Below are positions 1 to 40,932 of a stretch of DNA of 40,932 nucleotides, in pieces. The notes under the pieces are model-generated. The model saw only the letters and a list, made by a program, of their open reading frames with translations, searched no databases and was not told the origin of the DNA. The stretch is from Candidatus Kutchimonas denitrificans (GTDB taxonomy: Bacteria; Gemmatimonadota; Gemmatimonadetes; Palauibacterales; KS3-K002), in the NCBI GenBank assembly GCA_011774835.1, contig JAACAK010000047.1, positions 105,131 through 146,062 of the forward strand, read 5' to 3'. Within the stretch, counting starts at the first letter, position 1. The number at the start of each line of letters is the position of its first letter. A program made the translations under genes and the position numbers.

Positions 1-80
1 CCACCTGCCTTGCCGACCTCGCTGGCGCGCTGCACGTTCTCCGAGCGGGCCTCGAGGTGGTTGACCGTGAGAGGCGTCAC
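1..80 (-). CDS. possible 5' fragment of a gene running off the left edge
   Basis: Reading leftward from a GTG at 80, 26 codons stay open to the window edge and nearly every third position is G or C, which is how real genes in this window look. The peptide begins VTPLTVNHLEARSENVQRA; I do not recognise a family. No convincing ribosome binding site precedes the GTG, and the frame stays open further upstream, so the true start is uncertain. If real, it would be transcribed away from the small membrane-protein gene that starts at 120. The fragment is too short to be sure it is a gene. Confidence 0.25.
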   Translation of the reverse strand, partial: MTPLTVNHLEARSENVQRASEVGKAG

Positions 81-119
81 GGGGGAGAACAGGAACCCGA
101 CGCCGCTACGGAGCCGGCC

Positions 120-416
120 ATGTCTACAAGTTTGCTCAAGAAGGCTTGGAGGGCGGGTAGAGTTTCCCGGCTGACACTCGTGCTTGGCCTCATCGCCAGC
201 GCGGTGTGGGCGGCCGCCGTAGCTCTCGTAACCGTAAAGTTCATTGTCGACACGATTCGAGAACCCGCGCTCCCGACGGCTCACAAGGTGGTCCTGCTGT
301 TAGTGCTGGTCGTCGCTATTCTATTCCTCGTGATGTTCCTGCCGACGCAATGGCTGATGTACATCCTACTCCGACTTGACGAGCGGCGGCGCAAGGACTC
401 GGACCCGAAAAGCTAG
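120..416 (+). CDS. small two-helix membrane protein, function unknown
   Basis: The gene encodes a 98-residue protein from the ATG at 120; a GTG at 57 in the same frame would add 21 charged residues of poor coding character, so the ATG is preferred. There are two hydrophobic segments, about residues 20-45 (LTLVLGLIASAVWAAAVALV) and 55-85 (VVLLLVLVVAILFLVMFLPT), followed by a charged tail, LDERRRKDSDPKS. This suggests a bitopic hairpin inner-membrane protein with both ends cytoplasmic. Third-position GC is lower than in the hydrogenase genes. It converges on the hydrogenase maturation protease gene, with 6 bases between the stop codons. I do not recognise a family. Confidence 0.55.
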   Translation: MSTSLLKKAWRAGRVSRLTLVLGLIASAVWAAAVALVTVKFIVDTIREPALPTAHKVVLLLVLVVAILFLVMFLPTQWLMYILLRLDERRRKDSDPKS

Positions 417-422
417 CTTCCC

Positions 423-986
423 TCAGCGTGACAGGCCCAGAGCGCGCGCGGCGCGGTCGCCGCTCCTGGCGTTGGCGCTCTGCTCGGGCCGGTTGGGAAT
501 CAGATCATGACCCAACCGGCGCACCTCATCCGCTATCCTCTCCACCAACTCCGCGAGCCGGTTCTCGATGGGCGGCGAGAGAGCGAGGCCCAGCTCGAGC
601 GTTTCGGGCACCAGGCCCAACAGAATCAAGCGCCGGGGGTAGGCGTCGAGCACCGCCAAGGCGTTGAGCAGATCGGCCACCCCAATCTGATGACAGGAGA
701 GCCTGGCCTGCAACTCCGGCGCCACCTCGTCACCCTCGAGTCGCACGAAGGTGCCCGGCGGCCCGGCGGCTCCGACGGCATCGACCAGGATCACGTCGTC
801 GGTCGATCTGATGTGGGACAGCAAGGCCAGCCCCAGCGTGCCCCCGTCCAGAGCCCGGACCGCCTCCGATATGCGATACCGGAGCCGGAATCGCTCGACC
901 GCCGCCACACCCAGCCCGTCGTCGCCGCAGAGAACGTTGCCCAGCCCGAGAACCAGGACGGATGCCTCGTTGCCAGACGCCGTCAT
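423..986 (-). CDS. hupD: [NiFe]-hydrogenase maturation endopeptidase (HupD/HyaD/HybD family)
   Basis: This 187-residue cytoplasmic protease removes the C-terminal tail of the hydrogenase large subunit after nickel insertion. The glycine-rich N-terminal motif LGLGN (residues 13-17) leads into GDDGLGV. Asp69 (in LVDA) and His99 (in SCHQIG) match the conserved acidic and His nickel-sensing positions of HybD-type proteases. The DGGTLG and LLGLVPE segments are also typical of the family. The ATG at 986 overlaps the TGA of the cytochrome b gene by four bases (ATGA), so translation is probably coupled; it is the last gene of the four-gene hydrogenase operon. Its target is probably the 15-residue tail of the large subunit encoded at 1705-3411. 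The C-terminal 25 residues (about 163-187) are polar and Arg-rich and extend past the usual fold. Confidence 0.93.
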   Translation of the reverse strand: MTASGNEASVLVLGLGNVLCGDDGLGVAAVERFRLRYRISEAVRALDGGTLGLALLSHIRSTDDVILVDAVGAAGPPGTFVRLEGDEVAPELQARLSCHQIGVADLLNALAVLDAYPRRLILLGLVPETLELGLALSPPIENRLAELVERIADEVRRLGHDLIPNRPEQSANARSGDRAARALGLSR

Positions 987-1708
987 CGCTCGCTTCCTGC
1001 CTCTTCCGCTGCCAGGTCTTCCGGCGAAACGAATCGATAGCCCGAGAACATCGACTCGATCGCGGCGTTCTTCGCCGCGCGGGCGACCAGAAGGGCACAG
1101 GAGATGTGGTGTATGATGAACAGGACGATCAGCCACATGCAGACGTGGTGAATCCACCGGGCGGTCTGAACTCCCCCGAACAGCGGCAACAGACCCGCGA
1201 AAATCCGCATCGGCGAGCCCGCACCGGCGCTGACCGCGAACATCGCGTAACCGGTCAGCGCCATCACAATCAGCGTGACATAGACCAGCACGTACGTCAG
1301 TCCGGCCAGGGGATTGTGGCCGACGAATCTCGGGGTCTCGGCACGGAAGAAGATGTAAAACTTCAACCACTCCCACGTCTGCCTCCAGCGACTCTTGCTG
1401 GTCGGGATGAGCTGTTGCCAACGGGCATAGCGATTCCCAACGAACATCCATACGATCCTGGCGATCTCCGACAGGCTGAATACGATCGCGGCGAAGAAGT
1501 GAACGGCCAGCACCGTCGCCATCACGAACTCCTGTCCCGCCGGGTCCGGCGCGACGAGGAACGGATGCCCGATGTAGAACCCCGTAATCGCCAAGACGGT
1601 GATCGATATGGCCAGCAGCCAGTGGGTCAGGCGAACCGGCAGGTCCCAGACATAGACTCGGACCAGCTTGGGTTTAACGGCCGGGGCCGGGGGTGCCACG
1701 GTACTCAT
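983..1708 (-). CDS. hupC: hydrogenase cytochrome b subunit (HupC/HyaC-like)
   Basis: A 241-residue integral membrane diheme cytochrome b that passes electrons from the hydrogenase small subunit to the quinone pool. Four hydrophobic helices are visible. Candidate heme-b ligands are His29 (in LTHW), His70 (in LAVHF), His187/188 (in WIHHV) and His200/201 (in IIHHI), which is the HyaC/HupC pattern of one His in each of the first two helices and a pair in the last. The start chosen is the ATG at 1708, which forms an ATGA overlap with the large-subunit stop. An upstream ATG at 1765 lies inside that gene and would add only a polar, Arg-rich extension. Its presence argues that the hydrogenase is membrane-bound and quinone-linked rather than soluble. 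Confidence 0.9.
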   Translation of the reverse strand: MSTVAPPAPAVKPKLVRVYVWDLPVRLTHWLLAISITVLAITGFYIGHPFLVAPDPAGQEFVMATVLAVHFFAAIVFSLSEIARIVWMFVGNRYARWQQLIPTSKSRWRQTWEWLKFYIFFRAETPRFVGHNPLAGLTYVLVYVTLIVMALTGYAMFAVSAGAGSPMRIFAGLLPLFGGVQTARWIHHVCMWLIVLFIIHHISCALLVARAAKNAAIESMFSGYRFVSPEDLAAEEAGSER

Positions 1709-3411
1709 TGGACCCTCACTTTCACCAACTCGCGACCGGCGCGGTCCACGACATGGACGCCGCACGCCATGCAGGGATCGAACGAGTGCACGGTTCGCAG
1801 GATCTCGATCGGCTGCTCGGCGTCGGCCACCGGGGTGCCTACCAGAGCTTCCTCATACGGCCCGCGCTGGCCAGCGGCATCCCGCGGCCCCGCGTTCCAG
1901 GTGCTGGGCACCACACACTGGTAGTTCGCGATCTCCCCGTCGACGATGTGAACCCAGTGCCCGAGGGCACCGCGCGGCGCTTCGTGGAAGCCCGCTCCGC
2001 TGCATTCCGCTGGCCAGTTGGCCGGATCCCACATCGAGTTGTCGTGGATGTCCAGTTGGCCGCGACCCATGTTGTCGGCCAGCTCGTCGAGCCAGTCCTC
2101 CATCTTCTCCGCCAGGACCAAGGTCTCGATACCCCGGGCCGCCACCCGCCCCAGGGTCGAGAACAAGGCCTCGGGTCCCACGCCGAGCTGGCCGAGAGCG
2201 TAGTTGACCAGCTCCTGCACGCGTGAATGACCCGAGCCGTACGCCACGAGCATGCGTGACAGAGGGCCGACCTCCATCGACAACCCGTCATAGCGCGGCG
2301 ACTTCAGCCAGCTGTACTTCTCATCGGTGTTCAACAGCTCGTACGGCGGCTCGGGCCCGGTGTAATTGGGGCGGGTCTCGCCCGCTGCCGGATGAAGCCC
2401 TTCGCTGTCCCCAGCCTCGTACTCGTACCAGGAGTGGGTAACGAACTCGGTGATCTTCGCCGGATCCATCGGCTCGACATTGCTCAGGTCCCGACTTCGG
2501 ATCACGCCGCGGGGGAGGAAGAGCGGAGCGTTCGAGTCATCGCCTTCCGGGTACTCACCGTAGGCCAGATAGTTGCCCACGCCGGCACCGTAGCCCGCCC
2601 AATCCTTGTAGAACGAGGCCACCGCTAGCAGGTCCGGGATGTAGACCTTCTCCACGAACGCCCGTCCCTCCCTGATCAACTTACGCATCATGGAGATGGA
2701 GGTCATGTTCAGGGACCCTTGCTTGTCGGCATCGAGCGGCGTGGCCATTCCCCCAACCAGGAAACTCTGCAGATGCGGGTTCTTGCCACCGAGTACCGCG
2801 TGGATCCTGATGAAATCCCGCTGCCAGTCGAGAGCCTCCAGGTAATGGGCCACGGCCAGGAGGTTCGCCTCGGGGGGCAGACGATAGGCCGAGTGGCCCC
2901 AATAGGCGTTGGCAAACGGCCCCAGCTGGCCGCGATCGACGAACTGCTGCACGCGCTCCCTCACACCGGCGAAATACGTCGCGCTCGACAGCGGCCAATC
3001 GGAGATCGACTGGGCGAGCCGAGCGGTCGCCGCGGGGTCAGCGGACAGCGCCGAGACGATGTCCACCCAGTCGAGAGCGTGCAGGTGGTAGAAGTGGACG
3101 ACGTGGTCCTGGACCATCTGCGAGGCCATGATCAGGTTGCGCAGCAGCCGCGCGTTCGCTGGCGGCCGGGCACCGATGGCATTCTCCACCGCGCGGATCG
3201 ACGTAATGGCGTGTACCGTGGTGCAGACCCCGCAGATCCGCTGGGTGAAAGCCCAGGCGTCTCTCGGGTCGCGGCCCTTGAGGATGGTCTCGATGCCCCG
3301 AAACATGGTCGAGGAGGACCAGGCGTCCCTCACCACACCGCCATCGACCTCTGTTTCGATCCGCAAGTGGCCCTCGATGCGCGTGATCGGATCGATAACG
3401 ACGCGGGTCAT
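1705..3411 (-). CDS. hupL: [NiFe]-hydrogenase large subunit, group 1 uptake type
   Basis: A 568-residue catalytic subunit carrying the NiFe(CN)2CO site, exported with its small partner. The L1 motif RICGVC (residues 58-63) and the L2 motif DPCMACGVH (545-553) supply the four Cys nickel ligands (C60, C63, C547, C550). RIEGH at residues 11-15 contains the conserved Glu13. The protein ends 15 residues after His553 (tail VVDRAGRELVKVRVQ), the expected substrate for the maturation protease encoded at 423-986. Length and motifs match group 1 membrane-bound H2-uptake enzymes. Its ATG overlaps the small-subunit stop (ATGA) and its own stop overlaps the cytochrome b start. Together with the unusual small subunit this could be one of the high-affinity subgroups, but sequence motifs alone do not settle the subgroup. 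Confidence 0.97.
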   Translation of the reverse strand: MTRVVIDPITRIEGHLRIETEVDGGVVRDAWSSSTMFRGIETILKGRDPRDAWAFTQRICGVCTTVHAITSIRAVENAIGARPPANARLLRNLIMASQMVQDHVVHFYHLHALDWVDIVSALSADPAATARLAQSISDWPLSSATYFAGVRERVQQFVDRGQLGPFANAYWGHSAYRLPPEANLLAVAHYLEALDWQRDFIRIHAVLGGKNPHLQSFLVGGMATPLDADKQGSLNMTSISMMRKLIREGRAFVEKVYIPDLLAVASFYKDWAGYGAGVGNYLAYGEYPEGDDSNAPLFLPRGVIRSRDLSNVEPMDPAKITEFVTHSWYEYEAGDSEGLHPAAGETRPNYTGPEPPYELLNTDEKYSWLKSPRYDGLSMEVGPLSRMLVAYGSGHSRVQELVNYALGQLGVGPEALFSTLGRVAARGIETLVLAEKMEDWLDELADNMGRGQLDIHDNSMWDPANWPAECSGAGFHEAPRGALGHWVHIVDGEIANYQCVVPSTWNAGPRDAAGQRGPYEEALVGTPVADAEQPIEILRTVHSFDPCMACGVHVVDRAGRELVKVRVQ

Positions 3412-4577
3412 GACTGACCTCCCTTCTCTTGATCCGCGGCCCCTTCGGCCTCGGTCGTCGTCGCCTCAGCCCTGGCCGCGGCCGCTTCGGCCCTGGCCGT
3501 GGCCGCTTCAGTCTTCAGCCGCCTTCCGTACTGAACGAAGCCTCCGATCGCATAGGCTGCGGCCACGCCCGCGGTGGCCCACAACCCCACCTTGTCTGCG
3601 GTCGCGTGCACCCCGAATCCCGGCACGCCGGACAGGTGCGCGTAGAAAGGCGTCATCTTGTCCCAGAAGTCCGGTTCGGCGCACCCGATGCAGGGGTGGC
3701 CGCAGCCGACCGGCCAGCTGGTCCCCTCGTTCCAGCCGATCTTCGGGCAGTTCTGGAATGTGACCGGTCCCTTGCAGCCCATCTTATAGAGGCAATAACC
3801 CCGGCGATGCCCCTCATCCCCCCAGTTCTCCACGTACTGACCGGCATCGTAGTGGGCCCTGCGCTCGCAGTTGTCGTGGATCGGCTTGCCATACGCAAAG
3901 AGGGGCCGTCGGTAACGGTCGACGGGCGGCCAACGGCCGAAGGTCATGTAGTAGACGACGACGGCCGCCACGTTCTCGGCGTTGGCGGGACAGGCCGAAA
4001 GGTTGATGAGGTTCCTGAGACCAGGCACTGCATCGCCGACGCTCAGTGCGCCCGTCGGGTTGGGCGCCGCCGCCGGAAGGCCGCCGAACGCGGCGCACGT
4101 GCCGATGGCGAGCGTCGCAGCGGCATCCCCGCACACCTCCTGCGCGATCTGGAGCGCCGATCGGCCACCGATCGTACAGTACGCCCCGTTCGCTCCCGTC
4201 GGAATCGAGCCTTCCACCACGGCGATGTACTCGCCCCGCTTCCCTTCGACCACGCCCGCCCGCGCCTCCTCCGCACGGTGACCAGCCGCCGCCATAATGG
4301 TTTCATGGTAGTCGACCGACAGTATGTCGAGCACGATGTCAGCGGTCGTCGGCCGGGCAGCCCTCAGGAACGTCTCGGTGTTGCCCGCGCAGTCCTGGAA
4401 CTCGAGCCATATCAGCGATGGCTTCTCCTCGGTCTGTAACGCTCGAGCGATACGGGCGCCGGCTTCTCTCGGCATCGCCATGATCGATGCCATCACCCCG
4501 CAGAAACCGAGGAAGTCCCGACGTGATACACCCCGTCGTTCCAGCTCCTCGACGAACCAACTCTCCGACTTTGCCAT
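3408..4577 (-). CDS. hupS: [NiFe]-hydrogenase small subunit with Tat signal and C-terminal anchor
   Basis: A 389-residue electron-transfer subunit. The start is the ATG at 4577, preceded by GGAGGTGAC. The Tat motif SRRDFLGF (residues 18-25) directs export of the folded dimer. Likely cluster ligands: proximal C63, C161, C196; distal H234, C237, C262, C268; medial C277, C296, C299. The usual second proximal Cys is absent: the motif reads D62-C63-A-G-N66 where classical enzymes have C-x-x-C. An extra Cys292 sits in VGCGHPC. A transmembrane helix near residues 331-350 anchors the complex beside cytochrome b. It is followed by a low-complexity Ala/Glu/Arg tail built partly from a 7-residue repeat. 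Actinobacterial-type high-affinity hydrogenases are known to ligate the proximal cluster with three Cys and one Asp, so Asp62 is a candidate ligand here (inference). Confidence 0.95.
   Translation of the reverse strand: MAKSESWFVEELERRGVSRRDFLGFCGVMASIMAMPREAGARIARALQTEEKPSLIWLEFQDCAGNTETFLRAARPTTADIVLDILSVDYHETIMAAAGHRAEEARAGVVEGKRGEYIAVVEGSIPTGANGAYCTIGGRSALQIAQEVCGDAAATLAIGTCAAFGGLPAAAPNPTGALSVGDAVPGLRNLINLSACPANAENVAAVVVYYMTFGRWPPVDRYRRPLFAYGKPIHDNCERRAHYDAGQYVENWGDEGHRRGYCLYKMGCKGPVTFQNCPKIGWNEGTSWPVGCGHPCIGCAEPDFWDKMTPFYAHLSGVPGFGVHATADKVGLWATAGVAAAYAIGGFVQYGRRLKTEAATARAEAAAARAEATTTEAEGAADQEKGGQS
3466..3507. repeat. 21-bp tandem repeat (two copies) in the 3' end of the small-subunit gene
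   Basis: Two head-to-tail 21-bp units (3466-3486 and 3487-3507) differ at two positions. They encode a 7-residue Ala/Arg/Glu repeat in the C-terminal cytoplasmic tail of the hydrogenase small subunit. Being a multiple of three, copy-number change would lengthen or shorten the tail without shifting the frame. Confidence 0.75.
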
Positions 4578-5141
4578 GACGTCACCTCCGTGAGGGCGTC
4601 CTTCGCTTGGAGTGACCGGGTATTGAACGCGCGGTCGCTTCACTCCACACAATCGCCGCCAGCGATGAACGTTCACTTCGCTGGCGCCAGCGAAATCAAA
4701 AACGGACACGACGAAGTCTGACCCGCCAGGCTCTCTGCTTGCGGTCAGGCAGATCTATCCGGAACGGAAACGATTGTTTACTCTCGGCTGCTCACGGTGC
4801 GTGTGTCTCATTCTCCCCGCGAAGCACATGCCAGAGAACCCTTCGGTCCCGATCCTGCCCCTCTACGCCCATTGCCCGTATCGAGATGCCGAACGAGAAC
4901 TGTTTTCGACGTTTTGGTCAGCCCGAGATGTCTCAGCGTGTCCGCAATTGTGGCGAAACGCCCACCTGGGGGCGAGGCACAACGCCCCTCGGGGCGACCT
5001 GTCCAGGGCCGCCACTTCGGAGACGGCTCGGCCGCGCCGGGCCAGACGTTCGGTGACCCCCGTTGACCCCGAGGGCATGCTGACTGCAGAATGGTGGTTC
5101 ATCGGGACAATCCCAACTCAGGCCGAAGGAGGACTGGATCG
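4578..5141. other. 564-base divergent control region between hupSLCD and hypCDE
   Basis: No gene is credible here: ORFs in this stretch lack coding character. It must hold the promoters for the hydrogenase operon (leftward) and hypCDE (rightward). I see several dyads: an 8-bp inverted repeat at 4608-4615/4640-4647 (TGGAGTGA/TCACTCCA), which would lie in the hup leader; a dyad cluster at 4657-4694; and CGCCCC-TC-GGGGCG at 4983-4996. I could not find a convincing sigma-70 or sigma-54 promoter by eye. Confidence 0.7.
4657..4694. promoter_or_regulatory. cluster of dyads upstream of hupS, candidate operator
   Basis: An 18-bp perfect palindrome, TTCGCTGGCGCCAGCGAA, occupies 4677-4694. The half-site CGCCAGCGA recurs at 4657-4665, and between them lies the 10-bp palindrome TGAACGTTCA (4666-4675). 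Three copies of the same 9-mer in 38 bases, about 80-117 bases before the hupS ATG, look like a dimeric regulator's binding array. This is inferred from symmetry alone; no regulator gene is adjacent. Confidence 0.45.
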
Positions 5142-5435
5142 ATGTGTCTCGGCGTACCCGGTCAGGTGGTGGAGGTCAACGGTCTCGTAGCGAGCGTAGA
5201 TTTCTGGGGCGTGCGTCGCGAGGTCCGTCTCGACATCGTTGACCAGCCGGTGGAGCCGGGCGATTACATCCTCAATCACGTCGGCTTCGCCATTCGCAAG
5301 ATCCCTGCGGAGGAGATCGAAGAGACCCTCGCACTCTATGAAGAGCTGCTCCAGGCGGCGGAGAGCGACATGATGTCGGCCGATGTCCACGGCGAGCTCG
5401 AGGCCACGGCTCCGGAGGGCGACGGACATGACTAG
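5142..5435 (+). CDS. hypC: hydrogenase maturation chaperone HypC
   Basis: A 97-residue cytoplasmic chaperone that shuttles the Fe(CN)2CO unit from HypD to the apo large subunit. It begins MCLGVPG; the Cys after the start Met is the essential iron and large-subunit contact of the family. The ATG at 5142 is preceded by GAAGGAGG at a good distance. A longer version from 5091 would bury the essential Cys and is rejected. The C-terminal portion (AESDMMSADVHGELEA) extends a little past the usual 75-90 residues. It overlaps hypD by 8 bases, so the pair is probably co-translated. It is first of a hypC-hypD-hypE operon divergent from hupS. Confidence 0.95.
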   Translation: MCLGVPGQVVEVNGLVASVDFWGVRREVRLDIVDQPVEPGDYILNHVGFAIRKIPAEEIEETLALYEELLQAAESDMMSADVHGELEATAPEGDGHD

Positions 5436-6573
5436 CGTGGGCACCAGTAAGATCAGCGGGCAGGCGAAGGAGCTGAAATTCCGCGACCCTGCCCAGGCCC
5501 GAGCGCTCTCCGCTCGCCTCGCCGGGTTGTGCGACGAGATCGGTCGCGAATCGGTCCAGGTGATGCACGTCTGTGGTAGCCACGAGCAGGCGATCGCCCG
5601 TTACGGTCTTCGTGCCGTTCTGCCGAAGACCCTCGACCTGATCATGGGCCCCGGCTGCCCCGTCTGCGTCACCGACATGCCGGAAGTCGATGAGGCGGTC
5701 GTGCTGGCCGTGGACGGCGCGTTGATCGCGACCTACGGCGACATGGTCCGGGTGCCCGGAACGGCGAAATCGCTGGCCGACGCGGCGTCGGAAGGGGCGC
5801 GGGTCGAGGTGGTCTACAGCGCATCGCAGGCGGTCGAGCTGGCGCGCTCCTGCGAGGCCGAGGTCGTCTTCTTCGCCACGGGCTTCGAGACCACGGCGGT
5901 GGCGACCGCGGCGATCGTGCTCCAGGACGATCTTCCGCCCAACTTCTCGATTCTGTCCGCCCACAAGTACGTGCCGCCGGCGATGGAGATCGTGGCCCGG
6001 ATCCCGGAGACGCGGGTCGAGGGGTTCCTGGCGGCAGGCCATGCGGCGACGATCACCGGTTGGGGCCTGTTCGAGGATTTCGTCGACCGTTACGGCCTGC
6101 CGGTGGTCGTCGCCGGGTTCGAGCCCCTCGACATCCTGGCCGGGCTGGTGCGGCTGGTCGAGCTGATCCGCGACGGCCAGGCGAAGGTGGAGAATATGTA
6201 TCCCCGCTGCGTCACGCGTGAGGGCAACACGGTAGCCCAGGACCAGATGTGGCGGGTGTTCCGAACCGCGAGCGGCATGTGGCGCGGGATCGCCGACATC
6301 CCCAACGGCAACCTGCGGCTGCGAGAGGAGTTCGCTCATCTGGACGCACGCGCGCGCTTCGATATCGACACCCGGCGACTGCGCGCCCACGTGCCCTCCA
6401 AACTCACCGAGCGCTGCATTTGCGGAACGATCATGTCGGGACTGGCGCTACCCACCGACTGCGAGCTGTTCGGGAAGGAGTGCGATCCCGAGAACCCCGT
6501 CGGCGCCTGCATGGTGAGCAGCGAAGGGACCTGTAAGATCTGGCATCAATACGGCGGCCATCCCGAGCTATGA
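5428..6573 (+). CDS. hypD: hydrogenase Fe-site assembly protein HypD
   Basis: A 381-residue [4Fe-4S] protein that, with HypC, assembles the Fe(CN)2CO moiety. The ATG at 5428 lies inside the hypC end. Diagnostic motifs are HVCGSHE near the N-terminus, GPGCPVC, and the Cys-rich C-terminal block (CICG, ECD, GACMVSSEGTC) that ligates the iron-sulfur cluster. FATGFETT and AGHAATITG are further conserved HypD segments. Length is as expected for the family. Its stop overlaps the hypE start (ATGA at 6570-6573). Confidence 0.97.
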   Translation: MTSVGTSKISGQAKELKFRDPAQARALSARLAGLCDEIGRESVQVMHVCGSHEQAIARYGLRAVLPKTLDLIMGPGCPVCVTDMPEVDEAVVLAVDGALIATYGDMVRVPGTAKSLADAASEGARVEVVYSASQAVELARSCEAEVVFFATGFETTAVATAAIVLQDDLPPNFSILSAHKYVPPAMEIVARIPETRVEGFLAAGHAATITGWGLFEDFVDRYGLPVVVAGFEPLDILAGLVRLVELIRDGQAKVENMYPRCVTREGNTVAQDQMWRVFRTASGMWRGIADIPNGNLRLREEFAHLDARARFDIDTRRLRAHVPSKLTERCICGTIMSGLALPTDCELFGKECDPENPVGACMVSSEGTCKIWHQYGGHPEL

Positions 6574-7622
6574 GCGACCGGGTCGGCGAGAAGTACGGCG
6601 TTCTGGGCGAGCGGGTGACGCTGAAGCACGGCGCGGGCGGCCGCGCCATGCGAATGCTCATCGAGGACAAGCTCGCCGCGGGTTTCGCCCCGTTGGCCGA
6701 CGGCGAGATCGGGCTGGCGGCGATGGACGACGGCGCCGCCTTTCGCCTCGGCGATGGCTGGCTCGTCGTCACCACCGACTCTCACGTCATCCATCCCGTG
6801 TTCTTCCCCGGCGGCGACATCGGGCGGCTGGCCGTGGCCGGAACGGTCAACGACCTGGCGGTGATGGGGGCCACCGATGTGCTGGGTCTCACCTCCGCGA
6901 TGGTGATCGAGGAGGGTTTCCCGCAATCCGATCTGGAGCGAATTCAACGTTCGATGCAGGAGACCTGCCAGGAGGCCGGCGTAACGATCGTCACCGGCGA
7001 CACCAAGGTGATGGGAAAGGGGGAGCTGGACGGCATCATCATCAACACGACGGGCGTAGGGCTGGCCGAGTCGATCGTGTCGGACAGCGGGCTCAATCCG
7101 GGCGACCGGATCGTGCTCACCGGTCCCATCGGCGAGCACGGAATCGCCTTGATGGCGGCGCGTCGGGGCCTCGGGCTCGAGGGCGACCTGCGATCCGACG
7201 TCGCGCCCATCAACGATCTGATCCGCACCGCCCGTGGCGCCGCCGACGGCTCGATCGTCGCCATGAAGGACCCGACCCGCGGTGGCCTCGCCAGCGCGCT
7301 CACCGAGATGGCGGAGAAGAGCGGCGTCGGCATCGTCATCGACGAAGCGTCGGTCCCGGTCACCGACGTGGTCCGGGCCGCCGCCGAGATCCTCGGCCTC
7401 GACCCCTTCCACATCGCCAACGAGGGGAAGGCGGTCATCGGCGTCCGTCCCAACGCCGCCGACGCCGTGCTGACCGCGCTGCGTTCTAACCCGCAAGGCA
7501 AGGACGCTGCGATTGTCGGCACCTGCATCGATGAGCATCGGGGCCGCCTGATCCTCGATACCGGCTTCGGTCGCCGGCTGGTCAGCGAGCCGGAGGGCGA
7601 GCCGTTACCGCGGATCTGTTGA
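6570..7622 (+). CDS. hypE: hydrogenase cyanide-ligand synthesis protein HypE
   Basis: A 350-residue PurM-like ATPase that dehydrates a carbamoyl group on its C-terminal Cys to a thiocyanate, the source of the CN ligands. The protein ends exactly in PRIC (residues 347-350), the obligatory carrier tail. The N-terminal LKHGAGGRAM and the DPTRGG segment are typical of the AIRS/HypE fold. The ATG overlaps the hypD stop. Its stop faces the stop of hypF across 12 bases, so the two hyp transcription units converge here; I see no clear terminator in the gap. Confidence 0.97.
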   Translation: MSDRVGEKYGVLGERVTLKHGAGGRAMRMLIEDKLAAGFAPLADGEIGLAAMDDGAAFRLGDGWLVVTTDSHVIHPVFFPGGDIGRLAVAGTVNDLAVMGATDVLGLTSAMVIEEGFPQSDLERIQRSMQETCQEAGVTIVTGDTKVMGKGELDGIIINTTGVGLAESIVSDSGLNPGDRIVLTGPIGEHGIALMAARRGLGLEGDLRSDVAPINDLIRTARGAADGSIVAMKDPTRGGLASALTEMAEKSGVGIVIDEASVPVTDVVRAAAEILGLDPFHIANEGKAVIGVRPNAADAVLTALRSNPQGKDAAIVGTCIDEHRGRLILDTGFGRRLVSEPEGEPLPRIC

Positions 7623-7634
7623 CCAGGTCGATAC

Positions 7635-9911
7635 TCAACTCGACGTGGCGATCGCGTACGCCGCCACGGCCTGGCCCAGCGACAGGCCGCCGTCGTTCGG
7701 CGGCACGGCCCGGTGGGTCAGCACCTCGAACCCGGTCGCTTCCAAGGTCTCGACCAGGCGCGCCGTGAGCAGCGCGTTCTGAAAACAGCCGCCGCTCAGC
7801 GCGACTCGCTCCAGGTCGTGACGCTCCCTGATCCGCTCGCAGACCGCGGCGGTGAACGAGGCCACCGTGTTGTGGAAGGCCGCGGCGGTGGTCGACAGCG
7901 GCCGACCGGCTCGATGCTCGCACCAGAGGGCGCGCAGCGTGGCGGCCGGATCGATGATCCAGCCTTCCCCCCGGCGGAGGATGTCGTACGGGTAGATCTC
8001 ATCGACGCGGGGATCGGCCACCGCCTCGAGCTCCACGGCCGCCTGCCCCTCGTAGACCGCCTCGCGCCTCACGTCGAGCAACGCCGCCGCCACATCGAAT
8101 AACCGTCCGCACGACGACGTGAGGGGCGTGTTCAGCTCCGCCTCGAACTGCCGCCGCAGGATGATCCGCTCCCCTATCGGCAGCGTGGCGGTGAACGCGG
8201 CGAACTCCGATTCGGTAGCCCCGCGACACACCCCCCAGATGTAGCCCGCCGCCATACGGTACGGCTTTCTGATCGCCGCCTCGCCTCCCAGCATCGGCGC
8301 GTACCGCAGATGCGCGACTCGCTCGAAGCGCGACCAGTCGGCCACCAGCACCTCGCCGCCCCACACCGTCCCGTCCGTCCCATATCCGGTCCCGTCGTAC
8401 GCCACGCCGATCACCGGGTCGCGGATCCCGTGCTCCGCCATCACGCTCACCACGTGGGCGTGATGATGCTGGACCGCCACCCGCACCGCCCCGGGGTCCG
8501 GATACTCCTGCGCCACCTGCGTCGACAGATAGTCGGGGTGCATGTCGTGGGCGATGATCTCCGGCCTCACTCGGAACAGCCGCTCGTATGTCGCCAGCGC
8601 GTCCTGGAAATGCTCCAGCGTCTCCAGATTCTCCAGGTCGCCGATATGCTGGCCGAGCAGCGCCTTCGAGCCCTTCACCAGACAGAACGTGTTCTTCTGT
8701 TGCGCCCCAACCGCCAGGACATCACGCGCCGTTTCGAATGGAAGCTCGACGGGCGCCGGCGCGAAACCACGAGCACGACGGATCGGCGTCACCACCCCAG
8801 CCAACTGTCGCACCACCGAGTCATCGTACCGGGCATAGATGTCCCGGTTGTGCAGCAGGAACGCGTCGGCGATCTCTCCCAGCCGCTCGACCGCCTCATC
8901 GTTCCCGATGGCGATCGGCTCCTCGCTCAGGTTGCCGCTCGTCATCACCAGCGGCCCCTCGAACTCGCGCAGGAGCAGGTGATGGAGCGGCGTGTAGGGA
9001 AGCATCAGGCCCAGCGTGTCGAGCCCCGGGGCCACCTCCGGCGCAATCTCGGCGGCGTCGCGCCTCTTCATCAGGACGATCGGACGCTCCCGGCTCAGCA
9101 GCGCGTTCCGTTCCGCGTCGGTCGGACGACATAGTCGCTCCGCCCACCCCTCATCGGGCACCATGAGGGCGAACGGCTTGCCGTAACGCCGCTTCCGCGA
9201 TCTGAGTGTGGAGACGGCGTCGTCGTTCGTCGCATCGCACGCCAGCTGATAACCGCCCAGCCCCTTGAGCGCCACGATGCGGCCATCGCGCAGCAACGCC
9301 GCGCAGCGCGCCAGCGGATCGCCGCCCGTTCCGTCATCGGTCGGGCCGTGCAGCCAGGCGTGCGGCCCACAGGCCGGGCAGGCCACCGGCTGAGCGTGGA
9401 AGCGTCGATCGCGGGGGTCCTCGTACTCGGCGCGGCAATCGGCACACATCTCGAACCGGCGCATCGTCGTTCGCCGGCGATCGTACGGCAGATCCTCGAT
9501 GATGGTGAAGCGGGGACCGCAATGGGTGCAGTTGGTGAATGGATACCGGTAGCGTCGTTCGTTCGGGTCCAGCGTCTCGGCGTGACACGCCTCGCAGGTC
9601 GCCGTATCGGGAGGGATCGCCTGCCATCCTTCCTCGTGCGCGCTCTCGACGATCTCGAAGCTGCCGAATCCGGAAGGGGGTCGCTCCTCCACCTCCACCG
9701 CGTCGATCCGCGCCAACGGCGGCGCGTCGTCTCGGAGCTCCTGCAGAAAAGCGTCGAGCGCCCCCGGCTCGCCATCCAGCTCGATCTCGACCTGGGCGGA
9801 CGTGTTCCGCACCCAGCCGGTCAGCCCGTGGCGCTCCGCCAGTCCATAGACGAACGGGCGGAAGCCTACGCCCTGGACGATGCCGCGGACCCGGATCCTG
9901 AGGCCCCGCAC
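7635..9911 (-). CDS. hypF: carbamoyltransferase HypF
   Basis: A 758-residue four-domain enzyme that converts carbamoyl phosphate to carbamoyl-AMP and loads the HypE Cys. In order: an N-terminal acylphosphatase domain (VQGVGFRPFVYG at about residues 13-24); two zinc-finger-like Cys blocks (CEAC/CTHC and CADC/CPAC, about 105-185); a YrdC-like domain (about 200-380); and a Kae1-like domain with GVAYDGTGYG and the HHHAH motif. The end, SGGCFQN then PPNDGGLSLGQ, is typical. Length matches the family. The start is a GTG at 9911, one base after the hypB stop. It is the last gene of the hypA-hypB-hypF run. Confidence 0.96.
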   Translation of the reverse strand: MRGLRIRVRGIVQGVGFRPFVYGLAERHGLTGWVRNTSAQVEIELDGEPGALDAFLQELRDDAPPLARIDAVEVEERPPSGFGSFEIVESAHEEGWQAIPPDTATCEACHAETLDPNERRYRYPFTNCTHCGPRFTIIEDLPYDRRRTTMRRFEMCADCRAEYEDPRDRRFHAQPVACPACGPHAWLHGPTDDGTGGDPLARCAALLRDGRIVALKGLGGYQLACDATNDDAVSTLRSRKRRYGKPFALMVPDEGWAERLCRPTDAERNALLSRERPIVLMKRRDAAEIAPEVAPGLDTLGLMLPYTPLHHLLLREFEGPLVMTSGNLSEEPIAIGNDEAVERLGEIADAFLLHNRDIYARYDDSVVRQLAGVVTPIRRARGFAPAPVELPFETARDVLAVGAQQKNTFCLVKGSKALLGQHIGDLENLETLEHFQDALATYERLFRVRPEIIAHDMHPDYLSTQVAQEYPDPGAVRVAVQHHHAHVVSVMAEHGIRDPVIGVAYDGTGYGTDGTVWGGEVLVADWSRFERVAHLRYAPMLGGEAAIRKPYRMAAGYIWGVCRGATESEFAAFTATLPIGERIILRRQFEAELNTPLTSSCGRLFDVAAALLDVRREAVYEGQAAVELEAVADPRVDEIYPYDILRRGEGWIIDPAATLRALWCEHRAGRPLSTTAAAFHNTVASFTAAVCERIRERHDLERVALSGGCFQNALLTARLVETLEATGFEVLTHRAVPPNDGGLSLGQAVAAYAIATSS

Positions 9912-9912
9912 A

Positions 9913-10581
9913 TTACCCGCTCCGCTTGCGTTCCGCCGCCTCCAACAGCCAGTCCAGCCATTCCGCCAGCCCCTCCCCGGTGAAGGACGAGGTCGCGAAC
10001 ACCTCCAGCTCCGGGTTGATCGAGCGCGCGTTCTCCACCGCCCGCTCCGCCGAGAACTGCAGGTGCGGGATCAAATCGATCTTGGTCAGCACCAGCGCGC
10101 CCGCGCGCCGGAACGCCGCCGGATACTTGAGCGGCTTGTCCTCGCCCTCGGTCACGCTCATCAGCACCACCTTCATCGACTCGCCCAGGTCGAACGATGA
10201 CGGGCAGACCAGGTTGCCGACGTTCTCGACGAACAGCAGATCGAGCTCGCTCAGACCGAGCCCCGACAGCGATTTCGATACTTGCTCCGCGTTCAGATGG
10301 CAGCCGCCGCCCGTCTCGATCGCTTCTACAGGAACCCCGTGCCGCTCCAGGCGCTCCGCGTCGTTCCGCGTCTGCACGTCGCCCGCCACCACCGCCAGCC
10401 GCAGCTTCGATTTCAGCTCGTCGATCGTCTTCTCCAGCAGCGTCGTCTTTCCCGACCCCGGCGATGAGATCAGGTTCAGACAGAGAACGCCACGGCTCGT
10501 GAGGTCGGCTCGGATCTCGGCCGCCAGCCGGTCGTTGGCGCTCAGGACTTTCTGCTTGACCTCGACACGTTCGGCTGTCAT
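9913..10581 (-). CDS. hypB: nickel-insertion GTPase HypB
   Basis: A 222-residue SIMIBI GTPase that, with HypA, delivers nickel to the hydrogenase large subunit. The P-loop is GSGKTT (residues 42-47). Cys94-His95 in ETGGGCH form the conserved dimer-interface metal site. The KIDL segment near the C-terminus is consistent with the guanine-specificity motif. There is no His-rich N-terminal stretch of the kind found in nickel-storing HypB proteins, so this version probably does not store nickel. It lies 3 bases after hypA and 1 base before hypF. Confidence 0.96.
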   Translation of the reverse strand: MTAERVEVKQKVLSANDRLAAEIRADLTSRGVLCLNLISSPGSGKTTLLEKTIDELKSKLRLAVVAGDVQTRNDAERLERHGVPVEAIETGGGCHLNAEQVSKSLSGLGLSELDLLFVENVGNLVCPSSFDLGESMKVVLMSVTEGEDKPLKYPAAFRRAGALVLTKIDLIPHLQFSAERAVENARSINPELEVFATSSFTGEGLAEWLDWLLEAAERKRSG

Positions 10582-10584
10582 CGC

Positions 10585-10923
10585 TCACTCCACTTCCAGG
10601 TAGCTCACCTGCAGGCTCTGCCCGCCTGTCACGCCCCGGGCCACCGATCCGCAGTCCGGACATTCGAACGGTGCCGCCCGCACCTCGAATTGCACCTCGC
10701 ACGACAAACACGCCGCCACGCCCGGCTCCCGCTCGATCTCGATCGCCACGTCGCCATGCCGCTCCTTCAGCACCACTTCCAGGCAGAAACGCAGGGTATC
10801 GACCTCCACGCCCGAGAACGCCCCCACCTGCACGCCCAGACCCGTGAGCCGGCTCTCCGGCGCATGGGCCAGCTCGCGCTCGCAGATCCCACCGATCTCC
10901 AGGGCCAGCGCCATCTCGTGCAT
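10585..10923 (-). CDS. hypA: nickel metallochaperone HypA
   Basis: A 112-residue protein starting MHEMALA; His2 and Glu3 belong to the N-terminal nickel site. Four Cys in two CxxC pairs (C72/C75, C88/C91) form the structural zinc site. The start at 10923 is fixed by the required N-terminal MHE and a preceding GGAGAGG; an upstream ATG at 10989 would add 22 residues and destroy the nickel site. The gene leads the hypABF run and lies 166 bases downstream of a ZIP-type metal transporter gene on the same strand. Confidence 0.95.
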   Translation of the reverse strand: MHEMALALEIGGICERELAHAPESRLTGLGVQVGAFSGVEVDTLRFCLEVVLKERHGDVAIEIEREPGVAACLSCEVQFEVRAAPFECPDCGSVARGVTGGQSLQVSYLEVE

Positions 10924-11089
10924 GGGGCGATCCTCTCCGTGGGACGAACCGATTGCAAGGGTCAGGCCGCGATGAGTGGGGAAGCGCAAAGGACGAGATC
11001 CGCCGGCCCGAACGTAAGGGGCGGTGACGAACCCGACCCGGTCCGCCCGGCGCCCGCGGCGCCGATTGGGACATTTCGCTACGAAGCCC

Positions 11090-11830
11090 TCAACCCCGCA
11101 GCAGCCATTGGAACCCGATCATCGCCATGAGCGCCGCTGTCAGCGTGGTAGCCACGGCCCGGCTTCCCGCATCCTCCAGCGCCTCGGGCAAGAGCTCGGC
11201 GAAGCACATCCAGATCATGGCGCCGGCGGCGAATCCGAGGCCGACGGGCAGGATCGGGCGAAAGGCTTCGACGAAGAGAAAGGCCGGAACGGCGAGGAGC
11301 GGCTGGGGGAGGCTGGAGAAGACGCTCCAGCCGGCGGCGCGTCGCACCGACTCGCCCCGGGGCACCAGGATCAGGCTGATGGCCAACCCCTCCGGGATGT
11401 TGTGCACCGCGATCGCCGTCGTGATGAAGATCCCCAGCGCCTCACCGCCGCCGAACGATACCCCGACACCCACCCCCTCGGTGAACGAGTGCACGGTCAT
11501 GATGCCGATGATCATGAGCGCCTTGCCCGCGTCGGCCCCCCGGAGGGTCCCGACCTCCAGCGCCTCGCGGGTATCGAGCCAGCGGGTGCTCCAGGCGATG
11601 AAGAGGACACCAAGCAGCGCACCGCCGATGACCCGCAGCAGGCCGGCCGCCAGGCCCTCGTAGATCAGCCCAAAGCTCGCCGCGATCATCAGGCCGGCTG
11701 CCACGGCGTTCGACATGGCCAGCCAGGTGCGAGACATGCGCGGCAGGAAGAGGAAGGGGAGCGCGCCGAGGCCGGTGGCCAGCGCCGTGAGACCCGCGAC
11801 GACGAAGACGGTAAGGGGTGTGGCCGTCAT
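11090..11830 (-). CDS. ZIP-family divalent metal transporter
   Basis: A 246-residue inner-membrane permease with seven or eight hydrophobic helices. The ZIP signatures are HSFTEGVGVG in the fourth helix and HNIPEGLA in the fifth, which form the binuclear metal-binding centre in this family. ZIP proteins import zinc, iron and related divalent ions. The ATG at 11830 follows GAGGTGAC. Position just upstream of hypA-hypB-hypF, on the same strand and 166 bases away, suggests it may help supply metal for hydrogenase maturation. Nickel specificity is a guess from context; zinc is the default family substrate. Confidence 0.85.
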   Translation of the reverse strand: MTATPLTVFVVAGLTALATGLGALPFLFLPRMSRTWLAMSNAVAAGLMIAASFGLIYEGLAAGLLRVIGGALLGVLFIAWSTRWLDTREALEVGTLRGADAGKALMIIGIMTVHSFTEGVGVGVSFGGGEALGIFITTAIAVHNIPEGLAISLILVPRGESVRRAAGWSVFSSLPQPLLAVPAFLFVEAFRPILPVGLGFAAGAMIWMCFAELLPEALEDAGSRAVATTLTAALMAMIGFQWLLRG

Positions 11831-11948
11831 GTCACCTCACGCCGGTCGGGGCCGAATGCAGGGTACACTATGACGCCTCCGGCGTCCCGGGCAAACCAAT
11901 GCAATAGAGGGCGCCGGTATCGACATTCCAAAGGTGGAGTGATTGAGC

Positions 11949-11988
11949 GAAAAGCGGCGCGCCTCCAGAGTGGAGGAGACGCGCCGCT
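11949..11988 (-). terminator. intrinsic terminator after the small tetraheme cytochrome
   Basis: On the minus strand a strong stem (AGCGGCGCG/CGCGCCGCT plus inner CCTCC/GGAGG) with a short loop is followed by TTTT. It begins 13 bases after the cytochrome stop at 12002, so it likely ends the long cytochrome transcript and separates it from the ZIP-hypABF unit. Confidence 0.8.
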
Positions 11989-12001
11989 GGTGATTCTATA
12001 C

Positions 12002-12397
12002 TCAGGCCGCCGGCTTATGGCAGAGCGTGCAATACTGGTTGTCCCGGCCTTCGTGATCCGCCGGCATCGGTTTCATGCCTTCGGCCCCGTGGCACATCCC
12101 GCAGTCCTCCTGCCCCTCCAGCCCATGGGGTATGGCCGTCGGCGCGGTCGTCTGCACCGCGGCGTCCTCCGCGTGGCACATCAGGCACGTCTCGTTCGGC
12201 CGGCCCTTGTGGTTTTCCGGCGCGGGCATCATGCCGCCCTCGGGGTTGTGGCACATGGCGCAGTCTTCCTGCCCCTCCACGCCATGGGCGATGACCGGCG
12301 GCGTCTTCCATCCTTCCTGCTGCCAGGCGAAGGCGCCCAGCACCGCGATCGCCCCCAACCAGACGAGCGAGAAAGCAAACGAACGTTTCTGGTGCAT
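12002..12397 (-). CDS. small periplasmic tetraheme cytochrome c (copy 1)
   Basis: A 131-residue protein with four CxxCH heme sites (CAMCH, CLMCH, CGMCH, CTLCH). It contains two internal halves, each starting HG(V/L)EGQEDC, so it arose by duplication of a diheme module. The N-terminal 28 residues form a signal peptide or uncleaved anchor (FSLVWLGAIAVLGAFAW). The ATG at 12397 follows AAAGGGAG; an upstream ATG at 12433 is less likely. It is about four-fifths identical to the neighbouring copy at 12626-13021. The size and tetraheme content suit a soluble or anchored periplasmic electron carrier between the quinone-linked complex, the hydrogenase or the outer-membrane conduit (inference). A terminator follows directly. 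Confidence 0.92.
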   Translation of the reverse strand: MHQKRSFAFSLVWLGAIAVLGAFAWQQEGWKTPPVIAHGVEGQEDCAMCHNPEGGMMPAPENHKGRPNETCLMCHAEDAAVQTTAPTAIPHGLEGQEDCGMCHGAEGMKPMPADHEGRDNQYCTLCHKPAA

Positions 12398-12625
12398 ATC
12401 TCTTGGCTCCCTTTCGGTCGGGACTAATCGCACACCGGATAATACACCAATCGACTTCCCGCGTGCCGGCAGAGGTTCACCCGACCGCCGCCCGCGGCCT
12501 GCACCTTAATGCAGGTCGCCGGTCTCAGGCAAGAGGCACCGAACCTGGCCGCGCCCGGTCTGTCTGGCTCGTATCTGTTATCGCTGAAGGCGAGCGTTTC
12601 TGCCCGCTCGATCAGCTCCTCGGCG

Positions 12626-13021
12626 CTAGGCGGCCGGCGTGTGGCAGAGCGTGCAGTACTGCTTGTCCCGGCCCTCGTGGTCCGCCGGCATCGGCTTCAT
12701 GCCCTCGGCCCCGTGGCACATCCCGCAGTCCTCCTGCCCCTCCACGCCGTGGGGCATAGCCGGGGGAGCCGTGGTTTGCACGGCGGCGTCCTCGGCATGG
12801 CACCAGAGACAGATCTCGTTCGGCCGCTCCGTATGGGTGGCCGGCGCCGGGACCATGCCACCGTCCGGGTTGTGGCACATCAGGCAGGTCTCCTGTCCCT
12901 CCACACCGTGGGCGATGACCGGCGGCGTCTTCCACCCTTCCTGCTGCCAGGCGAAAGCGCCAAGGAGCACGACAGAACTCAAGAGGGCTAGTGGGAGGGC
13001 AAACGAACGGTTGTGACTCAT
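12626..13021 (-). CDS. small periplasmic tetraheme cytochrome c (copy 2)
   Basis: A 131-residue paralogue of the cytochrome at 12002-12397, with four CxxCH sites (CLMCH, CLWCH, CGMCH, CTLCH). From about residue 21 onward the two proteins differ at only some 15 positions and the DNA is also closely similar. The signal segments differ more (here LPLALLSSVVLLGAFAW). The tandem duplication is therefore fairly recent or kept alike by conversion. The genes are 228 bases apart on the same strand. Substitutions near the first two hemes (AMCH to LMCH, LMCH to LWCH) may tune potential or partner choice. The ATG at 13021 follows AGGGAGCTGAAGT. Confidence 0.92.
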   Translation of the reverse strand: MSHNRSFALPLALLSSVVLLGAFAWQQEGWKTPPVIAHGVEGQETCLMCHNPDGGMVPAPATHTERPNEICLWCHAEDAAVQTTAPPAMPHGVEGQEDCGMCHGAEGMKPMPADHEGRDKQYCTLCHTPAA

Positions 13022-13077
13022 ACTTCAGCTCCCTTTGTTTGGGAAAACCACCACGCTGAACAACATGCCAAATGGCT

Positions 13078-13095
13078 CGCCAGCTTCGGCTGGCG
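13078..13095 (-). terminator. short hairpin with TTCG loop after the MWNH tetraheme cytochrome gene
   Basis: CGCCAGC-TTCG-GCTGGCG (read on the plus strand) forms a perfect 7-bp stem 8 bases past the tetraheme cytochrome stop. Only a weak T stretch (ATTT) follows on the minus strand, so it may be a partial terminator or an mRNA-stabilising hairpin between the complex genes and the small cytochromes. Confidence 0.4.
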
Positions 13096-13102
13096 CCGCC
13101 AC

Positions 13103-14341
13103 TTATCTTCGCTCCTCATTACCTTGCGTGTCGGCCTGCCCCTGCTCGGCGAGGGCTTGTAGATAGGCCGATAGATCTCGCATCTCCTCGTTCTCGAACA
13201 GAGGCCACTCCACGTCTCCCAGCTGGATCATGTCGTACATGGCGGGCGCGTGGTTCCACATCGCCGTGGCCAAACCCAAGGGCGTCAGCACCGCGCGGGA
13301 CTGAGCCAGATCGGGCCCGACGGCAGCGTCCCCGCCATGACAGGCCGAGCAACCCTTGCGCTCGAAGACCTGCTCTCCGATCTGAACATCCCCCGCCCCA
13401 GCGTAGAAGCGCAGGTAGTAGAGAAAAGCGATGATGTCGGCCATCTCCGTGCCCTCGAAGCGTGGAAAGGCGATCCCACGCGCCCGAATGGCGGCATCCA
13501 TCTGGAAGGAGTGGTTCCACAACACGCCGGCGATCTCGGAGACCTGGAGTCGCTGAGTCGCGGTCTGAAGGTCGGGTCCGAAACGAGTCCCGCGCCCTTC
13601 CCGCCCGTGGCACGCCACACACCCTTTCTCCAGAAACAATTCCCGACCGCGGTTGGGGTTCGGCGGCTGCAGAAACACGGCCTCACGCTCACGCAGATCG
13701 GAATCACGCCGTATGTACGCCTGGATATCGGCCAACTCTCGTCCCACGAACTTGGGCATGGGAATGCCCCGCGACACCTGCTCACCTTGCATCTCGGGCC
13801 CGCTGTTCCACATCCCCTGAGCCAGCATGATCGGCCCGATGTAGCGCGCGTAGCCGTCCAGCCCCCCGCCGACCTGACCGCCCCGTCCGCCAACCGAGTG
13901 ACACTCGACGCAACGCTTCTCGCGGAACCACCACTCACCGTCCTCCGGGTTACCCGGCTGATCGAACAGCTTGACGTAGTAGATATAACTGATGATGTCG
14001 GCCAGCTCCGCCTCGGTGAACGTGGGCCACCGGACCTCCTCGTGTCGGACGGTCTCGATCATGCGAGGTGTGTGATTCCAAAAAAGACCGGCCAGCTGTT
14101 GAAGGCTGCGGCCGGCGCCGACCACGGCGAAGTCGGGTCCCAGCGTCCCTCCGTTCCCCCAGATGGAATGGCAGCGCACACAACCGCGGCTGACGAAGAT
14201 CTGCCGTCCCGCGACCGGGTCGCCTGCGAACGACCGCGCTGTCTGCGCCGCAGCCACGCGCACCCCAACCGGCAGAGAAGCGATCGTGAGAGGCAGCACC
14301 CCCCACAACACCCATATCGAGACCCGGCGTCGCTGGATCAT
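13103..14341 (-). CDS. tetraheme cytochrome c of four tandem mono-heme modules (MWNH type)
   Basis: A 412-residue exported protein with a signal peptide ending near AAAQTA (about residue 33). Four class-I-like modules of about 90 residues each carry one heme: C54-H58, C144-H148, C241-H245 and C331-H335. Each module follows the pattern CxxCH, GG..GPD, (L/M)WN(H/S)..(Q/E)M, then a P.F..(E/T)E.AD.(I/L)..Y segment. The Met after WNH is a plausible distal heme ligand. Its ATG overlaps the stop of the NrfD-like gene (ATGA), so it is a co-translated fifth member of the quinone-linked complex operon. A paralogue with the same plan is encoded at 19695-20915. Likely role: periplasmic electron entry or exit for the complex (inference). 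I do not know a characterised homologue. Confidence 0.9.
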   Translation of the reverse strand: MIQRRRVSIWVLWGVLPLTIASLPVGVRVAAAQTARSFAGDPVAGRQIFVSRGCVRCHSIWGNGGTLGPDFAVVGAGRSLQQLAGLFWNHTPRMIETVRHEEVRWPTFTEAELADIISYIYYVKLFDQPGNPEDGEWWFREKRCVECHSVGGRGGQVGGGLDGYARYIGPIMLAQGMWNSGPEMQGEQVSRGIPMPKFVGRELADIQAYIRRDSDLREREAVFLQPPNPNRGRELFLEKGCVACHGREGRGTRFGPDLQTATQRLQVSEIAGVLWNHSFQMDAAIRARGIAFPRFEGTEMADIIAFLYYLRFYAGAGDVQIGEQVFERKGCSACHGGDAAVGPDLAQSRAVLTPLGLATAMWNHAPAMYDMIQLGDVEWPLFENEEMRDLSAYLQALAEQGQADTQGNEERR

Positions 14342-15717
14342 CGGACTTTCCCCGGCACTAGCGCTTCGCGCTCGTCGGGCAGGTATTCCGCCACCCGCTC
14401 GGAAACCTCGCGAACGGATATCTCCCGCCCTTCCTTGATTTCCCATATCGAGACGATCGGTACGAACTTGGTCGCGAGCATGTAGAGCAGGATGAAGCCA
14501 GAAAACGTCGCGGCCATGATCGACAGTTCGATCCAGGACGGCAAATAACTCCCGATCGACTCGATCTCCCAACGCGGGTTCACCGACGTCGGCACCACGA
14601 TGTTGAACCGTTCCAGCCACATACCGATCATCACCGCGATCCCCGCGATCAACGTTCCCTTCGGTGTGCGCATCGACTTTCGCGACATCAACGCCAGCGG
14701 GATAAAGAAACAACCCGCCACCATCGTCCAGAACGGAATCGCGAACGGCCCGGACACCTTCGCCCAAAACGTGCGCAGCTCGGATGGCTCCCCGCCATAG
14801 AACGCCGTCAGGTATTCAGCGAAGGTGAAATAGAACCACAGCAGACTGAAGAGCAGCAGGAGCCGACCCAGGTAATCGAAATGGATGTCCTTGAAATACT
14901 GCTCGAGGCTGAACGCACGCCTGAGGACCACCATAGCCACCAGAATCGCGGCGATCCCCGAGTAGATCGCACCCATGACGAAGTACGGCCCGAAGATCGT
15001 GCTGTGCCACATGGGTCGCAGCGTCATCGCGAAGATCCAACCGATCACCGTGTGTACCGAGACGGCGATCGGGATCACGACGATCGAAAGAACACCGATC
15101 ACCTTTTCCAGCCGCGCCCGCTGCTCCGGCGTGTCGTGGTAGCCGGCGGCCAGGAACCGGTAGAGCCGCGGCGCCTTGATCCCCGAATCGCGAATCAACG
15201 CCAGGTCCGGCAGCATCGGCACGTAGAGGTAGATCGTGCACGATACGAAATACAGGCCGATGCTGATCACGTCCCAGAGCAGGGGCGAAAGGAGCTGGGC
15301 ATGAAAGATGACGTTGAGCACCCGATCGGGACGGCCCAAATCGATGATCGGCTGGATCGCACCGAACCCGATGACCAGGACGGTGATCAGCTCGGCCGAG
15401 CGCGTGATCGACCGCCGCCACTCCGCCTTGCTGACGCGCAGGATCGCCGAGATCAGGGTTCCGGCGTGGCTGATCCCGATGAAGAAGACGAAGCAGATGA
15501 TGTAGATGCCCCAGTACTCAGGGCGATTCAACCCCGTAAGTCCAAGCCCGTAGCGAACCTGCAGGTAGTAGGCGAAGATGCCCCACGCCGTGATCGCGCA
15601 AAGGGTAGCCGCCACTATGTAGAAGCCACGCGAGGTCTCGACGAGCGGCTTGAGAAGCACGCGCTCGTCTCGTGACATCCGGGCTAGCTTCTCTTTGACT
15701 TCCGGGCGCATGCTCAC
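14338..15717 (-). CDS. NrfD/PsrC-type quinone-interacting membrane subunit
   Basis: A 459-residue protein with about ten hydrophobic helices, of the NrfD/PsrC/ActC/QrcD superfamily, which binds quinone at the periplasmic side and docks onto the ferredoxin-like subunit. Family-type segments include an early GISHAGTLIS in the second or third helix, conserved polar residues in the membrane (E and H), and MWLERFNIVVPT, which resembles the ActC/ActF MWLER(F/Y) motif. The start is taken as the GTG at 15717, which overlaps the upstream stop (GTGA); the ATG at 15711 is nearly equivalent. It is fourth in the operon pentaheme cytochrome, molybdopterin-family protein, ferredoxin, NrfD, the order of qrcABCD. 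Confidence 0.9.
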   Translation of the reverse strand: MSMRPEVKEKLARMSRDERVLLKPLVETSRGFYIVAATLCAITAWGIFAYYLQVRYGLGLTGLNRPEYWGIYIICFVFFIGISHAGTLISAILRVSKAEWRRSITRSAELITVLVIGFGAIQPIIDLGRPDRVLNVIFHAQLLSPLLWDVISIGLYFVSCTIYLYVPMLPDLALIRDSGIKAPRLYRFLAAGYHDTPEQRARLEKVIGVLSIVVIPIAVSVHTVIGWIFAMTLRPMWHSTIFGPYFVMGAIYSGIAAILVAMVVLRRAFSLEQYFKDIHFDYLGRLLLLFSLLWFYFTFAEYLTAFYGGEPSELRTFWAKVSGPFAIPFWTMVAGCFFIPLALMSRKSMRTPKGTLIAGIAVMIGMWLERFNIVVPTSVNPRWEIESIGSYLPSWIELSIMAATFSGFILLYMLATKFVPIVSIWEIKEGREISVREVSERVAEYLPDEREALVPGKVR

Positions 15718-16397
15718 TCCCTCGGCCTGAGGTAATAGACCTTTGGCTCCGTCCCCAGGTCCTCCATCACGCGGAATGCCCGCGGGTCCTCTTTGAGCTC
15801 GTGGACGCGATGGTTCGGGTTGTCGAGGTCGCCAAAGGTGATCGCTCCAGCGGGACAGATCTCCGCGCAGGCGGGCTGGTAATCTTCCTCCCTCAGCTCG
15901 CGCCCTTCGGCGGCCGCGTCCTCACGGGCCTTCTGCAGTCGGTGATGACAGAACGTGCACTTCTCTATTACACCTTTTGGACGGACCGACACATCCGGAT
16001 TCAGGTGCTGACGCTCCGATTCCGACCACTCGGGGTCATACCAGTTGAAGTACTTTACCGTGTAGGGACAGGCGTTGGCGCAGTAGCGACATCCGATACA
16101 GCGCGCATAGATCTGACCGACGATGCCTTCCTCATCGATGTACGTCGCACGCACTGGACACACCTTGATGCAGGGCGGATTGTCACAGTGCAGACACGGA
16201 CGAGGGAAGAAAAGAAGGCGCGTTTCGGGGAACTCGCCCTCGAGCTCGGTTTCCACTTTCATCCAGCTCAGCGCGCGTCCCATGTCCGCCTGTTCTGCCG
16301 AGACCGTCGGTATGTTGTTCTCGCTCTTGCACGCCACCTCGCACGCGGCGCAGCCGGTGCAGCGGTCGAGGTCGATCACCATTCCCCAGCGTGGCAT
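15714..16397 (-). CDS. four-cluster ferredoxin-like electron transfer subunit
   Basis: A 227-residue iron-sulfur protein of the PsrB/NrfC/QrcC type. Sixteen Cys fall in four groups: C13/C16/C19/C23, C68/C71/C76/C80, C100/C103/C106/C110 and C147/C150/C177/C181. That is enough for four [4Fe-4S] clusters wiring the large subunit to the NrfD-type subunit. There is no signal peptide; such subunits are usually carried out through Tat by the partner large subunit. The ATG at 16397 (MPRWGMVIDL) is chosen because the family starts just before its first cluster; an ATG at 16529 would add 44 Cys-containing residues of no family character. It lies 10 bases after the molybdopterin-family gene and overlaps the NrfD gene. 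Confidence 0.93.
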   Translation of the reverse strand: MPRWGMVIDLDRCTGCAACEVACKSENNIPTVSAEQADMGRALSWMKVETELEGEFPETRLLFFPRPCLHCDNPPCIKVCPVRATYIDEEGIVGQIYARCIGCRYCANACPYTVKYFNWYDPEWSESERQHLNPDVSVRPKGVIEKCTFCHHRLQKAREDAAAEGRELREEDYQPACAEICPAGAITFGDLDNPNHRVHELKEDPRAFRVMEDLGTEPKVYYLRPRE

Positions 16398-16407
16398 CTT
16401 CCGCCCC

Positions 16408-18765
16408 CTACGCCCGTTCGAGCCGCACGAATGTGGTGAACCAGGCCGGCAGACCCGTGAGCGGGTCGCCGGAACCGTCGAGCAAACGCAGCGGGTTGGC
16501 CACTTCGCCATTGGGGTGCCTGAGCCCATAGGGGGCGCAGACGTTCTCGCGGGCGGTCCCCGGGAAGACTTTCAGCCGCGCGCGATAGCGCCCTCGCTCC
16601 GACACCACCCACACCATGGTGCCATCGCCGAGCCCGAGCTCGTGTGACGTCTCGGGATTCACCTCCACCCACGGCACCCATTGCACGTCGGGGAAGATGG
16701 TCGGTTGTTCGGCCAACCAGCGTTCCAGAGCCAGCGAGCCCGAGTCGAGCTTGGAAACGCGGTAGGGTATCAGCCGCAACGGATAGCCCTCCGGGGCGAC
16801 CTCCTCGTCTATGATCGTCACGTACGGCCGCCGCCCCCGCCCCTCCGCTTCCAGCGCGGCGACCAACCTCTCCGGGAACAGGGCGATCCGGCCGTCGCCT
16901 CTGGAGGAGATTCCTGCAGGGTCCGTGTTGTCGTGGAACAGGTCGGTCCAGCCCCCTCGATCGACCAGTTCACTCCAGAAGGAGTCGAAGTCACTATGCT
17001 CGGGCAGCCACCACCCGCGCTCCTCCATCTGGCGGAGATGTCGGCGCTCGAATTCGTTTCCGAACGTCATGCCCCGCCGGGCCCCGAACAGACCGCGCGC
17101 GCGCTCCTGCAACAGTGCTTCGATGCTTTCGTACGGCAGGCTCTGAGCGAGGCTACCGCCCAATCGCTGGGCCACGCTCAGTATCGCCTCTCCCGTACTC
17201 GTGCCGCCCGCGTGGGGCTCGACCACGGGCCTCGCCAAACCCCAGGCCATGTACGGATACGAGCTGGGTGCCGGCGCGTCCTGCCAGCGTTCGTACGCCG
17301 TCAGATCGGGCAATATCAGATCGGCGTATCGCGTGGTCTCATCCAGGAAAGGCGAGAAGCTGACGATGAACGGAACCTTCTCCAGCGCCCGCTCCCATAC
17401 TGCGGGCCGCGAAGAGGAGGAAAGCGGATTGGCGAAGTAAACGAACAGCGTATCAACGTCGCCTTCATCCCCGGCCGCCACCGCCTCAGCGAAGCGCAGG
17501 GCCTGATTGCCCGCGCCGAACGGGTGGCCCTCACCCGCCGCAGGGGTTCGCGCCGACCCGGCGCGGGCCGTTTCGTCGAGAGTCGGTTCGACGAGGGGCA
17601 AAAGCGGCGGATCCTCGCCGAAGAGGATTCCTCCCGGCCGGTTGATGTTCCCCAGCAGCACGTTGAGGCTGTGAACGGCCATCCCGGCCAACAGTCCTTG
17701 AGGCGACAGCGTGACGTCGTTGCCGCAGACGACAGTGGCCGGCTGCGCTTCGGCCAGGGCCCGGGCTAGCGATGTGATTCGCTCAACCGGAACCCCGGTG
17801 ATTGCCGAGACCTCCTCGGTTCGGTAGCCCCGCATGACCACCGACCGATAGCCTTCTCGAACTCGGCCTTGCTCGTCCGTGTAGTTTTCGAACCCCGAGA
17901 CGTGCTTCGCCACGAAGTCGGCGTCGTACAACTCGTCGCGAATCAGAACGTAAGCCAGTCCGAGCGCCAGGACGGCATGCGTGCCCGGCCGGATCCCCAC
18001 CCACTCCTGAGCCTGTGACGCGGTTCGTGAGAACCGCGTGTCGACCTGAACGAGCCGCGGCCGCCCGAACTCTCCATCCGACACGCCACCGTACGCGACG
18101 TAGGCCTGAAGCGGCGACCACCACGACTCGAACAGCGGCGCCCCGAACGAGACCACCAGCTCCGACCGTTCCAGGTCGTAGCTCGGGCGACGCGAAATCC
18201 CATGCATCAAGCTCATCACGGCCTCCGACCCGTCCTCGGACGCATCGGATACGTAATTCGGCGAACCGAAAGCCGTCAGGAACTGATTCCACAGATCGTT
18301 CATCGTGCCGGCGCAATAGCCCGCCAGGACCGCCAGCGCATCGCTCCGGCCGGCCGTCCTCAGCGACTGCAGACGATCCACGACCATCCCGAGCGCCTCG
18401 TCTCCAGACGCCTCCCGCCACTCGCCCGCGCCGCGGTCGCCCGTGCGGATCAGGGGACCGGCGAGCCGCTCGGGGTGGTAGAGCATCTGGACCCCGGCGA
18501 CACCGTGCGGACACACGCCGCCGCGGCTCATCGGGTGCAGCGTGCTGCCCTGGATCCGGACCAGGCGGCCATCCACGATGCGCCCCTCGATACCGCAGCG
18601 CGCCGGACAGATGAGACAGGCCGATTTGTGCCGTGACTCGATCCCCGGCGCCCACCCCCGATCATCCTCTTCGGTCGCCCAGTAGACGCCCTGAGTGCCT
18701 CGGAGCGCGATCACAGCTCCGGCGGCACCCAGCGTTCCCAGAAACTCTCTTCGAGTAGGGCTCAC
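16408..18765 (-). CDS. Tat-exported molybdopterin-oxidoreductase-family large subunit (QrcB/PsrA/ActB-like)
   Basis: A 785-residue member of the DMSO-reductase superfamily. The Tat motif TRREFLG lies at residues 4-10, and the N-terminal [4Fe-4S] motif uses C50, C53, C57 and C85. The C-terminal domain ends in GLPAWFTTFVRLERA. Where PsrA/PhsA-type enzymes have the molybdenum-ligating Cys, the aligned stretch reads SDASEDGS (173-180), with Glu177/Asp178 and no Cys or Sec. Either the metal ligand is carboxylate-like or, as established for QrcB and ActB1, the subunit has lost the cofactor. The start is the GTG at 18765, 16 bases after the pentaheme cytochrome stop. Gene order and the absent Cys favour a quinone-complex scaffold over a thiosulfate, polysulfide or arsenate reductase; the substrate, if any, is unknown. 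Confidence 0.88.
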   Translation of the reverse strand: MSPTRREFLGTLGAAGAVIALRGTQGVYWATEEDDRGWAPGIESRHKSACLICPARCGIEGRIVDGRLVRIQGSTLHPMSRGGVCPHGVAGVQMLYHPERLAGPLIRTGDRGAGEWREASGDEALGMVVDRLQSLRTAGRSDALAVLAGYCAGTMNDLWNQFLTAFGSPNYVSDASEDGSEAVMSLMHGISRRPSYDLERSELVVSFGAPLFESWWSPLQAYVAYGGVSDGEFGRPRLVQVDTRFSRTASQAQEWVGIRPGTHAVLALGLAYVLIRDELYDADFVAKHVSGFENYTDEQGRVREGYRSVVMRGYRTEEVSAITGVPVERITSLARALAEAQPATVVCGNDVTLSPQGLLAGMAVHSLNVLLGNINRPGGILFGEDPPLLPLVEPTLDETARAGSARTPAAGEGHPFGAGNQALRFAEAVAAGDEGDVDTLFVYFANPLSSSSRPAVWERALEKVPFIVSFSPFLDETTRYADLILPDLTAYERWQDAPAPSSYPYMAWGLARPVVEPHAGGTSTGEAILSVAQRLGGSLAQSLPYESIEALLQERARGLFGARRGMTFGNEFERRHLRQMEERGWWLPEHSDFDSFWSELVDRGGWTDLFHDNTDPAGISSRGDGRIALFPERLVAALEAEGRGRRPYVTIIDEEVAPEGYPLRLIPYRVSKLDSGSLALERWLAEQPTIFPDVQWVPWVEVNPETSHELGLGDGTMVWVVSERGRYRARLKVFPGTARENVCAPYGLRHPNGEVANPLRLLDGSGDPLTGLPAWFTTFVRLERA

Positions 18766-18781
18766 AGCCGTTTCTCCCCGC

Positions 18782-19363
18782 CTAGCGATGGCAGGCGTTG
18801 CAGTCGAGCGTTGCCCCCTGCTCGCGATGGCAGTCCATACAGAAGTCCATCGTCACATTCACCAGCGCTCTCTTCGGCGGCCGCTTGGTGCTCGCGATCG
18901 CGCCGTGGCAGTTCTGGCACTCGAGCTCGGCGATTCCCACGTGCCTGCGGTGGGTGTAAAAGACGTGATCGGGAAGCCGGAAGAGCTTGTTGAAGCGAAG
19001 CGAATCACCCTGCTCGATAAGCTCCGTTACGCGGGCTGCTTCCTCCGAAGTTCCCTGCCGCCTCGAGTGGCACATCGAACACGTCCTGACGTCCGGCAAC
19101 CCGGCGTGTGCGCCAGCCGTCACGTACTTGTGACAGAACTCACAGTTCAGCCCGAGCTGCTCGGTGTGCTTCTGGTGATTGAATTCGACGGGTTGGGGAA
19201 CGGCGGGAACCCGCTGGGCCAGGAGAAGCGAGGATACGGCGACCACCACGATCACCAGACCGACAAACACCAGGTGCCAGCGGCGAAAAGTCAGGGCGCC
19301 AGCCCTTCCGGAGACGTCGGGTCCTGGCGGTTCTGACGGTGATCCACTTCCAGTCCGATCCAT
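18782..19363 (-). CDS. membrane-anchored pentaheme cytochrome c (QrcA/ActA-like)
   Basis: A 193-residue protein with a Gly/Pro/Ser-rich cytoplasmic N-terminus, one transmembrane helix (about residues 30-50) and a periplasmic domain with five CxxCH sites: C74-H78, C95-H99, C149-H153, C175-H179 and C188-H192. FNHQKH and YTHRRH are typical extra His ligands of the c7/c3-like fold. Five hemes plus one N-terminal anchor is the ActA plan of alternative complex III; QrcA of Desulfovibrio has six. It heads the five-gene operon and probably accepts or delivers electrons at the periplasmic face. The ATG is at 19363. Confidence 0.93.
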   Translation of the reverse strand: MDRTGSGSPSEPPGPDVSGRAGALTFRRWHLVFVGLVIVVVAVSSLLLAQRVPAVPQPVEFNHQKHTEQLGLNCEFCHKYVTAGAHAGLPDVRTCSMCHSRRQGTSEEAARVTELIEQGDSLRFNKLFRLPDHVFYTHRRHVGIAELECQNCHGAIASTKRPPKRALVNVTMDFCMDCHREQGATLDCNACHR

Positions 19364-19694
19364 GACCTTCCCCGATTCCCAACGTTACCGATGAACACCC
19401 GACGGAAGTGCGACCAGCCGGCACAGGGCTGTCTGCCTCTTTTCGCACACGCTATGCCAACATCTCGGGTCGGCTGAACTCGCAACCCTTGAGGGGCAGG
19501 GTGCGGGCGGGAGGGGTCAGACCTCGGTCGAATTTCCTATCGCTCTGGGACGACGCATCCCTCGATGGGGCATATCGCCACAACGAAGGATCGTATACTG
19601 ACGACGATAACTACTTTCCGTCACGAGCCGGGGGAGCGGGCTCGAGAAGTCGGGCGGCGGACTGCTGTCGATCCGTGTCGAACGCTTCAGACGA
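19364..19694 (-). other. 331-base gap upstream of the Qrc-like operon
   Basis: No gene is credible here. The stretch must contain the promoter of the pentaheme-cytochrome operon and the end of the upstream tetraheme cytochrome transcript. I see no clear terminator hairpin with a T tract and no strong promoter hexamers; the T/A-richer part around 19565-19625 is the best place to look for the promoter. Confidence 0.5.
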
Positions 19695-20915
19695 TCAGCG
19701 GGTGCCCGCCACCGTCTGGAAGAAGGCGGCGAGATCGGCCATTTCGTCGGCGCTGAAGGTGGGCCAGGGCAGCTCCCGTTCCTCCATGGCGGCTTCCATG
19801 ACCATCGAGTGGTTCCAAACCGCGGCGATGAGAGCGGCAGAGGACTCGATGTGGGTCAACTGCGAGAAATCGACGGCGATATCTCCGCCGCGACCTTCCA
19901 GCGAATGACAGCCCAGACAGCGCTTTTCCTCCAGGTGCCGACGGCCCCGAGCCGAGTTACCCGACTCCGCGAAATAGCGGACGGAGTAGAGGTAGGCGAC
20001 GATGTCGGCCATCTCGACGGCGCCGACCTGGGGTACCGACACACCGCGGCGCTCCATCGCGCCCATCATCGCCGGCGCCTTGTTCCACATCGCCACCGCG
20101 AATTCCATCAAGCCCCTGTGCAGTTCGCGCTGAGCCAGGTCGCCGCCGATCCCGCCACCGCGTCCGGCGACGCCATGGCATTCGATGCATCGCTTCTCCA
20201 CGAAGATGACGCGGCCATCGGAGGGGCGGCCTGGAAGAACGTAAACGTCACCATCGAGGGATTCCGACGAGACCGACTCGAGATAGGAGATCAGGGCGGC
20301 GAGTTCGGAGCTGCTGAAGGTCGGGCGTTCGAGTCCTCGCGCTTCCATCGCTTCGGCCATCGCCGGGCCATGGTTCCACATCGCGGCAGCGACCAGAATC
20401 GGTGAGCCGTACTGTCCCACGAAATCGAGATTCGGCCCGATCACGCCGCCCCGCGAGCCGATCTGGTGGCAGACGATGCACTTCTTTTCACGGAACAGCT
20501 CTTTGCCGCGGGCAACGTCGCCGGGCGGATCGAAGTACCCGATGGTGAACAGGAACGCCACCAGATCCGCAGCCTCCGAGGCGTTCAACTCCTCCAGCTC
20601 GATCCCGAGCTCCTGCATCCGCTGGCTCATGATGGGGAGGTGGTTCCACATCGTCGCGGCGAACTCCTGGATCGTGCGGTGCCGTGAGCTCCGAGCCAGA
20701 TCGGGCCCCACGTCACCCCCCAGCCCGTCCACCGCGTGGCAATTGACGCAACCCCGCGAGCCGAAGATCTGAGCCCCGCGCAGCGGGTTCTGAGTCGTGG
20801 TGACGGACTCCTGTCCCAATGCCGGCAACGGACACCCGATGAGCAGAACGCCCACCAGAGCTGTAGTGTGACGCAACCGAAGTGCTAGGGGCCCTCTCCG
20901 TGGTTGGCTCGCCAT
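19695..20915 (-). CDS. tetraheme cytochrome c of four tandem mono-heme modules, paralogue
   Basis: A 406-residue exported cytochrome; the signal peptide ends near PALGQ (about residue 35). Heme sites C56-H60, C146-H150, C243-H247 and C333-H337 are spaced about 90 residues apart. Each module carries a (M/V)WNH or MWNK motif followed by a Met-rich M...M segment and an AD(L/I)(V/A)A(F/Y)L helix. It shares the plan of the cytochrome at 13103-14341 but is clearly diverged. The ATG at 20915 follows GGGAGGGCGG. It stands alone between the outer-membrane conduit genes and the Qrc-like operon, so a role as carrier between the two is reasonable (inference). Confidence 0.9.
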   Translation of the reverse strand: MASQPRRGPLALRLRHTTALVGVLLIGCPLPALGQESVTTTQNPLRGAQIFGSRGCVNCHAVDGLGGDVGPDLARSSRHRTIQEFAATMWNHLPIMSQRMQELGIELEELNASEAADLVAFLFTIGYFDPPGDVARGKELFREKKCIVCHQIGSRGGVIGPNLDFVGQYGSPILVAAAMWNHGPAMAEAMEARGLERPTFSSSELAALISYLESVSSESLDGDVYVLPGRPSDGRVIFVEKRCIECHGVAGRGGGIGGDLAQRELHRGLMEFAVAMWNKAPAMMGAMERRGVSVPQVGAVEMADIVAYLYSVRYFAESGNSARGRRHLEEKRCLGCHSLEGRGGDIAVDFSQLTHIESSAALIAAVWNHSMVMEAAMEERELPWPTFSADEMADLAAFFQTVAGTR

Positions 20916-21295
20916 GTCCGCCCTCCCGGCCGTCGGCCCACGATCGAATCCCTCGCGGGCCTCGCTCGCATCTCGAAGAAGCTATAGAGGCGTACTTTTC
21001 CCCGACCTTCCGCCGTCACGGCTGGCCGTTTAGAAACATGCCACCCGATCGGCCGACTCCACAAGCCCCGGTCGCTCCCACAGGCGCCGCGCCGACTATC
21101 CGGAAGACATCTCTCATCCACCGGGGCGCGCACCGACGGGTCGGGTGTCTCCGGGTCAACGATCTTTTGAAAAACCAGAAGTTCGTCCGGCGACGCCGAC
21201 CGGCCACGGCCCGGCGAGCCTCTGACTAAAAGCGGCGACGCCGGCGCCAACTGCGCGCCGGCGTCGTGGTCTCGCGCCGGGTCAACGCCCTCGCG
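20916..21295 (-). other. 380-base gap between the nonaheme and tetraheme cytochrome genes
   Basis: There is no credible gene. It holds the intrinsic terminator of the conduit operon (21230-21266) and, by position, the promoter of the tetraheme cytochrome at 19695-20915. I could not pick out promoter hexamers with confidence. Confidence 0.55.
21230..21266 (-). terminator. strong intrinsic terminator of the porin-cytochrome operon
   Basis: A perfect 12-bp stem (CGACGCCGGCGC at 21236-21247 with GCGCCGGCGTCG at 21255-21266) encloses a 7-base loop. On the minus strand it is followed by CCGCTTTTAG. It starts 29 bases past the nonaheme cytochrome stop. Confidence 0.88.
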
Positions 21296-22129
21296 TCACG
21301 GCTCGCCCGGGACTGAGAAGTGACAGAACAGGCAGAGACCCCGATTCTTCGAACGCAGCTTCTCTGCATCGAAGCCGGGGCCATGCGGGTTCACTCTCCG
21401 ACCGAAGCGCGCCGAATGGCATTGCAGACAGTCCTGCTGAGCATGGCACGAAGCACAGGCTTCGAGACCCTGCCTGGCAGCCTGGCCGTGTCCGAGCACG
21501 AAATTCTGGTTCTCGTTATGGAACCCCGTCACGGTGCTGCCATCCCGGGACGCGTAACCCAGGGTCGTGTGGCAGCTGCGGCAAAACACCTCTGGATTGT
21601 GACAGCTCGTGCACTCCGCTTCCTGGTTCCAGGCCGCCGCCGAGTGTATCTGCAGGAAGTTCATCGGGTGGTAGAGCTCGGGAGCGTTCGAATCCCTTGG
21701 CCGTTCCAGCGTCTCCGAACCCAGATGGCAGCTCTGGCACTGCTGCTCCACCACGTGGCAGACGCTGCAGCTCGCCGTGGCGCTGGCCGCCGCCGCTTGA
21801 TGGCCCTCCAGGAAGAACGGCGTATGGGTCGGCGGCGCCGGCCACTCGCGGCTCGCCACGTAGGCGGCCGCATCCGGATCCGAGCTGAGCCCCTGGATCT
21901 CCGGGACGTCATACTCGTTCACGTGGCAGCGTGTGCAATACTCGCGAGCGTGACACACATCGCACAGCTGTGCGTTGGCTTGAGCGTCCTTCCCGTGAGT
22001 GCGCCACCACTCGCTGTCGTGGGATTCTGGCGCCGCGGTCTCCCCGGTCTGAGCCACGCCGTACCCGGCATCGGCCGCAAGCATCCCGGCAACCAGCAGC
22101 GCCCCTAGTGTTGTACGGAAGAAGCTCAC
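21296..22129 (-). CDS. periplasmic nonaheme cytochrome c (MtrA-like role proposed)
   Basis: A 277-residue exported protein with nine CxxCH motifs at residues 56, 65, 121, 131, 173, 183, 225, 234 and 266. Eight of these are in four close pairs 9-10 residues apart, the last is single. The signal peptide covers about residues 1-26 (LGALLVAGMLAADAGYGVAQ). The start is the GTG at 22129, which overlaps the porin-gene stop (GTGA) and follows GGAGGGTGCC; a longer start at 22186 lies inside the porin gene. About one heme per 30 residues and the length are close to MtrA (ten hemes, about 300 residues). Tight coupling to the beta-barrel gene suggests it plugs that barrel as the transmembrane heme wire. 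That role is inferred from operon structure, not from recognised homology. Confidence 0.88.
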   Translation of the reverse strand: MSFFRTTLGALLVAGMLAADAGYGVAQTGETAAPESHDSEWWRTHGKDAQANAQLCDVCHAREYCTRCHVNEYDVPEIQGLSSDPDAAAYVASREWPAPPTHTPFFLEGHQAAAASATASCSVCHVVEQQCQSCHLGSETLERPRDSNAPELYHPMNFLQIHSAAAWNQEAECTSCHNPEVFCRSCHTTLGYASRDGSTVTGFHNENQNFVLGHGQAARQGLEACASCHAQQDCLQCHSARFGRRVNPHGPGFDAEKLRSKNRGLCLFCHFSVPGEP

Positions 22130-23676
22130 GGCACCCTCCCCGGTTCCGAACCTAGATAGTAAGACAGCCCGAACGCGAGCCGCCACTGCGTCCAGTCCGG
22201 CTGGCTCGGGTCGTCCTCGATGTCACCGTCGATGCGTCGGTCATGTCGGTAGCGATCCACCGAAGCCCATATCGTCCCGGCCGGGGTCCGCCACCGGGCA
22301 TCGCCTCCGATGGCCCAGATTCGCCCCTCACCGACGCGGAATTCACCCAGTTGTTGGGAGGCGCTCAGGCGCAGTCCCACCGATAGCCTGTCACGCGGGC
22401 TCACCCCGATCCGCAGGTCGCCCGAGCTGACCGCGCTGCCGAACCCCCAGTTGAGCCAGTAGTTTCCACTTACGTCCCAGACCCTGTTGAAGGCGTTCGG
22501 CCGCCAACCCACCGAGCCGCCGACCCGCCAGTCACGGTCCGTGGTGGCGAAGAACCCGATCTCCGCCTCCGTATCGGAGTACGAGCGGCGCTCGCCCCAG
22601 AGCCTGAGCGAGACGTCGCTGCGCGGCTCCACCCCCACCGACAGATTCCAGCCGGTGTAAGGCACCGGGCTGAAGGCCACCCAGATCGTCTGCAGGCTGA
22701 AAACCGGCCGGTAACGGAAGAGTCTGCCCTGAAGGTAGATCTTGTCGTTCGCCCAGTAGCCGACGTTCAGTCCCGCCTTGCCCCAGAGGCCGGTGGCCAG
22801 GTCGAAGTCGGTATGGGCCAACAGGGAGAGCTCGCGCCTCGGGTACCAGGCGGCTTCGATGGCCACCCGTTCGCTGGTAATGCCATCGCGGTCGGTCGGG
22901 ATCTCCCGCTGGTAGATCGCCTCGATCGACGAGTTCGCCGTCGGTCGCACCGACCCGCGGAACCCGAACAGGTAATCCCGCTCCGGCGGCTGGAACACGC
23001 CCAGCGAGCCGAACTCGTCCGAGGTGATCGAAATGGGCACACCCCGGGCCAGCCCCCATCCACCGTAGGCCTCGACCTCTACGTTCCAGGGCCTGTACCG
23101 GTAGAGGAACGAGCCACCGTCGTATCCATAGTAGCCCAGGCCGCTCACCTGATAGTCCCGACCAACGCGAGCTCGAAACGATCGACGATTGAGCTCGACG
23201 TAGCCCGCGAGCAAATCGAAGTGCTCGTCACCACGCGGCCAGAACTCGTCGTTTCCGAACGTCGCGTCCGAGAAATCGTTCCTGAAGCGGGTGCTCACGT
23301 AACCACGCAGCCCCTCGATTCCAAACCCGAAGACGTTCAGGTCGACATCGACGACCGCCGGCGAGCTGTTCGCGACCTCGCCGGAGCGGTAGAAGAAGCA
23401 GTACGTCTCGCCCGACGTGCAGGTGACGATCGTGTCGCCCTTGGTCCGCTGAGTGCCCGTACCGCCTACGGTAGACTCCAGGGCACTGTCGCGGACGAGC
23501 GCACGAGCCTCGATATACTGCACGCGTGTGGAGACGCGGGCTCGCCATTGCTGTGCGAACAGCTCGGTCGCGCTCCAGCTACACCAGGCCAGCGTCACGC
23601 CGAGGAACGCGACCCCGGTTCGCCAGCTCCCGAGTCGAGCCACACGGTGCATCGGAGATAGGCTTGTGAGCCTCAC
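22126..23676 (-). CDS. outer-membrane beta-barrel protein of a porin-cytochrome conduit
   Basis: A 516-residue protein starting at the GTG at 23676 behind GGGAGGAAAAC. The signal peptide ends near ELFAQ (about residue 41). The rest alternates short amphipathic strands rich in Tyr, Trp, Arg and Gly with polar turns (for example YGYDGGSFLYRYRPW, RVWDVSGNYWLNWGFG), ending LAFGLSYYLGSEPGRVP, a typical barrel pattern. A Cys pair, C86 and C93, sits in an early loop. It is flanked by a nonaheme lipoprotein gene upstream and overlaps a nonaheme periplasmic cytochrome downstream, the composition of MtrCAB and Geobacter porin-cytochrome complexes. It is shorter than MtrB (about 700 residues), so fewer strands are expected. 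The barrel call is secure; the conduit role is inference from neighbours. Confidence 0.82.
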   Translation of the reverse strand: MRLTSLSPMHRVARLGSWRTGVAFLGVTLAWCSWSATELFAQQWRARVSTRVQYIEARALVRDSALESTVGGTGTQRTKGDTIVTCTSGETYCFFYRSGEVANSSPAVVDVDLNVFGFGIEGLRGYVSTRFRNDFSDATFGNDEFWPRGDEHFDLLAGYVELNRRSFRARVGRDYQVSGLGYYGYDGGSFLYRYRPWNVEVEAYGGWGLARGVPISITSDEFGSLGVFQPPERDYLFGFRGSVRPTANSSIEAIYQREIPTDRDGITSERVAIEAAWYPRRELSLLAHTDFDLATGLWGKAGLNVGYWANDKIYLQGRLFRYRPVFSLQTIWVAFSPVPYTGWNLSVGVEPRSDVSLRLWGERRSYSDTEAEIGFFATTDRDWRVGGSVGWRPNAFNRVWDVSGNYWLNWGFGSAVSSGDLRIGVSPRDRLSVGLRLSASQQLGEFRVGEGRIWAIGGDARWRTPAGTIWASVDRYRHDRRIDGDIEDDPSQPDWTQWRLAFGLSYYLGSEPGRVP

Positions 23677-23863
23677 GTTTTCCTCCCGGATCCCGGATAA
23701 GTTGGTGGGCACGAGGATCTGGCCAGCCCAAAGCGACGCCGCGAGCAAACGGACTCCGCCCAAGCTGGCTCGGTGTGACGAGCCGGAGATTCTGTCATCG
23801 GCGGCAGGCACGGCCGTTTCACTCGACGTCTGACCTCACCGGCAACGCGGTGGGCCGCGGCCC

Positions 23864-23889
23864 GGTCCGCACCGTTCACGGCGCGGACC
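23864..23889. repeat. inverted repeat between the lipoprotein cytochrome and porin genes
   Basis: GGTCCGC (23864-23870) and GCGGACC (23883-23889) form a 7-bp stem 22 bases past the lipoprotein cytochrome stop on the minus strand. No T tract follows, so it may reduce, not end, transcription into the porin gene or stabilise the upstream message. Confidence 0.4.
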
Positions 23890-23910
23890 GAGCCGGCGTC
23901 CAGCTCAAGC

Positions 23911-25455
23911 CTACGGGGTCAAGTTGTAGCGGTCGATCAACGCCTGAATCGACGCTTCGAGCAACTGTTTCACGAAGTCCGGGTTGTGGACCCCACCACC
24001 GCTCGTCTTGTGCGTGTCATACTCGATGCCATCCGGGATGCCATCCGGCGGCTCACTTTCGTCTTCACCGGCCAGCCCCTCGTAGAAGATGGCCCCGGCG
24101 AAATAGTCGCGCTCCGAGGTGTGAGCAATCTGTGCGTTCCAAAAAACACCCTCGGCGACGGTAATCACGTCATCACGATTGTCGAAATCGAGCGTATCGG
24201 CGGCGTTCGAGAAGGCACGCGCCACAACCATGGGAATGAGCCCGGCATCCGTCGGATCCACCACGTTGTCGTCGTCCGAGTCGACCCACAGCTGGTCCAG
24301 CAGCACGCTGATCGAATCACGGTTCGCGACGAACAGGGTGCGTGCCTCGGACTCGCTGTTATGGCAACCCGCGCAGGCGCGGAAGTCACGCTCCGCCAGC
24401 GCGCAATCTGTGCCCGGCGCCGTGGGTATCCCCTCGGCATCCAGGCAGGGGATCGCCTCGAAGGTATGGCCTACCGACTGGAAGACGAAATCTCCCGTCG
24501 CCGGATCCGTGACTTCGAACGGGACCACGTGACAGGTGATACAGAGCTCCTCGTTGATCGCCGGGTTGCCGTGGGCGGGCGGCTCCGGGCCGTCAAAGTC
24601 CGCCGGTAGCCAGCCGATGTCGGTCTGCAGCAGCAGCAACCCCTGCGCGCCATGGGCGCCGTGGGTCGACGGCGGCGTGCCCCGCCTCGCATGGCACCTG
24701 ATGCACAGGTGGTCGACTGACGCCACATCGACGGGCGCCCGCAGCTCGTGCTCGAACTCGCTGCCGTGCGAGTCGTGGCAGACGACGCAGAAGATCGACT
24801 GGGTTTCGGCGCCGTCTTTCTCCAGATAATTACCCCGGTCCGAGAACTTGATCTCCAGCGCCCTCCGACCCTCGTGGCAGTCGGCGCAGCCCTCTCGGCC
24901 CCGGGCGAAGGACGACGTGTTGCCGTGGGCCGACACGCTCCACTGCTCCACGAACGGATGGTGCGTCCCGGCATGACACTCGCCACAACCGGTGGTCGCT
25001 TCGGTGTCCGCCAGGACCGAGCAGAGCGGCGCGGTCGCCACCGACGGATTGTTCACGTGCTCGAATCCCGATCCGTGGCACGACTCGCACTGGACGTCCA
25101 GATATCGCTCGTCCCCGGTCGCTACCCACCCGGCGTCACCCTCGGCCGGGTTGCCCAGCTCGGACACCGTGTGGCAACCCTCGCAGAACTCCGCCGCGTG
25201 GTCGCTCGACTGCAGACCTGCCCAGGCCACGGAGTGGAGGTGTCCTCTCCACTCGCCCAGGAACGTCGCGTGGCAGTTCCCGCAGCTGGGCAACTTGTCC
25301 GCCGGGTCACCGACGTAGCCCAGGAACCGGTTGATCGTGTCTGTCGGCTGGTCGAAGGCCGGGCGCTCGACAAACACCTCGTCATCGGTGCATGCCCCCA
25401 GCGAGACAGCCAGCACAGCCACCAGCGGCAGCAGGAGCGTAGCTCTGTGATTCAC
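23911..25455 (-). CDS. nonaheme lipoprotein cytochrome c, probably at the outer membrane surface
   Basis: A 514-residue protein starting at the GTG at 25455 behind GGAGGCGCCT. The lipoprotein signal ends in LGAC with the acylated Cys at residue 22, followed by Thr-Asp-Asp. Nine CxxCH sites lie at residues 58, 91, 123, 157, 190, 223, 251, 305 and 361. The C-terminal 150 residues are heme-free, with acidic, possibly calcium-binding stretches (DSDDDNVVDPTD, about 392-403; PDGIPDGIEYD) and GVHNP at 488-492, a motif seen at the end of several multiheme cytochromes. It heads a run of lipoprotein cytochrome, porin and periplasmic cytochrome. By analogy with MtrC and OmcB it would be the external electron-exchange subunit. 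A periplasm-facing orientation is possible, since the sequence cannot show which leaflet it occupies. Confidence 0.88.
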   Translation of the reverse strand: MNHRATLLLPLVAVLAVSLGACTDDEVFVERPAFDQPTDTINRFLGYVGDPADKLPSCGNCHATFLGEWRGHLHSVAWAGLQSSDHAAEFCEGCHTVSELGNPAEGDAGWVATGDERYLDVQCESCHGSGFEHVNNPSVATAPLCSVLADTEATTGCGECHAGTHHPFVEQWSVSAHGNTSSFARGREGCADCHEGRRALEIKFSDRGNYLEKDGAETQSIFCVVCHDSHGSEFEHELRAPVDVASVDHLCIRCHARRGTPPSTHGAHGAQGLLLLQTDIGWLPADFDGPEPPAHGNPAINEELCITCHVVPFEVTDPATGDFVFQSVGHTFEAIPCLDAEGIPTAPGTDCALAERDFRACAGCHNSESEARTLFVANRDSISVLLDQLWVDSDDDNVVDPTDAGLIPMVVARAFSNAADTLDFDNRDDVITVAEGVFWNAQIAHTSERDYFAGAIFYEGLAGEDESEPPDGIPDGIEYDTHKTSGGGVHNPDFVKQLLEASIQALIDRYNLTP

Positions 25456-25838
25456 AGGCGCCTCCAGAGAAACTGGTTCGGAACCGAACTTCAAAAAGGA
25501 CAGTAGTTTCCGAGCGGCACTTGGTGCATCTTTTGGGCCGCCGACCGCCGAGCGTCTAAGTTGTTCAAATGCAAGGCCTTCGACTCCCCGCCCGCGGTAA
25601 GCCGAACGGCCACGTCGGAGGCAGATTGTCACAAAGGGGGCTAAACCGGCACGGCGATTCTCAGGGTTGATTCTAACGTCCACACTATGGCGGGATATCA
25701 CGCATTCCGCAATGGCCGGAGCCAGAGCCCGCCTTCTCCGTGCTCTTTCCTACTGGCGTTCCTCATCCACCCCGCATACAATGCCGACGCCGGACTTCAT
25801 GCTGACAGCCCGAGACATCTCATCCATGGAGAGAGCAT
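25456..25838. other. 383-base divergent region between the lipoprotein cytochrome and a plus-strand lipoprotein
   Basis: There is no credible gene. This must carry the leftward promoter of the conduit operon and the rightward promoter of the lipoprotein at 25839. It is less GC-rich than the genes. I could not assign promoter hexamers or operators with confidence. Confidence 0.55.
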
Positions 25839-26414
25839 ATGCGCAAGGTGGTCCTGTTCATGACGCTGGCGGCCGTGGCGGCCGACCTGTCGGCCTGCGG
25901 CAGCGCGTCCAGGAGCGGCATCTCGATGCCACGGAACGTGCCGGTACCCGAGGACGCCGAGAACCCGATCGTAATGACATTCGAGGGGGCGACGCTTGAG
26001 CAGCTGGTCGGGGTGATCGCTCAGGCCCTTTCGTCACAGGGCATCCCCACGTACCAGGTCGTTCCCGAGGACGGGATCGTGGAAACCCAATGGCTGGATA
26101 TGGCTATCTGGGATCCCACCCGGCAGGCGGCGAACCTGCCGGTCAACGAGCGCACCGTTCTGCTGTACTACGGAGCGGGAGCGTGGGTGGATCCGGAGAC
26201 GGACGAGGAGCTGGAAAACGCCCTGGTCGCCTGGGCCTATTACCAGCCCAACCCGGAGCTGGCGCGGGTGCGGCCCCGCACTTACCGCGAGGAGGTGCCG
26301 ACCACCCACTACGGCTATAGCTTCCTGCTCCGCGTCCAGTCGGTGATCAACGCCATGCTGTCACAGGAAGGGATCGACTTCGAGATGGTGGAACCGTCGA
26401 GCCTCGGTGGGTGA
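25839..26414 (+). CDS. uncharacterised lipoprotein
   Basis: A 191-residue protein with an N-terminal lipoprotein signal (VVLFMTLAAVAADLSAC; lipobox LSAC, acylated Cys20). The ATG at 25839 follows GGAGAGAGC. The mature part is a mixed alpha/beta domain without recognisable catalytic motifs. Segments such as MTFEGATLEQLVGVIAQAL and YGYSFLLRVQSVINAMLSQEG suggest helices packed on a sheet, and aromatic residues are frequent (LLYYGAGAWVD, AWAYYQPNP). It is divergent from the outer-surface cytochrome gene and followed by inverted GGAATC/GATTCC words. I do not recognise the family; a role tied to the conduit is possible but unsupported. Confidence 0.75.
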   Translation: MRKVVLFMTLAAVAADLSACGSASRSGISMPRNVPVPEDAENPIVMTFEGATLEQLVGVIAQALSSQGIPTYQVVPEDGIVETQWLDMAIWDPTRQAANLPVNERTVLLYYGAGAWVDPETDEELENALVAWAYYQPNPELARVRPRTYREEVPTTHYGYSFLLRVQSVINAMLSQEGIDFEMVEPSSLGG

Positions 26415-26417
26415 TGG

Positions 26418-26445
26418 GATTCCGAGATCGGGAATCGAGATTCCC
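26418..26445. repeat. alternating GATTCC/GGAATC inverted words after a stop codon
   Basis: GATTCC (26418-26423), GGGAATC (26430-26436) and GATTCCC (26439-26445) alternate in orientation and can pair in two ways; the second pair is a 7-bp stem with a 2-base spacer. It starts 3 bases after the lipoprotein stop. It resembles, in style, the short-word hairpin islands further right in the window. Confidence 0.6.
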
Positions 26446-26450
26446 AATAC

Positions 26451-26490
26451 AAAAAGCCCCGGCAAAATCTTTCGGGCCCCGGCTCACCCC
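26451..26490 (-). terminator. probable terminator of the diguanylate cyclase gene
   Basis: On the minus strand a G/C-rich region (GCCCG ... CGGGGC, stem with one bulge) is followed directly by TTTTT, about 25-60 bases past the GGDEF stop. The stem is imperfect but the T tract is good. Confidence 0.5.
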
Positions 26491-26513
26491 GCGATGTACG
26501 TCTCGTTCCTGAT

Positions 26514-27482
26514 CTAATCGCCCGAGGTGCTCTGCGTCACCATGTTCTTGCCCGCGTGTTTGGACGCGTACAGGGCGCGGTCGGCCTTGGCCACCAGGCC
26601 GTCGTAGTCTTTCCCGTCCTGCGGGAAGCAGGCGACGCCCAGCGAGATCGTCGCCCCGGCGCATTTCTCGCAGTCGGCCACCTCGGCCCGAAGCCGTTCG
26701 GCCAGCCCGACCGCCTCCGCCCGCTCGGTCTCCGGGAGCAAAATGATGAACTCGTCGCCGCCCCAGCGGCAGACCAGGTCGCTGCCACGCAGGTGGGTGA
26801 CCAGGGTGCGGCCAATGGCGGTGAGCGTGTAGTCCGCCTCCACGTGCCCCAGCGTGTCGTTGATGTCCTTGAAGTTGTCGACGTCGACGAAGACCACCGA
26901 GAAGGGGCGTCCGGTTCGGTCGCTCCGCTTGAGCTCCGCCGACAGGGCCTCGCGGAAGCGCCGGGAGTTGCCCAGACCGGTCAGCGGGTCGGTGATCGCC
27001 TGCTTCTCGATCTCCGCCTGGAAGGCGCTGAAATAGCCCTCGGCGATGGCGAACAGGACCCGATCGATGCAGCGGTTGAGCCGCGTCATCAGATCGAAGA
27101 ACGGCCGATCGCTGTCACGGAACCGCTCGCGCGACGCCAGGATCAGCCGCTGCCGCAGCCGCATGTACGCTTCCAGCGCGCTGGTCAGCGTGCCGCCCGC
27201 CTGGACGTGCTTCTCGGCGATACCCCTGCCGATCTGCTGATGCTCGCCCTCGCCCAGGAAGCTGCGGTACGCCCACGGCTCCCCCAAAACCTCGGAGATT
27301 CCACGGACCAGAGCCTCGACGTCCGCTTCGAGTCCGTCGGTTGGGAACGGCTCCCCGCGCTCGGCCACACGGCGCTCGAATGCCTGGGCCCACCGCTCCG
27401 CCAACTCGGCGGTGTCCTCCTTCAGAGCCTCCGCGGCTTTGCTGAAGACGGCTTCACGAGCCCGTCGGGGGGACGGTGGCAT
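26514..27482 (-). CDS. diguanylate cyclase with N-terminal helical sensor region
   Basis: A 322-residue cytoplasmic protein. The C-terminal domain (about 160-315) is a GGDEF domain with an intact active site RWGGDEF (GGDEF at 241-245), DPLTGLGNSRRF and VDVDNFKDIND, so it should make cyclic di-GMP from two GTP. The inhibitory I-site RGSD (232-235) is placed five residues before GGDEF, indicating product feedback. The N-terminal 155 residues are helical, without transmembrane segments, and resemble RsbR-type or globin-like sensor helices (SALEAYMRLRQRL); the signal is unknown. The ATG is at 27482. It stands alone with a probable terminator. Cyclic di-GMP could tie attachment to extracellular electron transfer, but only proximity to the cytochrome island supports that. 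Confidence 0.93.
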   Translation of the reverse strand: MPPSPRRAREAVFSKAAEALKEDTAELAERWAQAFERRVAERGEPFPTDGLEADVEALVRGISEVLGEPWAYRSFLGEGEHQQIGRGIAEKHVQAGGTLTSALEAYMRLRQRLILASRERFRDSDRPFFDLMTRLNRCIDRVLFAIAEGYFSAFQAEIEKQAITDPLTGLGNSRRFREALSAELKRSDRTGRPFSVVFVDVDNFKDINDTLGHVEADYTLTAIGRTLVTHLRGSDLVCRWGGDEFIILLPETERAEAVGLAERLRAEVADCEKCAGATISLGVACFPQDGKDYDGLVAKADRALYASKHAGKNMVTQSTSGD

Positions 27483-27605
27483 CCGGCCTCCGATTCGCTC
27501 CTGCAGTTGTTTCGGCGGGCATCCGACTAACGGTCAGCTTTTAAAGAAACACCGATCATAGGGACGGGTCAAGCATGGCGGATTTGGCTCGAAATGGTCA
27601 AATCT

Positions 27606-28373
27606 TCACAGCCGACCCAACCCCCACGTGCCGAGCGCCCCCACGACGGTCGCCAGCCAGTTCACGGCGTCGTTGTCCAGCCCCGGAACGCCCGCAGTGC
27701 GCCGGGCCCGGGCTGGACAGCCGAGATGATTGGAGACTTCGGGGGTCGCGCCGCAGGCGGGGCAGCGGTAGACTGCCTGTAGGCTAGCCCCCAGAAGCGA
27801 GTCGACCAGCGAGCCGGCCACGCCCGCCGCCGCCACCGCCGCCCCTCCGGCGATGCCGATCTCGGGGATCAGCCAGGCGGAGACGGCGCCGATGGCCGCG
27901 GCACCGGCGGCGGACGCCAGGGTGCCCGGCCACGACACCGCCCCCGAGGTTCCCGCCCGCCGGGGCTCGAGGGTGAGGATCGACCGGGGGGTAGCACCGG
28001 ACCGCACGCCGATCTCGGTGGCCCAAGTATCGGCTGTCGCGGCGGCCAGCGCGCCGGCCAGAGCCAGCGCCCAACCGTTCCAGGCGCCGGTCGCGACCGC
28101 CGCCAGCGCGGCGGCCGAGCCGTTGGCCAGCACCTGCCTGGCGTTCCGATGGCCGCGTGATTTCGGGCCCTTGCCGCCCGGCAGCGCCGACAGCCCACTG
28201 GCGCTGACGAAGAACAGGACCAGGAGCACCGCGGGGCCCCAACCGCCGAACCCGAGGACGCAGCCACCCACCGCCGTGGCGGCGATGGCGCCGTCGCGGT
28301 CCAACGCTCCGAGCTTCCAGCCGGCGGCGGCGACCGCCGCCGCCGCGCTGATGGCGAGCACGGCTTCTGGCAC
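27606..28373 (-). CDS. DUF92 integral membrane protein (VTE6/phytyl-phosphate-kinase-like family)
   Basis: A 255-residue, Ala/Gly-rich membrane protein with six or seven helices. Family hallmarks are RNARQVLANG, ATADTWATEIG, GAVSWPGT, GSLVDSLLGA and LDNDAVNW, in the order seen in DUF92/TIGR00297 proteins. Plant members (VTE6) phosphorylate phytyl phosphate; bacterial members are mostly uncharacterised but may act on prenyl phosphates. The CPAC...CPAR segment near 205-220 could bind a metal. The start is a GTG at 28373 with no clear ribosome binding site. It is divergent from the SLC13 transporter across 82 bases. Confidence 0.85.
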   Translation of the reverse strand: MPEAVLAISAAAAVAAAGWKLGALDRDGAIAATAVGGCVLGFGGWGPAVLLVLFFVSASGLSALPGGKGPKSRGHRNARQVLANGSAAALAAVATGAWNGWALALAGALAAATADTWATEIGVRSGATPRSILTLEPRRAGTSGAVSWPGTLASAAGAAAIGAVSAWLIPEIGIAGGAAVAAAGVAGSLVDSLLGASLQAVYRCPACGATPEVSNHLGCPARARRTAGVPGLDNDAVNWLATVVGALGTWGLGRL

Positions 28374-28455
28374 GGGCTACCCGTCCTGTGTTCGTCGTTT
28401 CGATTCAGATCAGACACCGCTTGCCCCGGCGCCGGGCGGCCTTATTCTCGGGTCG

Positions 28456-29940
28456 ATGCCAGAGACACGCAACGACGACCGTCAGCCCGTTTACCACACC
28501 GTACGCCTCATCGCCGGACCGGCCCTGTTCCTGGTTCTGATCCTCATGCCCCGTCCGGATGGCGTGTCGCCGGAGGCTCAGGCCACCCTGGCCCTCGCCG
28601 GCTGGATGGCGGCCTGGTGGCTCACCGTGGCGGTCCCCCTGGCGGTGACCGCGCTCCTTCCCCTGGCTCTCGTGCCGGCTCTCGGTATCGCCGGACCCGG
28701 GGACGCCGCCGCACCCTACGCGAACCCGGTGATCTTCCTCTTCATGGGCGGCTTCTTCATCGCCGCCTCGATGCAGCGCTGGCAGCTCCACCGGCGCATC
28801 GCGCTCGCCGTTGTCGCCCGCACCGGCACATCCCCCCGCCGGCTCGTCGCCGGCTTCATGCTGGCCTGCGCGCTGCTCAGCATGTGGATGTCGAACACCG
28901 CGGCGACGCTGATGATGATGCCCATCGGCACCGCCGTGCTGACGCTCATGACACGGTCGGGTCCGAACAGATCCGACGACACGCCCCAACTCGGCGCCGC
29001 ACTCATGCTCGCCATCGCCTACGCGGGCTCGATCGGCGGCGTCGCCACACTCATCGGCACCCCGCCCAACGCGATCCTGGCCGGGCTCGCCGACGAGCTG
29101 CTGGCCGTCGATCTCTCCTTCGCTCGCTGGATGGCCGTCGGCCTGCCGGTCAGCCTGGCGATGCTGATCGCCTGCTGGGCCCTCCTCTGCTTCGTGCTGT
29201 TCAAGCTGCCCGGGCGTCCCATCCCGGGCGCCGCCGACGTGATCGAAGGAGAGCGGGCCGGGCTGGGCGCCTGGCACCCGGCGGAGCGCGTGACGGCGGT
29301 CGTCTTCTGCCTCGCCGCGCTCGCCTGGATCTTTCGGGCACCGAAAGAGATCGGCGGTCTGACCGTGCCCGGCATCCAGACGCTCCTGCCTCAGGTCGGT
29401 GACTCGACCATCGCCATCGCCGCCGCCCTGGCTCTCTTCCTCTGGCCGGCCCGCGATCGCGACGGCCGACGCACCACGGTGCTTGACTGGCGCCACGCCG
29501 CCGGGATACCGTGGGACATTCTCGTCCTCTTCGGCGGCGGGCTGTCCCTCGCCGCGGCGTTCGGATTCACGGGGTTAACGGAGTGGCTGGGAGCGGAACT
29601 CACCGTGCTCGACGGTCTGCCGGACTGGCTGATCATCGCGTCGGTCGCGACCACGTTCGTCTTCGTCACCGAGATCACGTCGAACACCGCCACCGCCACC
29701 CTCGGGCTCCCGGTGATGGCGGCCCTCGGTCCCGCTGTCGGCGTCGAGCCCCTCGCCCTGATGACCGCGGCGGCCATGGGCTCCTCGATGGCCTTCATGC
29801 TGCCCGTGGCGACACCGCCCAACGCCATCGTCTTCGGAACGGGCTACATCCAGCCCGCTCAGATGAGCCGCGCGGGCTTCTGGCTCAACTGGATGGGAAT
29901 CGTGATCATCACGATCGCCGTCTCGATCGTCTCGGGTTAG
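28456..29940 (+). CDS. SLC13/DASS-family sodium-coupled anion or dicarboxylate transporter
   Basis: A 494-residue inner-membrane protein with about eleven hydrophobic helices. The two inverted repeats each carry the Ser-Asn-Thr motif (MSNTAATLMM and TSNTATATLG) followed by a Pro-Pro-Asn turn (GTPPNAI and ATPPNAI), the sodium and substrate sites of the divalent-anion:Na+ symporter family. Substrates in the family include succinate, malate, citrate and sulfate; I cannot choose among them. The ATG at 28456 is used. The frame stays open to 27853, but that part is antisense to the DUF92 gene and has no membrane character. The next gene starts 4 bases after its stop, implying a two-gene operon. Confidence 0.93.
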   Translation: MPETRNDDRQPVYHTVRLIAGPALFLVLILMPRPDGVSPEAQATLALAGWMAAWWLTVAVPLAVTALLPLALVPALGIAGPGDAAAPYANPVIFLFMGGFFIAASMQRWQLHRRIALAVVARTGTSPRRLVAGFMLACALLSMWMSNTAATLMMMPIGTAVLTLMTRSGPNRSDDTPQLGAALMLAIAYAGSIGGVATLIGTPPNAILAGLADELLAVDLSFARWMAVGLPVSLAMLIACWALLCFVLFKLPGRPIPGAADVIEGERAGLGAWHPAERVTAVVFCLAALAWIFRAPKEIGGLTVPGIQTLLPQVGDSTIAIAAALALFLWPARDRDGRRTTVLDWRHAAGIPWDILVLFGGGLSLAAAFGFTGLTEWLGAELTVLDGLPDWLIIASVATTFVFVTEITSNTATATLGLPVMAALGPAVGVEPLALMTAAAMGSSMAFMLPVATPPNAIVFGTGYIQPAQMSRAGFWLNWMGIVIITIAVSIVSG

Positions 29941-29944
29941 CGCC

Positions 29945-30568
29945 ATGAACGGCTCGGAGGCCCAGGTCGACGCCCGTCTCCCCCTCGCGCTGCTCCAGGC
30001 CCTGCAGCATCAAGACACGCCGCCCGAAGTGCTGCCCGAAGAGGACTTCAGCTCGTTCTTCCCCACCCGGCTGGGGCTCTCCGGCGTGATCGAGGAACAG
30101 ATCCGCCAGTTCCGCCGGCTCGCCCGTGGCCGCGGTCGCAGCGAGCTCGGCCAGCTCGAGTCGCTGTTGAAGCTGATCTCGCGTCGACCCGACGCCGGCG
30201 AAGTACTCACCGCCGCCGGACGCCGACTGGCGGGATACCATTTCTCCGGAATCCCCGGCGCGCTCCGTCGCGTCGTTCGCCGGTTGCCCCGCTCGCTGCG
30301 CCGACGCGCCGCGCGGCGTTCGATCCAGGCGGCCCGGGACGACTTCCTCATCGCCACCGACTCGTCGGTCCAGGCCAAGCCCCTGGAGCTGCACGCCGTC
30401 GAGCCCATCACCGCCCGGGTCGGCGAGTACGGGGCCGCCTGTAAACTGTACGAGTCGATGGTCGGCGAGCTGGTCGAGCGGAGCGGCCTGGGCCCGGCCC
30501 GGGTGACCCATACCGAGTGTCACCGGTATGGGCATGAGCGCTGCGTGTGGGCCGTCGAGGAGAGCTAG
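29945..30568 (+). CDS. uncharacterised protein with a V4R-like Cys/His C-terminus
   Basis: A 207-residue protein, probably soluble and basic, with an Arg-rich middle (RRVVRRLPRSLRRRAARR). The last 25 residues contain HTECHRYGHERCVW, that is C-x3-GH-x2-C, reminiscent of the metal-binding end of V4R (4-vinyl reductase) domains and of related heme-NO-associated sensor folds; this resemblance is weak. It starts 4 bases after the SLC13 transporter and is probably cotranscribed. The stop codon TAG forms the first part of a 7-bp tandem repeat. Function unknown. Confidence 0.7.
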   Translation: MNGSEAQVDARLPLALLQALQHQDTPPEVLPEEDFSSFFPTRLGLSGVIEEQIRQFRRLARGRGRSELGQLESLLKLISRRPDAGEVLTAAGRRLAGYHFSGIPGALRRVVRRLPRSLRRRAARRSIQAARDDFLIATDSSVQAKPLELHAVEPITARVGEYGAACKLYESMVGELVERSGLGPARVTHTECHRYGHERCVWAVEES

Positions 30569-30640
30569 TAGTGGGTAGTGGGTAGTGGGTAGTGGGTAAT
30601 GGGTTCCCAATCCCACGACCCACTACGCACTACCGCTTAC
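30568..30640. repeat. 7-bp tandem repeat (GTAGTGG) with inverted partner, between convergent genes
   Basis: Four perfect GTAGTGG units plus one GTAATGG (30568-30602) are followed by inverted words ACCCACTAC (30618-30626) and CACTACC (30628-30634). They can fold back on the tandem array in several registers. The island fills the gap between two convergent genes and starts at the final base of a TAG stop. It may act as a bidirectional terminator. A related island with shared words lies at 34260-34318. Confidence 0.8.
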
Positions 30641-30645
30641 CGCCT

Positions 30646-31539
30646 CTAATGGAGTTCCGTCGGCTCCACGTGCACCACCACGTCACGGAGATCGAGCTCT
30701 TCGGTCAGCGTGCGCTCGACCTCGTCGGCGATGGTGTGCGCCTCGCGAACGTGCGTCGCCGGCCGCACGTGAACAGTCAGCTCCGCGAAGCCTTCACCGG
30801 GTCGACCGCGCGATCGAACCTGGGTCACACCTTCCACCCCATCCACCGAGGCGGCCACCTCCTGCACCCGCTGCGGATCGACCACCCGCTCGTCCACCAG
30901 CACCGGCACGGTCATCCGGATGATCTGCCAGCCGCTGTAGGCGACGACGACGGCCACCAGGATCGCCAGCAGGGCATCCGCCTGGGCGAGGCCCAGTCGC
31001 ACCAGGCCGAGGCCGCCCAGCACCGACAGCGTCACCCAGACGTCGGAGCTGGTGTGTCGCGCGTCCGCCAGCAGCAGCTCGCTGTCCAGCTCCTTCCCGC
31101 GGCGACGCTCGTAGAACGCGATCGCCACGTTCACCGGCACGGTCGCCGCCAGGACCAGGAGCATCATCGGATCCGCGTCCGGCGGTGGCGCGTCGCGCAA
31201 CAGGCGGGCGATGGCGGTCTTCAGAATCTCGTAGCAGGTCACCGACAGGAAGCCGGCGATGATGAAGGCGCCCAACGTCTCGAACTTGCCGTGCCCGTAC
31301 GGGTGGCGCTCGTCCGGTGGTATCGCGGCGAAATAGATGGCGACGAGCGCCACCAGGTTGTTCAGCGCGTCGGTCCCCGAATGGGCCGCGTCGCCCAGCA
31401 CCGAGAGCGAGCCGGTGGCCACGCCCACGCCGATCTTCACCGCCACCAGCAGCGCGTTGGCGACGAAGATCCAGACGAGGATCCGCCGCACCCTTCGCGA
31501 CCGGAGGTCCTGAGCCGTCGGACTCGGTACCGTGCTCAT
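30646..31539 (-). CDS. cation diffusion facilitator (CDF) efflux transporter
   Basis: A 297-residue inner-membrane metal/proton antiporter with six hydrophobic helices and a C-terminal cytoplasmic domain (about 215-297; AELTVHVRPATHVREAHTIADEVERTL). The transport site residues are visible as HSGTD in the second helix and HTSSD in the fifth, the HxxxD pair of zinc/cadmium/cobalt-type members. HPYGHGKFET after the third helix is a strong family signature. The ATG at 31539 overlaps the DUF2179 stop (ATGA). It faces the V4R-like gene across the GTAGTGG repeat island. Confidence 0.94.
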   Translation of the reverse strand: MSTVPSPTAQDLRSRRVRRILVWIFVANALLVAVKIGVGVATGSLSVLGDAAHSGTDALNNLVALVAIYFAAIPPDERHPYGHGKFETLGAFIIAGFLSVTCYEILKTAIARLLRDAPPPDADPMMLLVLAATVPVNVAIAFYERRRGKELDSELLLADARHTSSDVWVTLSVLGGLGLVRLGLAQADALLAILVAVVVAYSGWQIIRMTVPVLVDERVVDPQRVQEVAASVDGVEGVTQVRSRGRPGEGFAELTVHVRPATHVREAHTIADEVERTLTEELDLRDVVVHVEPTELH

Positions 31540-32066
31540 TTCCGCCTGCGGCTCAGCAGCCAGCCGCGCTCGATCGACCGGGGCTCCTCGATCACCACGA
31601 AGGCCTCGTCGTCCCAGCGGCTGACCTCCTTGCGAAGCTCCGCCACCCGACGTCGCTGCACGATCGTGCTGATGATCTCCACCGGCCCTTCCTTCCCCTG
31701 TCCCATCATTTCCGTGACCCCGAACCCCAGACCGCGCAGCGCCTCCGCGATCTCGACTCCGGCCCGGGAGATGACCCGCACCTCCGCCAGCCCCAGAGCC
31801 AGCTTCTCCTCGATCGTCATCCCCACGAACGTTCCGGCGGCGAAGCCTGCCGCGTAACTCACCACCAGTGCCGGCGAATCAAGGTTCCGGATCACGGTCC
31901 CCACGACCACGACCCAGATCAGGATCTCGACGAAACCCAACGCCGTAGCCACCAGCTTGCGGCCGCGTACCGCGCTGATCATCCGGACCGTGGCGATCGA
32001 CACGTCGCAGATGCGCAGCAGAAAGATGAGCAGCGGGCCCACTGGCCCGGCCAATATCCCTTCCAT
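31536..32066 (-). CDS. DUF2179/UPF0316 membrane protein
   Basis: A 176-residue protein with three N-terminal helices and a C-terminal cytoplasmic DUF2179-like domain (VEIAEALRGLGFGVTEMMGQGKEGPVEIIST followed in the sequence by a V/I-rich strand region). The ATG at 32066 is chosen because the family begins just before the first helix (LLIFLLRICDVSIATVRMI); an in-frame ATG at 32189 would add 41 residues. The biochemical role of the family is not known to me. It is coupled to the CDF transporter by a four-base overlap, which suggests a linked role at the membrane. Confidence 0.85.
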   Translation of the reverse strand: MEGILAGPVGPLLIFLLRICDVSIATVRMISAVRGRKLVATALGFVEILIWVVVVGTVIRNLDSPALVVSYAAGFAAGTFVGMTIEEKLALGLAEVRVISRAGVEIAEALRGLGFGVTEMMGQGKEGPVEIISTIVQRRRVAELRKEVSRWDDEAFVVIEEPRSIERGWLLSRRRK

Positions 32067-32199
32067 CGCAGAACCCCACTCCGGGGGTACTTGCGCCGCC
32101 GAGACTCGCGGCACAGCAATTAGTCCGGCCGCTCGTTTGGGCAGCCAAAACAAACGGCGCAAGAAAAAACGATCGAATCTACCGAGCAACCCCTAACGA

Positions 32200-33918
32200 A
32201 TGAAGACCTCAGACGAGCTGAGCAAGAGCCTGACCGCCATCGATGGCAAAGGTTACGGCGCCTACAAGAGCGTCAAAGGCAGCTACGACCTCGACGACTT
32301 CGTGCTGCACATCGACCACGTGCAGGGTGACCCGTTCGCCGCTCCCAGCCGCTTGCGCGCCGTTTTCGCCGCCGACGTGGCCGGGATACCGTCCGATCTG
32401 TTGGGTCCGCCCGTGCGCAAGCGCGCCGCCGCCGACTTCCTCAACCGCCGACTCGCCGGCGAGCTGGCCGCGGCCAGCCGCAACCGGGGCTCGGGCAAGA
32501 GCGGGGTCGTCCGCATCCTGCGGCCCCGGCAGTGTGTCCTGGAGCGGACCAGCCTGGCCATCGGCCACGACGGGACCGTGACGGCCCGCTTCGTCGCCGG
32601 GCTGCCGGCCCGGGGCCGCCGGGTGCTCGGTCGCCAGGCCGACGAGATGCTGACTTCGGCCATCCCCCAGGCGCTGCGGCGCGTCCTGGCGCCAGCCACC
32701 GGCGAGCTGGACGCCATGCGCCGGCACGCCGACCTGGTCCAGGACTCCGCCGCGCTCCGCGACGCGCTCGGAGAGCGGGGGCTGGTGGCCTTCGTTCCGG
32801 ACGGGGCGATCCTCCCGCGCCGCAGCGGCGTCGACGACCGGCCGTTGGCGGCCGACCGAGCGGTGGTCTTCGAGGCACCGGAGCGGCTCCGGGTCAGCCT
32901 GGAGGCGCCGAACCGGGGCACCGTTACCGGGCTGGGAATTCCGGAAGGGATCACGCTGATCGTCGGTGGCGGCTACCACGGCAAATCGACTCTGCTCCGC
33001 GCCATCGAGACCGGGATCTACGATCACATCGAGGGTGACGGCCGCGAGCTGGCCGTCACCGTCCCGGACGCGGTAAAGATCCGCGCCGAAGACGGCCGGT
33101 CGGTGGCCGGCGTGGACATCTCGAACTTCATCACCGGGCTGCCGCTGGGCGAAGACACGGCCCACTTCTCCACCGCCAACGCCAGCGGCTCCACCAGCCA
33201 GGCGGCGGCGATCGCCGAGGCGCTGGAGGTGGGCGCCACCTGTCTGCTCATCGACGAGGACACCAGCGCCACCAACTTCATGATCCGCGACGCACGCATG
33301 CAGGCGCTGATCCACGACGACGACGAGCCGATCACCCCGTTCATCGATCGCGCCCGCCAGATGCACCGCGAGCTCGGCGTCTCCACCGTCCTGGTCGTCG
33401 GCGGCGCCGGCGACTACTTCGACGTCGCCGACACCGTCATCGGGATGCGGCGATACCTGCCCGCCGACCTCACCGAGCAGGCGACCGACATCGGCCGTCG
33501 CATCGAGACCGAGCGCGTCCACGAGGGCGGCGACTGGTCCCCGCTCCGCCGCCGCGCCCCCGACCCGGCCAGCGTCGACGCGCGCAAGGGCAAGAAGCCC
33601 GTCTCCATCAAGATCCAGACGCCCACCCGGGTGCTGTTCGGCACCCAGGAGCTCGACCTCTCCGCCCTCGAACAGCTGGTGGAGGAGGCTCAGGTCCGGG
33701 CCATCGCACGGGCCCTGGTCCACGCCGCCGAACGCCACCTGGATGGCGACCGAACGGTGCGCGGCGCGCTGGAACGACTGATGGGTGAGATTCGCGAGCG
33801 AGGGCTCGGCGTCATCGACCGGCGCGAGTCCGGCGACTACGCGGCCTTCCGTATCCACGAGCTCGCCGCCGCCCTGAGCAGGCTGCGGTCTCTGCAGGTG
33901 AGGTCCATACCGGAATGA
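32200..33918 (+). CDS. predicted ATPase of the ABC class (PF09818/COG3044 family)
   Basis: A 572-residue cytoplasmic ATPase. Family features are GGGYHGKST (residues 256-264, Walker A variant), FSTANASGSTSQAAAI, the Walker B region CLLIDEDTSATNFMIRD and a following Arg/Asp-rich region, as in COG3044 proteins. There are no membrane segments. The N-terminal 240 residues are specific to the family. Its role is poorly known; the family has been linked by others to RNA or nucleotide metabolism, which I cannot test here. The ATG at 32200 lacks an obvious ribosome binding site. It is divergent from DUF2179 and stands alone. Confidence 0.9.
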   Translation: MKTSDELSKSLTAIDGKGYGAYKSVKGSYDLDDFVLHIDHVQGDPFAAPSRLRAVFAADVAGIPSDLLGPPVRKRAAADFLNRRLAGELAAASRNRGSGKSGVVRILRPRQCVLERTSLAIGHDGTVTARFVAGLPARGRRVLGRQADEMLTSAIPQALRRVLAPATGELDAMRRHADLVQDSAALRDALGERGLVAFVPDGAILPRRSGVDDRPLAADRAVVFEAPERLRVSLEAPNRGTVTGLGIPEGITLIVGGGYHGKSTLLRAIETGIYDHIEGDGRELAVTVPDAVKIRAEDGRSVAGVDISNFITGLPLGEDTAHFSTANASGSTSQAAAIAEALEVGATCLLIDEDTSATNFMIRDARMQALIHDDDEPITPFIDRARQMHRELGVSTVLVVGGAGDYFDVADTVIGMRRYLPADLTEQATDIGRRIETERVHEGGDWSPLRRRAPDPASVDARKGKKPVSIKIQTPTRVLFGTQELDLSALEQLVEEAQVRAIARALVHAAERHLDGDRTVRGALERLMGEIRERGLGVIDRRESGDYAAFRIHELAAALSRLRSLQVRSIPE

Positions 33919-33955
33919 CTTCGAAGTCTACGGCGGAGAGCTGACCGCGACGTCG

Positions 33956-34234
33956 CTACCGTCGCAGCCGTACGACCGGGCGCTTCTCTTCCTCCGACTC
34001 CTCGCCCTCTCTCTTCGGGACCAGCAGCCGGCCGGTATCCCAGCCGCGGCTCGGCGGGCCGCCCCGGAAGAACAGCCGGTTGATCCACGTGGCCCGCAGC
34101 CGATCCTCGGCGTGCCACTGCCGCGCATCCTTGGGGCGCCCGGTCCACGGCATGCCGAAGCCGATCCAGAGGCCCAACACGAAGACGAAAACCGCTCCGG
34201 CGATCTTAGCAACGAGAACAAGATCCATGGTCAT
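33956..34234 (-). CDS. small membrane-anchored protein, function unknown
   Basis: A 92-residue protein with one N-terminal helix (LVLVAKIAGAVFVFVLGLWIGFG), a conserved-looking basic segment (RATWINRLFFRG) and a charged tail (EGEESEEEKRPVVRLRR). ATG starts at 34234 and 34228 are nearly equivalent. It converges with the PF09818 ATPase. I do not recognise the family; lack of Cys and His argues against a redox role. Confidence 0.6.
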   Translation of the reverse strand: MTMDLVLVAKIAGAVFVFVLGLWIGFGMPWTGRPKDARQWHAEDRLRATWINRLFFRGGPPSRGWDTGRLLVPKREGEESEEEKRPVVRLRR

Positions 34235-34259
34235 TCCGAAAAGCTATCCTTCAAAGCCA

Positions 34260-34318
34260 GTAGGGTGTAGGGTGGTGGGCGCCGCGACTCCCCACCCGCT
34301 ACTCACGACCCACTACCG
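34260..34318. repeat. 7-bp GTAGGGT-type repeat island with inverted arms at the queD stop
   Basis: Two GTAGGGT units (34260-34273) and a related GGTGGG are followed by inverted CCCACCC, CTACT and CACGACCCACTAC words reaching the queD stop codon (34313-34315). The 13-mer CACGACCCACTAC also occurs in the island at 30568-30640. Read on the minus strand it forms a long imperfect hairpin starting at the queD stop. Confidence 0.7.
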
Positions 34319-34678
34319 CTCACCATAGTAATGGCACGCCGCCGCGCATGTCTCCGCCACCGAGACCCGGTGGAGCTGGGGAAGAGCGCCCTCCAGCTTT
34401 TCCCAGAGCCAGCGGCAGAGATGCTCGCTGGTCGCGTTTTCGAGGCCGGGTACGTCGTTCAGCGTACGATGATCGAGCCGAGCGATCACCGGCTTCACCG
34501 CCGTGTCGATCGCGCCGTAATCGATCAGCCACCCGGTCTCCGGGTTCACCGGGCCGCGCACCCCGACCTCGACCCGATACGAGTGGCCGTGCAGCCGCCG
34601 GCACTTGTGGCCTTCCGGCGCTTTCGGCAGGTGGTGAGCGGCGGCGAAGTTGTACTTCCGGTTGAGCTCGACCTCCAT
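34313..34678 (-). CDS. queD: 6-carboxy-5,6,7,8-tetrahydropterin synthase QueD
   Basis: A 121-residue enzyme of the 6-pyruvoyl-tetrahydropterin synthase family that converts dihydroneopterin triphosphate to 6-carboxytetrahydropterin in queuosine/7-deazapurine synthesis. Zinc ligands are visible in AAAHH (His15/16) and LHGHSY (His30, His32). The catalytic Cys26 sits in GHKCRRLHGH, and the LDHRTLND and SEHLCRWLW segments are typical. The ATG at 34678 lies 2 bases after the queE stop; the frame stays open upstream only as antisense of queE. The pair queE-queD forms an operon. Confidence 0.94.
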   Translation of the reverse strand: MEVELNRKYNFAAAHHLPKAPEGHKCRRLHGHSYRVEVGVRGPVNPETGWLIDYGAIDTAVKPVIARLDHRTLNDVPGLENATSEHLCRWLWEKLEGALPQLHRVSVAETCAAACHYYGER

Positions 34679-34680
34679 CT

Positions 34681-35319
34681 TCAGACCCCCACCTCCTCTG
34701 GACTCCAGATACTCTTGTGGAGCTGGAGTTGCAGCCGGGCCGGCACGTTGTCGGTCAGCATCCACTCGGCCAACTGCCGGGGCTCGAGGGTCCCGTGCAC
34801 GGGCGCGAAGAGCAGCCGGCGGCCCGCGAGCCCCCGCTCCTCTATCACCTCCAACGCCCACTCGTAGTCCTCGCGACCGGCGATCACGAACTTCACCTCG
34901 TCCCGCTCGCTCAGTTTCTCCAGGTTCTCCCACAGGTTTCGATCGGCCTCTCCGGAGCCGGGGCACTTGAGGTCCATGATCTTGACGACGGCGGCGGGTA
35001 GCGCATCGATGTCCAGGCTGCCGCTGGTCTCGCACAGCACCGTGTAGCCGCGCTCCAGCAGGGCCTCCGCCAGCTCTACCACGTCCTTTTGCAGCAGCGG
35101 CTCGCCGCCGGTGATCTCCGCCAGCCGACAGCCGCGCCCCAGGCGTTCGATCTCTTCGACGATCTCGTTCACCGACATCTCGCGGCCGCCGAAGAACGCG
35201 TAATCGGTATCACACCACACGCAACGCAGATGACAGCCCGTCGCCCGCACGAAGACACACGGATAGCCCGCCCAACCCGACTCTCCTTGTATCGACAAGA
35301 AGATCTCGGTGACTTTCAT
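34681..35319 (-). CDS. queE: 7-carboxy-7-deazaguanine synthase QueE
   Basis: A 212-residue radical SAM enzyme that rearranges 6-carboxytetrahydropterin, the QueD product, to 7-carboxy-7-deazaguanine. The radical SAM motif is C29-x3-C33-x2-C36 (CHLRCVWC). FLSIQGES near the N-terminus and ITGGEPLLQ are hallmark segments. The ATG is at 35319. Together with the adjacent queD it accounts for two steps toward preQ0; queC and queF are not in the window. Confidence 0.95.
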   Translation of the reverse strand: MKVTEIFLSIQGESGWAGYPCVFVRATGCHLRCVWCDTDYAFFGGREMSVNEIVEEIERLGRGCRLAEITGGEPLLQKDVVELAEALLERGYTVLCETSGSLDIDALPAAVVKIMDLKCPGSGEADRNLWENLEKLSERDEVKFVIAGREDYEWALEVIEERGLAGRRLLFAPVHGTLEPRQLAEWMLTDNVPARLQLQLHKSIWSPEEVGV

Positions 35320-35424
35320 CTCAAGATAGTTGAAAATCGAAAATTGAATGTGATCATTGAACCTTCACCTTGGTAATTGATCATTGATGATCGACCATTC
35401 AACGATCCAATTCCCAATTTCCAT
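35320..35424. repeat. AT-rich TTGA/TCAA hairpin island between ftsH and queE
   Basis: In a GC-rich chromosome this 105-base gap is AT-rich and made of recurring words TTGAA, ATTGA, TGATCA and their complements. TTGAATG (35344-35350) pairs with CATTCAA (35396-35402) and TGATCA occurs at 35351-35356 and 35378-35383, giving a nested imperfect hairpin. It must also include the queE promoter. Confidence 0.65.
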
Positions 35425-37362
35425 CTACTGCCCCACCGATTCCTTCACCTTCCGCCCCTCCGGCGCACGACACTCCTCCACGATCTCGCGCAACTCATCC
35501 GCCTCGATGACCTCCTTCTCGAGCAGGCGCCGGGCCACCGCTTCCAGCGACTCGCGCTCCCGGGTCAGCAGCTCCCGCACCCGATCGCGCGCCTCGTCGA
35601 CGATGCGGCGGACCTCTCGGTCGATCTGCTCCAGCGTCTCCTCGCTGTGCTGGTCCTGCTCGCCGGTAATCGTCTGCCGCAAACCCAGCATGGTCTGCTG
35701 CCGGTTCTCGTAGGTGATGGGTCCCAGCGCGTCGCTCATCCCGTACTCCATCACCATGCGGCGGGCGATGTCGGTGACCCGGCTCAGATCGTTCTGCGCC
35801 CCGGTCGAGATCTCGCCGAAGATGATCTCTTCCGCCACGCGACCACCGAGCAGGACGGCCACCCGGTCGAGAAGCTCGGCCCGGGTGAGCAGGTAGCGGT
35901 CCTCGGTGGGCAGCTGCTGCGTGTAGCCCAGGGCGCCGATGCCCCGGGGGATGATCGAGATCTTGTGGACCGGGTCGGCGTGGTCGACGCAGTGCGCCAC
36001 CAACGCGTGGCCCGCCTCGTGGAAGGCGACGATCCGCTTCTCGTCTTCGTTGATCAGCCGGTTCTTTTTCTCCAGGCCGGCCACGATCCGATCGGTGGCC
36101 CGATCGATGTCCTTCAGCGTCACGTCGTCGCCGCCGCGGCGAGCCGCCAGCAACGCCGCCTCGTTCAGCAGGTTGGCCAGGTCGGCGCCCACGAAGCCAG
36201 GGGTGCGCTGCGCCACGACCTCCAGATCGACGTCCGCCGCCAGCTTGATGTCCTTGGCGTGCACCTTGAGGATCTCGTGGCGGCCGTTCTTGTCCGGCCG
36301 ATCGACCAGCACGTGACGGTCGAACCGGCCCGGCCGCAGCAGCGCCGGATCGAGGAGCTCGGGACGGTTGGTCGCCGCCATGATGATCACGCCGACCCGC
36401 GGGTCGAACCCATCCATCTCCACCAGCAGCTGGTTGAGCGTCTGCTCCCGCTCGTCGTGGCCGCCCACCGGACCGCCCAGCCCGCGGGCCTTGGCCAGCG
36501 CGTCGAGCTCGTCCACGAAGATGATGCAGGGCGCCTTCTCTTTCGCTTGAGCGAACAGGTCCCGGACCCGGGCGGCCCCCACCCCGACGAACATCTCGAC
36601 GAACTCGGAGCCCGACAGGTTGAAGAACGGCACGCCCGCCTCGCCCGCCATGGCCCGGGCCAGGAGGGTCTTGCCGGTGCCGGGCGGCCCGACCAGCAGG
36701 ATCCCTTTCGGGATCTTGGCACCCAGCCGCACGAACTTCTCCGGTTTCTTCAGGTACCCGACGACCTCCTGCAACTCCTCCTCCGATTCGTCGACCCCCG
36801 CCACGTCGTCGAACGTGACACCGGTGTCACCCTCGGCCTGCAGGCGCGCCTGCGACTTGCCGAACGTCATCACGCTCTGCGTCGGGTTCATGCGGCGAAG
36901 CATGAAGAGCCAGAAGACGATCAACAGGCCGAACGGCAGAATGAAGCCGAGCATCCACCCCCAGTTGCTCGACGTGCTGCCGTCGTACTCGATCCCCTTC
37001 TCCTCCAGCAGCTCGATCAGCTTGGGATCGTCGACCGGTGTGGCCGTCCACGCCTCCGGCGCTCCCGCGTCTCGCGCCGCCTGCGTGGGCTCCGCCACGA
37101 TGTTGCTCTCGCCTACCGTGACCTTCTGGACCTGGCCCGCCTCGATCTTCGCCTTCAACTCGCTGTAGCTGATCTTCTCGCCGCCCTCGTCGGACGCGAT
37201 GTAGTTGAGCGCCACGAGTAGCAGCAGCGCCACGACGACCCAGGCGGCGTTGATCCCCATCCGGCGCCGCATCGGATCGCCGGGAGGTCCATCCTTGGCG
37301 GGTCCTCGGGGACCGCGAGGCTTGGTGGGCCCGCTCTTCTGATCCTTTTGCCTATCGTTCAT
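35425..37362 (-). CDS. ftsH: ATP-dependent membrane zinc protease FtsH
   Basis: A 645-residue inner-membrane AAA+ protease. A basic, Pro-rich N-terminus precedes the first helix (about 38-54); a periplasmic stretch leads to the second helix (about 135-155); then the AAA domain with Walker A GPPGTGKT (225-232), Walker B IIFVDE (280-285) and the pore and SRH regions ([18 protein letters not shown]). The zinc protease motif HEAGH is at 448-452. Family length is normal. It degrades misfolded membrane proteins and short-lived regulators. No clear ribosome binding site precedes the ATG at 37362. AT-rich hairpin islands flank the gene on both sides. Confidence 0.97.
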
Positions 37363-37544
37363 GTATCGTCAGTGTTTCTCTTGTTCCGCCGATTATGTGA
37401 CAATGACAACCACGCAACCCCTTCAATCTCGATACTCATCGAACAATCCTCAACGACCAACGCACATGTGCGGTTAACGATTGATCGTTGGCAAACTGCT
37501 GATGGCGTCTGGTCATTACAACGTTGAGATTGTACCATCACACG
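37363..37544. repeat. nested hairpin island between the ABC exporter and ftsH
   Basis: This 182-base gap contains the palindrome CGCACATGTGCG (37461-37472), set between CCAACG (37457-37462) and CGTTGG (37486-37491). Outside these lie ACAATCCTCAACG (from 37443) and CGTTGAGATTGT (37522-37533), which pair with one bulge. The words overlap those in the islands at 35320 and 39401. The ftsH promoter must lie here too. Confidence 0.65.
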
Positions 37545-39353
37545 TCAGCCCAACACCGAGCGCATCGCTTCGTCATCCCGGAACTGCCGGGCATACAGCC
37601 TGGCGTACAGCCCGCCCAGCGCCAGCAGCTCCCCGTGCGTCCCCACCTCCACCATACGGCCGGCGTCCAGCACCAGCACCCGGTCGGCCCGCTGCACCGT
37701 GCTGAGCCGGTGCGCGATGATGAGCGTGGTCCGTCCTTCCATCAGCTCCTCGAACGCCTGCTCCACCAGCCGCTCGCTCTCGGTGTCCAAGCTGCTGGTG
37801 GCTTCGTCCAGGATGAGGATCTCTGGGTCCTTGAGTAATACCCGGGCGATGGCGATTCGTTGCCTCTGGCCCACCGACAGCTTCACCCCGCGCTCGCCGA
37901 CCCGCGACTCGTATCCTTCGGGCGCACGCTCGATGAACTCCGCCGCGTGCGCCGCCGCCGCCACCGCCTCGATCTGCTGCCGCGTCGCCCCGTCCCGGCC
38001 GTAGCCGATGTTCTCGGCGATCGTCGTGCCGAACAGCATCGGCTCCTGCGGGACGATCCCGATCGCACCGCGCAGCTCCCGCAGCGACAGCTGCCGCAGA
38101 TCGATGCCGCCCAGGCTGAGCGCCCCCCGGGTGGGGTCCCAGAACCGGGGCACCAGCCCGGCCAGCGTCGATTTCCCGGCGCCGCTGGGGCCGACCAGCG
38201 CCACCACCTCGCCCGGCAGGATCTCGAGCTCGATCTCCCGCAGCGCCCACGGCAGCCCTTCGCCGTAGCGGAACCAGACGTCGTCGAAGCGGAGCGGCCA
38301 GCCGCCGGGCCGGGGCAACGGCCGGGGGTGCCGCGGCTCGCTCACCGTGCCCCGCTGGCCCAGCAGCTCGAACACCCGCTCCGCCGAGCCCTGCGCTTCC
38401 TGGTAGCCGCCCCAGAGCGAGGCCAGCGACGTGATCGCCGCCGCCACCATCACCGCGTAGAGCAGGAAGGAGACGAGCTGGCCGCCGGTGATGGCGCCCT
38501 CCAGCACCATGCGGCCGCCCTGCCACAGCACCGCGACGATGCCGCCGAAGGTGACGAACGTGATGGCGCCGAAGAAGACGCCCCGGGTCAGGGCTCGATT
38601 CAGCGCCGCCTTCAGCGCCGCGTCGATCCCCGCGCCGTAACGACCCCGTTCCGTCGGCTCCCGCACGAAGCTCTGCACCGTGCGGATCTGCACGATCGAC
38701 TCCTCCGCCACCGTGTTCGCCTCGGCGATCTTGTCCTGCACCTCCGTGCTCGCGCGCCGCAGCCGCCGGCCGAACACGAAGGCGAAGAAGACCACCGCCG
38801 GCGCCACCGCCAGAGTGGTGAACGTCAGCTGGCGGTGCATCACGGTCAGCAGCGTCAGGGCGCCGAACAGGTAGAGGGTCTGCCGCAGCAGCTCCGAGAT
38901 CTGGTACGACAGGACGCCCTGCAGCCGCACGACGTCCGATGTGAGCCGGCTGGTCAGCTCGCCTGTCGTCCGCTCGGTGAAGAAGTCGGGCGACAGGGTC
39001 AGCAGGTGGTCGAACAGGTCCTTCCGCAGCCCGGCGACGATCTTCTCGCCCGTGGCTCCCAGCAGGTAGACCTGACAGAAGTTGAAGAGCGCCTGCAGCG
39101 TGAACAGCCCCAGCAGGATCAGCGCGATCCGGTTGAGGAGCGATCGGTCCATCACCACGAACGCGGCGTCCATCAGGTGGCGGACCACCAGCGGGAAGGC
39201 GAGCCCGATCGAGCCGCTGAGGAGCAGGAAGAGGGTCGCCGCGGCCAGCGCCCAGCGGTGCGGCCTCAGCCGGGGCCACAGGCGCCGGAAAACGAATATC
39301 GGCACCTGGATCGGCGGCACCGCCAGCTTCTTGTTCGTCTCCCTGTCAGCCAT
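37545..39353 (-). CDS. MsbA/BmrA-type ABC exporter half-transporter
   Basis: A 602-residue fusion of a six-helix membrane domain (about 30-320) and an ATPase domain. Motifs are Walker A GPSGAGKST (388-396), Q-loop VPQEP, signature LSVGQRQR (492-499), Walker B ILILDE (512-517), D-loop SSLD and the H-loop His548. It would work as a homodimer exporting lipid or a hydrophobic compound; the substrate cannot be told from sequence. The ATG at 39353 is used. It stands alone between two hairpin islands. Confidence 0.94.
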   Translation of the reverse strand: MADRETNKKLAVPPIQVPIFVFRRLWPRLRPHRWALAAATLFLLLSGSIGLAFPLVVRHLMDAAFVVMDRSLLNRIALILLGLFTLQALFNFCQVYLLGATGEKIVAGLRKDLFDHLLTLSPDFFTERTTGELTSRLTSDVVRLQGVLSYQISELLRQTLYLFGALTLLTVMHRQLTFTTLAVAPAVVFFAFVFGRRLRRASTEVQDKIAEANTVAEESIVQIRTVQSFVREPTERGRYGAGIDAALKAALNRALTRGVFFGAITFVTFGGIVAVLWQGGRMVLEGAITGGQLVSFLLYAVMVAAAITSLASLWGGYQEAQGSAERVFELLGQRGTVSEPRHPRPLPRPGGWPLRFDDVWFRYGEGLPWALREIELEILPGEVVALVGPSGAGKSTLAGLVPRFWDPTRGALSLGGIDLRQLSLRELRGAIGIVPQEPMLFGTTIAENIGYGRDGATRQQIEAVAAAAHAAEFIERAPEGYESRVGERGVKLSVGQRQRIAIARVLLKDPEILILDEATSSLDTESERLVEQAFEELMEGRTTLIIAHRLSTVQRADRVLVLDAGRMVEVGTHGELLALGGLYARLYARQFRDDEAMRSVLG

Positions 39354-39400
39354 AGACCATCAAATGTATCCCGCTCCCCCTCCCCTGTCTTGCCCCCATT

Positions 39401-39570
39401 CGTACTCCGACTCCTACTCTTTATCGTACTCGTGATCGTCTGTTGAAAATTGATGATTGAATATGAACATTGAAACTTCACGTTGAGAATTGAGGCCTGA
39501 GGGTTGAACATTCAATAGCCAATTCTCAACTGACCTCTAGTACGATCACCAGTAGGGGTACGAGTACGAG
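39401..39570. repeat. two-layer nested hairpin island (TACTCGTGATCGT outside, GTTGAGAATTG inside)
   Basis: Outer arms TACTCGTGATCGT (39427-39439) and ACGATCACCAGTA (39542-39554) are complementary with one mismatch, and extend into GTACTC/GAGTAC words on both sides. Inner arms GTTGAGAATTG (39482-39492) and CAATTCTCAAC (39520-39530) match perfectly. A third small hairpin, TTGAACATTCAA, lies inside. The inner part is AT-rich, the outer part mixed. It occupies the gap between vapC and the ABC exporter. Confidence 0.8.
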
Positions 39571-39587
39571 CGGTTGGGCGAGGGCTA

Positions 39588-40031
39588 TTACGGGGAGGGA
39601 GGGTCGCCGAGGCCGACGATTCGGAGGCCGGGGAAACGGGCGAAGTCCCAATCGAGGGTGAGCAGCCGGCCGGCACCGTGCTCGCGGCAGACCGCCGCGA
39701 TCTGCGCGTCGAACGCCAGATTCCCCCGGGCGTCCGCCGCCCGGACCGCCTGGGCGAACAACGGGGCGTAATTCGGGCCGGGGCTCAGCAGCCGCAGCGT
39801 CGGGCTCTCCAGCAGACCGCTCAGCGCCTCCAGCGCCGCGTCCAGCGACGACGGCGGGTCGAGGACCCGGGGGTGCGTGACCACCCGGACGAACTCGCCC
39901 AGGCAGAAGACCGGGATCCCCCAGGGGACGTTCCCCTCCGCCAGGCTACGCAGCCACGCCAGCGCCCGCTCGTGCCCGCCCAACCCCGAACGATGGGCGA
40001 CGACCAGGACGTTCGTGTCCACCGCGATCAC
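39588..40031 (-). CDS. vapC: VapC-type PIN-domain ribonuclease toxin
   Basis: A 147-residue PIN domain with the acidic metal-binding set Asp5 (VDTN), Glu46 (LGEF), Asp108 (FDAQIAA) and Asp127/Asp129 (LDWDF), the family pattern for a magnesium-dependent endoribonuclease. The start is a GTG at 40031 overlapping the antitoxin stop (GTGA), which couples toxin synthesis to antitoxin. VapC toxins usually cut tRNA or rRNA; the target is unknown here. Confidence 0.9.
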   Translation of the reverse strand: MIAVDTNVLVVAHRSGLGGHERALAWLRSLAEGNVPWGIPVFCLGEFVRVVTHPRVLDPPSSLDAALEALSGLLESPTLRLLSPGPNYAPLFAQAVRAADARGNLAFDAQIAAVCREHGAGRLLTLDWDFARFPGLRIVGLGDPPSP

Positions 40032-40270
40032 TCGGGCTCCCCCTCCATCCGCTCCAGCAGCGCGTCACGGTCGGTGAGGTCGACGCCCGACTGGACGCCG
40101 CCTTCCACCGTGACCCAGCGGAGGCGATAGTCCCGCTCTTCCCGTTTCTCGCGCCACAGCAGCTCGCGGAGGGCCGTCTCGATCAGAGCCGTCAGCGTTC
40201 GACCGGTCATGGCCGCATGTTGCTTGGCATCCCGCATCAGATCGTCATCGAGATTCAGTGTGGTCCTCAT
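40028..40270 (-). CDS. vapB: VapB-type ribbon-helix-helix antitoxin
   Basis: An 80-residue protein. Residues 1-45 fit a ribbon-helix-helix DNA-binding fold (MRTTLNLDDDLMRDAKQHA, then TGRTLTALIETALRELL), and the acidic C-terminal part (ERDYRLRW to LLERMEGEPE) would wrap the toxin. It is expected to neutralise the PIN toxin encoded next to it and repress the operon. The ATG at 40270 is overlapped by a 16-bp palindrome, the likely operator, and no Shine-Dalgarno sequence precedes it. Confidence 0.9.
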   Translation of the reverse strand: MRTTLNLDDDLMRDAKQHAAMTGRTLTALIETALRELLWREKREERDYRLRWVTVEGGVQSGVDLTDRDALLERMEGEPE

Positions 40271-40306
40271 ACAGATATCTGTATCAATAAATCATATTTA
40301 TGTCAA
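40268..40306 (-). promoter_or_regulatory. vapBC promoter and overlapping operator, apparently leaderless
   Basis: On the minus strand TTGACA (40301-40306) is followed 17 bases later by TACAGA (40278-40283), a fair -35/-10 pair. The -10 hexamer ends 7 bases before the ATG, so transcription would begin at or next to the start codon. The perfect palindrome ATACAGATATCTGTAT (40269-40284) covers the -10 region and the start, ideal for autorepression by the antitoxin. Confidence 0.65.
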
Positions 40307-40324
40307 CAGAGGCTTTCACTCCTG

Positions 40325-40412
40325 CTCGTGATCGTTATCGTGCTCGGAGCACACCGCCTCGTGCCGGAGCACGACAACGGCAACGACACCGAATACGAGG
40401 ACGAGGGTCAAG
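40325..40412. repeat. GTGCTC/GAGCAC hairpin island upstream of ctaA
   Basis: The core GTGCTC-G-GAGCAC (40340-40352) is a perfect inverted repeat. The longer word CGTTATCGTGCTC (40333-40345) is complementary, with one mismatch, to GAGCACGACAACG (40367-40379). CTCGTGATCG at the left edge repeats a word in the island at 39401-39570. It lies between vapB and ctaA. Confidence 0.65.
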
Positions 40413-40494
40413 ATCCGTCCGGGCGATTCCCTCGCTCCTCATCTCTCCCCATATTGCCGGGGCCCAACCACCCAACAGGAAGCTGGAGAGAAGG

Positions 40495-40932
40495 ATGGAC
40501 GAGAACCCGTACGCCGATGCCCTGAAGCCTCTCAAGCGATACGCCTGGCTCGCGTTCCTGGCAGCGTTTTTCACCTACGCGCTGATCGTGTTCGGCGGCG
40601 TGGTCCGGATCACCGGATCGGGGATGGGGTGCGGCGACGATTGGCCCCTCTGCAACGGCCAGCTCATCCCGCCCATGGACTTCGAGACGCTGATCGAGTA
40701 CGGTCACCGGTTGGCCGCCCTGCTGGTCAGCGCGCTGGTCTTCGTTGTCGCCGGTTACGGCTTCGTGCATCGCCGGGCCGGCGAATTCGTCCGGCGCCGG
40801 CTGTACGGGCTGGGGCTGATCGCTGTCGTCCTGCTCATCGTCCAGGTGCTGGTCGGCGCGATCACGGTTTGGCTCGAGCTGCCCACGAGCACGGTGGTCC
40901 TGCACCTGGCCCTGGCCTCGCTGCTCCTGGCC
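40495..40932 (+). CDS. ctaA: heme A synthase CtaA/COX15, N-terminal part (runs off the right edge)
   Basis: The first 146 codons of a membrane protein beginning MDENPYADALKPLKRYAWLA; the ATG at 40495 follows GGAGAGAAGG. The first helix contains the family motif GGVVRITGSGMGCGDDWPLC, with the loop Cys pair C46 and C53, then EYGHRL (Glu68, His71) and a later LHLALA His, the heme-ligating and catalytic positions of heme A synthase. The enzyme oxidises the C8 methyl of heme O to a formyl group, making heme A for aa3-type or related cytochrome oxidases. No stop codon is reached by the window end. Confidence 0.93.
   Translation, partial: MDENPYADALKPLKRYAWLAFLAAFFTYALIVFGGVVRITGSGMGCGDDWPLCNGQLIPPMDFETLIEYGHRLAALLVSALVFVVAGYGFVHRRAGEFVRRRLYGLGLIAVVLLIVQVLVGAITVWLELPTSTVVLHLALASLLLA

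Follow-up and report, generated by a model that had tools for sequence, protein, structure and literature searches.

The window analysed here is the whole 40,932-nt stretch of Candidatus Kutchimonas denitrificans (GCA_011774835.1, contig JAACAK010000047.1, positions 105,131-146,062), whose source genome is a Gemmatimonadota MAG; its right edge is the contig end. Its genes, motifs and protein families comprise hupSLC-hycI, hypA-F, a quinone complex of NrfD type and, between two nonaheme cytochromes, a candidate porin, as follows.

423..971, minus strand: hydrogenase maturation protease, HycI/HupD type (PF01750, 91 bits)
983..1765, minus strand: hydrogenase b-type cytochrome, HupC/HyaC type (PF01292; TIGR02125 169.7 bits, cut-off 121.5)
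1705..3411, minus strand: [NiFe]-hydrogenase large subunit (PF00374, 783 bits; sole match in the genome)
3408..4709, minus strand: [NiFe]-hydrogenase small subunit (PF14720, PF01058; TIGR00391 409.6 bits, cut-off 179.5)
5091..5435, plus strand: HypC (PF01455)
5383..6573, plus strand: HypD (PF01924)
6570..7622, plus strand: HypE (PF00586/PF02769)
7635..9911, minus strand: HypF (PF22521, PF17788, PF07503)
9913..10581, minus strand: HypB (PF02492, CobW/HypB/UreG)
10585..10989 (true start probably ~10926), minus strand: HypA (PF01155)
11090..11830, minus strand: multi-pass membrane protein (hydrophobic segments; 78% in L048; kept at the same spot in G166)
12002..12433, minus strand: small tetraheme cytochrome c, second copy (4 CxxCH; 79% identical to 12626-13021)
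12626..13021, minus strand: small tetraheme cytochrome c (4 CxxCH, PF14522/PF09699)
13103..14344, minus strand: four monoheme class-I cytochrome c domains in a string, tetraheme ActE-like (PF00034, 4 CxxCH)
14338..15717, minus strand: NrfD-family membrane subunit (D), ActC-like (PDB 6f0k_C 220 bits, 6btm_C 200 bits)
15714..16400, minus strand: FeS subunit (C) (6f0k_B 213 bits, 6btm_B 166 bits; QrcC model 325 of 400 bits)
16408..18765, minus strand: molybdopterin-family subunit (B) (PF00384/PF04879; QrcB model 295 of 440 bits)
18782..19363, minus strand: pentaheme cytochrome (A), ActA/QrcA-like (6lod_A 87.6 bits, 6btm_A 72.7 bits; QrcA model 98 of 180)
19695..20915, minus strand: second string of four monoheme class-I domains (PF00034, four stretches; adjoins the conduit in relatives)
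21296..22186, minus strand: nonaheme cytochrome in MtrA-like position directly after the porin (9 CxxCH; accompanies the porin in relatives)
22126..23811 (true start probably ~23712), minus strand: outer-membrane beta-barrel candidate, the conduit porin (beta-amphipathicity z 5.5)
23911..25701 (true start probably ~25455), minus strand: nonaheme cytochrome, surface-lipoprotein candidate (9 CxxCH; lipobox-like SLGAC)

An earlier note on this DNA had counted 39 CxxCH motifs in seven proteins, and our motif count gives the same figure: 9 (23911-25701), 9 (21296-22186), 4 (19695-20915), 5 (18782-19363), 4 (ORF 13103-14767), 4 (12626-13021) and 4 (12002-12433). The window's 186 listed ORFs of 80 aa or more contain just two further motifs, a single CxxCH each in HypF and the FeS subunit. 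An assembly artefact is unlikely: the genome G158 carries, in matching order, look-alikes of the three genes past the lipoprotein cytochrome (25839-26414, a transporter and the gene after it), as judged by comparing translations by eye. One extra 9-heme gene is present in G158 at these flanking genes.

The note's uptake [NiFe]-hydrogenase with all six hyp genes is confirmed, Pfam or NCBIfam models matching every one of them. The name HypE for 6570..7622 is our assignment from its domains plus gene position, and the product of 11090..11830 is presumably ZIP-transporter-like. Large and small subunits occur together with a b-type cytochrome partner, the composition of a group 1 membrane-bound uptake enzyme; the C-terminal hydrophobic stretch of the small subunit reaches a 19-residue mean of 1.58 against a threshold of 1.6, and the scan listed no anchor. 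In a 19-row alignment, the proximal-cluster motif of the small subunit reads C-A-G-N, not C-x-G-C, in both the window and G158, and therefore Asn replaces a canonical ligand cysteine. The two extra cysteines that give the O2-tolerant subgroup 1d its six-cysteine proximal cluster are absent from the window and G158 in the alignment, at the positions around the cluster that we take to be theirs.

The "four tetraheme carriers" of the earlier note are indeed four proteins with four CxxCH each, but they are of two kinds, small tetrahemes and class-I strings. The small cytochromes at 12002-12433 and 12626-13021 form a tandem pair, of which 12626..13021 is probably a periplasmic carrier. In the two class-I strings (13103.. 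and 19695..), which share 37% identity, the CxxCH motifs are spaced 90-97 residues apart. The ActE-like protein (13103..14344) lies downstream of the membrane subunit in 13 of 13 named relative loci, one of them truncated inside the gene.

An NrfD-type quinone complex is present, as the earlier label "Qrc/ACIII-like" implied, but the Qrc half of that label did not stand. Among NCBIfam models, those for QrcA, B and C score highest, yet the membrane subunit is ActC-like, nearer to alternative complex III (ACIII), and all four QrcABCD equivalog cut-offs were missed (A 97.8/180, B 294.8/440, C 325.3/400, D 34.7/570 bits); we therefore rejected Qrc as a name. The locus instead holds the ACIII set, homologs of ActA, ActB (which may be fused or split) and ActC, and the best solved relatives of subunits A, C and D are all ACIII chains (6lod_A 87.6, 6f0k_B 213 and 6f0k_C 220 bits); 6btm_C is annotated "Alternative Complex III subunit C" in the structure match output. 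The FeS subunit (15714..16400) is QrcC-like, resembles the C-terminal part of ActB and has 16 cysteines, sufficient for four clusters, and the pentaheme cytochrome (18782..19363) has one hydrophobic segment, at its N-terminus. Neither ActD nor ActF was recognised among the locus genes at 12-21 kb; the ActE-like tetraheme neighbour is present. Because the membrane subunit is ActC-like, quinol oxidation is favoured as the direction.

Subunit B reaches only 42 bits against the molybdopterin-like part of ActB and 157 bits against its best solved relative, a thiosulfate/polysulfide reductase. Its N-terminus is of the RR type, and its four-cysteine cluster motif is conserved in 15 of 15 aligned rows covering the site (13 distinct genomes), while QrcB reportedly has no redox cofactor (PMC13059093, in excerpt). 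The motif and the reductase match are what one would expect if the complex were not a quinol:cytochrome c oxidoreductase but an active enzyme with a substrate of its own (a sulfur compound or an oxyanion), with the island serving a further reductase or oxidase. We regard this as very improbable: no cysteine of subunit B aligns with the position that we take to be the molybdenum-ligand cysteine of thiosulfate/polysulfide reductase (where an Asp could stand in, as in nitrate reductases), ACIII chains are the best solved-structure matches of subunits A, C and D, and the set of five-heme and four-heme cytochromes suits electron relay.

That the outer cluster is of the porin-cytochrome type, as previously suggested, agrees with its relatives: 30 of the 30 best porin loci, including the window's, hold an ORF with at least five CxxCH within ~1.5 kb. 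The porin candidate has the top beta-amphipathicity z (5.5) among 22 proteins, its relatives ranging from 1.6 to 5.6 (24 ORFs, 22 genes). It has no Pfam or NCBIfam match, a two-row profile found nothing above noise in the PDB, and structure prediction from a two-row alignment gave a pLDDT of 30; the positive evidence for a barrel is the strand-amphipathicity score and the neighbourhood. The lipobox-like motif of the nonaheme lipoprotein recurs in 13 of 18 relatives under a loose pattern, some matches being spurious and some misses lipobox-like by eye. Porin and lipoprotein would both be located in the outer membrane. G158, G166 and G184 lack the ACIII-like insert but share the gene order, which runs from the tetraheme through the four-domain cytochrome, the nonaheme and the porin to the lipoprotein.

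The island continues past the window's left edge, ~0.5 kb from which lies a 19-heme/cytochrome-b fusion of CbcL architecture (G000:C10:101814-104642). Like CbcL/MtoC/MtrH, it joins an N-terminal multiheme c part (19 CxxCH) to a C-terminal HydC/FdnI-type cytochrome b (PF01292 33.8 bits, cut-off 30.1; C-terminal TIGR01583 match below cut-off). Such a gene lies within 30 kb of the porin in 12 of the 17 genomes holding both.

The earlier note had proposed a search for this synteny in other genomes, with absence from all relatives as the outcome that would speak against it; linkage of hydrogenase and conduit does recur. Among 249 Gemmatimonadota genomes, 44 had a strong [NiFe]-hydrogenase match (PF00374 matched in 74, and the 30 with only <300-bit matches were left out of the co-occurrence count). 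The porin was present in 37 of these 44 versus 33 of the 205 others (Fisher p 6e-18, relatedness ignored), and in 10 of the 37, spanning nine genera and four families, hydrogenase and porin lie at most 21 kb apart. The arrangements vary: conduit genes sit between hup and hypCDE in G130, the lipoprotein cytochrome is divergent from hupS in G204, and conduit genes are followed by hupSL in G203. As a control, COX1 at 122 over-cut-off places in the same 37 genomes came within 21 kb in 0 of 37, the nearest being 24 kb (G130) and 35 kb (G024) away; the control took over-cut-off places only, and a sub-cut-off place in G012 (31.5 bits) is ~9 kb from the hydrogenase. In a large-subunit tree of 19 sequences, which included 9 of the 10 linked enzymes (G097 and the remaining unlinked genomes were left out), linked and unlinked enzymes were scattered (7 changes versus a shuffled mean of 6.6).

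The hydrogenase of G158 appeared to be 777 kb away, a distance that we did not take at face value, the hupSLC-hypC piece being bounded by 100-N runs on both sides. That piece breaks off within hypD, and 158 of its last 168 bases are identical to those that open the hyp-conduit piece, so the two likely adjoin; G158 was scored as unlinked in the counts. Scaffold gaps occur close to the locus in G166 and G184 as well as in G158.

The earlier idea of one chain, taken as a fixed unit, is not supported by these comparisons. The ACIII-like module is close to the porin conduit in the window and L041 only, and is distant from it in two family members, G158 and G166 (where long-range scaffold order is uncertain); of the 10 genomes with a close subunit B, 6 have the porin, and the window alone has both within 1 Mb on one contig. 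Rieske and cytochrome b genes lie near the same porin type in G178, G209 and L041. Conduit, tetraheme, CbcL-like and hyp genes persist in two family members, G166 and G184, though no PF00374 match was found in either genome, and therefore the conduit there does not depend on H2. The modules of the locus combine and are not a single inseparable operon.

Such separability bears on whether hydrogenase and conduit share a chain at all. They could be mere neighbours, the hydrogenase feeding an aerobic chain and the conduit serving other donors, in an energy island where c-type cytochrome and metal-centre genes cluster. Besides G166 and G184 and the distant ACIII-like modules, this would accommodate the oxidases present and the 33 of 70 porin genomes without a strong hydrogenase match. 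We nonetheless consider it unlikely in view of the strong co-occurrence and of linkage within 21 kb in varied arrangements, against none for COX1.

The reading that we favour, at about even odds, is that the locus encodes an outward, H2-fed extracellular electron transfer system of exchangeable modules; it is built from gene content and synteny. HupSL would oxidise H2 on the periplasmic side and pass electrons via its cytochrome b to menaquinone. Re-oxidation of the quinol would fall to the ACIII-like complex (A pentaheme, B molybdopterin-like, C FeS, D ActC-like) with the ActE-like tetraheme, to the CbcL-like 19-heme/cytochrome-b protein, or to both. Electrons would then cross the periplasm on the small tetrahemes and the second four-domain cytochrome, and the nonaheme-porin-nonaheme lipoprotein conduit would deliver them to an outside acceptor, which may be humics, a partner cell or an oxide of ferric iron or manganese. 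This order, its outward direction and the acceptor are inferred, as is expression of the genes. Several observations count against this outward reading. Besides the porin genomes without a strong hydrogenase match, 7 of 44 hydrogenase genomes lack such a porin, hydrogenase and porin are far apart in G063 (80 kb), G104 (205 kb) and G075 (2.4 Mb), and unrelated genes separate them in G097, G209 and G125. Only 4 genomes have the CbcL-like gene at most 30 kb from a strong hydrogenase match, and, with four long COX1-family genes in the genome, oxygen could receive the H2 electrons.

Those oxidase genes would also fit a conduit running inward. Periplasmic cytochromes would then receive electrons from a partner cell, a mineral or Fe(II) and pass them to an oxidase, or to the quinone pool via a reversed CbcL-like or ACIII-like complex, and the hydrogenase would be a separate lithotrophic donor in addition. 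CbcL/MtoC-type proteins are found both in Fe(II) oxidisers and in Fe(III) reducers, with no clear distinguishing feature (PMC6295460, in the portion available), and Qrc, the nearest NCBIfam relative of subunits A-C, is described as reducing menaquinone from periplasmic cytochromes (PMC13059093, likewise in part). In G166, a CtaG oxidase-assembly gene lies upstream of the gene for the lipoprotein cytochrome, although a scaffold gap of 100 N separates the two. Inward flow nevertheless seems doubtful to us: the membrane subunit is ActC-like rather than QrcD-like, Rieske/cytochrome b, usually a quinol oxidiser, is near the same conduit in other members, and the window has a surface-lipoprotein cytochrome candidate, whereas PCC4 and MtoAB/PioAB have no extracellular one as far as the available text of PMC5566968 goes.

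More broadly, we tentatively propose, at somewhat less than even likelihood, a recurring, reshuffled Gemmatimonadota module in which an uptake [NiFe]-hydrogenase with its maturation set stays next to a multiheme conduit of the outer membrane and to an exchangeable quinol oxidase (CbcL-like, ACIII-like or Rieske/cytochrome b), dedicated to respiration from H2 to an extracellular acceptor, the family f1 enzyme having the unusual Asn proximal-cluster motif. In related bacteria, the hydrogenase-conduit pairing may thus mark respiration of minerals or other outside acceptors with hydrogen. Gemmatimonadota are common in soils and sediments, and H2 use is recorded, in the source excerpts, for desert soil bacteria. 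If the proposal is true, H2 use would be tied to extracellular respiration in a large, mostly uncultured phylum of soil, sediment and groundwater, and the hydrogenase-conduit locus would be a gene marker for H2-fed extracellular respiration; it would also suggest that one inner-membrane quinol oxidase can be exchanged for another with the conduit retained. Among the literature matches listed (mostly open-access, without preprints), we found no description of hydrogenase and porin-cytochrome genes as one recurring locus, and none assigning such a system to Gemmatimonadota.

Known systems resemble parts of the locus. QrcA carries six hemes. With QrcABCD, the complex has the gene order A-B-C-D in common, but it differs in its sub-cut-off scores, its ActC-like D, the five hemes of A and a B that keeps its cluster motif. 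The porin-cytochrome conduits (MtrCAB, PCC, OetABI, PCC3/PCC4) likewise have a porin and multiheme cytochromes in one gene cluster, and OetABI, as described in part of PMC10553843, also combines a periplasmic cytochrome, a porin and a surface cytochrome lipoprotein; in contrast to these, the porin here has no detectable PDB match, and a [NiFe]-hydrogenase and hyp genes are linked. The left-flank gene, like CbcL/MtoC/MtrH, combines a multiheme c domain with a cytochrome b of the HydC/FdnI kind in one fusion, but has 19 hemes, adjoins a hydrogenase and sits outside the window; the homologs are reported to have 3 to 23 heme motifs, one from Gemmatimonadetes being listed (PMC6295460, in part). H2-driven Fe(III) respiration is already known physiologically, as in Geobacter sulfurreducens, whose Hyb uptake hydrogenase is required for growth on H2 with Fe(III) citrate; the physiology is that proposed here, but the make-up differs (HybSABLP), and the available portion of that source describes no gene linkage to a porin-cytochrome cluster (PMC7894505). 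Similar in make-up to the complex here is the ACIII of the MBNT15 bacterium SHF-111, where ActABCD and a four-heme ActE-like protein, away from oxidase genes, have been proposed to serve iron reduction, although our locus encodes B and C in two genes and showed no recognisable ActD or ActF. The accessible part of that account describes no hydrogenase or porin neighbour for the SHF-111 cluster (PMC9386147), whereas the window's complex has both.

The window forms the terminal part of contig C10 of a 3.76-Mb MAG (149 contigs, 86.6% complete).

Features of the island and its left flank (positions without a prefix are window positions; L097, locus left of the window; L091 and L048, loci of genomes G158 and G166)
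Left part of 423 to ~25455, minus strand: hycI, hupC, hupL, hupS
3408-4709, minus strand (L091:7907-9010 in G158): hydrogenase small subunit with motif C-A-G-N
After hupS, plus strand: hypC, hypD, hypE
After hypE, minus strand: hypF, hypB, hypA, membrane protein gene, pair of small tetraheme cytochromes, first four-domain cytochrome (four monoheme class-I domains)
Then, minus strand: four NrfD-type quinone complex subunits (A, pentaheme; B, molybdopterin family; C, FeS; D, membrane), a second four-domain cytochrome, a nonaheme cytochrome
Then, minus strand, up to ~25455: barrel (porin) candidate, nonaheme lipoprotein candidate
C10:101814-104642 (L097:15815-18643), ~0.5 kb left of the window: 942-aa protein, 19 CxxCH, C-terminal HydC/FdnI-type cytochrome b
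L097:12727-15356; L048:11068-13655 in G166: heavy-metal P-type ATPase and ArsR-type regulator-like gene (the latter by reading), adjoining the 19-heme gene

The count of 39 CxxCH motifs in seven proteins of the window, made in the earlier note, is exact. The tetraheme cytochromes (12002-13021) are a tandem pair, 79% identical; a single copy occupies the same spot in G158, G166, and G184, members of the window's family, f1.

The porin candidate had no family match in Pfam or NCBIfam and no PDB match, and structure prediction gave no usable model. Its strand-type amphipathicity (z 5.5, first 60 residues excluded) was the highest of 22 proteins tested, with values of 1.6 to 5.6 among its relatives (24 ORFs, 22 genes). 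Counting the window's own, relatives occur in 70 of the 249 Gemmatimonadota genomes compared, and a multiheme ORF lies within ~1.5 kb at all 30 of the 30 best-scoring porin loci.

The hydrogenase family PF00374 matched 74 of the 249 genomes, 44 of them at >300 bits, and the porin is present in 37 of these 44 against 33 of the 205 others (Fisher p 6e-18, uncorrected for relatedness). Of the synteny that the earlier note had proposed to seek in other genomes, the hydrogenase-porin linkage does recur: the two lie within 21 kb on one contig in 10 of the 37 (G000, the window's own, G024, G097, G125, G130, G169, G178, G203, G204, and G209), spread over nine genera of families f1, f2, f4, and f9. Random placement in 2.4 or 3.6 Mb gives a binomial tail of 6e-10 or 1e-11, a calculation that treats genomes as independent, which fails. 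As a control, in none of the same 37 genomes were COX1 (122 places over the cut-off) and the hydrogenase separated by 21 kb or less; the closest pair was 24 kb apart. Hydrogenase and porin are far apart on the same scaffold in G063, G075, G104, and, nominally, G158; the remaining 23 of 37 have them on separate contigs and so are little informative on linkage.

The conduit (nonaheme cytochrome, porin candidate, and lipoprotein candidate) sits between hup and hypCDE in G130 and is followed by hupSL in G203, while hupS and the lipoprotein cytochrome are divergent in G204. Rieske and cytochrome b genes lie between hydrogenase and porin in G178 and G209, and unrelated genes intervene in G097, G209, and G125, the last with its large-subunit gene split in two pieces and an ext9-like ORF adjoining hupS. 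The linked enzyme of G097 looks like another hydrogenase type, judging from 41% and 36% identity and from FeS and NrfD-type genes downstream. In a large-subunit tree (19 sequences, including 9 of the 10 linked ones), linked enzymes are scattered (7 changes versus a shuffled mean of 6.6). In G204, G209, and G169 (loci L058, L077, and L080), the hydrogenase region has V-type ATPase-like genes, assigned by reading, in its vicinity.

The window's hydrogenase subunits are of the group 1 kind, and the b-type cytochrome scores over its equivalog cut-off. The proximal-cluster motif is C-A-G-N in the window and G158 (the latter as two loci) and C-T-G-C in 16 other rows (13 genomes); an extra cysteine (EVC) in the former small subunits is absent from the 16 other aligned rows. 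The large subunits of the window and G158 form their own branch in the tree, apart from other Gemmatimonadota enzymes. Group 1h enzymes have a Cys-to-Asp change.

Within f1, G166 and G184 have the lipoprotein, porin, nonaheme, and four-domain cytochrome (in G166 aligning in pieces only), one tetraheme, and hyp genes in the window's order. The quinone complex, which resembles alternative complex III (ACIII, ActABCD), is absent from that spot in both. Although hyp genes adjoin the conduit (hypABF in G166, hypABFEDC in G184), PF00374 had no match anywhere in G166 (91% complete) or G184 (87% complete). Neither has an N run between the hyp genes and a 19-heme gene, but in each of them one falls toward the 5' end of the lipoprotein gene. 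G158 keeps the window's order, with hypABFED, and its hupSLC-hypC piece, 777 kb away by scaffold, is bounded by N runs, cut inside hypD, and has an overlapping end. The ACIII-like block is >1 Mb from the porin in the G158 and G166 scaffolds. Because these three single-scaffold MAGs contain runs of exactly 100 N (L045-L047, L050, L051, L053, and L091), their long-range order is unreliable. On the simplest reading of the f1 arrangements, the ACIII-like block would have been inserted in the window's lineage, and the hydrogenase would be a module that can be lost with the conduit retained. Locus L041 (JACQHC010000109.1, groundwater by title) holds conduit, Rieske/cytochrome b, ACIII-like block, four-domain cytochrome, and tetraheme together; the window's hydrogenase is unmatched within its 21.7 kb. 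L047:16889-18876, upstream of the G166 lipoprotein cytochrome and across a 100-N gap, holds a CtaG-type oxidase-assembly gene (PF09678) and two genes whose products resemble, by reading, the copper chaperones SCO and PCu(A)C.

The 19-heme gene, close to the hydrogenase protease gene, encodes a protein with the architecture of CbcL/MtoC/MtrH, whose homologs, according to PMC6295460, range from 3 to 23 heme motifs and probably work in both directions. At E 1e-80 or better, 31 of the 249 genomes have a relative; 17 of these also have the porin, within 30 kb in 12 cases. In two genomes of genus g32 (G065:C10 and G202:C15), a CbcL-like gene lies 24 to 28 kb from a hydrogenase, and the porin was not found in either genome.

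For three quinone complex subunits, the top NCBIfam models are QrcA, QrcB, and QrcC, and all four subunits missed the NCBIfam cut-offs; D scored 34.7 bits against QrcD and 106/350 bits against DsrP. Among solved structures, D matched the ACIII C subunit (220 bits, 6f0k_C; 200 bits, 6btm_C, named as such), the FeS subunit the C-terminal part of ActB (213 bits), and the pentaheme subunit ActA chains (at most 87.6 bits), ACIII scores that stand without a Qrc counterpart, as no Qrc structure was among the matches. The best solved match of subunit B is thiosulfate/polysulfide reductase (157 bits), with ActB chains at only 42 bits. Subunit C has 16 cysteines. The order B, C, D, four-domain cytochrome is the same in all 13 named relative loci, with A upstream of B in 11; L042 and L044 end inside B at a contig end.

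Outward flow is favored by the ActC-like membrane subunit, by the surface-lipoprotein candidate, and by the fact that other members have Rieske/cytochrome b close to this conduit; we give outward, H2-fed electron transfer an even chance. Electrons may instead flow inward, or oxygen may be the acceptor, readings compatible with the CbcL/MtoC kinship of the 19-heme protein, the Qrc likeness of three quinone complex subunits, and four long COX1-family genes in the genome, possibly including NO reductases.

Among the matches listed for literature on Gemmatimonadota extracellular electron transfer or hydrogenase, and on hydrogenase with porin-cytochrome, Qrc, ACIII, or multiheme proteins, the linkage is undescribed in the text available. 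The parts themselves are of known kinds; what is new is their recurrent combination. QrcB is reported in PMC13059093 to lack a cofactor, whereas subunit B here keeps a four-cysteine cluster motif in 15 of 15 rows covering that part (13 distinct genomes). The nearest published make-up found for the window's quinone complex is cluster 4 of the MBNT15 bacterium SHF-111 (PMC9386147), in which ActABCD and a four-heme ActE-like protein are proposed to serve iron reduction.
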